Positions 1-54,035 are shown, counted from the stretch's first letter. The stretch: DNA of 54,035 nucleotides from Candidatus Adlerbacteria bacterium (GCA_903851045.1 CAINNF010000018.1:67925-121959), one strand, 5' to 3'. Translations and numbers: made by a program. The notes: generated from the letters alone by a model not told the origin.

Positions 1-2
1 GA

Positions 3-695
3 CACACTGAGTTCGTCCTCATGAAAGACTGGTTCGACTATGAGATCGTCGGTAAGACGCTCGACGATGCGGTCGGCGAAGCGTTCGACAAGGTTGCACG
101 CCTGCTCGAACTCCCCTACCCTGGAGGTCCGCATATTTCGCGTATTGCGGACGAAGCACGTAAAAAAAGTGGCGCAGCTGGCGGAGGAAGTGGTATTTCG
201 CAGCGTCCCCTTGATGACCTGCAGCGGAGAAATACCACTTCCTCCGCCAGCTGCAACATAACGCTGCCGCGCCCAATGCTTAAAAGTAAAAACTGTGACA
301 TGTCGTTTTCGGGACTGAAGACCGCCGCACTGTACGCACTGCGCGGAAAGACGCTTTCGGACGACGAAAAGGCGGCCTTTGCGCGCGAGTTCGAAGATAC
401 GGTGGGAGACGTGTTCGTCGCCAAAACACGAAAGGCGCTGCTCGAAACAGGAGCGAGGACGTTCGTCATCGGCGGCGGCGTTGCCGCGAATCGGTACCTG
501 CGAGAACGGTTGCAAGCGCTACTGTTGGAAGAGTTCGACGATATAGAGTGCCGCCTACCGGATGTCTCCATTACGGGCGACAATGCGGTGATGATCGCCG
601 AAGCGGCGCTCGTCCATATGCTCAAGGAAGGTGTACCGACCGACTCGGGTGAAGATATCCGTGCAGTGGGCGGCCTCTCGCTAAGTAGCAAATAA
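3..695 (+). CDS. tsaD: tRNA N6-adenosine threonylcarbamoyltransferase TsaD, 5'-truncated by the window edge, with an in-frame palindromic insertion
   Basis: Frame is open to the window edge (HTEFVLMKDWFDYEIVG); motifs TLDDAVGEAFDKVARLL, PYPGGP, LPRPML, FSGLKTA, GGGVAANRYLR. Confidence 0.93.
   Translation, partial: HTEFVLMKDWFDYEIVGKTLDDAVGEAFDKVARLLELPYPGGPHISRIADEARKKSGAAGGGSGISQRPLDDLQRRNTTSSASCNITLPRPMLKSKNCDMSFSGLKTAALYALRGKTLSDDEKAAFAREFEDTVGDVFVAKTRKALLETGARTFVIGGGVAANRYLRERLQALLLEEFDDIECRLPDVSITGDNAVMIAEAALVHMLKEGVPTDSGEDIRAVGGLSLSSK
174..254. repeat. Quasi-palindromic element E1 (26-nt perfect arms 174-199/229-254, 29-nt core), in frame within tsaD
   Basis: gcagctggcggaggaagtggtatttc ... 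gaaataccacttcctccgccagctgc are exact reverse complements; 81 nt = 27 codons. Confidence 0.95.
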
Positions 696-712
696 TGTTG
701 TAAATTAGGCAT

Positions 713-2926
713 ATGCCAGAGAAATTTTTAAAACCCTATAGCCCTCAGGACGTCGAAGCGGGTATATATAAAAAATGGGAGGAGGGTGGATATTTTAATC
801 CAGACAACCTACCAGGCGACCGCCCCGAATCATTTTCGATAGTACTACCACCACCCAATGTCACTGGCACGCTCCACCTTGGTCATGCAGCGATGCTCGC
901 GGTCGAAGATATCATCGTCCGGTTCGAACGTATGCGCGGAAAGAAGACGTTGTGGCTCCCAGGGACCGACCACGCCGCCATCGCGACACAGTCGAAGGTT
1001 GAGAAAGAGATACAAAAAACCGAAGGCAAGAACCGTCATGACCTTGGACGTGAAGTGTTCCTCAAACGAGTCGAGGAGTTCGCCCAAGAAAGCCACGACA
1101 CCATAGTCAACCAGGTGCGCTGTATGGGAGCGTCGGTCGACTGGAGTCGCGAAGCATACACGCTCGACATTAAACGCCGTCACGCGGTTAACACCGCATT
1201 TAAACGCATGTACGATGCGGGTCTTATCTATCAAGGTGAACGTATCGTTAACTGGGACCCGAAGGGTCAGACGACCATCTCTGACGACGAGATCGTCTAT
1301 GTCGAAGAAAAGTCGAAATTCTACTATTTCAAATATGGCCCATTTACCATCGGCACCTCGCGCCCGGAGACCAAGTTCGGCGACAAATATGTGGTCATGC
1401 ACCCGGACGATACACGGTATGAGCTGTTCAAGCATGGTGACCAACTCGAGGTCGAGTGGATCAACGGCCCCATCACCGCGACCGTCATAAAGGATGCGGT
1501 CATCGACAAGGACTTCGGTACCGGCGTTATGACCATCACCCCATGGCACAGCGCCGTCGACTGGGAGATCGCACAACGACATGACCTTAACAAGGAGCAG
1601 GTCATCGACAAGTACGGCAAGATGCTCCCCATCGCAGGTGAGTTCGCCGGAATGAAGATAGCTGAGGCGCGTGAGAAGATCGTGGCTAAAATGGCCGAAA
1701 AGGGTCTTCTGGTCAAAGTCGAGGACAACTACGTTCACAACATAGCTACCGCAGAGCGCACCGGTGCCACCATCGAGCCTCAGATCATGAAGCAGTGGTT
1801 CGTCGCCGTGAACAAGGAGTTCATTATTCCCCACAGCAATATCCCTGGTATCGAGTCGGGTTCGACCACGACACTGAAAGAAGTGATGCGCCGCTCGGTC
1901 GACTCGGGTGCCACTAAGATAGTCCCCGACCGCTTCGAGCGCATCTACTACCACTGGATAGACAACTTGCGTGACTGGTGCATCAGCCGTCAGATCTGGT
2001 TCGGCCACCGTGTGCCGGTGTGGTACTGTACATATCCTGAAGGCGGCAAAAGCACACCAATGTGTGCTAATCCAATAATCAGTATTGAAAACGCCTCAGA
2101 ATGTCCATATTGCCACGGGACCGTAGAACAAGACCCCGACACCCTCGACACGTGGTTCTCCTCTGGATTGTGGACATTTTCGACGCTCGGCTGGCCGGAT
2201 GATACGCTCGACCTTAAAACATTCCATCCGACGGCACTCCTGGAAACCGGCTATGACATCCTCTTCTTCTGGGTGGCGCGTATGATACTCATGAGCGGCT
2301 TCCTCGTAGGAGATGTTCCATTCAAGAATGTCTATCTCCACGGCCTCGTACGCGACGAAAAAGGCCGCAAGATGAGCAAGTCGCTTGGTAATATCATCGA
2401 CCCACTCGATATGATTTCTAAATATGGCGCCGACGCGGTGCGTCTGTCACTCATCATCGGCGCAGCACCCGGTAACGACCTCAAATTGTCCGAGAATCGC
2501 ATTCGTGGCTATAAGAACTTCGCTAACAAAGTGTGGAATATCACCCGATTCGTACTCGAAAACACACAGGATGCGACCGACGATGTGCCGTTTACCGAGG
2601 GCGACGCTGCAATCCAACAAGAAGCGTGTGGGGCCTTCGATGCTGTCACAGCGAATATCGAAAAATATCGTCTCGATCTTGCCGCCGACCAGGTGTACCA
2701 GTTCATTTGGCACCGTTTCGCCGACGAGATTCTTGAAGAAAGTAAAACGATACTTAAAACAGGCACACCCGAGGAGGTAGCTTCACGAAAGAGGCTACTT
2801 ACCAACACTCTGAAGGATTCACTGAAGCTGCTACACCCGTTCATGCCGTTCGTCACCGAGGAGATCTGGAGTTCGCTGCCGAACACCGAAAACCTGTTGA
2901 TGATCGAGCCTTGGCCATCAAAATAG
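713..2926 (+). CDS. valS: Valyl-tRNA synthetase
   Basis: PPPNVTGTLHLGHA (HIGH region), GRKMSKSLGN (KMSKS), DTWFSSGLW. Confidence 0.96.
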   Translation: MPEKFLKPYSPQDVEAGIYKKWEEGGYFNPDNLPGDRPESFSIVLPPPNVTGTLHLGHAAMLAVEDIIVRFERMRGKKTLWLPGTDHAAIATQSKVEKEIQKTEGKNRHDLGREVFLKRVEEFAQESHDTIVNQVRCMGASVDWSREAYTLDIKRRHAVNTAFKRMYDAGLIYQGERIVNWDPKGQTTISDDEIVYVEEKSKFYYFKYGPFTIGTSRPETKFGDKYVVMHPDDTRYELFKHGDQLEVEWINGPITATVIKDAVIDKDFGTGVMTITPWHSAVDWEIAQRHDLNKEQVIDKYGKMLPIAGEFAGMKIAEAREKIVAKMAEKGLLVKVEDNYVHNIATAERTGATIEPQIMKQWFVAVNKEFIIPHSNIPGIESGSTTTLKEVMRRSVDSGATKIVPDRFERIYYHWIDNLRDWCISRQIWFGHRVPVWYCTYPEGGKSTPMCANPIISIENASECPYCHGTVEQDPDTLDTWFSSGLWTFSTLGWPDDTLDLKTFHPTALLETGYDILFFWVARMILMSGFLVGDVPFKNVYLHGLVRDEKGRKMSKSLGNIIDPLDMISKYGADAVRLSLIIGAAPGNDLKLSENRIRGYKNFANKVWNITRFVLENTQDATDDVPFTEGDAAIQQEACGAFDAVTANIEKYRLDLAADQVYQFIWHRFADEILEESKTILKTGTPEEVASRKRLLTNTLKDSLKLLHPFMPFVTEEIWSSLPNTENLLMIEPWPSK

Positions 2927-2941
2927 GGGTATACTGAGAAG

Positions 2942-3697
2942 GTGGATTTTTTGATCTTTCTTCCGGTAGGCCTTGTCGAGCACCCTATCCTTTCGCTTGT
3001 CTCCTTTCTCGGTGGCGTGATACCCGCGTGCATATGGCTTTGTTTTTGGCTTTTTGAGGACCGCTGCCAGCCCGAACCAAAACGCTTCATATTTTACGCC
3101 TTTGTCGCCGGAATGATCGCTATCGGACCGACCTTGGTCTTACAAGCGATCGCGCAACAATACCTTCCACCATATAGCCTTGGCCTGATCGGTATGTGGG
3201 CACTTACCGAGGAGATCATGATATTCCTCGCAGCCTACGTTGCCGCCCTACGCCTGTACGTGTTCGACGAGCCGATAGACGCTATCATCTACATGGTGAC
3301 CGCGGCGCTTGGCTTCTCGGCGCTTGAGAACGCGCTTTTTTTGTGGCCACAGATCGTCAATGGCGACCTGTTACGGATCGTCGCACTTGGTGAATCACGG
3401 TTCCTTGGAGCGACGCTCGTACACACGCTCTCTTCGTCGACCGTTGGTATCGCGCTGGCTATTTCGTTCAACAAACCGGCGAGCATGCGGAAACTCTATG
3501 CGATCTGCGGCATTATCCTCTCGACCATATTGCATACCACCTACAATTACTTTATTGTTAACATACCAGAAGGTGCTGGTGCTCATAGTACGCAAGGTGC
3601 TGAAGAAACGTTCTGGATCTTTGTGTGTGTCTGGTGTGGCATCATCGCAACACTGCTGGTTATCGAGCGACTCAAAACCCCCAAAGACTATTGTTAA
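2942..3697 (+). CDS. PrsW-like intramembrane metalloprotease
   Basis: Multi-TM; TEEIMIF and EPIDAIIYMVTAALGFSALENALF resemble PrsW-family motifs; GTG start. Confidence 0.8.
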   Translation: MDFLIFLPVGLVEHPILSLVSFLGGVIPACIWLCFWLFEDRCQPEPKRFIFYAFVAGMIAIGPTLVLQAIAQQYLPPYSLGLIGMWALTEEIMIFLAAYVAALRLYVFDEPIDAIIYMVTAALGFSALENALFLWPQIVNGDLLRIVALGESRFLGATLVHTLSSSTVGIALAISFNKPASMRKLYAICGIILSTILHTTYNYFIVNIPEGAGAHSTQGAEETFWIFVCVWCGIIATLLVIERLKTPKDYC

Positions 3698-3717
3698 TTA
3701 ACAAGTAATCATGACGT

Positions 3718-4248
3718 ATGGCACGAGATAAACGAACACTTTTTGAATGGCTAACCGGTGGTACGGGATCGGATGATTCTTTCTCGTTCGACGACCTCGA
3801 AAGCGGCGGCACTGGCTATGTGCCAGCCCAAAAGACCATAAAACCTGGTGCCGCCGTCGCGCCACCGGCCTCACGACGCGTACTACCCCAAGAAGAAGAG
3901 GAACCCGAGCGCGAAGAGGAGGGTGAGCTTGCGGTAGATGTGTACCAGACCCCGACACACCTCATCATCAAGGCGATGATCGCGGGGGTGCGACCGGAAG
4001 ATCTCGACGTCTCTATAACACGAGACATGGTGACATTGCGCGGTAAACGCGAACGGCATGTCGAAGGTACCGCCGGCGAATTCTTCTTTTCTGAGTTGTA
4101 TTGGGGAGCTTTTTCGCGAACGATAGTCCTCCCTCAGGAGATCGATATCGAAGGAGCCGACGCAGTTGAAAAGCATGGCCTACTTACCCTGCGACTGCCC
4201 AAGCTGGACAAGGGCCGCCAAGCGAAGCTCAAGATCAAGTCGAACTAA
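3718..4248 (+). CDS. Hsp20/alpha-crystallin family small heat-shock protein
   Basis: DVYQTPTHLIIKAMIAGVRPEDLDVSITRDMVTLRGKRE ... GLLTLRLPK. Confidence 0.88.
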   Translation: MARDKRTLFEWLTGGTGSDDSFSFDDLESGGTGYVPAQKTIKPGAAVAPPASRRVLPQEEEEPEREEEGELAVDVYQTPTHLIIKAMIAGVRPEDLDVSITRDMVTLRGKRERHVEGTAGEFFFSELYWGAFSRTIVLPQEIDIEGADAVEKHGLLTLRLPKLDKGRQAKLKIKSN

Positions 4249-4274
4249 CTTTTTACTCTAAGCGAAACAGAATG

Positions 4275-4347
4275 TGCCGAGAGCCGGGCTCGAACCGGCG
4301 ACCCCTTCCTCTTCAGGGAAATGCTCTACCAACTGAGCTATCTCGGC
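4275..4347 (-). tRNA. tRNA-Phe (GAA)
   Basis: Cloverleaf on the minus strand: gccgagatagctcagttggtagagcatttccctgaagaggaaggggtcgccggttcgagcccggctctcggca. Confidence 0.93.
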
Positions 4348-4438
4348 GAATCGCACACGACCAACCTCCCGTACGCTAGAAAATATAGCTTAAAAAAGCT
4401 TTTGTGTAAATGTCATACCGCGGAGCGCTTTTTACTCT

Positions 4439-4762
4439 TTATTTCACAAAGAAGGTGTGAAGCGTAAGTACTATAGACACCGCCACCGTGAGAAGTACAT
4501 ACGCGTACATGGCTGTTCTCAGAACGACCGATACGGGCATGGACCGACGCACAGCGGCGGTAAGGTCCACAAGCGCTCTCAATTGTCGCACCGAGAGCCA
4601 AAATAGGCACACGTGCAAAACGACATACAGCAGGAACACGGCAAGTACTGTCGCTGCGATACCTTCAAAACGAATACCTGGGAAGAAGACGACCCCGATC
4701 GACCACATAACGAAGACCAGAACCGCTATCACCTTTTCTCGCACGAGGAATTCTTTTTTCAT
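4439..4762 (-). CDS. Hypothetical small membrane protein
   Basis: 107 aa ORF with several hydrophobic helices. Confidence 0.6.
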   Translation of the reverse strand: MKKEFLVREKVIAVLVFVMWSIGVVFFPGIRFEGIAATVLAVFLLYVVLHVCLFWLSVRQLRALVDLTAAVRRSMPVSVVLRTAMYAYVLLTVAVSIVLTLHTFFVK

Positions 4763-4780
4763 GATACATTCATTCGTTTG

Positions 4781-5248
4781 TTAATGAGTGGAGTTGTTGG
4801 ATGCTCGAGGTGAGCCAAGGGGTGCGTGTGCAGTGGATGTATTGTTCCCTTTAGGCCAGTTGACCCAAAGGGTGAGCGATAACACCAGGATTACAGCTAC
4901 CACAAGAACGGCGTTCGCTTGGAACTCCGTGCGAACGATCTTTTTCCTGATCAGCCAGCCAGCAATACCGCTTCCCGAGGTAATCACAGGTGCCTCGCCG
5001 CGCCACTTTCGTTTTTTTGCTTCGACCTCCAACTCTTTCTTGATCCTGTCCTCTTCGGCCTCAGCACTCGGTGGCATATTTTGATCGGAGACTTGTGCGA
5101 CATTCTCGGGGTGCTCTACCGCCATAAACGCGTCGGACACATCCTGAGGTGCCCATCCTGAGGCCCGCAACTTCTCTTCAATATCTTGCTTAGAAAAATC
5201 AGCGGCAAGGTTTTGGCGAATATATTCGAGTAGTTGTGGTGCTGCCAT
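4781..5248 (-). CDS. Hypothetical protein, N-terminal helical domain plus one TM
   Basis: 155 aa; LLEYIRQNLAADFSKQDIEEKLRASGW then a TM segment near the C-terminus. Confidence 0.65.
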   Translation of the reverse strand: MAAPQLLEYIRQNLAADFSKQDIEEKLRASGWAPQDVSDAFMAVEHPENVAQVSDQNMPPSAEAEEDRIKKELEVEAKKRKWRGEAPVITSGSGIAGWLIRKKIVRTEFQANAVLVVAVILVLSLTLWVNWPKGNNTSTAHAPLGSPRASNNSTH

Positions 5249-5254
5249 AGATTA

Positions 5255-5566
5255 TTAGTGGGTCGTCGAGGTCGAGGATGTTGTATAGCTCTTGAACAGG
5301 TCTTGCAGCTGTGTACCGATGTTCTGCGACTGCTGGCCCGTCGATTGGACCTGCATATATAGGTCTTCTAGTTTGCCGACATACGGCTGGAGATAGTAAT
5401 AGTAGGTCGCACTAGACACTCCGATAATGACCATCCACCATACAAACTGGAAAAAACGCCCCCAGCGCTGCGCGCTGCGCATCCCCCGTACGATATGGTT
5501 GGTGTCCTCAGCGAGCGCGAGCGCCTGCTTGGCAAGCGCCTTGATCTCTTTAATATCCTCATCCAT
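5255..5566 (-). CDS. Hypothetical small membrane protein
   Basis: 103 aa, one TM (FFQFVWWMVIIGVSSATYYYYL), adjacent to the previous gene. Confidence 0.6.
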   Translation of the reverse strand: MDEDIKEIKALAKQALALAEDTNHIVRGMRSAQRWGRFFQFVWWMVIIGVSSATYYYYLQPYVGKLEDLYMQVQSTGQQSQNIGTQLQDLFKSYTTSSTSTTH

Positions 5567-5582
5567 AGCAACTATTTTACCA

Positions 5583-5654
5583 TGCCCCCGGCGGGAATCG
5601 AACCTACATCTACCCCTTAGGACGGGGCTGTTCTATCCATTGAACTACGGGGGC
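5583..5654 (-). tRNA. tRNA-Arg (CCT)
   Basis: Minus-strand cloverleaf gcccccgtagttcaatggatagaacagccccgtcctaaggggtagatgtaggttcgattcccgccgggggca. Confidence 0.92.
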
Positions 5655-5666
5655 CTCACGACTCGC

Positions 5667-5700
5667 AAAACCGCTCCACATTCGGCGTGGAGCGGTTTTA
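5667..5700. terminator. Intrinsic terminator hairpin
   Basis: aaaaccgctccacattcggcgtggagcggtttta inverted repeat flanked by A/T runs. Confidence 0.8.
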
Positions 5701-5725
5701 GTATGCGCTATTGCGGGGAAAATGG

Positions 5726-5968
5726 CTATGCCTCGAGACCTAGTTTCTCGGCGAACTTCTCGCGATCGAAGCCGACCATGACCGAACCGTCGACCACAAT
5801 GACCGGGACGCCGAGTTGTCCCGTCATCTGGATCATCTCATTGCGCCGCTGCGCGTCGACCGAGACGTCATAATTGGTAAAAGGGATGTTCTTCTCGGCA
5901 AGGAACTCTTTCGCTAACTGGCAAAAGTGGCAGGTCGGTGTCGAATAAATGGCTATGTGTTTGTCCAT
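5726..5968 (-). CDS. Glutaredoxin-like/NrdH-like thioredoxin-fold protein
   Basis: YSTPTCHFCQLAKEFL (CxxC), GVPVIVVDG. Confidence 0.88.
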   Translation of the reverse strand: MDKHIAIYSTPTCHFCQLAKEFLAEKNIPFTNYDVSVDAQRRNEMIQMTGQLGVPVIVVDGSVMVGFDREKFAEKLGLEA

Positions 5969-6073
5969 ACGATTACGATTTATATGTAGTTAATGTGCAT
6001 CCAGTATAACATACTTTACTTTGTACAGTGAATAGGGCCGCTCCAGTGGAGCAACCCATGGTACCATTGGCTC

Positions 6074-7438
6074 ATGGACGTACTTCAATGGTCGCGTCTC
6101 CAGTTCGGCGATACCGCCGCGTTTCATATCCTCTGGCCGATCATGTCCATCGGACTCGTGCTCTACATGTTCGTGATGGAGATCATGTGGCTCTTGACCA
6201 AACAGGAGCACTACTACCGCCAACTGCGCTTTTGGACCAAACCGTTCGTGCTTACCTTCGCCATAGGTACCGCCAGTGGACTACCGCTTGCCTTTCAGTT
6301 CGGCACGAACTGGTCACAATTCGCCCAAACCGCTGGCGACTTTCTCGGTAACATCCTCGGGTTCGAGACGACGATCGCCTTCGCACTCGAGTCGGCTTTT
6401 CTGGCGATATTGGTGTTCGGCTGGAAGAAAGTCCATCCGCTCGTCCACCTCTTCTCGACCGCTATGGTGCTCCTCGGAGCTTCTATTTCAGCCTTTTGGA
6501 TCATGGCGGCCAATTCGTGGATGCAGACGCCGCTCGGCGTGACCTTCTCTGACGGAAAACTGGTCGTGACCGATTATGCGAAGGCCATTTGTAACCCCGA
6601 CACGCTTGTGTCGTTCGCGCACATGTGGTTCGCCTGCGTCGAGTCGACCCTGTTCATGATGGTGGGGATCTCGGCGATCAAATTGCTTGGCTCAAGCCCC
6701 ACAGAGACGAAGGGGTTCTTTCTCTCGACCTTCAAGTTCTGCATCGGCATACTGGTCGTCGTCGCACCACTACAACTGGTCGTCGGAGACCTGAGCGGCC
6801 AAGTGGTCGGTCGCTATCAGCCGGAAAAACTAGCGGCTATCGAGCTTCAATGGCAGACGAACGCCTCTGGCACGGGCGCACCACTGCGTCTGGTCGCCAT
6901 CCCCAGCGATGCACAGCAGCGAAACTCGTTCGAGGTCGCCATACCCGGTGCTCTCAGCTTTATCACCACCCATGACCCGGTCGGCACCGTCCAAGGACTC
7001 GCCTCGTTCCCCGCCAACGACCGCCCCTCGACGGCTCAAGCCGCCGTTACCTTCTACCTGTTCAGACTCATGGTGCTGCTCGGCGTACTGATGGCAGCCC
7101 TCATGTTATGGGGGTGTATCTACTGGTACCGAGGCAAGCTCTCGGTCGCACACATAAGCAGACACCCCTGGTTCTTGTGGGCATGGATCGTCTCCATCCC
7201 CTTCGGCCTCATCGCGACCGAGTCCGGCTGGATGGTGCGCGAGATAGGCCGACAACCGTGGATCGTGTACCACATCATCCGTACCGCGGATGGCGTATCG
7301 ACCGGACTCTATTCCGCCGAGGTCGCCACAACGACGCTCGCTATCACACTCATGTACGTCGTCTTCTCGATCACCTTCGTCTATCTTGTGGCAAAGATGA
7401 TCGCGCGAGGGCCTGACCTTACTTCCCCACTCCCATGA
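6074..7438 (+). CDS. cydA: Cytochrome bd ubiquinol oxidase subunit I
   Basis: SRLQFGDTAAFHILWPIMSIGLVLYMFVMEIMW, FALESAFLAILVFGW, GRQPWIVYHIIRTADGVS. Confidence 0.95.
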   Translation: MDVLQWSRLQFGDTAAFHILWPIMSIGLVLYMFVMEIMWLLTKQEHYYRQLRFWTKPFVLTFAIGTASGLPLAFQFGTNWSQFAQTAGDFLGNILGFETTIAFALESAFLAILVFGWKKVHPLVHLFSTAMVLLGASISAFWIMAANSWMQTPLGVTFSDGKLVVTDYAKAICNPDTLVSFAHMWFACVESTLFMMVGISAIKLLGSSPTETKGFFLSTFKFCIGILVVVAPLQLVVGDLSGQVVGRYQPEKLAAIELQWQTNASGTGAPLRLVAIPSDAQQRNSFEVAIPGALSFITTHDPVGTVQGLASFPANDRPSTAQAAVTFYLFRLMVLLGVLMAALMLWGCIYWYRGKLSVAHISRHPWFLWAWIVSIPFGLIATESGWMVREIGRQPWIVYHIIRTADGVSTGLYSAEVATTTLAITLMYVVFSITFVYLVAKMIARGPDLTSPLP

Positions 7439-8430
7439 CCACTGCCTGGCTCCCGATAGTGTGGTTTTGCATCATCGGTCTTGAGGTCGTGCTCTATATG
7501 CTACTCGATGGCACGAACCTCGGCGTCGGACTCCTCTCGCTCCTGCCACAGAGCGACAAGCGACGCTTGGTGCTCATGCACGTGTTCGGTCCGATGTGGG
7601 ATGCCAACGAGACATGGCTCCTGATCGCCGCTGCGACCACGTACGGCGCGTTCCCCATCGTCTTTAGTGTCGCACTCAACGCGCTCTATATCCCTGCCAT
7701 GACGCTCGGCGCGGGGCTCATACTGCGCGTGGCATCATACGAGTTCTACGCGCACACGCAGAGGACCAAGCACCTATGGGCGACACTGTTCGGTATCGGC
7801 AGTTTGTTAGCCACCATCGGTCTCGGACTCTTGCTTGGAGGACTGCTCAGCGGCATACGGATGACGAGGGGACACTTCTCGGGCGGCCCCTTCGACTGGG
7901 CAACGCTCGTCACCTTCCTCATCACCACTGGCATCGTCACCGGTTTCGTGGTACTCGGCTACGCGCACATGGTGCGCCAGTCAAAGATCGTGAGTAAGAA
8001 AGGATTCGAACGGATACTGCTCTACAGCATACTCACGTTCGCCCTTCTCGCGAGCGCCACAGCCGTAGTGCCGAACACGAACTACCTCTTCCTGTCTCGT
8101 TGGAGCGACCCACGGTACATGCCTATACTCTGGAGCGTGGTAGGGCTCATAGCCGCATCTACGGCGCTTCTGGTGTACGCTATACACAAGCGTGACACCG
8201 CGCTGGTCCCCTGGTTGTGTAACACGATCTTCATCATCGGCTTCTTCGGCATCGTTGTTGGTACCTTCCCCTATATCCTCCCTCCAAACATCACCATCTT
8301 CGACGCCGCCTCCTCGCCCACGACACAAACCTTTATGCTCTGGGGCATCGGCCCCATACTCCCCATCGTCCTCGTCTACAACTACTACATCAGCCGCCTC
8401 TTTCGAGACGATGATTCATACGAGATCTAA
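7435..8430 (+). CDS. cydB: Cytochrome bd ubiquinol oxidase subunit II
   Basis: 4-nt overlap with cydA; LLDGTNLGVGLL, GPMWDANETWLLIAAATTYGAFP. Confidence 0.94.
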   Translation: MTTAWLPIVWFCIIGLEVVLYMLLDGTNLGVGLLSLLPQSDKRRLVLMHVFGPMWDANETWLLIAAATTYGAFPIVFSVALNALYIPAMTLGAGLILRVASYEFYAHTQRTKHLWATLFGIGSLLATIGLGLLLGGLLSGIRMTRGHFSGGPFDWATLVTFLITTGIVTGFVVLGYAHMVRQSKIVSKKGFERILLYSILTFALLASATAVVPNTNYLFLSRWSDPRYMPILWSVVGLIAASTALLVYAIHKRDTALVPWLCNTIFIIGFFGIVVGTFPYILPPNITIFDAASSPTTQTFMLWGIGPILPIVLVYNYYISRLFRDDDSYEI

Positions 8431-8434
8431 ACCT

Positions 8435-8508
8435 TGGTGCGGATAGGGAGAATCGAACTCCCGCCCGGTGCTTGGGAAGCACCTATTCTGCCACTAAACT
8501 ATATCCGC
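8435..8508 (-). tRNA. tRNA-Gly (CCC), CCA encoded
   Basis: Minus strand gcggatatagtttagtggcagaataggtgcttcccaagcaccgggcgggagttcgattctccctatccgcacca. Confidence 0.92.
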
Positions 8509-8599
8509 CTTCGTCTCGCTATCGCTCGGCTTCGGCGGACGCGGTCCGCGAGGTCGAGCGAGCATGCACACCGAAAACTCGTTCGCTAACGAAGACACT

Positions 8600-8992
8600 T
8601 TACCATACAAACAACGTATGAAATAGGCTCGTCCACCAACTTTCTTTCAGCTCGCTATCGGTCGTCGAGGCTTTCGTGTCGCGAATGACGTCTATCTCGC
8701 CTTCGCCCGGTTTAGCGACGCCGAACCGGGCGCGGATCTGCGCCTCCTCTCCCCTTGTGGAGCTGATCTCGCTCAGTGTGGTGGTCACCCCCCGCTGTTG
8801 CGCCTCGACGCGTGCGAGCTCGGCGTTCGCCTCCTCCTTCGCTTGGGCCGCCTCGGTCATCTTGCCGTACATACCCCACGCAGCACGCGCGAGCACGACC
8901 GTGACCACCAAGAGTAGCAATACTCCGACGCCCTTTATGGACAGTCGGAGGATTTCCTCGCTCCGACTACGACGTTTCTTGAATTCGCGCAT
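8600..8992 (-). CDS. FtsB/DivIC-like septum protein
   Basis: N-terminal TM, coiled coil, ARFGVAKPGEGEIDVI. Confidence 0.72.
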   Translation of the reverse strand: MREFKKRRSRSEEILRLSIKGVGVLLLLVVTVVLARAAWGMYGKMTEAAQAKEEANAELARVEAQQRGVTTTLSEISSTRGEEAQIRARFGVAKPGEGEIDVIRDTKASTTDSELKESWWTSLFHTLFVW

Positions 8993-9016
8993 GATACCCA
9001 GTATACTACTCTCTAT

Positions 9017-9121
9017 ATGTTTGGAAAAAAGCACCAGCGTAATCTGCGCATCTTTACTGCCGTACTCACCATCCTTATCATCGCCAGCATGATAGCCGCC
9101 TATTTCTCGATCTTGATATAA
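9017..9121 (+). CDS. Small single-TM protein (34 aa)
   Basis: MFGKKHQRNLRIFTAVLTILIIASMIAAYFSILI; followed by a gggcgg/ccgccc hairpin; divergent from the ftsB-like gene. Confidence 0.55.
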   Translation: MFGKKHQRNLRIFTAVLTILIIASMIAAYFSILI

Positions 9122-9174
9122 AAACAAGGGCGGGACATTACTGTCACCGCCCCACACCAAACGTTACATCTTGA

Positions 9175-9498
9175 TCACACACATTGTGTCTGTCGCAGCA
9201 ACGCCTGCTTCTTTTTCGTTATCTCTCCAAGCAAGAACCGTGCGCGTTTACCATAGCGAATACCGCCGGGCGGACGAAGAAGCAGGTGCTCCTGTCCTGG
9301 AGGTGCCGCTATTACAGCAGACCGCAACCGAGACCAATCAACATCAGTAAGCGCTCGCAGATGCTTGACCGAGCATTCTGCGCACTCCTGCCGTCGTCGC
9401 CATTCCTTCGCAAAGTCAGCATCCATAGAGACCAAGAGCGTAAATAATGCATTCCATGCCGGGTCGTCTGCTGCACGACCCGCCTGTATAAAGTCCAT
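9175..9498 (-). CDS. Hypothetical protein
   Basis: 107 aa ORF, no recognised domain. Confidence 0.5.
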   Translation of the reverse strand: MDFIQAGRAADDPAWNALFTLLVSMDADFAKEWRRRQECAECSVKHLRALTDVDWSRLRSAVIAAPPGQEHLLLRPPGGIRYGKRARFLLGEITKKKQALLRQTQCV

Positions 9499-9552
9499 AT
9501 TCGAGTCCTCCTACTGTCCAGAAAAAACCGTACCACACTTATACGTAAAACA

Positions 9553-11478
9553 CTACTCACTCTTCACCATCTTCAAAAAGACGTCTTCGGGGATGTTGAC
9601 TCGCCCGCTCGCTTTCATTCTTGCTTTTCCTTTCTTTTGCTTCTCACGAAGTTTCATCTTGCGGGTAATGTCACCGCCGTACATGTGTTGGGTGACGTCT
9701 TTGGACATCGCCGAGAGCGTTCGGGACGAGAGTATGCGGCCGAGTGCTTGGCCTTGAATTTTGGTGGCGAACATCTGTCGCGGGAGGATGCCGTACAACT
9801 TCTCCACCGCCGCCTCGGCCTCCTCTTGGGCTCTATGCTTCGCTACGATACGCGAGAATGCAGGGACGAGGTCTTCGGCAACAAGCAGGTCGAGCCGCGC
9901 GACGTCGGCCAATCGAAGCTCCTGGAGCTGGTAGGATACCGAGCCATAGCCCGAGGAAACACTCTTTAATTTGTCGAAAAAGTTACGCATGAGTTCGCGC
10001 AGCGGCATCACCACCCTCACGATGACGCGACCCTCGGAGAACGTCTCGGTCGAATCGACCGCCGCCTCATGTTCGTAGAGCATCGGCATGAGGGAGCCAA
10101 GGTACTCCGTCGGGATGACGATCTGCGCGGTAACGTACGGCTCCCACACCTGGGCGATATCACCGAAGTCGGGAAATTGCATCGGTGAGTAGACGGTCTT
10201 TCGCTTGCCGTCCTTCGTCTCTATCTCGTACGTGATGGTCGGTGTCGTAATGACGAGGCCGATGTCGAACTCGCGGCGCAAACGCTCCGACACGATCTCC
10301 AGGTGGAGCATGCCAAGGAAACCACACCGATAGCCCCGCCCAAGCATGCCCGAGGACTCCTCTTCGTACGACAAAGAGGAGTCCGACAGCCGTAGTCGCG
10401 AAAGCGCTTGGCGCAGTGTCACGAACTCGTCTTGGCTTTCGGGATAGATACTCGCCCACACGACCGGCCGCGGCTCCGCATACCCCGGCAGCGGCGGCGT
10501 CTTTGACGCGAACGCGCGCACCGTGTCGCCCACGCGCGCCAACCCCGGTTCTTTGATGCCGGTCACTATGTAGCCGATGGAACCGGCAAAGAGGCCTTCG
10601 GAAAGCGGTGTCGGTGTCGGGGCGAAGGAGCCGACCTCGAGCGCGTTGAATTTTCTCCCCGTTGCGGAGAACTCCAACGTATCCCCTTTCTTCGCCGCAC
10701 CCTCGAACATGCGCACGTACACGATGACGCCCTGATGGTCGGAGTATTGAAAGTCAAAAATGAGCGCACGCGGATCGCTTTTGTGCCGACTAGCAGCAAC
10801 GGATTTTCCTCCACTACCGATGGATGCCGGAAAACGCTTCACAGGAAAATAGTCTGGCCGGCCGCCAGCCTGAACGGGAGATCCAAGGACTTTTTCCTGT
10901 GAAGCATTTTCCGGCACCTCTTCCGCGTTCCTCGGTGGCGGCACGCGCTGAATGACCGCTTGCAAAAGCTCTTCGACCCCCGCACCAGTGCGACCCGAAC
11001 ACAGCAAGACCTCGTCGGGCGAGATATCGAGCAGTGTCGCGACCTGAAGCACCACATCCTCCACATCCGCCAGCGGCGAATCGATCTTGGAGACCGCTGG
11101 CACTATCACGAGCCCAAGGTCGCGTGCGCTCCGAAGCGTCGTGAGCGTCTGGGCTTGTACACCCTGCGTGGCGTCCACGAGCAGTACCGCACCCTCTACC
11201 GCGGTCAGCGCACGCGAGACCTCGTAGGAGAAGTCGATGTGCCCTGGAGTGTCGATGAGGTGAAGCAGGTACTCGTCACCCCCGAGCTTGTAGCGCATCC
11301 GTACCGGCTGCATCTTGATGGTGATGCCACGCTCACGCTCCAACTCCATAGAGTCAAGCACCTGGTCGCGCATCTTGCGCTTCTCGATAGTGCCGGTCAG
11401 CTCCAAAAAGCGGTCAGCCAGCGTGGACTTGCCGTGGTCGATGTGGGCGATGATGCTGAAATTGCGTATATGCTGCAC
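9553..11478 (-). CDS. lepA: Elongation factor 4 (LepA) with in-frame palindromic insertion
   Basis: [43 protein letters not shown]-terminal [15 protein letters not shown]. Confidence 0.97.
10825..10916. repeat. Quasi-palindromic element E2 (25-nt arms, 24/25 paired; 42-nt core), in frame within lepA
   Basis: tgccggaaaacgcttcacaggaaaa (10825-10849) vs ttttcctgtgaagcattttccggca (10892-10916). Confidence 0.95.
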
Positions 11479-11505
11479 ACTGGGCAGTCTAGCACCTCCG
11501 CAGCA

Positions 11506-13179
11506 TTAAGACGACACCTCGGTCGCTTCCAGCGGGGTGACGAATTTCTGTCTATATCGATGATGCAGTGCGGCAGCCGCTTCGGCGAGTTCCTTATTCT
11601 TAAGCAGTACGAGCACGAGCGCCGATACGACGAGCCCAAGCAGGCCCGACGTCGCTCCCTGGAGCAGTAGTCCGAAGGTCGTGTTTATCTCGCCAGCGGT
11701 ACCGGTCAGCAAAAGCACGACATAGGTCACGAACCCACCGATCACGGACGCCGAAAAGCTTTGGAATATGAGCGTCCCGAGTGCAAGATGTGACAACTTG
11801 AAGTCCTTGAGGAAGAAACTGTATCCGACCAGAAACTCGACGATCGAACCGAACGCATAACCCAACGAGAGCATCAACACCAACGTTCCTGGCACATCGG
11901 ACACGCGCAGCACCGTTTCGACGAAATACTGCACGACCAGATTCGTCTTAAAGAGCCATAGGAGCACGAGCGAGGAAAGGACGGATACCACCACGTCGAT
12001 CATGCCGTAATATAACGGTTTCTTCGTGTTACCGGCGGCATAGTAGGCGCGAGCGATCAGTAGTGTTATCGACTGTGCCGCAAGTGACAGGATGAACAGC
12101 GCGAGCGCCGCAGCCGTCAGTCGCGTCGCTCCCCAATCGAACGCGCCAGCACCGAGGATGACGCGCACCAGCTGCGCACGCAATACGATAATGAAAACCG
12201 TCGCAGGTATCGACCAAAAAAAGATATGCCGAAGTGCCGTATCGACATATCGACCGAACTCTGCATGATCCCCCGCCGCATGAAGCCTCGCCAGGGTCGG
12301 AAACGCCGCTACCGAATAGGACACACCAATGATCGTAAGCGGCACCGCCTGCAGGTTATACGCGAACATGAACACTGTGATAGTACCTGCCGACAAGTAG
12401 GATGCGAGCGCAACCAACGCCAACAGTGATATCTGTCCCGCCGCCAGCGCGAGCGTGCGAGGGAGCGAAAGCGCTAGGACCGCGATGAACTCCTTCATTA
12501 GTGTAGGTAGCGGGAGCGGCTCTCCGGCCTTTTCTCCGGCAAAGAACGGTAATTGAACGCACAGGTGCATGAGTGCGCCGAGTACCACACCCCACCCAAG
12601 CCCCGTCACCCCCATACGGGGATACAGTGCGACGATTCCGAAGATGATGCCAAGATTATATAGAAGCGGTGAGATCGAGTAGAGGAAGAACCGACTACGC
12701 AGCTGCGTAAGCGACGCGATGATGTTGGATGCACCGAGGAATATCGGCTGCAGCAGAAGTATACGAACCAACGACACGAGTTCGCCACTTTCGAGTCCTG
12801 GAGCTATGAGATGGACGATCTGGGGTACGAAGAAAGAGACGACCAGCGAGATCGTACCCATACAGACAAAGAAGAGGAATAGGATCTGTCGCAAGAAGAC
12901 GACCATGCGCGCTTCGCTCGCCTGACCCAGACGAGACAGGACAGGCAAAAGTGCATAGAGCGACAGGAGCGAAGCGAACGTAGCGAACAGGAAGTCAGGT
13001 ACCCGGAACGCCGCATAGTAGAGATCGAGCGTGTGGGACGCGCCGAACTGCCTCGCAAGCAAGTGGTCCCGCACCAATGCCAAGAGCTGCGAACCCAGCG
13101 CAAAAGCCGCCAGAAGATAGGCGGCTTCATGCATTCCTCGCACCTCTTTTCCTATCGCACTCAGAAAGGTTCGAACCAT
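11506..13179 (-). CDS. murJ: Lipid II flippase MurJ (MviN family)
   Basis: Polytopic 557 aa; [29 protein letters not shown]. Confidence 0.9.
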
Positions 13180-13188
13180 TCCCTTATC

Positions 13189-15513
13189 TTACTGCGAAAT
13201 AGGGGCAGTTGTCCTGTTTTGTGGTGTCGGAGTCACTGGAGGCTGCGCGTTCGTGAATGGATTCCTGCCAGCCTGTAGGTTGCTCAGGATCAATTTCACC
13301 TCCTGGTTGTCTGGATTGCTCGTTGCGAGATCGGTGAACTGCGTGATCGCATCAGGGGTGCGATTCTGCGCCGCATAGGAGAGCCCGAGGAAGTACTTCG
13401 CGTTCGCGTAGTCGCTTTGGAGCTTCAGCGCCTGCTCGAGCGGTACGATAGCATCCTTAGTATCACCTGCCGAGTAGTAGAGCAAACCGAGCTCGAACCA
13501 GATGGAGGGAACTCCCGGGGCGCTTTGCACCGCCGCCGTTGCAGCCTTGATCGCGCTCGGAATATCCTTCTGAGCGACATCGAGCTGCACGACATAGAGT
13601 ATCGCGTCGGTATAGTCGGGCTTCAGGGTCAGCGACTGCTGCAGCGCACTGGTCACGCCAGCGAGATTCCCTTTGACCGTTTCAAGACGAGCGACCAGGA
13701 GTGGGATCTGCGGGTTGGTCGGATTAAGCAGCTCGCCCACTTGATACATTTGCTTCGCGTTATCGTACGCGTTCGCGACTCCGAGGGAGTTGAGATAATC
13801 GTACACTCGGCCCAAAGAAACGTACACGCGGTAGTCGTTCGGGTCGAGCGCGAGCGCCGATTTGCCGAGCGGAATGATCTTTTGAGCCTCTGCGGCAAAG
13901 TCCTGCACCTGCTGCGGTGTCGGGGATGTGCCGACAGCGCCTATCTGTTGGAGTCGTGCGAGACCGGCGTCGATACCGAGTCGAAGACCATCACTTGTTT
14001 GCTCTATACCTAACGAGGACGCGGAAAAGGTCTCTGCTTGTGCCACATCACCCTGCTGCAGCGCGATGAGACCCTGGTTCGTATACACTTCCGCAACATA
14101 GCGACGCGCGACGGACTCCGCGCTCCAACCGACCAAGAGCACCAACACGATGGACGCGAAGATGATCGTCGCTTGCATGCCTTGTGACGGTGCATGCTCT
14201 GCCACACCTTCGACCTGGCGCTTGTTGAACACGAACCCTAGTGTTGCCCCGGAGAGCGCGAACGCCAAGAGCAAGATGGCGGGACTCGGCACATAAAAGA
14301 GCAGGCTTGCCCACAGATAGATCGAGCTTGTCGCAAGATAGGTCACGAACAGCTTCTCTCGCTGACCGAAGTGTGATGATCGCAACGTGTATACAAGACC
14401 GATCAATACGAGAATGAACGGCATGAACCACGCAAGAGCACCCAGCACACCAACAGAACTGAGCGCGGTAACGAAACTGCTGTATCCGACATTGAAGTCA
14501 AGGTTCCAGAACGGCGTCTGGTTGACCGAAAGAGGTTTATGTACCAACCATTCCTGACCGAACGTCTGAGGGCCGGTACCGAACACGAATCGTTCGAGTG
14601 AGGAGCCGTGCGCCGCCTTCACGACATCAAGCGACGACGCGAGGTTCGGACGAATCTCCAACGACGATACCGGGAAGATGTTCGTCAGTCCGGTGTTGAC
14701 GACCGCTCCCCACAACAGGAAGAGGGTGCTTACCAGTATCCCAATGACCGGCACCCACGGTACCTGCTTTACATAGTTTGCGGAGTCCGAAGGTCGCCTG
14801 GTCACATATGACCACAAAGCCACTATGATCGAAAAGACGAGCAGTAACGACCATATGAGGGGGAAGTTGATGATGGCGAGGAGGACGACCGACGCGATCG
14901 CAACGATCGAAGCAAAGATACGCTTTTGTAGCGACGTAATGAATTCGAGCGACAAAAGAAGCAGGAGCGGTATCAACCCTACCAGAAGACCGAGGTCGTT
15001 CCATTTGCCGACCAGGTTGACCGAATGGTCTGAGAATGCGCTCGGTAGCACCACTGAGCCGAACAGAATGACGATGAACTGAAAGACCGCCGCGAATGCC
15101 GCGGCACCCGCCAGCCCAATAAACAGCACACGAACGGACCAGAGATTCCGGAAGAGACCTATCCCGAGCACATAGACCAAGAAGCCCAAGATCACAAAAA
15201 GGACGGTATCCGACTCGATTGCGAATCCGCTAAAGCCGACCGTCCGGTCTATAGAGAAAGCATATGAGAGGAGGTATCCGATCGGAAGTATCGCTCCCAG
15301 GAGTATCAGTAACGGACTTCGTTCACGCAGGAGTGACCGCGCACCGCCGCCAACAACGAACAAAATAGAAGCGATGAACAGACATGCGGCAACTATCGCC
15401 GTCTTACCAAGCTGAAGTGGGAACCAAGGACTAGGGATGATAAATAATAATCCGAGAACAAGGCCTGCTACATAGAAGCCCTGAGCCCACGAAAGAAAAC
15501 GTGTATTGCGCAT
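13189..15513 (-). CDS. O-antigen ligase/Wzy-like membrane protein with C-terminal TPRs
   Basis: About 12 TM N-terminus followed by repeated TPR-like units. Confidence 0.75.
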   Translation of the reverse strand: MRNTRFLSWAQGFYVAGLVLGLLFIIPSPWFPLQLGKTAIVAACLFIASILFVVGGGARSLLRERSPLLILLGAILPIGYLLSYAFSIDRTVGFSGFAIESDTVLFVILGFLVYVLGIGLFRNLWSVRVLFIGLAGAAAFAAVFQFIVILFGSVVLPSAFSDHSVNLVGKWNDLGLLVGLIPLLLLLSLEFITSLQKRIFASIVAIASVVLLAIINFPLIWSLLLVFSIIVALWSYVTRRPSDSANYVKQVPWVPVIGILVSTLFLLWGAVVNTGLTNIFPVSSLEIRPNLASSLDVVKAAHGSSLERFVFGTGPQTFGQEWLVHKPLSVNQTPFWNLDFNVGYSSFVTALSSVGVLGALAWFMPFILVLIGLVYTLRSSHFGQREKLFVTYLATSSIYLWASLLFYVPSPAILLLAFALSGATLGFVFNKRQVEGVAEHAPSQGMQATIIFASIVLVLLVGWSAESVARRYVAEVYTNQGLIALQQGDVAQAETFSASSLGIEQTSDGLRLGIDAGLARLQQIGAVGTSPTPQQVQDFAAEAQKIIPLGKSALALDPNDYRVYVSLGRVYDYLNSLGVANAYDNAKQMYQVGELLNPTNPQIPLLVARLETVKGNLAGVTSALQQSLTLKPDYTDAILYVVQLDVAQKDIPSAIKAATAAVQSAPGVPSIWFELGLLYYSAGDTKDAIVPLEQALKLQSDYANAKYFLGLSYAAQNRTPDAITQFTDLATSNPDNQEVKLILSNLQAGRNPFTNAQPPVTPTPQNRTTAPISQ

Positions 15514-15569
15514 AGTGACCAGTATAGTACAGACTTATGAAAAACAAGACTCATCAATCCACAGATGCA

Positions 15570-15592
15570 AAACCCCGCCTGTTCGGCGGGGT
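15570..15592 (-). terminator. Terminator 3' of rnpB
   Basis: ccccgccgaacaggcggggtttt on the minus strand. Confidence 0.8.
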
Positions 15593-15606
15593 CATCGCAT
15601 ATCTAA

Positions 15607-16058
15607 CGCGCGCGTCGATAAGCCGAATTCTGTTTCATCCGCTGTAGCTTGAGCGAAGGCGGATCCGCCTTCGCCGAGGCTTCGGCGGACAAGGCAACAA
15701 TTTATCTGGGCCCGATGTCACCATCGGGCTCAAGCGGTACTTCCCGGCAAGCCGGGACACGACCTTGCACCCAAGCAAGGGTTTAGCCGTTTCACCCCTC
15801 GACTTCGCTCGGGGCAAACCCCACGCTTTCGCTTGGAGTCGACCTGATTTCGTCGAGGACTCACCCCGTAAGTGACGAATCACCGCATGGGGTGCCTTCG
15901 GCTTTCGCCTCCGGCGTCTCTGCTCGCACCTCTGGTGCCCGTTAGAAGCACACGACAGGGGTTACCTGCTGCTCTGCTCCAGTGCCATAACGGCACTGGG
16001 GGTGTTCGGACTTTCCTCCCCGACCCTTACGGGTCGGAGTAGCTGCCTGACGCGCTTG
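15607..16058 (-). ncRNA. rnpB: RNase P RNA (class A-like), with palindromic insertion near the 3' end
   Basis: Minus strand has gaggaaagtccgaac, ctaacgggcacc, acagaattcggcttatcga (P4 halves) and a terminal gcgcgtc/gacgcgc pairing. Confidence 0.92.
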
Positions 16059-16060
16059 TG

Positions 16061-16567
16061 CTATTGTACCACGATTTTCTGACCGACCGCAATACCTTTG
16101 GCGGCAGTGTATCCAGCAGGCACCTCGAGCACGTACCGCGCCAATACCGATGGTCGAAACACGTTCGGGTAGGTACTCGGCGCAAGGTCTTGGTCGACCG
16201 TAACGATGGTGCCGCTCGCATCAGCCCATATGATATCTAACGAGAACAGCATGTCCTTCATCCAAAAACCTTCGCTCATTGGCGGGTCGAAGACGAACAA
16301 CATACCGGTCCCCTCCGCAAGGGACGAGCGACCGGACAAACCATCTTGCTGTTCTTGCGGTGTCGAAGCGATCTCCACCGTAAGACTATTGTTGCCTATG
16401 GTGATAGTTTTTGTTGGGAGCATGGATTGTCCGCTCGTCAAAGCTGCGGGTGGGGTCGCGACCGGTTGGACGACGGGCGTCCGCGTAGCGTAACTCAGGA
16501 CGACCACGCCGACAATCACCACCATCGCAACGACCACCACACCCGCGTTCAGTGTCTTTTTTATCAC
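16061..16567 (-). CDS. DUF192 family protein with N-terminal TM/signal anchor
   Basis: GLSGRSSLAEGTGMLFVFDPPMSEGFWMKDMLFSLDIIW. Confidence 0.88.
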   Translation of the reverse strand: MIKKTLNAGVVVVAMVVIVGVVVLSYATRTPVVQPVATPPAALTSGQSMLPTKTITIGNNSLTVEIASTPQEQQDGLSGRSSLAEGTGMLFVFDPPMSEGFWMKDMLFSLDIIWADASGTIVTVDQDLAPSTYPNVFRPSVLARYVLEVPAGYTAAKGIAVGQKIVVQ

Positions 16568-16645
16568 AACAGTAGTATATCAAAAACAGATGTCCGTCGT
16601 GGCAGTATTGTATAATATGACTTTTATGGTACAATTTCACCAACG

Positions 16646-17368
16646 ATGACCCCTATCATCATAAGTATCGCAGCCGGATGTTCGACGCTCGTCGGAGGAC
16701 TGTTGGCGCTGCGTTTGCGTGACCGACTACATCTTATCCTCGGTTTTAGCGCCGGTGCGGTGGTCGCCGTCGCCTTCTTCGACCTGATGCCGGAGGCGCT
16801 GCGTTTGAGCGACACGGTGTTCGGTGTGGAAAATATCGTCTCGTGCGTGGCGCTCGGCTTCCTCCTCTATCTCCTGCTCGACCGGCTGCTGCTGCTCCAC
16901 AACCATGCGCACGAGGACCACGAACACGACGCCCCTCTCGGGCATGTACGGGCTGGTTCGCTGTCCCTCCACAGCTTTCTCGACGGCATCGGCATCGGAC
17001 TCGCCTTTCAAGTGTCGGCAGGTGTCGGCGCGGTCGTTGCGCTCGCGGTGCTAGCGCACGATTTCTCTGACGGCATCAATACCGTCAATGTCGTCGTACG
17101 CTACGGCAACGACCGCACGTCCGCCCTTCGCTGGCTTATCGTCGACGCGCTGGCACCCATCCTCGGTGTCGTCACCACTCTTTTCTTCAGACTTCCCGAA
17201 GCCGAGCTTGGCGTCTTGCTCGCCATGTTCGCAGGATTCTTCCTCTACATCGGCGCAAGCGACCTAGTACCCGAAAGTCACCACGTTCACCCCACCTTTT
17301 GGACCACCGCGATGACCATCTTTGGTGCCGCCTTTCTTTTTGCCGTGATCCGTTTAGCGAGTCTTTGA
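16646..17368 (+). CDS. ZIP family metal transporter
   Basis: SLHSFLDGIGIGLAFQ, AHDFSDGINTV, His-rich loop HNHAHEDHEHD. Confidence 0.88.
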   Translation: MTPIIISIAAGCSTLVGGLLALRLRDRLHLILGFSAGAVVAVAFFDLMPEALRLSDTVFGVENIVSCVALGFLLYLLLDRLLLLHNHAHEDHEHDAPLGHVRAGSLSLHSFLDGIGIGLAFQVSAGVGAVVALAVLAHDFSDGINTVNVVVRYGNDRTSALRWLIVDALAPILGVVTTLFFRLPEAELGVLLAMFAGFFLYIGASDLVPESHHVHPTFWTTAMTIFGAAFLFAVIRLASL

Positions 17369-17389
17369 GCCTGACATCAATCGTACTCG

Positions 17390-19156
17390 CTATACGAACC
17401 CGTGCTTTTGGTGCTCCCACATACGTTTGAAGATGCCGTCTTCGGTGGCAAGCAGTGCTTGGGGGCTGCCACTTTCGAGTATGGTGCCCTGCTCCATGAC
17501 GATGATCCGATCCATCGCACGCAGGGTCGAAAGACGGTGCGCTATGGCGACGACCGTACTGCGGGCGAAGAGCTCTTGGAGACCGTCTTGCACCAGGGCC
17601 TCGCTTTCGCTGTCGAGCGCGCTCGTGGCCTCGTCAAGCACGAGTATGGGTGCCGCCTTCAATATCGCGCGCGCCAGCGCGATACGCTGGCGCTGCCCGC
17701 CGGAGAGCTTTACTCCTCGCTCGCCCACTTTGGTGTCGTAGCCCTGTGGCAAAGCGGCGATGAATTCGTGCGCATGCGCTTGTTCGCTCGCACGAAGCAC
17801 CTCGTCCCGTGTGGCGGACGGTCGCGCGTAGTGGATGTTCTCGAACAGTGTTCGATGAAAAAGCGAGGTGTCCTGCGGCACGTACGACACCAGCGTACGC
17901 AGTGTGTCGAGCGTCAGATCGCCAACCGGTACCCCACCCAGAGAGATGATCCCCTGCTGCGGTTCGTACTGTCGCAGCAGGAGCTTGATGAGCGTGCTTT
18001 TCCCCGCACCCGAAGCACCAACGATCCCGACCCGCTCGCCTTCGCGGATATGGAGCGAGAAGTGTGCGAACACGTCCGTACTCGTGCCTGGGTATCGAAA
18101 CCCAACATCTTCGAATACGAGGTCGCGTGGACCCTGTGTCACGCTGACAGCGCCACCCACCAGCTCGGTGTCGGACGCCTGCAAACTGTGTACCGCGTCA
18201 GAGAGTTCGCCGAACTCACGAATGACATGCATAATCATCTCCCCGAGGTTCCAGATAGCGCCGGTGAGTTGTGGAATTATGGCCGCAACAATGACGAACC
18301 CGCCGACCGTCAGTTCGCCGATCGTAAAGAGATACACGCTCACCACGACGAGCGCCGTCGCGAGCACGACGATACTGATCCCCTCTTGGAACTTGTTGCT
18401 TACGTTCGCCCAACGGGTCCGTTTTTCGACACCGACGAGTCCGCGAACCGTCGCGCGATGCAGCGACTGCTCGTGCGACACCGCACCGAACGCATGCACG
18501 AGCGGCACGTTCCCGAACGTGTCGACGATGGTGCCACTGAGTCCCGCGTGCGCACTCGCGACTTCCTGCGAGAGCCGGTGACTCCAGCGCAGGAGCGGTA
18601 TCGAACTACCGATGAAGAGCACGGACCACGCCAGGAACGTGTAGAGAAGGTACACGTGCGTTATCGCCAAGAGCACACCTGCGGAGACGAGGGCGAGCAC
18701 GACCCAGATCGTCTGCCACGGAAAGAGTTCGACGAAGAACACCGATGCGGTACCCACCTGCTGTATGCGCCTACCGAGGTCGCCTGATAGTTTGTCTTCG
18801 AAGTAGGAGGTCGGGCGTTTGAGTATACGGCTGTACAGGTCGTTCGTGATACGCTCGAACACCGACGTCGTGATGTATATCTCGCATATGTGCGCGACCC
18901 GAAAACAGATCTCGCATGCCAGCAACAACACCCCGATGGCCACCACCGGGAACAGGAACAGGTGGAACGGGGGCATCGCCGGCGCGCGGGTCGCATCGTC
19001 TACGATCATTTTAAGGAAATACGGCAAGCTATACTCGCAGGCGTTCCCCAAGGCAACGAGCGAGAACATGAGCACGATCCGCCAGCGCCACGGCGAAAGC
19101 GCGTACCCAAGGGTGCGCCACGGCGACCGCAAGAATTCGGACCGGTCCTGCATCAT
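17390..19156 (-). CDS. ABC transporter, fused permease/ATPase
   Basis: GASGAGKSTLIKLL (Walker A), LSGGQRQRIALARA, ILVLDEATSALD. Confidence 0.92.
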   Translation of the reverse strand: MMQDRSEFLRSPWRTLGYALSPWRWRIVLMFSLVALGNACEYSLPYFLKMIVDDATRAPAMPPFHLFLFPVVAIGVLLLACEICFRVAHICEIYITTSVFERITNDLYSRILKRPTSYFEDKLSGDLGRRIQQVGTASVFFVELFPWQTIWVVLALVSAGVLLAITHVYLLYTFLAWSVLFIGSSIPLLRWSHRLSQEVASAHAGLSGTIVDTFGNVPLVHAFGAVSHEQSLHRATVRGLVGVEKRTRWANVSNKFQEGISIVVLATALVVVSVYLFTIGELTVGGFVIVAAIIPQLTGAIWNLGEMIMHVIREFGELSDAVHSLQASDTELVGGAVSVTQGPRDLVFEDVGFRYPGTSTDVFAHFSLHIREGERVGIVGASGAGKSTLIKLLLRQYEPQQGIISLGGVPVGDLTLDTLRTLVSYVPQDTSLFHRTLFENIHYARPSATRDEVLRASEQAHAHEFIAALPQGYDTKVGERGVKLSGGQRQRIALARAILKAAPILVLDEATSALDSESEALVQDGLQELFARSTVVAIAHRLSTLRAMDRIIVMEQGTILESGSPQALLATEDGIFKRMWEHQKHGFV

Positions 19157-19229
19157 AGAGCCACAGTACCAAAAAGCGACCAAAGCCACCATCACCCCAT
19201 ACGGTCTCTCGTCCGTGTACAATGACCAT

Positions 19230-20696
19230 ATGCACATCGTGGCGTGGGCACACAAGCACGTCGGTATCATATTGGTCACGCTCGTGATGCTCTGGACGAG
19301 CGTCGCGGTGGTGTACCACCTTGGCACGGAGCCGCTGCAAGACTACGACGAGTCGACGTATGCCCAAGTGGCGCACGAGATACGTACCGAGCATCATCTA
19401 TGCTCGCTCACATACGCGGGCAACGCCTACGTCAGGAAGCCACCACTGTTGTTTTGGTTCATGAGCGCAAGCGGATCGGTCCTTGGTGAGACACCGTTCG
19501 ACTTGCGGCTACCGTCCGCACTATCCGGTATCGCGCTCGTCGCATTGGTCATACTGCTGGCGTTCGAGTTGTCGGGCAGCAGTATACTCGCAGCGTTCGC
19601 AGGAGCCATACTCGCGACGACCAGTCCATATATCGAAGCAGCACGGCAGGTGCGCATGGACGTGCTCGTCACCTTATGTATCGTAGCGACGGTGTACTTC
19701 TTCGTGCGAGCCATGCGTGCGCCCACACAGACCCAACAGGGATGGTTCCTGTTGTTCGGAGTCGCAGCAGGTCTCGCGATACTCGCAAAAAGCGTCATTG
19801 CGGCGTTCGCGCTCGTACCAGTGATGTGCATCATCGTCCTCTGTCGCCAACTGGCGGTACTGTGGAATAAACGACTTTGGTATGGCATCGGTGCCACCAT
19901 CTTTGTCGCGGCGCCGTGGCACATCTACGAGACCGTCCGGCTTGGGTCTGTGTTTTGGCAGCAATATATCGGAGTCGAAGTTATCGCCCGAACACACACG
20001 AACGCGTTCGGTACGGTAATAAATACCAACGACATCCTGTTGCGTTATTTTGAGCAATTCTGCCAACCCTGGCTATTGTTGTCATGTATCTCAGGCGCAC
20101 TCCTGGTGGTCGGATGGTCGACGATCGAGTGCCAGCGACGTGCGTTCGTCGTGTCATGCATCATAACGGTCACCTGTATAGCGACGCTCTTCTTCTCGAC
20201 CGCCACGAAAGCCCCGACCTACTTTCTACCACTGTACCCGTTCGCAGCGCTCGCGATCGCGCTCTCGATCCCGCCGATACCGTCTCGCCTTTTGCGAGCA
20301 CTGCTGCCGGGCGTCCTTGTGTGCCTGGTGTTGGTGGCGGCGCAGTTCACAATCTATAATGCCTATCACCTGAACCCGTACTATGCGTACACGGTCACGC
20401 TCGCACAGGAGGAATCGGTCGTCGCGGCGCTTATCAACAAGACCCCTCTCGCGACTCCCTGGTATGCGTATGGCGATGAGGAGCTCGGGAGCATCAAATT
20501 CTATACCCAGCGGCTCGATCCGCTGGCGGTGAGCGACACGAGCACACCAACACCTGGCTCCCTGATCGTCACCTACTCGAGCGCGTACGCGAATTTTTTG
20601 AAAGAGTACCCGACCATCACCACCACGACACTGTATCGAGGAAGGCACGTAACGCTCCTGCGGGTCGTTCAACCAAAAGAGATGTTCCGTAGATAG
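19230..20696 (+). CDS. GT39/ArnT-like glycosyltransferase (membrane)
   Basis: EPLQDYDESTYAQVAHEI, YVRKPPLLFWFMSAS, multi-TM. Confidence 0.85.
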   Translation: MHIVAWAHKHVGIILVTLVMLWTSVAVVYHLGTEPLQDYDESTYAQVAHEIRTEHHLCSLTYAGNAYVRKPPLLFWFMSASGSVLGETPFDLRLPSALSGIALVALVILLAFELSGSSILAAFAGAILATTSPYIEAARQVRMDVLVTLCIVATVYFFVRAMRAPTQTQQGWFLLFGVAAGLAILAKSVIAAFALVPVMCIIVLCRQLAVLWNKRLWYGIGATIFVAAPWHIYETVRLGSVFWQQYIGVEVIARTHTNAFGTVINTNDILLRYFEQFCQPWLLLSCISGALLVVGWSTIECQRRAFVVSCIITVTCIATLFFSTATKAPTYFLPLYPFAALAIALSIPPIPSRLLRALLPGVLVCLVLVAAQFTIYNAYHLNPYYAYTVTLAQEESVVAALINKTPLATPWYAYGDEELGSIKFYTQRLDPLAVSDTSTPTPGSLIVTYSSAYANFLKEYPTITTTTLYRGRHVTLLRVVQPKEMFRR

Positions 20697-20923
20697 ATGA
20701 ACAGCGAAAGTGTTTGTGCGCTCATGAACACGGCGTCGCGGATATGTATCGAGTACACGAGCGTAATGAGCGTGCCCACGATACTGAGATACCAGAACAC
20801 GCGAGGGATGACGACCTTTTTCTCCTTCTCGGATGCCCACCACTGCACTACGAAACGCAAAAAGAACACGAACTGACCAAAGAATCCTACCGCGAGCCAT
20901 AGATATGCGACAGGTATGGTCAT
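20669..20923 (-). CDS. Lipid A biosynthesis N-terminal domain (LAB_N)-like small membrane protein
   Basis: GFFGQFVFFLRFVVQWWASEKEKKVVIPRVFWYLSIVGTLITLVYSI. Confidence 0.85.
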   Translation of the reverse strand: MTIPVAYLWLAVGFFGQFVFFLRFVVQWWASEKEKKVVIPRVFWYLSIVGTLITLVYSIHIRDAVFMSAQTLSLFIYLRNISFG

Positions 20924-20959
20924 AGGAGTGTGTCAGCTCAGTATACCGCGTTCGCCCGC

Positions 20960-21000
20960 GACGTAAAAAGAACCGCTGTACTCGGGTGAGTACAGCGGCA
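20960..21000. terminator. Terminator hairpin (possibly bidirectional)
   Basis: ccgctgtactcgggtgagtacagcgg perfect stem. Confidence 0.7.
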
Positions 21001-21013
21001 GTGGAACAGACGC

Positions 21014-21679
21014 TCATGAAGATGCTTTTTTCTTCTTGCGTTTCGCTTGTATGTTGCCCGGCTTGAGCGTGCTTATGGCGCGAACAGATTTTTTCATTTT
21101 CTTGTTCTTCGTTTTCGATTTACGGACAGTATCGGTCACTCGTTCCCTTTTCGCTTTCGTCCTCGCGTTGGCCAACGTTTCGAAGGCCTCCTCGAGGACG
21201 GCGTACTTGTCCGGTCGACACTCCAGAAGCACTCTGATCTCTTCGCGCACCTGATGGATGGTGAGCCATTGATACCCAGATATCTCACTGAGATCGATCG
21301 TGAGTTCGAGCGGCCCGTCATACACGACATGAAAGAAGAAGTACCGCTTTCGGACAAGCTTACTCTTTTGCATGGACCGAACGCTTCGGGACCCACCGTA
21401 TCCGAAGACCCGAACCTGCGCCTGTTCAAAGCCGACCTCCTCCTTTGCTTCCCGAAACAGGGCTTCGAGCACCGACTCGTTCCGCTCGACCCCTCCCTTC
21501 ACGAGACCGGGGTTCCGAGGCCCGGCCTTACCGGATTCGATGAGCAGGAACTCCCCCGTCCTGGCATGCTCGATAAGCAGAACGACGGTCGCGCGATGTC
21601 GCTCGCTACCACACCTTTTCACCTGCTCACGAATACTTTTGAGCAGGTCCGCATTCAACGGTCGAAATTTCAAGGCCAT
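21014..21679 (-). CDS. NUDIX hydrolase with basic C-terminal tail
   Basis: GGVERNESVLEALFREAKEEVGFE NUDIX box. Confidence 0.86.
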   Translation of the reverse strand: MALKFRPLNADLLKSIREQVKRCGSERHRATVVLLIEHARTGEFLLIESGKAGPRNPGLVKGGVERNESVLEALFREAKEEVGFEQAQVRVFGYGGSRSVRSMQKSKLVRKRYFFFHVVYDGPLELTIDLSEISGYQWLTIHQVREEIRVLLECRPDKYAVLEEAFETLANARTKAKRERVTDTVRKSKTKNKKMKKSVRAISTLKPGNIQAKRKKKKASS

Positions 21680-21749
21680 GCGTCAAGCCCCCGCAGCTAT
21701 CATCCATAAGCACCATACAGTATTTTACCATATTGTCAAATTTCGATCG

Positions 21750-21778
21750 TTGACAGAAAAAACATTGTGTAATTATAT
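21750..21778 (+). promoter_or_regulatory. Sigma70-type promoter (TTGACA-17-TTATAT)
   Basis: ttgaca at 21750-21755, ttatat at 21773-21778, upstream of the 21816 ORF. Confidence 0.6.
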
Positions 21779-21815
21779 AAGACCCAGACCACAAACCAGA
21801 ACAAGGGTATGGACC

Positions 21816-22139
21816 ATGAGAACACCTGACCGCAGAAAGACGGGTGTGCTCACTTTCGAGCACACTACTTCACCGCGGCGCGAGGCACAGATAGAACTGC
21901 TGCTGCTCGCGGAGGATCCACGATTTCAGCCAAATTTCGTTTTGGGAGGACACACCCCTCCCGACATGCTTGCGGAGAACGCCCGGAGAGTGGAGCTACG
22001 ATACCGAGAACGACTACAGATACTCAAGAAGCATGGGTTGCTTGAGGAGGAACTCAAAAAGCTCCAAGAGCGAGCCGACGCTCTCAAGGCAAAACTTGCA
22101 GAAGTAGAGAAAAAGATCGCCGACCTCCAAAGCCTGTAA
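21816..22139 (+). CDS. Hypothetical coiled-coil protein
   Basis: C-terminal LEEELKKLQERADALKAKLAEVEKKIADLQSL; followed by a terminator at ~22160-22192. Confidence 0.6.
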   Translation: MRTPDRRKTGVLTFEHTTSPRREAQIELLLLAEDPRFQPNFVLGGHTPPDMLAENARRVELRYRERLQILKKHGLLEEELKKLQERADALKAKLAEVEKKIADLQSL

Positions 22140-22289
22140 CCCAAGCCCAACACACCAACGCCCGAGAGTCTCCAACTCTTTCGGGCGTTTTACTTTTTAC
22201 CCATACAATCCAAGCCTAGATGAATAAGTCAGAAAGGAAAAAGGGAAAGCGCACCTAGGCGGTGGTGCGCTTTTTGTACACGAGACCCT

Positions 22290-22622
22290 TTAACGACAAT
22301 CGCGAAACCTTGGTCTCTTAGACTCGACCGTCGTCGTGTCGGTGGTGTGCTCGGTTAGTCCGCACAGTGCGCAGGTTCGCCTCCACCGGGGTGTCTCGCT
22401 CGCAGGAACATGGGTGGGAGGTCTCCAATCGACACCCATCGTCCCCACCGCGTCGCCGGGAATCGTGTACGCTCGCTGTATGATCGGGTCATAGACAGGG
22501 TCCCCGAATCTGTGCTCACAGGCTCTGTAGATGCCTGCGAGCGCGGCTCGCTTCGCCTCCAAGACTCGCTCTGCCTGCGTGATCTCAAGGCGGAGCTGGT
22601 CTGCCCGCTGCCTCGTATCCAT
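22290..22622 (-). CDS. Hypothetical protein with putative zinc ribbon
   Basis: CEHRFGDP ... RRTCALCGLTEH. Confidence 0.55.
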   Translation of the reverse strand: MDTRQRADQLRLEITQAERVLEAKRAALAGIYRACEHRFGDPVYDPIIQRAYTIPGDAVGTMGVDWRPPTHVPASETPRWRRTCALCGLTEHTTDTTTVESKRPRFRDCR

Positions 22623-22789
22623 GACGAATTCCTCCCTGTACCAATACCTAGTGACGTTTATACATTACATATAACTATCATGTCAAGGCGTTCTTTGCGG
22701 CTGGTCGAATTTGACTGTCATACGCAGTGCTATATAGTCAACCTGGAGTAGTCTAAAGGTCCAAGACCCGTACAAAGGGAGACTGAAAT

Positions 22790-23149
22790 ATGAGTAAGCT
22801 GCAGCGTTGGCTCGCAAATATTGCGTTGTTCACTGTGCTGCTTTTTAGTTTAGCGTTCTGTGTGTTTGTCATCGACCTCACCGGTACGATGATGCACCTG
22901 TGGGTCGGCAGTGCGTGGTCGGTCGCGATCACCGCCTGGTGGCATGTCGCAGGACTCTGGCTCTTCGAGACCAGCACCGATACACTTGTGTGGTTTGGTC
23001 TGAGTCAACAAACAGCTGAATTGAGTACCATGTTGACCGGAGCCATTGTGATGCTTGTGTTGGCGGCATGGGCCATACGCTTCCTGTACCGAGACCTGAT
23101 GCGTTCTTTCGGGTGTAAGGTCGATTCTTCCACCACCTCGCACACCTAG
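22790..23149 (+). CDS. Hypothetical membrane protein
   Basis: 119 aa with 3 hydrophobic segments; upstream TTGACT-16-TATAGT; downstream hairpin. Confidence 0.6.
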   Translation: MSKLQRWLANIALFTVLLFSLAFCVFVIDLTGTMMHLWVGSAWSVAITAWWHVAGLWLFETSTDTLVWFGLSQQTAELSTMLTGAIVMLVLAAWAIRFLYRDLMRSFGCKVDSSTTSHT

Positions 23150-23355
23150 CATTGCGACACATCGCACACACTGCAGGACCCGAAAGGTGTCCTGCAGTTT
23201 TTTTATATACACACGAAGGGTCGGCAGGCGTACTCTGAGGCAACATGCAAAAAAGGCGCACCGTAGTGGCGCGCCTTGTTCCGAGCATAATTCGCACATT
23301 TACAATATATATTAAAATATGTATGCTAAATTTCAGATTCACAAGGAAGACTGGC

Positions 23356-23610
23356 ATGCATACTCCCCGTTTTGCATGGATACGCAAGATTTTGGCCGTG
23401 TTCGAGGACCCCATAAACACTCTAACACTGGCCCTGTTTGGGTGCTTGTTGTTCTTTGGATCGTTCCTGTTCGCCGGAGAGGTTACGGAATCGCTCACGT
23501 GGCAACAGTATGGTGCAGTGATCGCCTTCCTCATCGGCTCCATTGTCATAAGCATCAGCCTACTCCTCTTCGCGGTGTCGTTCTTCCGCTCCAACAAGCA
23601 TCGCAAATAG
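23356..23610 (+). CDS. Hypothetical small membrane protein
   Basis: 2 TM segments; downstream GC hairpin with T run. Confidence 0.55.
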   Translation: MHTPRFAWIRKILAVFEDPINTLTLALFGCLLFFGSFLFAGEVTESLTWQQYGAVIAFLIGSIVISISLLLFAVSFFRSNKHRK

Positions 23611-23902
23611 CATCACTTCGCCCAAGGCGCAGGTCCAACCCCTGCGCCTTTTCCTTTGTGTGGTATCCTATCAGCACTTTGCAGGAGGCACCGGACGGCC
23701 AGGCACCATCGCTGGATGGATACGGCGCGGGTTAGCACGCATCTGCACGTTGACCCAACGTATATGCGGCAAGGGTGACCGTTCGGAAAGACGGACAGAC
23801 TCGCTACCCATCCCCCTCGCCGCGGATGGGTTTATTTTTGGAAATAGTAAAAGGCGGCCTCCGTGCATGGAGACCGCCCTTGGCGCCGTAGCGCTCTGTT
23901 TC

Positions 23903-24340
23903 CTACGCTCGCACCAACCGATCAAACAGCTCTTGGTCGATGCCGAGCATTTCGGCAGTCAGCGGCCCCGCCCTGACATCATCTCGCAAAAACCCGATGT
24001 CGAGACTAGAACCTCCCGCTTGTATATACTTGATCCATCGCTTCGCGCTCGCCACGAGTCCGAGGATACGAAGCCGCTCAAGCTCGGCATCATCGGTGCC
24101 GATATCGCGGAGCGTGAGGCCCGCCTTCGCCAGATCCTCCTTCATATACCTGAGGAAGGACCTGTTGTCATCGTAGCCATTTCTCATGTGACGCAACCAG
24201 CGCAACGCACTCTTCTTAAGTGCGAGGACTCTCAACTCCTCGAGGCGCGCCTCCGCGAAATTAACGCGCCAAAAGAAACCCCGAGAGCCGAAATACAGCG
24301 CTGCGAGCCCGACGAACGCGAACAAGAGAGTGTGGTCCAT
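23903..24340 (-). CDS. Hypothetical protein with N-terminal TM
   Basis: 145 aa, internally repetitive LRILGL/LRVLAL-type helices; ggcggcctcc/tggagaccgcc terminator downstream. Confidence 0.6.
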   Translation of the reverse strand: MDHTLLFAFVGLAALYFGSRGFFWRVNFAEARLEELRVLALKKSALRWLRHMRNGYDDNRSFLRYMKEDLAKAGLTLRDIGTDDAELERLRILGLVASAKRWIKYIQAGGSSLDIGFLRDDVRAGPLTAEMLGIDQELFDRLVRA

Positions 24341-24466
24341 TACACCTTTCCCCTACACAACTGGAAAAGATTATATACCATATATTGCAGTATGTCAAAT
24401 ACTGCTGCATGGTGAGTTCTCACTCTGCATACAAGAATCAACCCATATACACAACACCCTAACACC

Positions 24467-24494
24467 TTGACACTGTCTTGATTGTATGTACTAT
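24467..24494 (+). promoter_or_regulatory. Sigma70-type promoter (TTGACA-16-TACTAT)
   Basis: ttgaca 24467-24472, tactat 24489-24494, upstream of the 24522 ORF. Confidence 0.5.
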
Positions 24495-24521
24495 ACACCA
24501 AGTTCAGTTCAGGAGACGCCT

Positions 24522-24791
24522 ATGAATCCGCGAGACATACCTCTCCCGAAACTGCGTCGCGGTCCACGGGGAGAACCGATAGGGTTGCTCGCTGGAGAGC
24601 GAGTGCTCGAAATTCTGTCATCAGAGGACTTGCCGATCGTTGATCAGGAGATGCTTCTTCGAGAGGCACGTTCTCATCTGGTGCAAGTACGAGAAGAAGC
24701 CGAGTTGACCGACGAACTTCTGACCACGGAGGTCCTTGAGCGGATAGCGAAACTGGAGAAAGATATCCAGGACCGGGCCAACTCGATATAA
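24522..24791 (+). CDS. Hypothetical protein
   Basis: Promoter-like sequence and an aggag-like Shine-Dalgarno upstream. Confidence 0.5.
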   Translation: MNPRDIPLPKLRRGPRGEPIGLLAGERVLEILSSEDLPIVDQEMLLREARSHLVQVREEAELTDELLTTEVLERIAKLEKDIQDRANSI

Positions 24792-24854
24792 AAACCAGGG
24801 TCGTGAGTCCAGCAGCAGCGTAGTACATCATACGGTTCACAAAGGATACAATGC

Positions 24855-25184
24855 ATGTCGCGTTCGTTTAGCTATGGAGGAGACTTGAAGGAGCTACGTA
24901 TCGTCGGCACCGGGGTCGAGATAGCATTGCTCGCCCTGCGAGTCGGCTACTTTAAGGCTGGCGCGGGGGTGCTTATCGAAGGACCACCTGACTGGCTTCT
25001 GGCTGTGGAGGGCGCTTCGTCCGCGGGATTTGCCGCCGAGACAATCACCCTGCCGCCAGCTCCAACCGGAGATGAGGAAGTCTCGCGCACACCGATCAAG
25101 GTAACTCTGTTTCTTCCGCCGAAGAATCTCCGCATCGTCGTCGATATCCCAGTTCGGAGTACTGCCACGAATTTCATGTCATAA
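24855..25184 (+). CDS. Hypothetical protein
   Basis: 109 aa; followed by a strong terminator (ccccacac...gtgtgtgggg + T6). Confidence 0.5.
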   Translation: MSRSFSYGGDLKELRIVGTGVEIALLALRVGYFKAGAGVLIEGPPDWLLAVEGASSAGFAAETITLPPAPTGDEEVSRTPIKVTLFLPPKNLRIVVDIPVRSTATNFMS

Positions 25185-25428
25185 TCCGTACGCAGCACGG
25201 ACACCGCATCACTCCCCACACGCAAACACACATTTGTTTGTGTGTGGGGATTTTTTACACAAGGCACGACGCTAATACCACACCACGACCATTTCACGAA
25301 CATCGTGACTGTCCCCATGACCCTTTGTTTCAACGCAACGACCTTACCGTATCTCCCAAGAGTTACACAAAAAAATACCGCCCCATGGTGTGGGGCGGTG
25401 TGGCTAGGTACGACCACTCGAGCGACGT

Positions 25429-26001
25429 TCAAAGGCGAGTGATATGGTCGACTGCCTCCGCCCACGTGTGGACTCTGATGATATTGTCACCCGCAACATC
25501 GCCATTCCATGGAGCGTCGAACAGCAGTACTGGAATCCCGACGGCGGCAACCGCATGTGCATGGTGGGGTGCATCTTCAAGAAGGATGGTTACGCCAAGC
25601 TCCTGACACGCTCTTGCCTTTGACCCGTGCCCACGACCGTTATAGCCGACGAAGTGAACACCCGCGAACACGTCGGGAAAGTGCCGCCCCACCAACGCGC
25701 TGGTTACCTCGGCGAGATGTGCATGACGTGCGGTAATGATGTGCAGTTCACAGAAGTTCGCAAGATGCATGACCGCCTCTTGAGCCCCGAACACTGGGAC
25801 TAGGTTCGCATGGTGCGATGAGTAGTACCACGCCTCGAGACGTTCGTGCGCCTCGTCGGGAGTACATCCCCACAAGCGACTGAGGTCGAACGACTGTACG
25901 TCCTCCATCCAGTGTGCGGTACCGAACTGTTCGTTGTGGAACCCAAGCAGCGACGGGTTGGTATCGACAAGTACGTCGTCGAAATCTATACCGACTCTCA
26001 T
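25429..26001 (-). CDS. 5'(3')-deoxyribonucleotidase-like HAD hydrolase (NT5C-like)
   Basis: MRVGIDFDDVLVDTN, LHIITARHAH, ILLEDAPHHA. Confidence 0.8.
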   Translation of the reverse strand: MRVGIDFDDVLVDTNPSLLGFHNEQFGTAHWMEDVQSFDLSRLWGCTPDEAHERLEAWYYSSHHANLVPVFGAQEAVMHLANFCELHIITARHAHLAEVTSALVGRHFPDVFAGVHFVGYNGRGHGSKARACQELGVTILLEDAPHHAHAVAAVGIPVLLFDAPWNGDVAGDNIIRVHTWAEAVDHITRL

Positions 26002-26178
26002 AAAGAACATCCCTCTGTTTGTTTCTACCAAAATCCTACCACAGAGGAAGAGAGACTGAATGGATACGGTTCGGGTTAGCACGTTTTTTGGAGATGAGCA
26101 GCAAAAAAGGACGGCACCGTAGCGATATTGTACCAAAAGAAAACCCCTTTGATGCTATCTCAGGGGTCGTGAGCGTGT

Positions 26179-26490
26179 TTAGTCTTTGCGTTTCAGATGG
26201 GCAGCGGCTACCCGCCAAGCTTGTTGGACGTCCCATGCATGGTTGCCGAATGTTCCCATCCGGATTCGGTACCACACGAGCAGGGTATCCCACCAGGCGG
26301 ACACTAGCCCACCAATGACGATCTCATATGCTACGTACGGTGGCTTGCCCAACCACGCGAGCACCACCAGAGCTACCACCGAGACAACAAACGTCATAAC
26401 AGTGAGAGGTACCGAGACTACGAGCCGGAACCTCATCACTTTACCTTGCAGCTTGGTGGCCGCGTTACTAAAAGGCGGGAATGGTGACAT
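26179..26490 (-). CDS. Hypothetical membrane protein
   Basis: Two hydrophobic segments; upstream -35 TTGACT / -10 TATAAT on the minus strand (26518-26545). Confidence 0.55.
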   Translation of the reverse strand: MSPFPPFSNAATKLQGKVMRFRLVVSVPLTVMTFVVSVVALVVLAWLGKPPYVAYEIVIGGLVSAWWDTLLVWYRIRMGTFGNHAWDVQQAWRVAAAHLKRKD

Positions 26491-26549
26491 TTTTGTTTTC
26501 CCAATGTACCTTGAGGCATTATAATACAACACAAGTAAAAGTCAATGTG

Positions 26550-26620
26550 CTGGGAGACATGGACTCGAACCATGATTCACGGCTTCAAAGGCCGCTGTCC
26601 TACCATTAGACGATCTCCCA
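26550..26620 (-). tRNA. tRNA-Gln (TTG)
   Basis: Minus strand tgggagatcgtctaatggtaggacagcggcctttgaagccgtgaatcatggttcgagtccatgtctccca. Confidence 0.9.
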
Positions 26621-26797
26621 ATGAAAAGCTCACGACCCGTGGGGCGCGATGGTTGGACCGTGGTGGATCCTAGCTTTACCTGTCCATAATACTTGTTTTT
26701 GGTATTTTTTCTATCGGCGTGACCACGAGACGGTTTATTGGAGGATGTTTGACATATTATTTGTTTATGTTAATCTGTTGCCAGGCTGGCCGCGATC

Positions 26798-27283
26798 ATG
26801 CGGCAGCAACGAGGGATTTTTCCAATGCTTTCGACATTGGCTCGGTTTGCTTTGTGTTTCGGTTTACTTCTGGGAGGTGTGCTCCCCGCGCGAGCGGGAG
26901 GGGTTGTCGTGGTCCCCATTCCGGAGGTGTGCTTCGAACATCTCTGCGCCAAGGTGCCGACCGAATGGGTGGCGTCGTTGCAGAATTCGGTGTTCTCCGC
27001 CACGGACGGCAAGACGACCTTCACGATCCAGATCACCAACGCGGTCGACCTGACCGACATCGACACCAGCACCGAACCTGAGTTCAATATCAGCGGCAAC
27101 CCCTTCTGGGCCGTGGCGGGAAATGACACACACAGCGCCACCTACCAGGGCAAGGTGCGTTACTACAAGGACGAGGAGGAATATTCAGTGGTCGTGATCA
27201 CCGTCAACGGTGACCTCGAGACATGGCGCGACCGCCTGATCGAGTGGGTTGTTGCGCGCAACTACGACGACCTGCGCCAGTAA
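26798..27283 (+). CDS. Secreted protein with signal peptide
   Basis: LARFALCFGLLLGGVLPARAGG signal-like N-terminus; strong terminator at 27300-27326. Confidence 0.65.
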   Translation: MRQQRGIFPMLSTLARFALCFGLLLGGVLPARAGGVVVVPIPEVCFEHLCAKVPTEWVASLQNSVFSATDGKTTFTIQITNAVDLTDIDTSTEPEFNISGNPFWAVAGNDTHSATYQGKVRYYKDEEEYSVVVITVNGDLETWRDRLIEWVVARNYDDLRQ

Positions 27284-27424
27284 AAAAAGGAGGGTACGTG
27301 GGCGCGGCAGTTACTGCCGCGCCCTTTTCATATTCTGTATCAGTACTGCGACCGTCTTTGTCCGCTGGAGTTGACTCATTTTGTATACCAAGTAGAGTCA
27401 CCGCAGTACGCACATGAGGAAGGT

Positions 27425-27628
27425 ATGACCGACGTTCCGTATAGCCACGGGGTCCGCTTGGGCCAGTGCCCGACGTGTCTGGCGTTCTTGGTGGTTCGGC
27501 CCGACCACTACGGCACCTGGATGATCCCCTTCCACCCACCCGCGCCGACAGAGTCCCGCGAAGGACTCCGACACTGCCAAGGGTCTGGGGAACCGGAGCG
27601 ATTCTCCTCCGACGGCCGGTACCTTTGA
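27425..27628 (+). CDS. Small hypothetical protein (possible zinc-binding)
   Basis: QCPTCLAFLVV ... RHCQGSG. Confidence 0.4.
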   Translation: MTDVPYSHGVRLGQCPTCLAFLVVRPDHYGTWMIPFHPPAPTESREGLRHCQGSGEPERFSSDGRYL

Positions 27629-27713
27629 TGTCTCGAGGACTTGCTTGTTTCGCACCATCCGCCGCCCACCATGGGCGGCGTTTTTCTGTAGCCTGCGACC
27701 GAAGTTTGCCGAC

Positions 27714-28151
27714 TTACGACAGTGTCGCGACGGCGTTGTCTTCGGATTGTGGCTGGCCGCAGAAGGCGCAGCGGCTAGCGGCAAGCGGGATCTCGCTGAG
27801 GCACTCGGGGCACTTTTTACTCGTCGGGTCCGCCGGAGTCTCGCGTCCCTTCATGCGCTCGGTGAAGGTGTTCATCGGGAGCACGACGAAGAAGTAGACC
27901 ACGGCCGCGATGATAAGGAAGGAGACGAGCGAGTTGAGAAAGTCGCCGATAAGGAACTTGCTGCCGTTGATGGTGAAGACGATATTGGACAAGTCGGACG
28001 TGTTGATGATAGCACCCACCAGCGGCGTGATGAGGTCCTTCACGAACGAGCTGACGATACCGGTAAACGCGGCTCCGACCGCAAGACCAACGGCAAGGTC
28101 GACGACGTTGCCACGGAGGATGAATTTTTTGAATCCGTTCATAACTTCCAT
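27714..28151 (-). CDS. mscL: Large-conductance mechanosensitive channel with C-terminal zinc ribbon
   Basis: FKKFILRGNVVDLAVGLAVGAAFTGIVSSFVKDLITPLVG; C-terminal KCPECLSEIPLAASRCAFCGQP. Confidence 0.95.
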   Translation of the reverse strand: MEVMNGFKKFILRGNVVDLAVGLAVGAAFTGIVSSFVKDLITPLVGAIINTSDLSNIVFTINGSKFLIGDFLNSLVSFLIIAAVVYFFVVLPMNTFTERMKGRETPADPTSKKCPECLSEIPLAASRCAFCGQPQSEDNAVATLS

Positions 28152-28172
28152 AGAGAGAACACTATACCACCA

Positions 28173-29240
28173 TTATCCCGTTGTGTACACACGGTAGAGC
28201 GCGAGCTCCAATGGGAGTGCCGGGAGCGGGGCGCGGTTCGTCTCCAAAAGCGCCGTGATCAGTTCGGCCAACAGTTGCGAATTTATGGCGGCTCCCTCCT
28301 TACCAGCAAGCCGCGTGAGCGCCGCGAGTTCAGTGACACTGAACTGCTCGCTCAACTCTTTTTTCATCTCCGGAGCGAAGCGAAGCAGCAGCACCGCGCG
28401 CACCTTGGTGAGCGCGAGCAGCACGAACACCTTCGCCTCGACACCGCTCTGTGTCGCCTGGTGAAAGGCGCCAAGCGCGGTAGCGATATCCTTTTGTGCC
28501 AGAGACTCTAGGAAGGTGTTCACGACCGCGCCGGACGGCGCACCGACGACCACACCGACCTCGGCTTCGGTCAACTTGGCATCACGTGAGACGGTCAAGA
28601 CTTTTTGTAAGATACCGAGCGTATCACGAAAGGACCCATCCCCCATCAGCGCGATGAGTTCTGCACCTGCGGGTTCGATGGTGACCTTCTCTTTTTTCGC
28701 GACGTCGATGATGAGGCTCTTGAGGATGTCGTGTGACGGCTTTTTGAAGGTAAAGGTCTGGCAGCGCGAGATGATGGTCTCCGGCACGCGGTCGAGCTCG
28801 GTGGTGGCGAGCACGAAGACGACGTGCGCGGGCGGCTCCTCCAAAGTCTTGAGTAGTGCCTGCCACGCCTGTGGGGTCAGTGCGTGCGCCTCGTCGATGA
28901 TATAAAATTTGTACTTGGACTCGAACGGGAGCGTGGCGACGCCATCGCGCAGTTCGCGGATCTCGTCGATGCCACGGTTGCTCGCCGCATCCATCTCATA
29001 GACGTCGTTGTCGCTCGTCCCCAGCGCCCGCGCGAGAATACGCGCGGTCGAGGTCTTGCCAGTCCCGCGCCCGCCTGCGAAAAGGTAGGCGTGCGCTATT
29101 CTTTCGTTCTCGACCGCGGCCCGCAGCACCGAGGTGATATGCTCCTGCCCACGCACCTCGTCGAAGATGCCGGGGCGATACTTCCGATACAAAGAGAGAT
29201 TGTGCCGCTCTAGGTCGGGCGTGGTCGTCTGTTTCATCAC
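28173..29240 (-). CDS. dnaX: DNA polymerase III subunit gamma/tau (short)
   Basis: YRKYRPGIFDEVRGQEHI, FAGGRGTGKTSTARILA, IIDEAHALTPQAWQALLKTLEEPP. Confidence 0.95.
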   Translation of the reverse strand: MMKQTTTPDLERHNLSLYRKYRPGIFDEVRGQEHITSVLRAAVENERIAHAYLFAGGRGTGKTSTARILARALGTSDNDVYEMDAASNRGIDEIRELRDGVATLPFESKYKFYIIDEAHALTPQAWQALLKTLEEPPAHVVFVLATTELDRVPETIISRCQTFTFKKPSHDILKSLIIDVAKKEKVTIEPAGAELIALMGDGSFRDTLGILQKVLTVSRDAKLTEAEVGVVVGAPSGAVVNTFLESLAQKDIATALGAFHQATQSGVEAKVFVLLALTKVRAVLLLRFAPEMKKELSEQFSVTELAALTRLAGKEGAAINSQLLAELITALLETNRAPLPALPLELALYRVYTTG

Positions 29241-29312
29241 TCAACAGTATACAACTCTTATACGAAAAATGCCCCGCCTATAACGGAGCATGTTTCTCGT
29301 TTCGTGTCGTGC

Positions 29313-29711
29313 TTATTTTGAAGCCGGCTTCTTCGCAGGAGCCTTCTTCACCGCCTTCTTGGCGCCCTTGGGCGTCACTGCGGCGCTGATGTGCGCCCAC
29401 GCAGCCCTCAGGTCCTTACCGAGCTGCGCGGTCTCTTCGGCGGTCACGCCAGAAACTGCCGAATACTTCGCGACCACCTTGTCGACGATAGCCTGGTAGC
29501 TCGCCTTGTCGATGGTCTTCGCCTTCTCGACCGCTTCGAGCGCTTCTGCACGCGCCTTGAGCAAATAACTCTTCGCGAGCTTGCGATGCTTGCTCGAGTG
29601 CTTCGCACCATACAACCAAAATGCCCCTGCCGCGCCGGCTGCCAATGCTGCCACTCCGAGTGCCGCGCCCGCTACTGCACCTGTTCCGTTTCCGTTCGAA
29701 TTGTTTGCCAT
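29313..29711 (-). CDS. Membrane-anchored protein with histone H1-like Lys/Ala/Pro tail
   Basis: Gly/Ala TM near the N-terminus; C-terminal TPKGAKKAVKKAPAKKPASK. Confidence 0.6.
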   Translation of the reverse strand: MANNSNGNGTGAVAGAALGVAALAAGAAGAFWLYGAKHSSKHRKLAKSYLLKARAEALEAVEKAKTIDKASYQAIVDKVVAKYSAVSGVTAEETAQLGKDLRAAWAHISAAVTPKGAKKAVKKAPAKKPASK

Positions 29712-29744
29712 ACGTAAAGATTACTACTAAATAATACCCTCCTA

Positions 29745-30080
29745 TTATACAGACTCTTCGGATTTCGTCTCGTTTTTGCGTCGCTTTCGTGGGGATGAGC
29801 GCCGTTTTTGCTTGGTCGCGCCCGCTCCCGCGAAGAACCCTCCGAGCGCGGCACCGAGAAAGCCGGTGATCTTCTCTGCGTACCCTTTCGCCTCGCCACG
29901 CACGTACGCGATATCGCTTTCGATGGTCTCGCTTGCCGTACGCACCTTCTGGGCGACCCGACGCACCTCACGTAAGATCGCGATGATGTACCATAGTACA
30001 ACGACGAGCATCAGGGTCACCACAAGCACCGCGACGGACGTAATAAAAAAGAAGATGTTAGCGTGGAGTATATCGTTCAT
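29745..30080 (-). CDS. Hypothetical single-TM protein
   Basis: FFITSVAVLVVTLMLVVVLWYIIAIL plus basic tail. Confidence 0.6.
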   Translation of the reverse strand: MNDILHANIFFFITSVAVLVVTLMLVVVLWYIIAILREVRRVAQKVRTASETIESDIAYVRGEAKGYAEKITGFLGAALGGFFAGAGATKQKRRSSPRKRRKNETKSEESV

Positions 30081-30083
30081 ATA

Positions 30084-31160
30084 CTACCCAGTATACGATA
30101 CGGCGAGAAAGTCGTTGATGATCTTCTCCACCTCCTGTGCATTAGTCGTCTCCATCAACCTCATGCGAAGCTCCTTCGCGCCTGGGAATCCTTCGACGTA
30201 GGCCTTGAAGTGCTTTTTCATGATAGCGAAACTTTTGATGTCACCGAGCAGCTCTTCGTACAATGTAGTGTGCTCGACAGCAACAAGAAGTCGTGCAACA
30301 ACTTCGTCCGAGAGGGCGGCAGTATTTCCTCCACAAAAGTCCTCGGGCCGCCTCAACGCCCAGAGCGGCGTTGTAGGCTTCCAGACTTTTGCTCCAGAAA
30401 CACTGCCGCCCTCCCCCGCGAACAACCACGGCGTGCCGAAGATGGCGCGACCTATCATCACCCCGTCAGCACCGGACGCTGCCGCCTTGGTGCGTGCATC
30501 ATCCATATCCACCACATCGCCATTGCCGACGATGAGTGTCGCGCTTCCCATCTGGTCTCTGATCTCCACGGCGCGCTTCACGCGCTCCCAACGTGCGGGT
30601 ACCAGCGACATTTCCTTGCGCGTTCGCGCATGGAGAATGATCGCCGCCGGTTCGGCCTTCAGCAGGATCGGCAGCCACTCTTCCAAGATGTCTTTGTTGT
30701 ATCCCAGCCGCGTCTTCACCGACACAGGGAGACCCTTGCCGCCGCGCTTCGCCGCTTCGATGAGTTCTACCGCGCGCGCAGGGTTGAGTATCAACTTTGA
30801 TCCCGCACCCTGACCCTCGACCGACTTGTCGGGACAACCCATGTTGATGTCGATACCGTCAAAACCACGCTCATGCGCGAGCGCAGCCGCCTTCTCCATA
30901 TACTCTGGCGTCGCCGTGAAGAACTGTACGACGATTGGACGCTCCGCGTCGGTAAAGATCATGTCGCGCAGCAACACCTCTTGGTTGCCACGAAAGAGCC
31001 CATCCGCCGAGACGAACTCGGTGTACATGACGTCTGGTTTCCCATACTTCGCGATGATACGACGAAAGGCGGCATCGGTGACGTTCGCCATCGGTGCCAA
31101 CACGAAGAAGGGCTTTTGCAGCTTCGCCCAAAAATTCTCGTTCTTTCCTGACATACTCAC
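30084..31160 (-). CDS. tRNA-dihydrouridine synthase with in-frame palindromic insertion
   Basis: FVLAPMANVTDAAFR, DINMGCPD, LPVSVKTRLGY, IVGNGDV, GVMIGRAIFGTPWLF. Confidence 0.94.
   Translation of the reverse strand: MSMSGKNENFWAKLQKPFFVLAPMANVTDAAFRRIIAKYGKPDVMYTEFVSADGLFRGNQEVLLRDMIFTDAERPIVVQFFTATPEYMEKAAALAHERGFDGIDINMGCPDKSVEGQGAGSKLILNPARAVELIEAAKRGGKGLPVSVKTRLGYNKDILEEWLPILLKAEPAAIILHARTRKEMSLVPARWERVKRAVEIRDQMGSATLIVGNGDVVDMDDARTKAAASGADGVMIGRAIFGTPWLFAGEGGSVSGAKVWKPTTPLWALRRPEDFCGGNTAALSDEVVARLLVAVEHTTLYEELLGDIKSFAIMKKHFKAYVEGFPGAKELRMRLMETTNAQEVEKIINDFLAVSYTG
30312..30413. repeat. Quasi-palindromic element E3 (30-nt arms, 24/30 paired, 42-nt core with inner stem), in frame within dus
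   Basis: gagggcggcagtatttcctccacaaaagtc (30312-30341) vs gacttttgctccagaaacactgccgccctc (30384-30413); 102 nt = 34 codons. Confidence 0.92.
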
Positions 31161-31190
31161 TACCCTACCCTTATTTTTATCACTCGCCTA

Positions 31191-31266
31191 GGGAGAGGTG
31201 CGCAGGTGTGCTTTGGTAGGGGTGCTGTTTATCTCCCCGGACAAAGTACACCTGCGCACCTCTCCC
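31191..31266. repeat. Quasi-palindromic element E4 (24-nt arms, 23/24 paired, 28-nt core), intergenic
   Basis: gggagaggtgcgcaggtgtgcttt vs aaagtacacctgcgcacctctccc. Confidence 0.93.
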
Positions 31267-31278
31267 GCAGACAACGCG

Positions 31279-32166
31279 CTATGTGTGAACGGTTGATGTG
31301 ACGGTCGAAGTCGCGGTCGAGGTTGCGGTCTTGGGAGCAGGTGCGGCCGACCTAAGCCGATAGTACAGTTTGTCGCCAAAGCGCAGATCGAGATACTCGA
31401 AATCAGTGAGCGGGTGCGCCGTGAACACATCCGACGCAAGCGCAAGTCCGAGACGATCGAACACGTCGCCACTGGCGGTGTCGAGCGCGAAGATGAGTCC
31501 GAAGGAATTTCCGAACGCGACATGTACGTCATGGTCGCTATCGACGACGATGCTCTGCGCGCGCGACCCAAGCTTTTGCTCCAACGCCCCGACCAGCGTC
31601 GTCAGCGAATGGAACTGCGAAGCTTCGAGAAACTGTTGCGGCAGGGCATCGCCCATGACGCTCCCATAGAATCTTTGGTACGCGTCACCCGAATAGACGA
31701 CCGCGGGCGCGTACACGATCCCGCCCTGGTCGACGAGAAAACAGCTGGAGGAGGTCGCGACCGACAGTCCACACCACAGCGCCACCGGCTGGCGCTCCAC
31801 GACCGTCACTCCCAGTGTGTTGAAATGCTCTGCATGCACATCGACACTTTGGAACATGGGGAATTGGGTGAGTAGTCGCTGTTTGATCGCATCTTTCGGA
31901 TACAAAAGGATATTGCTTCGCGCGAAGAGGTGGAGATAGCCACCGTAGAGCTGACTCTGTGCGGCACTCACGACATCCTGCGGCTGCACCGTCTTGGTGC
32001 CCACCACGTCGACAGAGTGGATGCGCAGGAACGGGAGCCAGGTACTACCCGCGATAGCCGCCCACGCCATGAGAGCGAGCGCGACACTGAGCGCGACCAG
32101 CAAGAAGCGACGCTTCCGGCGCCGCTCACGCAAATTCGACTTTGGTAGATCAACTCGCCGTGCCAT
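31279..32166 (-). CDS. FtsQ/DivIB-like POTRA cell-division protein
   Basis: Short cytoplasmic N-terminus, one TM, FLRIHSVDVVGTKTVQPQDVV POTRA-like; Thr/Ser/Val low-complexity tail. Confidence 0.75.
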   Translation of the reverse strand: MARRVDLPKSNLRERRRKRRFLLVALSVALALMAWAAIAGSTWLPFLRIHSVDVVGTKTVQPQDVVSAAQSQLYGGYLHLFARSNILLYPKDAIKQRLLTQFPMFQSVDVHAEHFNTLGVTVVERQPVALWCGLSVATSSSCFLVDQGGIVYAPAVVYSGDAYQRFYGSVMGDALPQQFLEASQFHSLTTLVGALEQKLGSRAQSIVVDSDHDVHVAFGNSFGLIFALDTASGDVFDRLGLALASDVFTAHPLTDFEYLDLRFGDKLYYRLRSAAPAPKTATSTATSTVTSTVHT

Positions 32167-32175
32167 GTAGGCATT

Positions 32176-32856
32176 CTACCGCACACTTGTGCGAATGAAC
32201 GACACCGCGTGCGCAATGACCTGTGCTTCGTGCGCCGGGTCGCGGTACGAGTGGTCGGCACCTTCGATCGGTATCAATACGGAACCGGGTATACGTGCCT
32301 GAATCTTTTCTGAATTCGAAAATGGAATGGCTTGGTCGGCAGTGCCATGGATCAGACACACCGCACCATGATACGCCGCAAGATGTGCGTGGTCGAGTGT
32401 GATATCGAGGAGCGACAGGCGCAATTCGCGCAACTTCTGCGTGCGAAGCTTGGCGATAGTCCCACCCACTTCGGTCACCCCGATAGCCGGTGCCCACAGC
32501 ACCTTCGCCACCACCTTCGCGTTCGTATTCGCCAGCATCATCCCGCCACCAAAACTCTTCCCTACCGCAGCAATTTTCGCGTACCCCTGGCCAAGCAAAA
32601 ACTCGACCGCCAGGTCGATGTCTCGCTGAATGGCCTCAACGGTCATATCCACAACCTCTTCCTCGCTCTCCCAACTATGCAGTCGAGCGACTGCTATCCC
32701 ACCACCCACCAGCGCGTCCACAAGCGGTTGGTAGCGGTCCGAGAAAACCTTCCCACTGATCCCCGGCAAGACCAAAACAACGGTTTCAGTCGCCGAAGCC
32801 GGAACATCCAAAAGCACTTTGGCGGTCGTGTTGGGGATATCGTATGCGGTGCTCAT
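32176..32856 (-). CDS. Alpha/beta hydrolase (dienelactone hydrolase-like)
   Basis: VLVLPGISG, AAVGKSFGGGMML (GxSxGG), LIHGTADQAIPF. Confidence 0.8.
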   Translation of the reverse strand: MSTAYDIPNTTAKVLLDVPASATETVVLVLPGISGKVFSDRYQPLVDALVGGGIAVARLHSWESEEEVVDMTVEAIQRDIDLAVEFLLGQGYAKIAAVGKSFGGGMMLANTNAKVVAKVLWAPAIGVTEVGGTIAKLRTQKLRELRLSLLDITLDHAHLAAYHGAVCLIHGTADQAIPFSNSEKIQARIPGSVLIPIEGADHSYRDPAHEAQVIAHAVSFIRTSVR

Positions 32857-32897
32857 GCTTTCTTGTATGTACACTGGACCACGACGAGATGAACTCG

Positions 32898-34202
32898 TTA
32901 CCTCTTCTCTATTCTTTCGCGCCCGCCCATGTATTTTCTTAAGACTTCGGGGATGGTGATACTGCCGTCTTCGTTTTGGTAGTTCTCGAGGATTGCTATG
33001 AGCGTGCGGCCCATGGCGAAGGCGGTGGCGTCGTTCATGTGAACTGGTTCTACCTCGCCGGTCGTACGCTTCACACGGGTGCCGAGTCGGCGCGCTTGGA
33101 AGCCGCCGACATAGTCGGAGCTGTGGGTCTCGCGGTAGGTGTCCTGACCTGGCATCCACGTCTCGATGTCGATCTGTCGCTGGTCGGGAAAGCCCATGTC
33201 GCCGGTGCAGATGAGCACCACTTGGTACGGCACTTTAATCTGCTGCATCAAATATTCTTGCACCGCGACTAGGAGCTCCTGCTCTTTGAGTCCATCTTCC
33301 GGCTTGGAGAACACCTCCATCTCGGCCTTGTCGAACTGGTGCTGGCGGAGTATCCCACGCGTATCCTTCCCTGCTGCGCCCGCCTCGCGACGAAACGCGG
33401 GTGTGGTCGCCACATAGCGGATCGGGAGCGACTCTTCGGGAACGATCTCGTCCATATGCAGCGGCCCCAGTGTATGCTCGGCCGAGCCGATAAAGACCAT
33501 ATCGTCCTTCTCGAAGTAGTAGCGCTCGTCTATCGGGTCTAGCCGCGCCATGCGGTTCATCACTTGCGCGCGCATCATGATGGGAGGGTTCACCGGGATG
33601 AACGGCTTCGGACTCACCGAAAGGTTGAACTGCTGAATTATCTTCTCGATCTCGCTTTGCGACGTAAGTGTGTTGAGCACGAGTTGCACGAGCGCGTTCT
33701 GGAGCAAGACAAGGTCGCCCTTCAGGTAGGTGAAGCGCGCGCCCGACACTTCGGCGGCCTTTTCGCTGTCGATGATGCCGAGGTCCTTGCCCAAGTCCCA
33801 GTGCGCCTTGGGCGTGAAAGTGAACTGTGGTTTGCCGCCGTTCTCGGAGCTAGGGTCCGGCCATTGGCGGATCACTTTGTTGCCTGACTCGTCAGGGCCA
33901 ACGGGAGTGTCGGCTGATGGGATGTTCGGGATCTTGATGAGGAGCGAAACGAGCTCCTTCTCGGCCACCTGGTACCGCTCTTCGGCCGCCTTCAACTCAT
34001 CCTTGAGCGTCTTGCCTGCTTCATAGTCGCGCGCATCTTGTGCAGCGTTGCGCTTGCGGTTGATGTCGCTCACGTCGCCCGCGAGCTTCTTGCGCTCGTC
34101 GGCAAGCTGGAGCACCCGGTCGAGGTCGACTTCGCGATTCTTATTTGTAATAGCGGCGCGGACGATGTCGGGGTTCTCCCGGATGAAAGTTACATCTAAC
34201 AT
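32898..34202 (-). CDS. serS: Seryl-tRNA synthetase
   Basis: MLDVTFIRENPDIVRAA, GSAEHTLGPLHMDEI, RREAGAAGKDTRGILRQHQFDKAE. Confidence 0.96.
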   Translation of the reverse strand: MLDVTFIRENPDIVRAAITNKNREVDLDRVLQLADERKKLAGDVSDINRKRNAAQDARDYEAGKTLKDELKAAEERYQVAEKELVSLLIKIPNIPSADTPVGPDESGNKVIRQWPDPSSENGGKPQFTFTPKAHWDLGKDLGIIDSEKAAEVSGARFTYLKGDLVLLQNALVQLVLNTLTSQSEIEKIIQQFNLSVSPKPFIPVNPPIMMRAQVMNRMARLDPIDERYYFEKDDMVFIGSAEHTLGPLHMDEIVPEESLPIRYVATTPAFRREAGAAGKDTRGILRQHQFDKAEMEVFSKPEDGLKEQELLVAVQEYLMQQIKVPYQVVLICTGDMGFPDQRQIDIETWMPGQDTYRETHSSDYVGGFQARRLGTRVKRTTGEVEPVHMNDATAFAMGRTLIAILENYQNEDGSITIPEVLRKYMGGRERIEKR

Positions 34203-34266
34203 ATAAAGGAAGGATACAACAAACCCGCTGGCGGCGAAAGGGCGCTCGGTGTAGGATATCGGCCAT

Positions 34267-35139
34267 ATGGATTTCCCGATCCATCCACTGTTGCCAAAGG
34301 ACTTCCCGCCACTTTTGCGCGAGATACCTGATGCCCCGACCCACCTCTCCATTCGTGGCACGTTGCCGGGGCCTGAGTATATCTATCTGTGCATCGTCGG
34401 CTCACGGCGCACGACACAGTACGGCTCCCGCACACTCTCGCAACTCATCGCGGGACTCGCGCGCTACCCTGTCGCGATAGTCTCGGGGCTCGCATGGGGC
34501 ACCGACGCCAACGCGCACAAAATCGCGCTCGAAGTCGGGCTGCCGACCGTGGCGGTGATGCCATCGGGGCTCAATGACGACGTGATGTATCCGACGATGA
34601 ACCGCCCACTCGCGAAACAAATTTTAAAATCCGGCGGCGCGCTCATTTCCGAAAACCCAGCGAACTTCAAAGCGATGCTGCATTCGTTCGCACAGCGCAA
34701 TCGGATCGCCGCAGGCATGTCGAAGACGGCGCTTATCGTCGAGGCGGGCGAGAAGTCCGGCACACTTATCACCGCGCGCTTAGCGCTCGACTACAACCGC
34801 GAAGTGTTGGTGGTGCCCCACGAACTCGGCCACGCAACCGGCCTCGGATGCAACACACTGATTCACGAAGGCGCCACGCTTGTTCGCAACTCGGATGATG
34901 TTCTGGAGGCGCTAGGATTCACGACCCCCTCGACAGGCTCGGGGCAAGCGACCCTCCCGATGGACTTAACAGATGCGGAGAGATCGATACTCGAAGCGCT
35001 TGAGCTCGAAGGGGCGATGATTCGCGACGAGCTCATAGAAATGGCCGAGCTTACCGCCCAAGAAGCCAGCATCGCCCTCTCCTCGCTCCAGATCCGCGGA
35101 CTGATCAACGAGCGATTAGGGAAGATAGAACGGATTTGA
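34267..35139 (+). CDS. dprA: DNA-processing protein DprA/Smf
   Basis: IVGSRRTTQYG, VSGLAWGTDANAHKIAL, AGEKSGTLITARLALDYNREVLVVP. Confidence 0.94.
   Translation: MDFPIHPLLPKDFPPLLREIPDAPTHLSIRGTLPGPEYIYLCIVGSRRTTQYGSRTLSQLIAGLARYPVAIVSGLAWGTDANAHKIALEVGLPTVAVMPSGLNDDVMYPTMNRPLAKQILKSGGALISENPANFKAMLHSFAQRNRIAAGMSKTALIVEAGEKSGTLITARLALDYNREVLVVPHELGHATGLGCNTLIHEGATLVRNSDDVLEALGFTTPSTGSGQATLPMDLTDAERSILEALELEGAMIRDELIEMAELTAQEASIALSSLQIRGLINERLGKIERI
34924..34949. repeat. Short palindromic repeat unit in frame in dprA (encodes STGSGQA; opposite strand ACPEPVEG)
   Basis: acccccTCGACAGGCTCGGGGCAAGcg; compare cccctcgacttcgctcggggcaaa inside rnpB at ~15797. Confidence 0.75.
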
Positions 35140-35213
35140 AATATTGTTTTATCATTATACTATGATTCACGTTGCCGACAAGCAACAAAAACACTCTTTG
35201 GAGAAAGTTTGTC

Positions 35214-35606
35214 ATGGGTACACGCAGGTCCGCACTGCAGATCCTCTTCGTTCTTCTGTTTCTCGGAGCTGGTGGCTGGTCTTTGCACCAACACTCTGGG
35301 AATGCCGCACCACCGAAGATGAGCGAGACAATTATCGATCCGGCACTGCTCGGAGACCCCACCTTCTTGGGGGATGAACAGTACCACCAGAGTCTCGAAG
35401 AACGAATCATCGCTCGTTCGCACGCAGCGACCGCCCTGCTCGAGGCATACCAAAAGGACAACGACGAGCGTTTTGGGAATGCGCTCGCCGTCCTCCTGGA
35501 GACAGCACCCTATCTGCTGCTGTATCCGCCGTCGGGCATGCCGACACCAGCGATGCGGCAGTTCGCAGAGGAACACCATATCGATCCATTGAGCGCGTGG
35601 CGCTAA
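35214..35606 (+). CDS. Hypothetical secreted/anchored protein
   Basis: N-terminal TM LQILFVLLFLGAGGWSL; terminator 35620-35655. Confidence 0.6.
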   Translation: MGTRRSALQILFVLLFLGAGGWSLHQHSGNAAPPKMSETIIDPALLGDPTFLGDEQYHQSLEERIIARSHAATALLEAYQKDNDERFGNALAVLLETAPYLLLYPPSGMPTPAMRQFAEEHHIDPLSAWR

Positions 35607-35737
35607 AGCCACACCCACAAGGCCCGCCATGTCCACAAGACCTCCGGCGGGCCTTATCTTATACCACTCTCTTTTTCCCTCCGGATTAACGGGCTTATTA
35701 TAAGGTAGTTGGGACTTGAGAGTGCCCCCGATAGAAC

Positions 35738-35766
35738 TTGACAAGTATAAATAAGTTCGATATAAA
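35738..35766 (+). promoter_or_regulatory. Consensus sigma70 promoter (TTGACA-17-TATAAA)
   Basis: ttgaca 35738-35743, tataaa 35761-35766. Confidence 0.7.
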
Positions 35767-35809
35767 CACAAAGGCTTAGTTAATAACATCCTTGAAAGGA
35801 CCACACGAA

Positions 35810-36145
35810 ATGACCTGCACTGTTATCGGCAACCCTGGTTTCTTTGGTTTGCTCTGGGGTCTTTGGGATGGTGTGACAGCACTCATCTCGCTCGTCGCCT
35901 CGATCTTCTGGGATGTCCGGGTGTACAACTACTGCGAACACGGGTGGTGGTACAATCTCGGATTCATCAGCGGTATCGCCCTTGGGATAGGTGTTGGGCT
36001 TAATGATGTCGACACCTTCATCATCGCGTTCCTTATCATTCTGGCAATCTACATAACACTCCTGCTGATCGGACCTTTTATGTGGGGCATCGGTATTGGG
36101 TTGGGGATTCTTGCTGTCTTTTTGGTGTACCAGCTCCTTAAGTAA
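35810..36145 (+). CDS. Hypothetical membrane protein
   Basis: 111 aa multi-TM; gccgcgtcg/cgacgcggc terminator downstream. Confidence 0.6.
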   Translation: MTCTVIGNPGFFGLLWGLWDGVTALISLVASIFWDVRVYNYCEHGWWYNLGFISGIALGIGVGLNDVDTFIIAFLIILAIYITLLLIGPFMWGIGIGLGILAVFLVYQLLK

Positions 36146-36264
36146 GGAGGCGTGTCACCTCTCGCCGCGTCGACCCTCTTGTGGGACGACGCGGCTTTTA
36201 CATTTGAGAAGATACGACCGTTTTCTCCTTTTTGTACGTAAAAAGTGTATACTCATATACATTC

Positions 36265-37452
36265 ATGGACACCCCAAGTATTTTCGTCGCGTTCGGAGTG
36301 ACTGGTGATCTCATGCGACTCAAGATCCTCCCGGCGTTGTATTCGCTCTACACCAAAGGCGAGTTACCGGACCGATTCGCTATACTCGGCGTGTCGCGAC
36401 GAGACTGGAGCAACGCCGACCTGCGTTCGCACGTCGCCGACGTGATCACCAAAGACGGCGAGGAGACCCCAGCCCTGCACGCATTCTTGCAATCACTTTT
36501 CTTCATCAAGGGAGATGCGCAGGAGGAAGAGTTGTATGGAAAACTGACCGAAACGTTCGGCGTTCTGGAAAGCACGTGGGGAGTCGAAGCTGACAAGATC
36601 CTCTACCTCTCGCTGTCACCCACACTCTATCGCGAAGCGTTCGAACACCTGCGACACGCCGCGTTCGCACAAAACACGAAACGAGTGCGCCTGATGATAG
36701 AAAAGCCGTTCGGTGTCAGTGGCAAGTCGGCCGAGAAGCTGCAGTCGATCCTTGGGAACACGTTCGAGGAGCGCGCGATCTATCGTGTCGACCACTATCT
36801 CGCGAAAGAAGCGCTCTCGAACATCCCCGCAGTGGACGGTTCGCTCGTGGCGGAGGTCCATTTGACCTTTTTCGAGACAGGCGGCGTCGAGAAGCGTGGA
36901 CAGTTCTTCGACGCGACAGGCTCGCTGCTCGACGTCGGGCAAAATCATCTGCTGAAAGTGCTCGCCCGCACCACGATGAAACACTCTCGCGTCGAGGCAC
37001 TGGAAGCCTTGCACGCCCTGTCACCGGACGAGGTGTCCAAGCACACCGTACGCGCGCAGTACGACGGCTACCGCGACATACCCGGCGTCGCACCCGACTC
37101 CAACACCGAAACCTACTTCAAGATCACCTCGACCATCGACACGCCCCGCTTCCCCAAGGTGCGCATTGTGCTCGAAGGCGGCAAGCGCATGCCTGAGCAA
37201 AAAAAAGAGATTCGTATCACCTTCAAAGACGGGCGCGTCATCACCCACCCGATCGGCGAGAACAAGGACCGGGGGGAGTATGAGATACTCATCCACGACT
37301 GCATGCACGGCAACCAAACACTCTTTGTGAGCAAACGCGAAGTGACCGCTCTCTGGAACTTCATCGACCCGATACTCGAGGGGTGGCAATCGGACGTAGT
37401 CCCAGTCACCCACTACGCACCAGGGACCTACCCTCTACCGATACACGCGTAG
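36265..37452 (+). CDS. zwf: Glucose-6-phosphate dehydrogenase
   Basis: FVAFGVTGDLMRLKILPALYSLY, RVDHYLAKEALSNI. Confidence 0.94.
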   Translation: MDTPSIFVAFGVTGDLMRLKILPALYSLYTKGELPDRFAILGVSRRDWSNADLRSHVADVITKDGEETPALHAFLQSLFFIKGDAQEEELYGKLTETFGVLESTWGVEADKILYLSLSPTLYREAFEHLRHAAFAQNTKRVRLMIEKPFGVSGKSAEKLQSILGNTFEERAIYRVDHYLAKEALSNIPAVDGSLVAEVHLTFFETGGVEKRGQFFDATGSLLDVGQNHLLKVLARTTMKHSRVEALEALHALSPDEVSKHTVRAQYDGYRDIPGVAPDSNTETYFKITSTIDTPRFPKVRIVLEGGKRMPEQKKEIRITFKDGRVITHPIGENKDRGEYEILIHDCMHGNQTLFVSKREVTALWNFIDPILEGWQSDVVPVTHYAPGTYPLPIHA

Positions 37453-37536
37453 CCAGTCCACCAAAGAAAAGAATTTTGACAATATTGCAAATCGTGATAT
37501 TGTTTTTATAGTTGCGCTCAAACATCGGGAGGATGT

Positions 37537-37662
37537 ATGTCTAGCACTAACCTTGTCTTGTTGCTCTTCCTTGTCTTCGTCGGTCTGATCGGTGGGTACC
37601 AGTGGCTCTTGCACAATCGGCCTCAGCCGTGGACACCACATTCGCAGCACGTGTACTCGTGA
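37537..37662 (+). CDS. Small single-TM protein (41 aa)
   Basis: MSSTNLVLLLFLVFVGLIGGYQWLLHNRPQPWTPHSQHVYS; upstream ggagg and TTGACA promoter; terminator cccgccaagc/gcttggcggg. Confidence 0.6.
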   Translation: MSSTNLVLLLFLVFVGLIGGYQWLLHNRPQPWTPHSQHVYS

Positions 37663-37717
37663 CGACCCACTATCTGCCCGCCAAGCACGAACGCTTGGCG
37701 GGTCTTTCGTTATCAGA

Positions 37718-38806
37718 CTACTCCTTCCCCTCCAGGAGCGGCTTGTCGAGCACGGTGATGTCTATGTTGATGTCGGTCGAGGCGTCGATGCGCAGGACGT
37801 CCTTCTCGATCTTGCCCAGCTCCTTGGTACCCGCGTTGTAGTGGTTGACGGTCGTCGCGAGCGACGTGCCGAGCTTCTTGTAGAACTCTTGGTACGCGTT
37901 GATGTGTCGCCCCAACGCCTCGACATTCTTGGCGATGTCCTTGGCCTGTTCCTCGATCTTGAACGCCTTGAACCCGTAGAGCACCGACTGTAGGTACGCC
38001 GCGAAGGTCGTCGGCGACACGATGATCACCTTCTTCTCGTTCTGCGCGTAGTCCAGCAGGTTGCGTGTGTTGATAGCGCCGACACCATCGTTGAGCAGGT
38101 CATAGTAGATACCTTCGGCCGGGATATACATGAACGCGAACGGCAACGTACCATCCTTCGGGCGCACATACTTGCTCGTCTCGTCGATGCGCTTCTTGAG
38201 ATCCTTCTTGAACGCATCCTCGAACTCGGCGCGGCGGATATCGTCCTTCTCATCATGGAGCCGTGTGTAATTTTCGAGCGGGAACTTCGCGTCCACCGGG
38301 ATCACACCTTCCTTGGTGAAGATCGCCGCATCCACCGTCTCGCCGCCGGGGAATTCGTACTGCATCTTGTAGGCGGTCGGCGGGAGGATGTTGCCCATCA
38401 CCAGCTCCAGCGACGCCTCGCCGAGATTGCCGCGCTGTTTTTGATTCTTCAACACCTTCTCGAGGTTGCTGAGCTGCTCCGCGATCGTGAAGACCTGCTT
38501 CGTCGACTCCTTCGTTTCGGTCACACCCTTGGTCACCTCGACGAGCTGGAGCGACACCTGGGTCGTAATATCGTTCATCAACCGCTGCGACTGGTCAAAC
38601 TGCGTCTTCATCGACGAGAACATGCGCTCGTTGCCTTCGCCGAGCTTCACATCCACAGAGCGCGTCAACTCTTGGAGCTGATTCTGCAGCATCACCATCC
38701 CCTGCATGTCCGGCGGCGGCAGCTCGATGGTCTGCTTGCGCAACAGAAGGTACGCCACTAGTGCCAAGTTAGCGACCAATAACACCACGATGACAAGTTC
38801 AAACAT
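37718..38806 (-). CDS. rmuC: RmuC family DNA recombination protein
   Basis: N-terminal TM, coiled coil, KQRGNLGEASLELVMGNILP, PVDAKFPLENY, YIPAEGIYYDLL. Confidence 0.92.
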   Translation of the reverse strand: MFELVIVVLLVANLALVAYLLLRKQTIELPPPDMQGMVMLQNQLQELTRSVDVKLGEGNERMFSSMKTQFDQSQRLMNDITTQVSLQLVEVTKGVTETKESTKQVFTIAEQLSNLEKVLKNQKQRGNLGEASLELVMGNILPPTAYKMQYEFPGGETVDAAIFTKEGVIPVDAKFPLENYTRLHDEKDDIRRAEFEDAFKKDLKKRIDETSKYVRPKDGTLPFAFMYIPAEGIYYDLLNDGVGAINTRNLLDYAQNEKKVIIVSPTTFAAYLQSVLYGFKAFKIEEQAKDIAKNVEALGRHINAYQEFYKKLGTSLATTVNHYNAGTKELGKIEKDVLRIDASTDINIDITVLDKPLLEGKE

Positions 38807-38845
38807 CTCTGTAGTCTACCATTCCGTGGTACTGGGCAAAAACGG

Positions 38846-38874
38846 TTGACACATGCCATCTTTTCATGTAGTTT
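38846..38874 (+). promoter_or_regulatory. Sigma70-type promoter (TTGACA-17-TAGTTT)
   Basis: Upstream of the 38958 gene. Confidence 0.5.
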
Positions 38875-38957
38875 GTCGACGGAGAAAGTTCCCCTCTAGC
38901 TACCCCTCAATTTCCTCATCCATCACAAGGATGAGGTAACAACGAAAGGAGACGGCC

Positions 38958-39722
38958 ATGCGCCGTTTGATACCATCTGTATTACTGTCAGTGCTGCTAC
39001 TCCTCGCGGCGGCGCTCCAACCATCGAGGGCGAGTTCGCTCGCAAGCGATGATTCGGTACAATACAGTATTAACATCTCCGCATGGACTGGCTACGGCTA
39101 CACCGACATCCCGGGTCCTGTCACGACTATGCCCGTCGAGCAGACTAACATTATGGCAACTTGGGGTCATATGAACCTCTTTGCATGGAATTCGGTCGGG
39201 CTCGGAGGCGGACGCTACGGATACAGCGACGTACACCAACGCCGCGCTGACGAATGGGACTTTGGCGCGTCTTACACCGACATGTTCAAGACCCACCTCG
39301 GCGACGTCGTCTACGAAATTGGCACGAAGTATATCGCCCTGCCATATAGTAAGGGTGGTATATGGTCGTCGACGGACGATGCGCTCAACGCCTATGTCGA
39401 AGTTGGGCTTCGCGAAGCAGTGGCCGAAGGAATCACCGCAACGCCGTACGTAAAATTCTCCGGCTACTACCATCTCGACGGACGAACGCCCTTCGACCCC
39501 GTGATCGGCTACGGAGTAAAGTTCGTCGCAGACCTCGGCAATGGTTTCTCACTCAATGCCAACATCGGCGGAGCGAGCAATCCCGTTCGTCACGAAACTT
39601 TTGGCCGCTTCACCGCCAACATTGCCAAGAGCTTCGGCCGGTGGAGTGTCGATGTCGGCGCACAAGAGGTTACGTTCGCCGAGCATCCAGTGTATGGGGT
39701 AACGTTCAGCGGCCGTTTCTGA
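38958..39722 (+). CDS. Secreted beta-barrel-like protein
   Basis: Signal peptide, alternating beta-like strands, C-terminal ...YGVTFSGRF. Confidence 0.55.
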   Translation: MRRLIPSVLLSVLLLLAAALQPSRASSLASDDSVQYSINISAWTGYGYTDIPGPVTTMPVEQTNIMATWGHMNLFAWNSVGLGGGRYGYSDVHQRRADEWDFGASYTDMFKTHLGDVVYEIGTKYIALPYSKGGIWSSTDDALNAYVEVGLREAVAEGITATPYVKFSGYYHLDGRTPFDPVIGYGVKFVADLGNGFSLNANIGGASNPVRHETFGRFTANIAKSFGRWSVDVGAQEVTFAEHPVYGVTFSGRF

Positions 39723-39746
39723 CCTGACACAGGAAAGGAGATTCCC

Positions 39747-40328
39747 ATGGAACCAACCATGGCGCTTGGTATCGCTGCCGGGGTGCTACAGCTCGCGGCA
39801 TTCTACTTCTATAACCGACGCATTTTCGCCGGGGAGATAGTACCGACGACGGCAACGTGGACGCTCTGGGCATTCTTGACGGTACTCAATGCATCGAGCT
39901 ACGCGGAGATGACCGTCGATGTGGCGAAATACATTCTGCCCACCGCAAGCGCAGCCGCCACCCTTGCCACATTCGCTTACTCCCTGCGTGCGGGAAAATT
40001 TGGACGAATGGACTTGTGGGGCAAACGGGCGCTGGCACTCGGTATCGCGGCAGGCTGCGCGTGGTGGTGGTACAAGAGCGCCGCCTACGCCAACATCATC
40101 CTCGTGGTCGCGATTGCCATCTCGTTCATCCCGCTCTACGAGGTGGTATGGAGAAATCCAGCGATCGAGAAGCCGCTCCCGTGGTTCGTGTGGACTGCAG
40201 CGTTCGGCACTCTCACTCTTGTCAACGTGCTCCGCTGGCAGGGTGACTGGATGCCGTTGGTCTACCCTGTCAGCATGGTCGTTCTGCATGCTGCCGCAGG
40301 AGTGCTCGCGTGCCGCAGACTCACGTAA
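39747..40328 (+). CDS. Multi-TM protein with apparent internal duplication
   Basis: 193 aa, ~6 TM; followed by an acccgcagc/gctgcgggt terminator. Confidence 0.65.
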   Translation: MEPTMALGIAAGVLQLAAFYFYNRRIFAGEIVPTTATWTLWAFLTVLNASSYAEMTVDVAKYILPTASAAATLATFAYSLRAGKFGRMDLWGKRALALGIAAGCAWWWYKSAAYANIILVVAIAISFIPLYEVVWRNPAIEKPLPWFVWTAAFGTLTLVNVLRWQGDWMPLVYPVSMVVLHAAAGVLACRRLT

Positions 40329-40440
40329 ATCGGGTCCCGTGGACATAAAACCCACGTGCCCACGACGAAACACCCGCAGCTTCATTGCTGCGGGTTTTTT
40401 ATATGGTGGCAAAAAATGTGTTCTTTGTTAGAATGAGCCT

Positions 40441-40893
40441 ATGAAACAAACCGATCTACGTGAGGCGATGAAGGACGCTATGCGTGCCAAGGATGCTGTG
40501 CGGCTGTCCGTCATTCGCGGTATCTTGACCGCTGTTACCAACGAGCTCGTCGCCAAGGGTGGCAAACCGACCGACGAGTTGTCCGAAGAGGACATCACCG
40601 CCATCATCCGCCGCGCCAGCAAGCAGCGAAAGGATTCGATCGAGCAGTTCGAAAAGGGTGGACGTGCTGACCTCGCCGAAGGCGAGAAGGCCGAACTCGC
40701 GATCATCGAGTCGATGCTCCCCGCCCTCATGTCCGAGACGGACGTGCGCGCCGCAGCGACCGCCAAAGCAGCGGAGCTTGGCATCACCGACAAAGAAAAA
40801 GCCAACCAGCTCATGGGTGCGCTCATGAAGGACCTCAAAGGCAAGGCCGACGGCACCGTCGTCAAAGCGGTCGTCGACTCGATGTTCGCATAG
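40441..40893 (+). CDS. GatB/YqeY domain protein
   Basis: LREAMKDAMRAKDAVRLSVIRGILTA, QRKDSIEQFEKGGRADLAEGEKAELAIIESMLP. Confidence 0.93.
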   Translation: MKQTDLREAMKDAMRAKDAVRLSVIRGILTAVTNELVAKGGKPTDELSEEDITAIIRRASKQRKDSIEQFEKGGRADLAEGEKAELAIIESMLPALMSETDVRAAATAKAAELGITDKEKANQLMGALMKDLKGKADGTVVKAVVDSMFA

Positions 40894-40911
40894 TCGCCGC
40901 CACAGCACGCA

Positions 40912-41457
40912 TTACCTCGCACTTTTTGTGCGAGCACTGGCTGTTCGCACCACGAACCGCCACAGTCGCCGTGCGCACGCACCCGCATACTCGACACCAA
41001 CACGCGGTGTCACCTGTATGTCTTGTGCAGCAACGACGACTCCACGGTCTTCGAACCACAGACCGACCTCCTTCCCCAGCGGCTGCCCACTGAGTCCCCG
41101 GTCGACCGCAAGCGCCTTCGTGAGCCGCGCAGGGCCAACGATGTTGCCCGCACCACGGATAAGCACTGCCGACGGCATACCCTCGGCCTGACACGCGACA
41201 TTGAGCATGTGGTGCATCCCGTAGGTAAAGTACACGTAGGTGGTGCTGGGCGGGCCGAACATGGGCGCGGTGCGAGCCGTCTTCCCGAACCGGGCATGCG
41301 ATGCACGATCTTCGGCCCCCGCGTACGCCTCGGTCTCGGTGATCATCAACGAGACCTCGTGCCCCTCCACCATGCGCACCACGAACATACCCAGAAGTGC
41401 GCGAGCGACCACCGCCGGGTCTCGATCAAAAAATGCCGACTCAAGCACGGTGCGCAT
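40912..41457 (-). CDS. 3-methyladenine DNA glycosylase (AAG/MPG family)
   Basis: ITETEAYAGAEDRASHARFGKTART, YVYFTYGMHHMLNVAC, AVLIRG. Confidence 0.94.
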   Translation of the reverse strand: MRTVLESAFFDRDPAVVARALLGMFVVRMVEGHEVSLMITETEAYAGAEDRASHARFGKTARTAPMFGPPSTTYVYFTYGMHHMLNVACQAEGMPSAVLIRGAGNIVGPARLTKALAVDRGLSGQPLGKEVGLWFEDRGVVVAAQDIQVTPRVGVEYAGACARRLWRFVVRTASARTKSAR

Positions 41458-41542
41458 GACCGGATTGTACCAAAAACGCCCCACCCGAATAGCGCACATT
41501 GCCGCCCCTTTTCTTTTCTGTTAGGATGTGTTGGTGCTACTA

Positions 41543-41614
41543 GGCCCTATCGTCTAACGGTTAGGACAGCGCCCTCTCACGGCGTAAATTGGGGTTCGAT
41601 TCCCCATAGGGTCA
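41543..41614 (+). tRNA. tRNA-Glu (CTC), integration target
   Basis: ggccctatcgtctaacggttaggacagcgccctctcacggcgtaaattggggttcgattccccatagggtca. Confidence 0.93.
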
Positions 41615-43290
41615 CAAGTTGGAGAAAATCTCTCCTCAAGTGCTTTGAAAGCGTTTTTACATTGGAAACTCAAGGTTTTTTGAGAGAGGGTGAGTTCTGA
41701 AAAGATTCCCCGAACGATAATCTCCTTTTCTGCTGATTCGGCTAAATCATAAACAACCGCAACGTCATTTAGAAGTTCTGAAAGTCTGATTGCTTCTTTA
41801 ACAATTTGTGACATTGAAGCGTCAGATGCAGCTTCTTGCGATTGAAGTTGGTTGAGTTCTGCCGTTAGCTTTGCTTCTTCTGCGAGCAGCGCTTCTGGCG
41901 TGTACGCGCCACTGCGCAGCAACATGAGCTTGTTTGTACCGATGTATGCCAAATCCTCACGCACCTTGCGTTTGCGACGATCGATCCGGTCCAATTCCAC
42001 CTGTCGCTTGTTGTCGAGGACTGCGATGTCAGTTGAGGTACGAGCATCAATCTCTGCTTTTTCATCCTCAGTGAACACGAGTTGTTTAATAACGTTACCT
42101 ATGGCTTTCTCAAGTTCGTCAGCCCTCACACTCTTTAACTTGTTTGGGCAGTCTTTTGTGCATCGAGAGTAAAGGTAGTGAATGCCTTTCTTGGTGTAAG
42201 GCGTGTAGATGCGACCGCATTCGCACCGCACGAGTCCCCGGTGAGCGAGCGGCACCTTATCAGGATAGTGAATGCTTACGTTGTGTTTGCTAAGTGCTAA
42301 TTGCACTTTCTCAAACAATACAGGGTCGACGAGCGCCTCGTGCGAGGTGCTGGGCACCCAGTCATGGTTATTGCCGTGAGTGAGTCCGATGTAAAATCTA
42401 TTCGTGAGAATTTTGTGTACGCCATTGAAAGTAACCGGCCGGGCGACCTTGGGCGTGTTTTTAAAATACTCGTCCTCATCATCCTCATCCATCAGCATTT
42501 CGTTTTGTGAGCGCTTGCGGCGCTGCGGTTGCATTGTGAAGCCCTGTTCATTGGCCCACCTTGCAAGATCAGACAAGCTCCAGTCGCCGGTAGCTGCAAG
42601 TTCAAACATTCGTTTGATGATAGGAGCTCTCTCAGGATCTAACGGCTTCCAATCCATGTTGCCTTCGTTGAGGTAGCCCACCGGAGCGCGGTTTGTCACT
42701 TTGCCTTGCTCTCGCACTTCATGGATGGTTTCCGTAACTTTTTCACTTGTGTTTTCGGCATGGTGCTGTGCAAACATCTGGTCTGCATTCATGTGCATAG
42801 AGCCAGATGCATTTTTCTCATACTTAGCCCAAACAAAGCGCACATCTATTCCTTGTCGAATGAGTTTTTTGACCAAGGCTCCGTCGGTGCTATTTCGACT
42901 GATGCGATCGTAGCAAAGGACGATGACTCCCTTAAATAGACCGCGTGAAAGGTATCCGATCAAGCGTCGAAATTTGGGGCGGCTAATACTTACCGTTACA
43001 AGACCATTGCTCCCAACCACAAACTCATCATCTTCCTCAAACCCCGAGTGCTTTTCAGAGATAATACCGTCAGTACAAAAACCCGCGATAGTGATCGCAG
43101 CAACCGATAAATGATGTTGGCGAGCGTATGAAATGTTCTGCTTTTTTTGAAAGCCGAGCGAGTTCTTTTGGTTGTTAGGATCTTTGTCCGAACGGCGGCC
43201 ATACGCAAGATAACTATCTCGATACTTACCCGACACGATGTCTTTCTCGAGCTTCGTAAAATCTGTTTTCTGTGTAGTTTTACTTTCCAT
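41554..43290 (-). CDS. Large serine recombinase/integrase; its C-terminus reads antisense through tRNA-Glu
   Basis: SYLAYGRRSDKDPNNQKNSLGFQKKQ, VLCYDRISRNSTDGALVKKL, recombinase domain, zinc ribbon CECGRIYTPY...CTKDCPNK, coiled coil. Confidence 0.93.
   Translation of the reverse strand: MESKTTQKTDFTKLEKDIVSGKYRDSYLAYGRRSDKDPNNQKNSLGFQKKQNISYARQHHLSVAAITIAGFCTDGIISEKHSGFEEDDEFVVGSNGLVTVSISRPKFRRLIGYLSRGLFKGVIVLCYDRISRNSTDGALVKKLIRQGIDVRFVWAKYEKNASGSMHMNADQMFAQHHAENTSEKVTETIHEVREQGKVTNRAPVGYLNEGNMDWKPLDPERAPIIKRMFELAATGDWSLSDLARWANEQGFTMQPQRRKRSQNEMLMDEDDEDEYFKNTPKVARPVTFNGVHKILTNRFYIGLTHGNNHDWVPSTSHEALVDPVLFEKVQLALSKHNVSIHYPDKVPLAHRGLVRCECGRIYTPYTKKGIHYLYSRCTKDCPNKLKSVRADELEKAIGNVIKQLVFTEDEKAEIDARTSTDIAVLDNKRQVELDRIDRRKRKVREDLAYIGTNKLMLLRSGAYTPEALLAEEAKLTAELNQLQSQEAASDASMSQIVKEAIRLSELLNDVAVVYDLAESAEKEIIVRGIFSELTLSQKTLSFQCKNAFKALEERFSPTCDPMGNRTPIYAVRGRCPNR
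41601..41616 (+). other. Putative attL (16-bp repeat tccccatagggtcaca)
   Basis: Exact direct repeat of 52290-52305. Confidence 0.8.
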
Positions 43291-43483
43291 GTTTTTTGTC
43301 TTGCCATCTGCCTTGTGCAATGAGTCGGATGCGCATGCGGCGTAGCGCTTCACCTAATTCTACTATCTCCCGAATGTCTTCATCAGTAAAGTCGATTTTG
43401 CCCGTTTCCACGACCTTTTTAGGGTCATAGTTTTTGGGTATTGCAACGATAGCCCTTTCTCCATGGCGCGTTGCTTTAGCCAT
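43280..43483 (-). CDS. Small hypothetical protein
   Basis: 67 aa, overlaps the recombinase start and the end of the upstream ORF (operon-like). Confidence 0.6.
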   Translation of the reverse strand: MAKATRHGERAIVAIPKNYDPKKVVETGKIDFTDEDIREIVELGEALRRMRIRLIAQGRWQDKKHGK

Positions 43484-44027
43484 GGTAGTTCTTCGGGATC
43501 GAGAATTTTTTAACTAGCTCATCTCGTCCGTCTCTAAGTTCTTTTGGTAACGCGCCAGTCTGAATGACTGAATTTTTGTTTGTATTCTTTGTAGTACTCT
43601 CTGTAGTAGTATGTTCAAACGCCCGAACTTGTTGGTCATTTTCAGCAAACTGGTTTGCTGAATTCTGCAAACTACTAGGTTGTTTTATTCGCTCGAGCAG
43701 CTTTACCAGCTGATCAGCATGTATGCGAAAGTACCGCTTGCACGGTATCCCTTTTCGTTTAACTTCAAGTACACCGAGCTTCTTCCAAATCTTGATTGCG
43801 CGATCCTGCTCGGAGCGATTTAGATGTATCTCTTTATGAAAATCTTTAATTGTTTTATAGACCCATCCTTCCCACGCCCCTTTGCCGTCCCAGTAAAGCA
43901 GTTGTGAGAGAAATAAACCTGCTCCTGCGCTGTTGGCTAATTGCGCGAGTGCTCGGTTGAATACGACCGGTTTTGCTCCAACAATTTCAAGGAGTTGAGA
44001 ATTAAGATTTTTGCGGGTGCCTTTCAC
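43476..44027 (-). CDS. Winged-helix protein, replication-initiator/DnaD-like
   Basis: AGAGLFLSQLLYWDGKGAWEGWVYKTIKDFHKEIHLNRSEQDRAIKIWKKLGVLEVKRKGIP. Confidence 0.65.
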   Translation of the reverse strand: MKGTRKNLNSQLLEIVGAKPVVFNRALAQLANSAGAGLFLSQLLYWDGKGAWEGWVYKTIKDFHKEIHLNRSEQDRAIKIWKKLGVLEVKRKGIPCKRYFRIHADQLVKLLERIKQPSSLQNSANQFAENDQQVRAFEHTTTESTTKNTNKNSVIQTGALPKELRDGRDELVKKFSIPKNYHG

Positions 44028-44152
44028 CCTTTATTTGTCCCTCGACACCCCCTCTCCCTTGCACTACCTTTTTGGGTTGGAGTGACAACATAAAAAAGCG
44101 ATAAAAATTGCAGTGGAGCTCTTCACTGTCAACAGGGCAATGATCCAATGAC

Positions 44153-44863
44153 CTACAAGGTATCCCTCGTAGGTTCTATTATCCGCACGTTATCGATGAA
44201 GTACCCGGTGCCACTCCGATCATTTTGAACAATCGACGAGCGTGGAATGTTAAATTTTTTCTCGACCTGAGTACGTATCTCCTCGACGGCTCCGCGCACA
44301 TCCTCAGTCGTGATATTTTCGTCTCTCGTGTTTAGAAAATCTACAAGATTCTGGGTACTTACCGGTTTTTTCTTTTCGGCGAGATATTGCAAGAGCTTAT
44401 AGCGGCGCGCATGCATTCGCATCACGTAGGGCTTCTTGGTACTACCCTCAAGTGTGAGTGCAGCCTCATGTTTCGCTGGATACGATAAAACAAATTGGTA
44501 GTGCTCGGTTGAGGCGCGCAGTTGTTGCTCCATGTCGAGTACGTAACGTGCTAACGCTGCTCTGTCTTCGAGCACTACTGTGTAGCCGGTTGGCACATGC
44601 GGCCAATGTCGCGGATCGGTATCCATCACGCTCTGTGGTTGTTGTACGGTCATCAAATTAAACTCAAAGTCCGGTCTCAGATCGTCTGCCATTTTTTGCA
44701 ATGCTCGTCGTAGTGCGTCCGAATCCCTAAGCAGCAAATCGGCCGCAAGTTCGTCGAATTTAATCGAGACACGAAGAATGTTCGGCTGTTTTTTGTACCG
44801 CTGCTGGATAAAGGTCGCCAGTCGCAATCGCCGTTCCAAAGATGGGTCTTTTACCGCCGTCAT
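44153..44863 (-). CDS. Hypothetical protein with C-terminal winged-helix-like domain
   Basis: MRMHARRYKLLQYLAEKKKPVSTQNLVDFLNTRDENITTEDVRGAVEEIRTQVEKKFNIPRSSIV. Confidence 0.6.
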   Translation of the reverse strand: MTAVKDPSLERRLRLATFIQQRYKKQPNILRVSIKFDELAADLLLRDSDALRRALQKMADDLRPDFEFNLMTVQQPQSVMDTDPRHWPHVPTGYTVVLEDRAALARYVLDMEQQLRASTEHYQFVLSYPAKHEAALTLEGSTKKPYVMRMHARRYKLLQYLAEKKKPVSTQNLVDFLNTRDENITTEDVRGAVEEIRTQVEKKFNIPRSSIVQNDRSGTGYFIDNVRIIEPTRDTL

Positions 44864-44964
44864 CGCTTCATTCTAGGCCCTACTGCCGCCAGTAGCAAAG
44901 CAGTGGTAATAGGTGTCTGCCGATGGTAAAGTTGGGGAACAATTCAATAAAAAGTGCCTAACCT

Positions 44965-45111
44965 CTAGCTATTTGCTAGGGCAAGGCAGTCAAGCCTCAA
45001 CGAAGACACTGAACCTCACGTTCAGCCACTCTTCGTTGAGCCATATCTGGAAACGGGTATGGGGCCGCAAGGCCCGGCTGGCGTGGGGTTCTGTGTCTTT
45101 TACCCCACGCC
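44965..45111 (+). ncRNA. Candidate structured RNA/5' leader: four consecutive hairpins
   Basis: ctagc/gctag; tcaacgaag(ctgaac/gttcag)cttcgttga; gggcc-GCAA-ggccc (GNRA loop); ggcgtgggg/ccccacgcc. Confidence 0.5.
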
Positions 45112-45137
45112 GGTTTATTAACCTAAGCGCGGAAATC

Positions 45138-45563
45138 ATGGACAATACACACATTTGGGACAAGGTGCTTGGTTCGGGTGAAGCGGCACAGTACGAGTTT
45201 TCAGTCGGCAATAGGTACCGTTCCGTTGCATGCATTTTATGGTGCGTTTTAACTTTTTTTATCGGTACTCCAATAGCGATTTTTTATTACCTCTTTTATC
45301 TTCCACGTGCGAGGGTGTACGCATTCACCGATCACCGTGTTCTGATTCATACCGGCTGGCTCTCCACCAAACTAGTTTCTACTGACTACCAGAAAATTAC
45401 CGACGTGACCGTAAAAGAACCGTTTTTCCAACGGCTCTTTTTCGGGACCGGTACGATCGAGATAGATACCGCAGGCACTAATCGGAAGGACGTGATCCTT
45501 TCGCATATAGAGCGTCCGTATGAGATCAAGAAGAAGCTCGATGAGCTGCGTAAACATCACTAA
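45138..45563 (+). CDS. Bacterial PH-domain (bPH2, YdbT-like) membrane protein
   Basis: TM hairpin followed by VYAFTDHRVLIHTGWLSTKLVSTDYQKITDVTVKEPFFQRLFFGTGTIEIDTAG. Confidence 0.82.
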   Translation: MDNTHIWDKVLGSGEAAQYEFSVGNRYRSVACILWCVLTFFIGTPIAIFYYLFYLPRARVYAFTDHRVLIHTGWLSTKLVSTDYQKITDVTVKEPFFQRLFFGTGTIEIDTAGTNRKDVILSHIERPYEIKKKLDELRKHH

Positions 45564-45566
45564 GCA

Positions 45567-45764
45567 ATGCTTCCCACAACGTTTAGCCCTGTGCCATTTC
45601 GAGCAAAGAAGCTTCGCCGGCTGTACAAGGAGTCGACCGGCATAGAGCTTTCCCCGAAGGACACCCATGTATTGTGGCTTTGCATCGTGCGGACTCAGCA
45701 CGCGCTGTGGCGCGCAGAGAATCGTGCCTATTTGCCTAGGCAAAAGAGACTTTTTCGACTATAG
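45567..45764 (+). CDS. Small hypothetical protein
   Basis: KKLRRLYKESTGIELSPKDTHVLWLCIVRTQHALW; 3 nt after the PH-domain gene. Confidence 0.5.
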   Translation: MLPTTFSPVPFRAKKLRRLYKESTGIELSPKDTHVLWLCIVRTQHALWRAENRAYLPRQKRLFRL

Positions 45765-46024
45765 GAAAATCGGAGAGAATCGGAATCTCCTTTTGGAAAA
45801 AATCGTTATTACTCAAGGTTTTATTGAAATATCCGACTATCCGATTCCGATCGGTGCCGAACATTGGCCTTACCTTCGCGACACGGCGTCGAAGCCTCGC
45901 TAGTGGCAACACTTTCCTTACTGTGGTCGGACCTGCGCACACGTGGGCATTTAGGCCTAAATTACGCGGCCCAAGAAACTTACTCTGCCCATTTTTGGTG
46001 ATTTAGCAGTATAATGCCACAACT

Positions 46025-47713
46025 ATGGCAGCAAAGGACGATAAGCTAATTCTCGATAAACGTCTAGAGGAGCAACGCGCTGCGGTGGCCAATACCATGT
46101 CGGAGTCGGAGTATTTTGAGGTTTTCACTGCCGAACAGATACTCAAAGATTTCGACCTATCATACGAAGAAATACAATCCGGTATTGTTGACGGGAGCCG
46201 CGATGGTGGTATCGACAGCGCCTACGTCTTCGTTAATGGTGACCTTGTGCAAGAAGATAGCGACCACTCAACCGTATTGAAAGATGTGGTTATAGATCTT
46301 GTCATCATTCAGTCAAAGTCAGCCGAAGGATTTGAAGAAACGGCAATCCAAAAAATTACCTCCGCGACAACCGATCTTTTTGACACATCCCACACTCTTT
46401 CAAGCTATAAAGGCACCTACAACGAAGGGCTGCTACGCATCGCTCAACTATTTCAAGCCACTTATCAAAATCTTGCCGGGCGCCTACCGCGCCTTCGCGT
46501 CACATATCACTACGCTACTAAAGGCGATAGCGTACACCCTAATGTCTCAGATAAAGCCAAGGTGCTCGAGCAAACAATCAAAGACTTGTTTTCCTCCGTC
46601 GAGGTCAGCGTGAATTTCCATACCGCACGAGCTTTGATAGATCTCGCTAGACGCACACCAAAGTCTACACGTCAGATAGTTGTTACAGAGTCCATTTCCG
46701 CCGCCAAAGGCACAGCTTTTATTGCTCTCGCAAAACTCAAAGACTTTTATACTTTTATTCTCGATGATGGTGGGAAGCTTGCGTCACACATCTTTGAGGC
46801 GAACGTGCGCGATTACTTGGGAGATGCTGCGGTCAACGAAGGGATACGTCAGACATTGAGTGCCCCGCAGACCGAAGACTTTTGGTGGTTAAACAATGGA
46901 GTGACCATCTTGTCCTCACAAGTTACGCTTAGCGGCAAGACACTTACCATAGAGAACCCTGAGATAGTGAATGGTCTTCAAACTTCTCGTGAGATATTCG
47001 ATTTCTTTAACAGTGGTGGTGGGCCGGCCGACGAGCGAGATGTCCTCATTCGGGTAGTTGTTCCAACAGCTGCTGAAAGTCGCTACAACATCATTCGTGC
47101 GACGAATAGTCAGACCGCCATCTCGCCTGCGTCGTTGCGCGCCACCGATCCGATTCAGCGCGATATAGATGAATACCTGCGCGCTTTCAACATTTTCTAC
47201 GATAGGCGTAAGAACTACTACAAGAACCAAGGTAAGCCTATAAAGAGCATTGTGGGTATTCCTCAACTCGCTCAAGCGGTCGAGGCAATAGTTTTGCAAC
47301 AACCCAATACTGCCCGTGCTCGCCCGTCGTCTTTAATAAAACAGCAGGAAGATTACGAAAAGCTCTTTACCTCGAACTACCCGATTGAGGTCTACCGCGC
47401 CTGCGTTGATATTATAAAGGCCACCGAAGCTTTTCTGGCCAATCACCCTGATGAAATGGACTCTGTTGAGAAAAACGATCTCAAATACTACGTGGCAATG
47501 ATCACAACAACGATCCTGCTCAAGACGGTTAATCCTACCCCTGTGCAAGTTGCTACTCTAGCCGGGACTAGCATCAGTGAAATAGCACTTGAACAGGCCT
47601 ACAAAACAGCAAAGGAAAAATATAAGAATCTTGGCGGCGACGATACTGTAGCAAAAGGCCCACAAATGCTGGCTGAGGTAGTCTCTGTATTAACTCAGGG
47701 TTCTCTTTTTTAG
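46025..47713 (+). CDS. AIPR-family abortive infection/phage resistance protein
   Basis: GSRDGGIDSAYVFVNGD...VIDLVIIQSKSAE nuclease-like motif; FWWLNNGVTILSSQV, IENPEIVNGLQTSREIF. Confidence 0.85.
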   Translation: MAAKDDKLILDKRLEEQRAAVANTMSESEYFEVFTAEQILKDFDLSYEEIQSGIVDGSRDGGIDSAYVFVNGDLVQEDSDHSTVLKDVVIDLVIIQSKSAEGFEETAIQKITSATTDLFDTSHTLSSYKGTYNEGLLRIAQLFQATYQNLAGRLPRLRVTYHYATKGDSVHPNVSDKAKVLEQTIKDLFSSVEVSVNFHTARALIDLARRTPKSTRQIVVTESISAAKGTAFIALAKLKDFYTFILDDGGKLASHIFEANVRDYLGDAAVNEGIRQTLSAPQTEDFWWLNNGVTILSSQVTLSGKTLTIENPEIVNGLQTSREIFDFFNSGGGPADERDVLIRVVVPTAAESRYNIIRATNSQTAISPASLRATDPIQRDIDEYLRAFNIFYDRRKNYYKNQGKPIKSIVGIPQLAQAVEAIVLQQPNTARARPSSLIKQQEDYEKLFTSNYPIEVYRACVDIIKATEAFLANHPDEMDSVEKNDLKYYVAMITTTILLKTVNPTPVQVATLAGTSISEIALEQAYKTAKEKYKNLGGDDTVAKGPQMLAEVVSVLTQGSLF

Positions 47714-47763
47714 AAACCGGACTGTATGGACCTGATGCGTTCCTATTGATATGCTTCGGGTTA

Positions 47764-48279
47764 ATGAAATACCACGTCCAGCCAGCATACGATTTCTACC
47801 GGAAATTCATCTACAACGAGGAGCTTCAAGCTTTGCTGCGCAAGCACCACAAGCATGTTGCCGGTAGTGTCCCATCAATTTATTGGGAGCTTTTCGGTGC
47901 TATTCTGACGGGAGACAAAGGTAAGGAGGGGTATGGTTCTGATCTTGAGCACCATGAGGTTAAGTCGTCAGTGCAAGGTGCAAGCTTTGAATACCAATAT
48001 CACTTGAATGCTGGCAAGCAGAAGCTCCTTGAAGACATTAACGTAGACCATGTTTTCGTATCCTACAGCCCCGACTACAAAGATATTGACGTGCGACTGG
48101 TTAAAGGATCGGCGCTTAAAGAGCGCTTCGACAGTTGGATGCCCGGTTTGATTGCAAACTACGAAGGAGAGACTCGTCGCCAGCGTTATCGCAAAAACAT
48201 ACCTTACGGAGTGGTCGCCCGGAGCGGCGAGCTCATGATGCAAGTGCGGCAGGGCGAATTAGTTGCTGTCGGCCGATAG
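47764..48279 (+). CDS. Putative PD-(D/E)XK restriction endonuclease
   Basis: YWELFGAILTGDKGKEGYGSDLEHHEVKSSVQG (D...ExK arrangement); next to a C5 methyltransferase. Confidence 0.65.
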   Translation: MKYHVQPAYDFYRKFIYNEELQALLRKHHKHVAGSVPSIYWELFGAILTGDKGKEGYGSDLEHHEVKSSVQGASFEYQYHLNAGKQKLLEDINVDHVFVSYSPDYKDIDVRLVKGSALKERFDSWMPGLIANYEGETRRQRYRKNIPYGVVARSGELMMQVRQGELVAVGR

Positions 48280-49423
48280 GCTGCAATGGTAGCGAATTCA
48301 AATAGTGCAGCCCGATCCACTCCACTGCAGGCACGCAAACTGCGTCTCCGAAACCGAAAAGAACTTGGTTAAGAGAAAGGCTCGGATCAATTGCGAAGTC
48401 ATCTGCGCCCATTAACCTCGCCGCCTCGTTTCCATTGAATAACCGAGCGTTAAAAGTTCCTTTGCCTGCACGAAGTATGATTTGCCGTGCACTTCCTCCT
48501 TTCGGCGTTCTTAGGCAACCTGCAATTCCATCCGAACGAAGTTCGACTGTTGAGCGTTTTTCGCCGTCACGCATGCGCATTCGACGAAAAGCCGGGAAAT
48601 ACAGATAATCATCCTCTTTCATTGTTTTTCGCACGAGCTGACGATGCCGTTCATGCATCTGATTAAACAGGTAGTCGGTTCGCTCTTTGTCCCACCATTC
48701 TTCGCTTTGATCGATAATGTCTTCAAGGAGAATAGTTCTTTTAGGCAAATTTGGTAGCTGGTGAAAATACCAGCGCAGATCCGCATTCGTTTCGATGTAT
48801 TTGATGATTTTTTCCGAGCGTGCATCTGATGTCCGAAGCGCATACTCCTGTTCCATGCTACCCGTCGGAAGTGCCTGTACAATCGTGTCGTGCACTCCAA
48901 GTATAAAAAGGCGTACTCGACTCTGAGGTACGAAGTTAGCAGCGTCGAGTCGGAGCAAATCGATACTGTAACCTAAATCGTTTAGCGTACTCAAAACAGA
49001 CCTTAAATCTTTTCCATCATTTGATGTAAGTAGTCCTTCAACATTTTCAAGCAAGATAAGGGGCGGGTTTGCTTCACCATGCTCTTGCTTCATTTCTTTC
49101 ACTACCCGTACAAACTCCCAAAACGCTGAGGACTCTCCTTTGTTTATGCCGCCGCGCGCACCGGCTACAGAAAGATCAGTGCAAGGAAAGGATGCGTGCG
49201 CGAGGGTGACCTTTGGAACGTCAGAACCACGCGTCTTCGCTATATCTTGCGTAACGTAGTGGTCACTTTTAAAGTGATTTTCGTATGCACGTGCTTTTTC
49301 GGGAGCATAGTCGTACGCACGCACAGTACTCCAGCCGGCCCGCTCAAGCCCAAGAGTTACGAGTCCGATTCCAGCAAAAAAGTCAGCCACTGTTTTATGC
49401 TTGGAAGGATTGGTCTTTCGCAT
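48233..49423 (-). CDS. C5 cytosine DNA methyltransferase
   Basis: DFFAGIGLVTLGLERAGW, ASFPCTDLSVAGARGG, ILLENVEGLL, QSRVRLFILGV. Confidence 0.94.
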   Translation of the reverse strand: MRKTNPSKHKTVADFFAGIGLVTLGLERAGWSTVRAYDYAPEKARAYENHFKSDHYVTQDIAKTRGSDVPKVTLAHASFPCTDLSVAGARGGINKGESSAFWEFVRVVKEMKQEHGEANPPLILLENVEGLLTSNDGKDLRSVLSTLNDLGYSIDLLRLDAANFVPQSRVRLFILGVHDTIVQALPTGSMEQEYALRTSDARSEKIIKYIETNADLRWYFHQLPNLPKRTILLEDIIDQSEEWWDKERTDYLFNQMHERHRQLVRKTMKEDDYLYFPAFRRMRMRDGEKRSTVELRSDGIAGCLRTPKGGSARQIILRAGKGTFNARLFNGNEAARLMGADDFAIDPSLSLNQVLFGFGDAVCVPAVEWIGLHYLNSLPLQPIGRQQLIRPAALAS

Positions 49424-49525
49424 GTATCCATTGTACCAAGAACTGCCTGAAGCAAGAAAGAAGTGTATTTTCTACCTTTAGCTTCCCCTTGAAACCGGAT
49501 TGCGTTACAATCAGGGCACTTTTTT

Positions 49526-50602
49526 ATGCCCCCTCAAACTACCAACTACGAAATCGATTTTATGACAGTAGGCGCTGGCGAAAGAAGCGGCGACGCTATT
49601 GCACTGCGAGTCTGGGATAACACCGGGCAGCAGCAGGTTTTTGTAATTGATGGCGGTACCAAAGAGACGGGTAAACTACTCGTTCAACACATCCTCACTG
49701 TTTACGGTACAAATGTAGTGAACGCAGTCATTTCAACTCATCCTGACGGAGATCACGCTTCCGGACTCACTGAAGTACTCGAGAACTTGGACGTGAAGTT
49801 GCTCATGATGCATCAGCCATGGGATCATGCAGCCGACATAAAAGCTTCTTTTGAGAGCGACGGCCTTACTCATTTGGGCTTGCAACGAAAGATTAAAGCG
49901 GAATTGGGTTATGCCCACGAACTTAAAAAAATCGCTGACCGCAAGAAAATACCCATCGTTGAGCCGTTCGAAGGTGGCCAATGGAACGGCGGTCTTTTTC
50001 GAGTGCTCGGCCCCTCGCAAACGTATTACGAGTCACTTCTCCCACAATTCCGCGACATGCCGGAGACAAAGGAGCCGCTTGGTTTAATTCCCGGCTTGAT
50101 CAAGACGGCCACAGAGAAACTGGAAATGGTTGCCGAAGCCTTCAATATCGAAACACTTACGGACGGTAACGAGCACTTTAGTGCCGAGAACAACACGAGC
50201 ACCATCCTTCTCTTCAATCTCGGTCAAGACAAGGTACTTTTTACGGGCGATGCGGATGCCGATGCGCTTACGCTTGCAGCAGACTATGCGGCAGGCAATG
50301 GTATTTCGCTTACAGATCTCAAAATCCTGCAAGTGCCGCACCACGGTAGTAAGCAAAATGTTGGCCCGACCATACTCGATCGCATCAAAGCCCCGCACGC
50401 ACACATTTCCGTTTCCCCGGGCGCAGCGCCGAAACACCCGTCTAAGAAGGTAATAAATGCGCTCATACGCCGTGGCGCACGTGTTTTTACAAACAATGCT
50501 GGATTATCATCACCCGCATGCTACCGGAGCGCAGGTGTGCCTGCGCGGCCGGGATACACCGATATCTCAGCGCATCCTTTTTATAACGAGGTGGAAGTAT
50601 GA
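49526..50602 (+). CDS. ComEC-like metallo-beta-lactamase-fold hydrolase
   Basis: VISTHPDGDHASGL, LFTGDADADAL, ILQVPHHGSKQNV. Confidence 0.87.
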   Translation: MPPQTTNYEIDFMTVGAGERSGDAIALRVWDNTGQQQVFVIDGGTKETGKLLVQHILTVYGTNVVNAVISTHPDGDHASGLTEVLENLDVKLLMMHQPWDHAADIKASFESDGLTHLGLQRKIKAELGYAHELKKIADRKKIPIVEPFEGGQWNGGLFRVLGPSQTYYESLLPQFRDMPETKEPLGLIPGLIKTATEKLEMVAEAFNIETLTDGNEHFSAENNTSTILLFNLGQDKVLFTGDADADALTLAADYAAGNGISLTDLKILQVPHHGSKQNVGPTILDRIKAPHAHISVSPGAAPKHPSKKVINALIRRGARVFTNNAGLSSPACYRSAGVPARPGYTDISAHPFYNEVEV

Positions 50603-51315
50603 GCACTATACCTTCATTCGATAGGTACACGATGCAGGCACGGCTGTTGCCGATGTTTGTTTTACTTTTACCACTCGGTCTTTTACTGCTTGCTTGGTAT
50701 CCGACAACTTCCGTCTGGCTCGACGCAATCGAGACACTTGGCCTGCCGGTCGTCTTGACCGCACTACTTTCCCAACTCGGCCGCGATCTCGGAAAGAAAA
50801 AAGAACCTGCACTCTTCGCGGAATGGGGTGGTATGCCAACAGATCGCATTCTCTCGTTCAGCAAGACCTTCTTGGATGGTGCAACCTTCGCACGTTACCG
50901 CGCAAAGCTCTCAGCGCTTCTCCCGTCGATGCAATTTCTCGACGAGGCTCAGGAAACAGCATCGCCTGAAGGCGCGCTGCAAGTTTTCCGGACTTGCACC
51001 AACTTTCTGCGCGAAAAGACACGCGATCATGGCAATTTTGCTCTGATTTTTGCCGAGAATATAAACTACGGCTTCCGGCGCAACCTCTGGGCTATGCGAC
51101 CAGCAGGTATCACCATTTCCGCTCTAGCTACCATCGGTGCTGCATCATCAATTTTGCTTACACCAAACAATCCGATCTCGCCGCTCATCATCGTTGCAAT
51201 TTGCATCAATGCGTGTCTTTTCGTGTTTTGGGTACTACGCATCAACCGTAACTGGGTGCGTGTTCCGGCGGAAGAGTATGCAAAGCAGCTCTTTGCTGCT
51301 TGCGAGGTTTTGTAA
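50599..51315 (+). CDS. ~4-TM protein translationally coupled to the MBL hydrolase
   Basis: ATGA overlap; four hydrophobic segments; LSQLGRDLGKKKEPALFAEWGGMPT. Confidence 0.75.
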   Translation: MSTIPSFDRYTMQARLLPMFVLLLPLGLLLLAWYPTTSVWLDAIETLGLPVVLTALLSQLGRDLGKKKEPALFAEWGGMPTDRILSFSKTFLDGATFARYRAKLSALLPSMQFLDEAQETASPEGALQVFRTCTNFLREKTRDHGNFALIFAENINYGFRRNLWAMRPAGITISALATIGAASSILLTPNNPISPLIIVAICINACLFVFWVLRINRNWVRVPAEEYAKQLFAACEVL

Positions 51316-51543
51316 ATCACTTTGCTAAAATAGCCTCAAGCGTTTGGATGTCCGAAGGAAGCAAACTGCTGTATTTACTGAGTTCTGAAAGCCAAGTAAA
51401 CTGGTCACAAATTTTTGGAGCTTATTTTGCAACGCCGTTTGGAGACCCCAAACGGGAAATTTTGAGCAGTTGGAACCAGAAACAGAAAACCCACCGAAGC
51501 GGGTTTTTCCGCTGGTGGGCTTGAGACCGACCAAACATATGGA

Positions 51544-51924
51544 CTATATTAGAAGCTCGAAAGTTCCTTCAATGAAGTTGGGAACTTCACTTGAACCCGG
51601 ACCAATCGGAACATCACTGAAGTATATGGTCCACTGAGGGGGAAGGATTTTGCCCAGATGGTTGGGCTCGCTCTCGAAATGGAGCCAGGACGGACCGCGC
51701 GATCTACTTAGATCGCGCAATGGCAAGGCGGCACTCGTGAGCCAAAAGCTCGTTGCCGCCTCACCCTCAAAGGCGTGCACTTTTAGGCCGTCGATTCGGC
51801 CGACCACTCGATAAGCCGTCCCTTCTGCGCTCCAGTTAAAGGCGAAGATTCTTCCGATGCACTCTGCCTCGGAAGGTAAGCCAGCTTTTGGCAGTAGATT
51901 TGCCAATTGTTGTGAGAGAAACAC
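51544..51924 (-). CDS. Hypothetical protein
   Basis: 126 aa ORF, ATG preceded by an aaggagc-like Shine-Dalgarno on the minus strand. Confidence 0.5.
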   Translation of the reverse strand: MFLSQQLANLLPKAGLPSEAECIGRIFAFNWSAEGTAYRVVGRIDGLKVHAFEGEAATSFWLTSAALPLRDLSRSRGPSWLHFESEPNHLGKILPPQWTIYFSDVPIGPGSSEVPNFIEGTFELLI

Positions 51925-52097
51925 GGAAATGCTCCTTTCTTTGTTGAAGAACCTAAAATCTATTTTATAATAATATTATATAATTGTCAATATTAAAATA
52001 CATTCTAAACTAAGGCTTTTTCGGCATCAAAAAGCTTTCCAAACTCCTGCCACTGATATAACTCCCGCACCAACTGGTTCCAATTAGCACTAACTTG

Positions 52098-52305
52098 GGT
52101 CACACCGACTTTCGAAAACGAGCTCCGCTTTTCAAGCGGGGCCATTTTCGTTCGGTGTGACCTAAGCAGGCAATCTGCATTGCCTGCGTTGGGGAATCGA
52201 AAGACGGAGCGTTGCCAAGTCAGCAGACTTGGCCGCGAGTCGGGGTCGCGAAAATTCCGAAGCGACGGCGAGGAATTATTTGTGACCGATCCCCATAGGG
52301 TCACA
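52098..52305. repeat. Tandem hairpin cluster at the right end of the element
   Basis: ggtcacaccga...tcggtgtgacc (52098-52162); gcaggcaat/attgcctgc; gccaagtc/gacttggc; gtcgc/gcgac; tgtgacc/ggtcaca. Confidence 0.75.
52290..52305 (+). other. Putative attR (16-bp repeat of the tRNA-Glu 3' end)
   Basis: tccccatagggtcaca identical to 41601-41616. Confidence 0.8.
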
Positions 52306-52379
52306 GAGTTTGACTTTTAATATCTTAGTGTTATATTTTATTCGGTTGAAATAGCTCACAGCTTCATAGAGAGGCTTCG

Positions 52380-52916
52380 ATGGAACGCAGTAAAATCGTT
52401 GCGGTTGCACAAAAGGTAGACGGACAGCCGGTCATCTTCTCGCCACCAACTGAGCGTGTGCTCGGTCGGCAGGTGCTGGAGTGGTCGGGTTACTGTGGCA
52501 CCTACGGGCAAGGGGGGCCGGGATTCTTTGGCCTGCGCCTCGCTGCAACTGGTGTGTACCCGGAAGAGTGGCTCATACTTCGCCTCTGGAGTGCGAACGA
52601 CTGGTTGAACGTGAATGGGCATTGGCTCGGTGCGAATCCTGGCCAGTACACCGACGCTACCCAGCCACTCTACTCTAACTTCCACGGGGCAAAGTGGGAC
52701 AGGTTCACCCCGCTGGTCACCAACCAGAGGATTACGAAATTCGACGTCCAAAAACGGACGCTCGACATCGAGATCGGCGACGCCAAGATCGTGCTGACCG
52801 AGGACCCGACCACACGCCCGATCTACGCTGGCACGCAAGAGCCACGCACACTCTCGCCAGGCGACGACCTACGTGAGGCGTGGATCATCGCCGCCGCACC
52901 CTGGGTCCGCGTCTAA
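52380..52916 (+). CDS. Hypothetical protein
   Basis: 178 aa with aromatic/Gly-rich motifs; followed by hairpins at 52922-53015. Confidence 0.6.
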   Translation: MERSKIVAVAQKVDGQPVIFSPPTERVLGRQVLEWSGYCGTYGQGGPGFFGLRLAATGVYPEEWLILRLWSANDWLNVNGHWLGANPGQYTDATQPLYSNFHGAKWDRFTPLVTNQRITKFDVQKRTLDIEIGDAKIVLTEDPTTRPIYAGTQEPRTLSPGDDLREAWIIAAAPWVRV

Positions 52917-53155
52917 AACCAAAAAGTCCCGCATTTTTCGCAGGACCGCTTTCTTTTGTTCACGCGGCAGTATCCAACCACCCAGCACGACCCCTCCCCG
53001 GGTCGTGCTCTTTTCTTACATATTATTCTTCCCGTGTCCCTCCATCCACCAGCTAAATATGACAACACAAAAAAGCTAAATTAATCGGACTCCCCAATTC
53101 CCCTCAATTTCCAAAAGAAAAAGCCGCCGCGTGAGCGGTCGGCTTTGCGAGGCAA

Positions 53156-53758
53156 TTACGCCCCTTTTTCTTTTGGAAGGCTTTTGACAAGCGCATCTTT
53201 TACGGCGCGTTGGGCCTCTTCGGGAGATTTCACGCAAGTGGTCGTCTCTTTGCCCGATTGCATATCGATGTGGGTGAAGGTGACACCGCACCAACTGCTC
53301 ACAAGCCAGTACTCGATAGCGTTGAGTATGGCACTCGGCAGGTCCATGAACCAGCCTTTGAGGAAGCGGTCGAGACAGAACCAGCTCCATGGCCAGATAA
53401 TGGCGCCGAGTAGGTTTCCGCCGACGTCCTTCCATCCTTTGTGTCTGAGATGAGAACTGAGGCTCTGCATCCCCACGCAGCAGTGCTGGAAGGAGAAGGT
53501 GGTGAGGAAAGCGAAGGTGAAAATACCCAACCCCGCGTAGACCTTCCAAGCAACTGCGAGATAGGCGAATGCCGCTGAGACTTCAAACCCCCAGCCAGCG
53601 ACCGCCGCTGCGACAATACTTGCAGCGAACAGCAGACCGAGGTAGTGCAGGAACACCAGCGCGAGAACGAAGGGGAGGGCGACCAGCCCCAGCACCCTCA
53701 AAAGGACTTTCTTCATCAGTCGTCTCCTCCAATGAATGCTGGTAGTACAATAAAGCAC
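53156..53758 (-). CDS. Hypothetical polytopic membrane protein
   Basis: ATG at 53758 (or an internal start), 3-4 hydrophobic segments. Confidence 0.6.
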   Translation of the reverse strand: MLYCTTSIHWRRRLMKKVLLRVLGLVALPFVLALVFLHYLGLLFAASIVAAAVAGWGFEVSAAFAYLAVAWKVYAGLGIFTFAFLTTFSFQHCCVGMQSLSSHLRHKGWKDVGGNLLGAIIWPWSWFCLDRFLKGWFMDLPSAILNAIEYWLVSSWCGVTFTHIDMQSGKETTTCVKSPEEAQRAVKDALVKSLPKEKGA

Positions 53759-54035
53759 CTAAAGCACTTTGTCAACTTCTAACATCTTCCCAAAACGTTG
53801 CCATTGGTACAGCTCTGTCACTAACTGGTTCCAGTTCTGTCCCACTTGGGTCACAAAAAGACACACAACCTGCACTGCCGCAGGACCACAAAAAGAATGA
53901 CCTCCTCCCCGGGCGTTGCCCGGGGTTTCCTTTTGCGGCATGAGGACCTAGAACAAGCGGGCACTTTGTGGTTGCTCTTTGCGACCCTGCCACGCTATGT
54001 ATCGTTTGACCTGTGTCTCGTTGAGTCCCACGGTA

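Follow-up and report, generated by a model that had tools for sequence, protein, structure and literature searches.

A genome of the Patescibacteria and its relatives carry dispersed hairpins in which a short core is common to many copies, while the near-perfect stem around it differs from copy to copy. The best reading, to which we give a probability of roughly 0.6, is that the hairpin core is mobile and, on inserting, makes its stem out of target sequence. Two sets of observations carry it. The cores are shared and recently copied, whereas most arms do not derive from the donor; and in many cases the extra length relative to an empty site is that of the core plus one arm, with one arm made of the gene's ancestral sequence and the other an inverted copy of it.

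Hairpins in the window and the host genome

The window, that is, the whole stretch of 54,035 nucleotides analysed (G000:C18:67925-121959), belongs to a genome of 1.25 Mb with 54% GC in 25 contigs. Four long hairpins had been picked out in a sequence-only reading and all are present where it placed them. E1 (174..254, plus strand) is in frame in tsaD, the 3' part of which spans 21..695 on the plus strand with the gene start upstream of the window; its arms (174-199 and 229-254) pair at 26 of 26 positions around a core of family B (200-228). E2 (10825..10916, minus strand) is in frame in lepA (elongation factor 4; 9553..11478, minus strand) after the VPPP motif, and its arms (10825-10849 and 10892-10916) pair at 24 of 25 positions around a core of family A. 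Core A recurs in E3 (30312..30413, plus strand), in frame in a gene for a dusB-like tRNA dihydrouridine synthase (30084..31160, minus strand), with arms at about 30312-30328 and 30397-30413 and a mismatched inner arm. The core A match of E3 (30339-30386) is on the plus strand, antisense to dusB, and the orientation of the core relative to the host gene is opposite in E2 and E3. E4 (31191..31266, plus strand; arms 31191-31215 and 31242-31266) has a core of family C and is intergenic, between dusB and an ftsQ-like gene. A second tsaD element, of family A, lies in the 5' part of the gene (contig C18:67553-67645). Solved homologues of LepA/EF4 have no counterpart of the E2 segment, nor do solved TsaD homologues have one of the tsaD inserts.

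Practically the whole genome was scanned for imperfect hairpins (score of at least 14, loop of 15-80 nt). The real genome gave 45, as against 1, 0 and 0 in genomes shuffled by a second-order Markov procedure, which rules out a chance origin. About 37 elements of at least five core families were listed, and 23 of the 37 are part of a single open reading frame that aligns with conserved protein on either side, in host genes that include tsaD (two elements), argS (three), uvrB (three), lepA, dusB and recG. The others are intergenic or near gene ends. The proposal of dispersed, many-copy palindromes in frame in essential genes is supported, and relatives have many empty sites.

Core families

The family A core, AAARGTCCTCGG-NYCNCC-(inner stem-loop)-GGCCAGACYATTT, bears out the earlier observation that E2 and E3 share the ends AAAAGTCCTYGG...CCAGACT. 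Family B, that of E1, is GCAGCGTCCCC...GACCTGCAGCGGA and has further copies in the genome; family C, that of E4, is GGGGTGCTGTTTATCTCCCCGG. The remaining cores are D (GCAGCGTCAACAACGGGCCCAGCGGA), E (AGTCCTTAGCCCCACTTTTTATAGTCGC...) and F (CGCTCCGGGCCGCTAGGCCAAGTC), the last seen in relatives. Within each family the loop sequences are nearly identical. E1 and E4 had been joined to E2 and E3 through a core start near GTCC, but this motif is too short to unite them and their cores belong to families B and C. The alignment proposed for the peptides of E1, E2 and E3 is likewise unsupported: the phase in which a coding core is read varies, as does the strand, so that there is no common peptide, and a single family with a common peptide is ruled out.

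Cores are about 27-70 nt long, with conserved ends and a freely varying inner stem-loop, which for core A tends to be particular to the genome. The 70 distinct inner sequences of core A fold more stably than shuffled controls (mean z -2.0), and the pair adjoining the conserved GTC/GAC covaries from A-U to G-C. Together these features indicate a core that forms a hairpin of its own, its ends conserved and its tip replaceable.

Shared cores and differing arms

The arms are mostly 12-28 nt long, pair almost perfectly within a copy and differ between copies; clear arms (score of at least 9) flank 48 of 77 copies of core A. In one MAG, three loci (L297, L302 and L305) have an identical 65-nt core between unrelated perfect arms, and in the window's own genome the same is true of two copies with an identical 57-nt core. 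Identity of the inner arm is 48% for same-genome pairs with near-identical cores and 37% for pairs from different genomes; further out it is 31% versus 28%, close to background. Identical cores with unrelated arms, together with this near-background outer identity, argue that the arms are mainly not brought by the element.

The alternative that fares best would have the whole palindrome inserted, as in the palindromic elements of Rickettsia (RPEs), with arms that then diverge fast while their pairing is maintained, either through quasipalindrome template switching, in which one arm corrects the other, or because the hairpin is under selection. We consider this unlikely, since near-identical or identical cores with unrelated arms in one genome leave no time for the arms to diverge. 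It does draw support from two elements of G011 that have 15 of 17 arm bases in common, and from a weak positional pattern, RAAANTYCYYYY, in the 15 nt adjoining core A. This pattern is read here as a target preference because conserved host codons of G023 argS and G011 uvrB have a similar sequence, although it is possible that part of the inner arm is borne by the element. At tsaD site 1 and in recG, where several species have an element at the same site, arm sequences vary from species to species, though in most species they still pair, and either orientation of the core occurs. This too counts in favour of whole-hairpin insertion, and it means that complementarity is kept or renewed after insertion. 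Some rewriting of arms, or selection on them, must therefore exist and could explain part of the pattern.

Empty sites in relatives

Orthologues of five host genes (lepA, argS, uvrB, tsaD and dusB) were collected across the genus. They have tolerant loops that carry different elements in some genomes and are empty in others; the orthologues did not carry the same segments as ancestral non-palindromic loops. The orthologues compared have at best 77-87% DNA identity, which was counted against the target-copy reading.

The cleanest case is uvrB site 1, where the interval is empty and measures 57 nt in 26 of 30 genomes. A core B element is present in G011 (+45 nt) and in G020 (+42 nt); core plus one arm predicts 48 and 44 nt for the two genomes, core plus two arms 65 and 59 nt. 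The left arms provide the codons of the conserved AEK / SEKAS and the right arms are their inverted copies. The site is empty in G017, a close relative of G020 (95% LepA identity). Ancestral sequence can be recognised within an arm at other sites also: codons for the conserved RLSVLAEH lie in the right arm of the G008 dusB element, codons for the invariant VPPPR in the left arm of the G015 lepA element, the right arm of the G021 lepA element matches the empty site of the related genome G006, and in argS of G000 and G023 the helix of the empty site continues through the left arm. In argS of G000 the extra length over close relatives is that of the core (67) plus the arm (23) minus 6 nt, which correspond to a GGAGTT that closes the copied arm and resembles the GGAGTA of the empty target.

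Length and arm statistics were taken over 42 elements at eight sites, comprising all qualifying elements at sites that were chosen for their own-genome elements after some cases had been seen. The extra length is within 3 nt of core plus one arm in 11 of the 42 (2.8 expected; none of 5000 permutations as high, p<0.001) and within 3 nt of core plus two arms in 2 of 42 (3.0 expected). In an arm-swap test, in which the fit of an arm to the protein of the empty orthologue was compared with that of arms taken from other elements, one arm fits at p<=0.05 in 13 of 42 (2.1 expected). The test was confined to sites with empty orthologues, and arms were swapped rather than bases shuffled, base shuffles having mixed the natural hairpins of conserved genes with inserts. 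Many of the cases that fall short of significance concern loops into which elements have inserted repeatedly; E1-E3, in loops with a more complex history, are among them, so that the target-copy model rests mainly on the relatives.

The length and the host codons within arms also count against insertion of a whole hairpin. The added length at uvrB site 2 of G015 and G042 does fit insertion of both arms. Inspection by eye showed no fixed side for the ancestral arm relative to the orientation of core A.

A possible mechanism of insertion

In the reading preferred here, a mobile core that takes its stem from the target, the transmitted part would be the core only, a very small mobile hairpin. On insertion the core would be joined to the target, and the 15-30 nt of host DNA next to it would be copied backwards on its far side, so that each copy gains a new near-perfect stem extending the core's own short one. 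Fold-back synthesis could achieve this. A free 3' end at the target would receive the core, whose other end would fold back and be extended along the strand to which the core is attached, copying 15-30 nt in reverse; and the extended end would re-enter the target by microhomology. The same product would result if a core-capped hairpin end were opened, much as P nucleotides arise in V(D)J joining. A trans-acting factor may recognise the conserved core ends and the weak target pattern RAAANTYCYYYY, and both of these features argue for such a dedicated factor. Genic copies would survive only if in frame and open, which would explain their accumulation in tolerant loops, and the arms seem to stay complementary after insertion or to be made so anew.

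At the uvrB and dusB junctions read, no direct target-site duplication of the type made by MITEs was noticed. A check for target duplication had been suggested, and what is duplicated proves to be one flank, in inverted orientation. We know of no earlier description of inverted copying of a target around a mobile core; if the reading is correct, this would be the chemistry of insertion. Whether the elements are a categorically new kind of mobile DNA, in which only the tip of a hairpin is transmitted and a dedicated factor drives the making of the stem at each landing by backward copying of the target, is a more tentative matter, and we place it somewhat short of even odds.

The same structures might instead arise by chance template switching and snap-back replication with no dedicated factor, the inserts being neutral or slightly harmful and going unpurged in the small populations of reduced genomes. 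Hairpins favour snap-back, the GGAGTT of argS is a possible microhomology at re-entry, and the presence of the elements follows neither that of reverse transcriptase nor that of Y1 transposase. However, chance events should carry donor flanks and vary in their ends, whereas the core ends are invariant across genera, the units are defined and are transmitted without donor arms, and the insertion sites have a common pattern; we regard this explanation as improbable, more so than insertion of the whole hairpin.

Relation to known elements

RPEs are described as being about 100-150 bp long and encoding a conserved peptide (PMC10969869, PMC4316617). The hairpins described here resemble them, as RPEs are described, in being short palindromes of several families per genome, placed in frame in coding genes as well as between genes, that leave open reading frames undisrupted in reduced genomes. 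They differ in that only the 27-70 nt core is conserved, with arms new to each copy, whereas the whole RPE is conserved; in the lack of a common peptide, since both strands of the cores are read, in several phases; and in their hosts, the Patescibacteria. The sequence-only reading had likened the hairpins to RPEs. The likeness holds for in-frame palindromes of several families. That reading needs correction in two respects: there are several core families rather than one, and the palindrome is not simply carried along, the core alone being common to the copies. The hairpins are thus RPE-like without being demonstrated RPEs.

REP/REPIN sequences are hairpins mobilised by RAYT (Y1) transposases, in which the palindrome is conserved and extragenic (PMC3116915, PMC3733652). 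They too are small dispersed bacterial hairpins, and Y1_Tnp genes are present in most genomes of the genus studied here. In the present elements, by contrast, the loop is conserved and the palindrome variable, most copies are genic, and elements also occur in genomes in which a Y1 transposase was not detected. The repetitive hairpin elements (RHE) of sponge mitochondria have conserved stems and variable loops (PMC2800124), the reverse of the situation here; they are organellar and are not known to copy their target. Since conservation of the whole element and of a peptide, as in RPEs, is not seen, and REP/REPIN and sponge RHE conserve their stems, the hairpins are best placed as a variant among protein-coding palindromic elements.

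Other likenesses can be drawn. Mitochondrial hairpin elements are tiny repeats without genes of their own that spread in small genomes, some of them in rRNA genes. Double-hairpin elements reportedly occur in the mitochondria of Allomyces, and we know of no report of direct target duplication by them. The small dispersed repeats (SDR) of Nostoc, a cyanobacterium, are described as 21-27 nt long and are not known to have target-derived arms; they share with the present elements a size of tens of nucleotides, a common secondary structure and the lack of an identified carrier. P nucleotides and snap-back switching, in which a palindromic copy of a flank is made at a junction by the opening of a hairpin end or by snap-back synthesis, add no conserved core, whereas here a conserved core lies at the centre of the new palindrome. 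MITEs have shared terminal inverted repeats, whereas the outer arms here are not common to the copies.

We found no account of such elements in Patescibacteria in the open-access papers searched; the sequence-only reading, too, had known of no described equivalent in this lineage. If the reading is correct, they would add an independent second example of protein-coding palindromic elements, here in a phylum whose genomes are minimal. Many lineage-specific loops in the housekeeping proteins of Patescibacteria would then be explained, and such loops should not readily be taken as adaptations. As empty sites are available, the birth of protein-coding palindromes such as those of Rickettsia would become directly testable.

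Search for a carrier and distribution

The searches brought up no carrier enzyme. Core A has no match in IMG/VR by pattern scan or in phage records by blastn, and on these searches a viral vehicle was rejected. Reverse transcriptase is absent from the window's own genome and from several other element-rich genomes, so that it is unsupported as a general carrier. A Y1_Tnp gene is present in 26 of 35 genomes of the genus, including the window's own, and was not found in five genomes that have core A (G003, G013, G014, G018 and G048); there is thus no clean correlation of this transposase with the elements. Nor was a known RNA family recognised: no family in Rfam 15 scores above its gathering threshold, and the weak matches are to generic hairpins such as microRNA models.

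That the hairpins are immobile, being regulatory or structured RNA features (long hairpins can be signals for RNA processing or termination) or artefacts that arose when palindromic DNA was assembled (inverted repeats can come from amplification chimeras), is very improbable, given the lack of an Rfam family at threshold, the interruption of conserved proteins in frame at unrelated positions, the recurrence of the same families in MAGs from many independent projects and the sharing of some sites by several species.

Core A was not found outside Patescibacteria among the named GTDB records, a few of the matched records bearing no phylum name. A pattern scan of GTDB species genomes gave 58 loci, and the named records with the core are from Adlerbacteria, Nomurabacteria, Kaiserbacteria and other MAGs of the Paceibacterota and Patescibacteria. 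A covariance model built from core A for genome scans found it in 29 of 35 genomes of the genus and, across the order, in members of 11 of the 179 genera sampled. The further copies that had been called for are thus present in relatives as well as in the window's own genome.

Family A elements in tsaD and across the genus

The tsaD gene that carries E1, the hairpin with core B, holds a second element in its 5' part, just upstream of the start of the window (contig C18:67553-67645), which belongs to family A, the group with a shared core that includes the elements in lepA and dusB. Five relatives (G006, G016, G021, G046 and G049) likewise carry an element at this site. The Adlerbacteria genome studied here (G000), at 1.25 Mb, is larger than each of the 34 genus relatives sampled (about 0.5-0.9 Mb) and has the highest number of core A copies among them. 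At tsaD site 1 of G021 (locus L244), a 20-nt palindrome, CCTGCCTGCCGGCAGGCAGG, lies within the family A core; the core at this site in its relative G006 is without it, and a palindrome resembling it is found in dusB of G011.

Arms and other palindromes

At the second uvrB site, in G015 and G042 (L226 and L241), the palindromes AAGGACTCTCCTT... and AAGTCAGACTTACTGG... have a length that matches insertion of both arms, and they are probably a different kind of element with fixed arms. A perfect 18-nt hairpin in G006 (C2:185111-185184) leaves the length of the host protein unchanged, and the homologous segment of G000 shows only partial complementarity; this hairpin may have arisen by arm-to-arm templated correction, without insertion.

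Perfect REP-like palindromes with conserved stems (ACGAAGGTCAGTCCTTCG / AACGYAGTCAGACTRCGTT) form a separate class, seen at many sites in G006 and, in G000, at C19:90661-90720 and C24:3147-3188. A Y1_Tnp gene (C19:90948) lies about 230 nt from one copy.

Other features of the window

The plus strand of the window carries a strong Rfam match to LOOT RNA (RF03000; 44955-45075, 80.7 bits), and two direct repeats of 28 nt with 89% identity, CTGRATGGATACGG...CGGGTTAGCACG, are found at 23712-23739 and 26056-26083.
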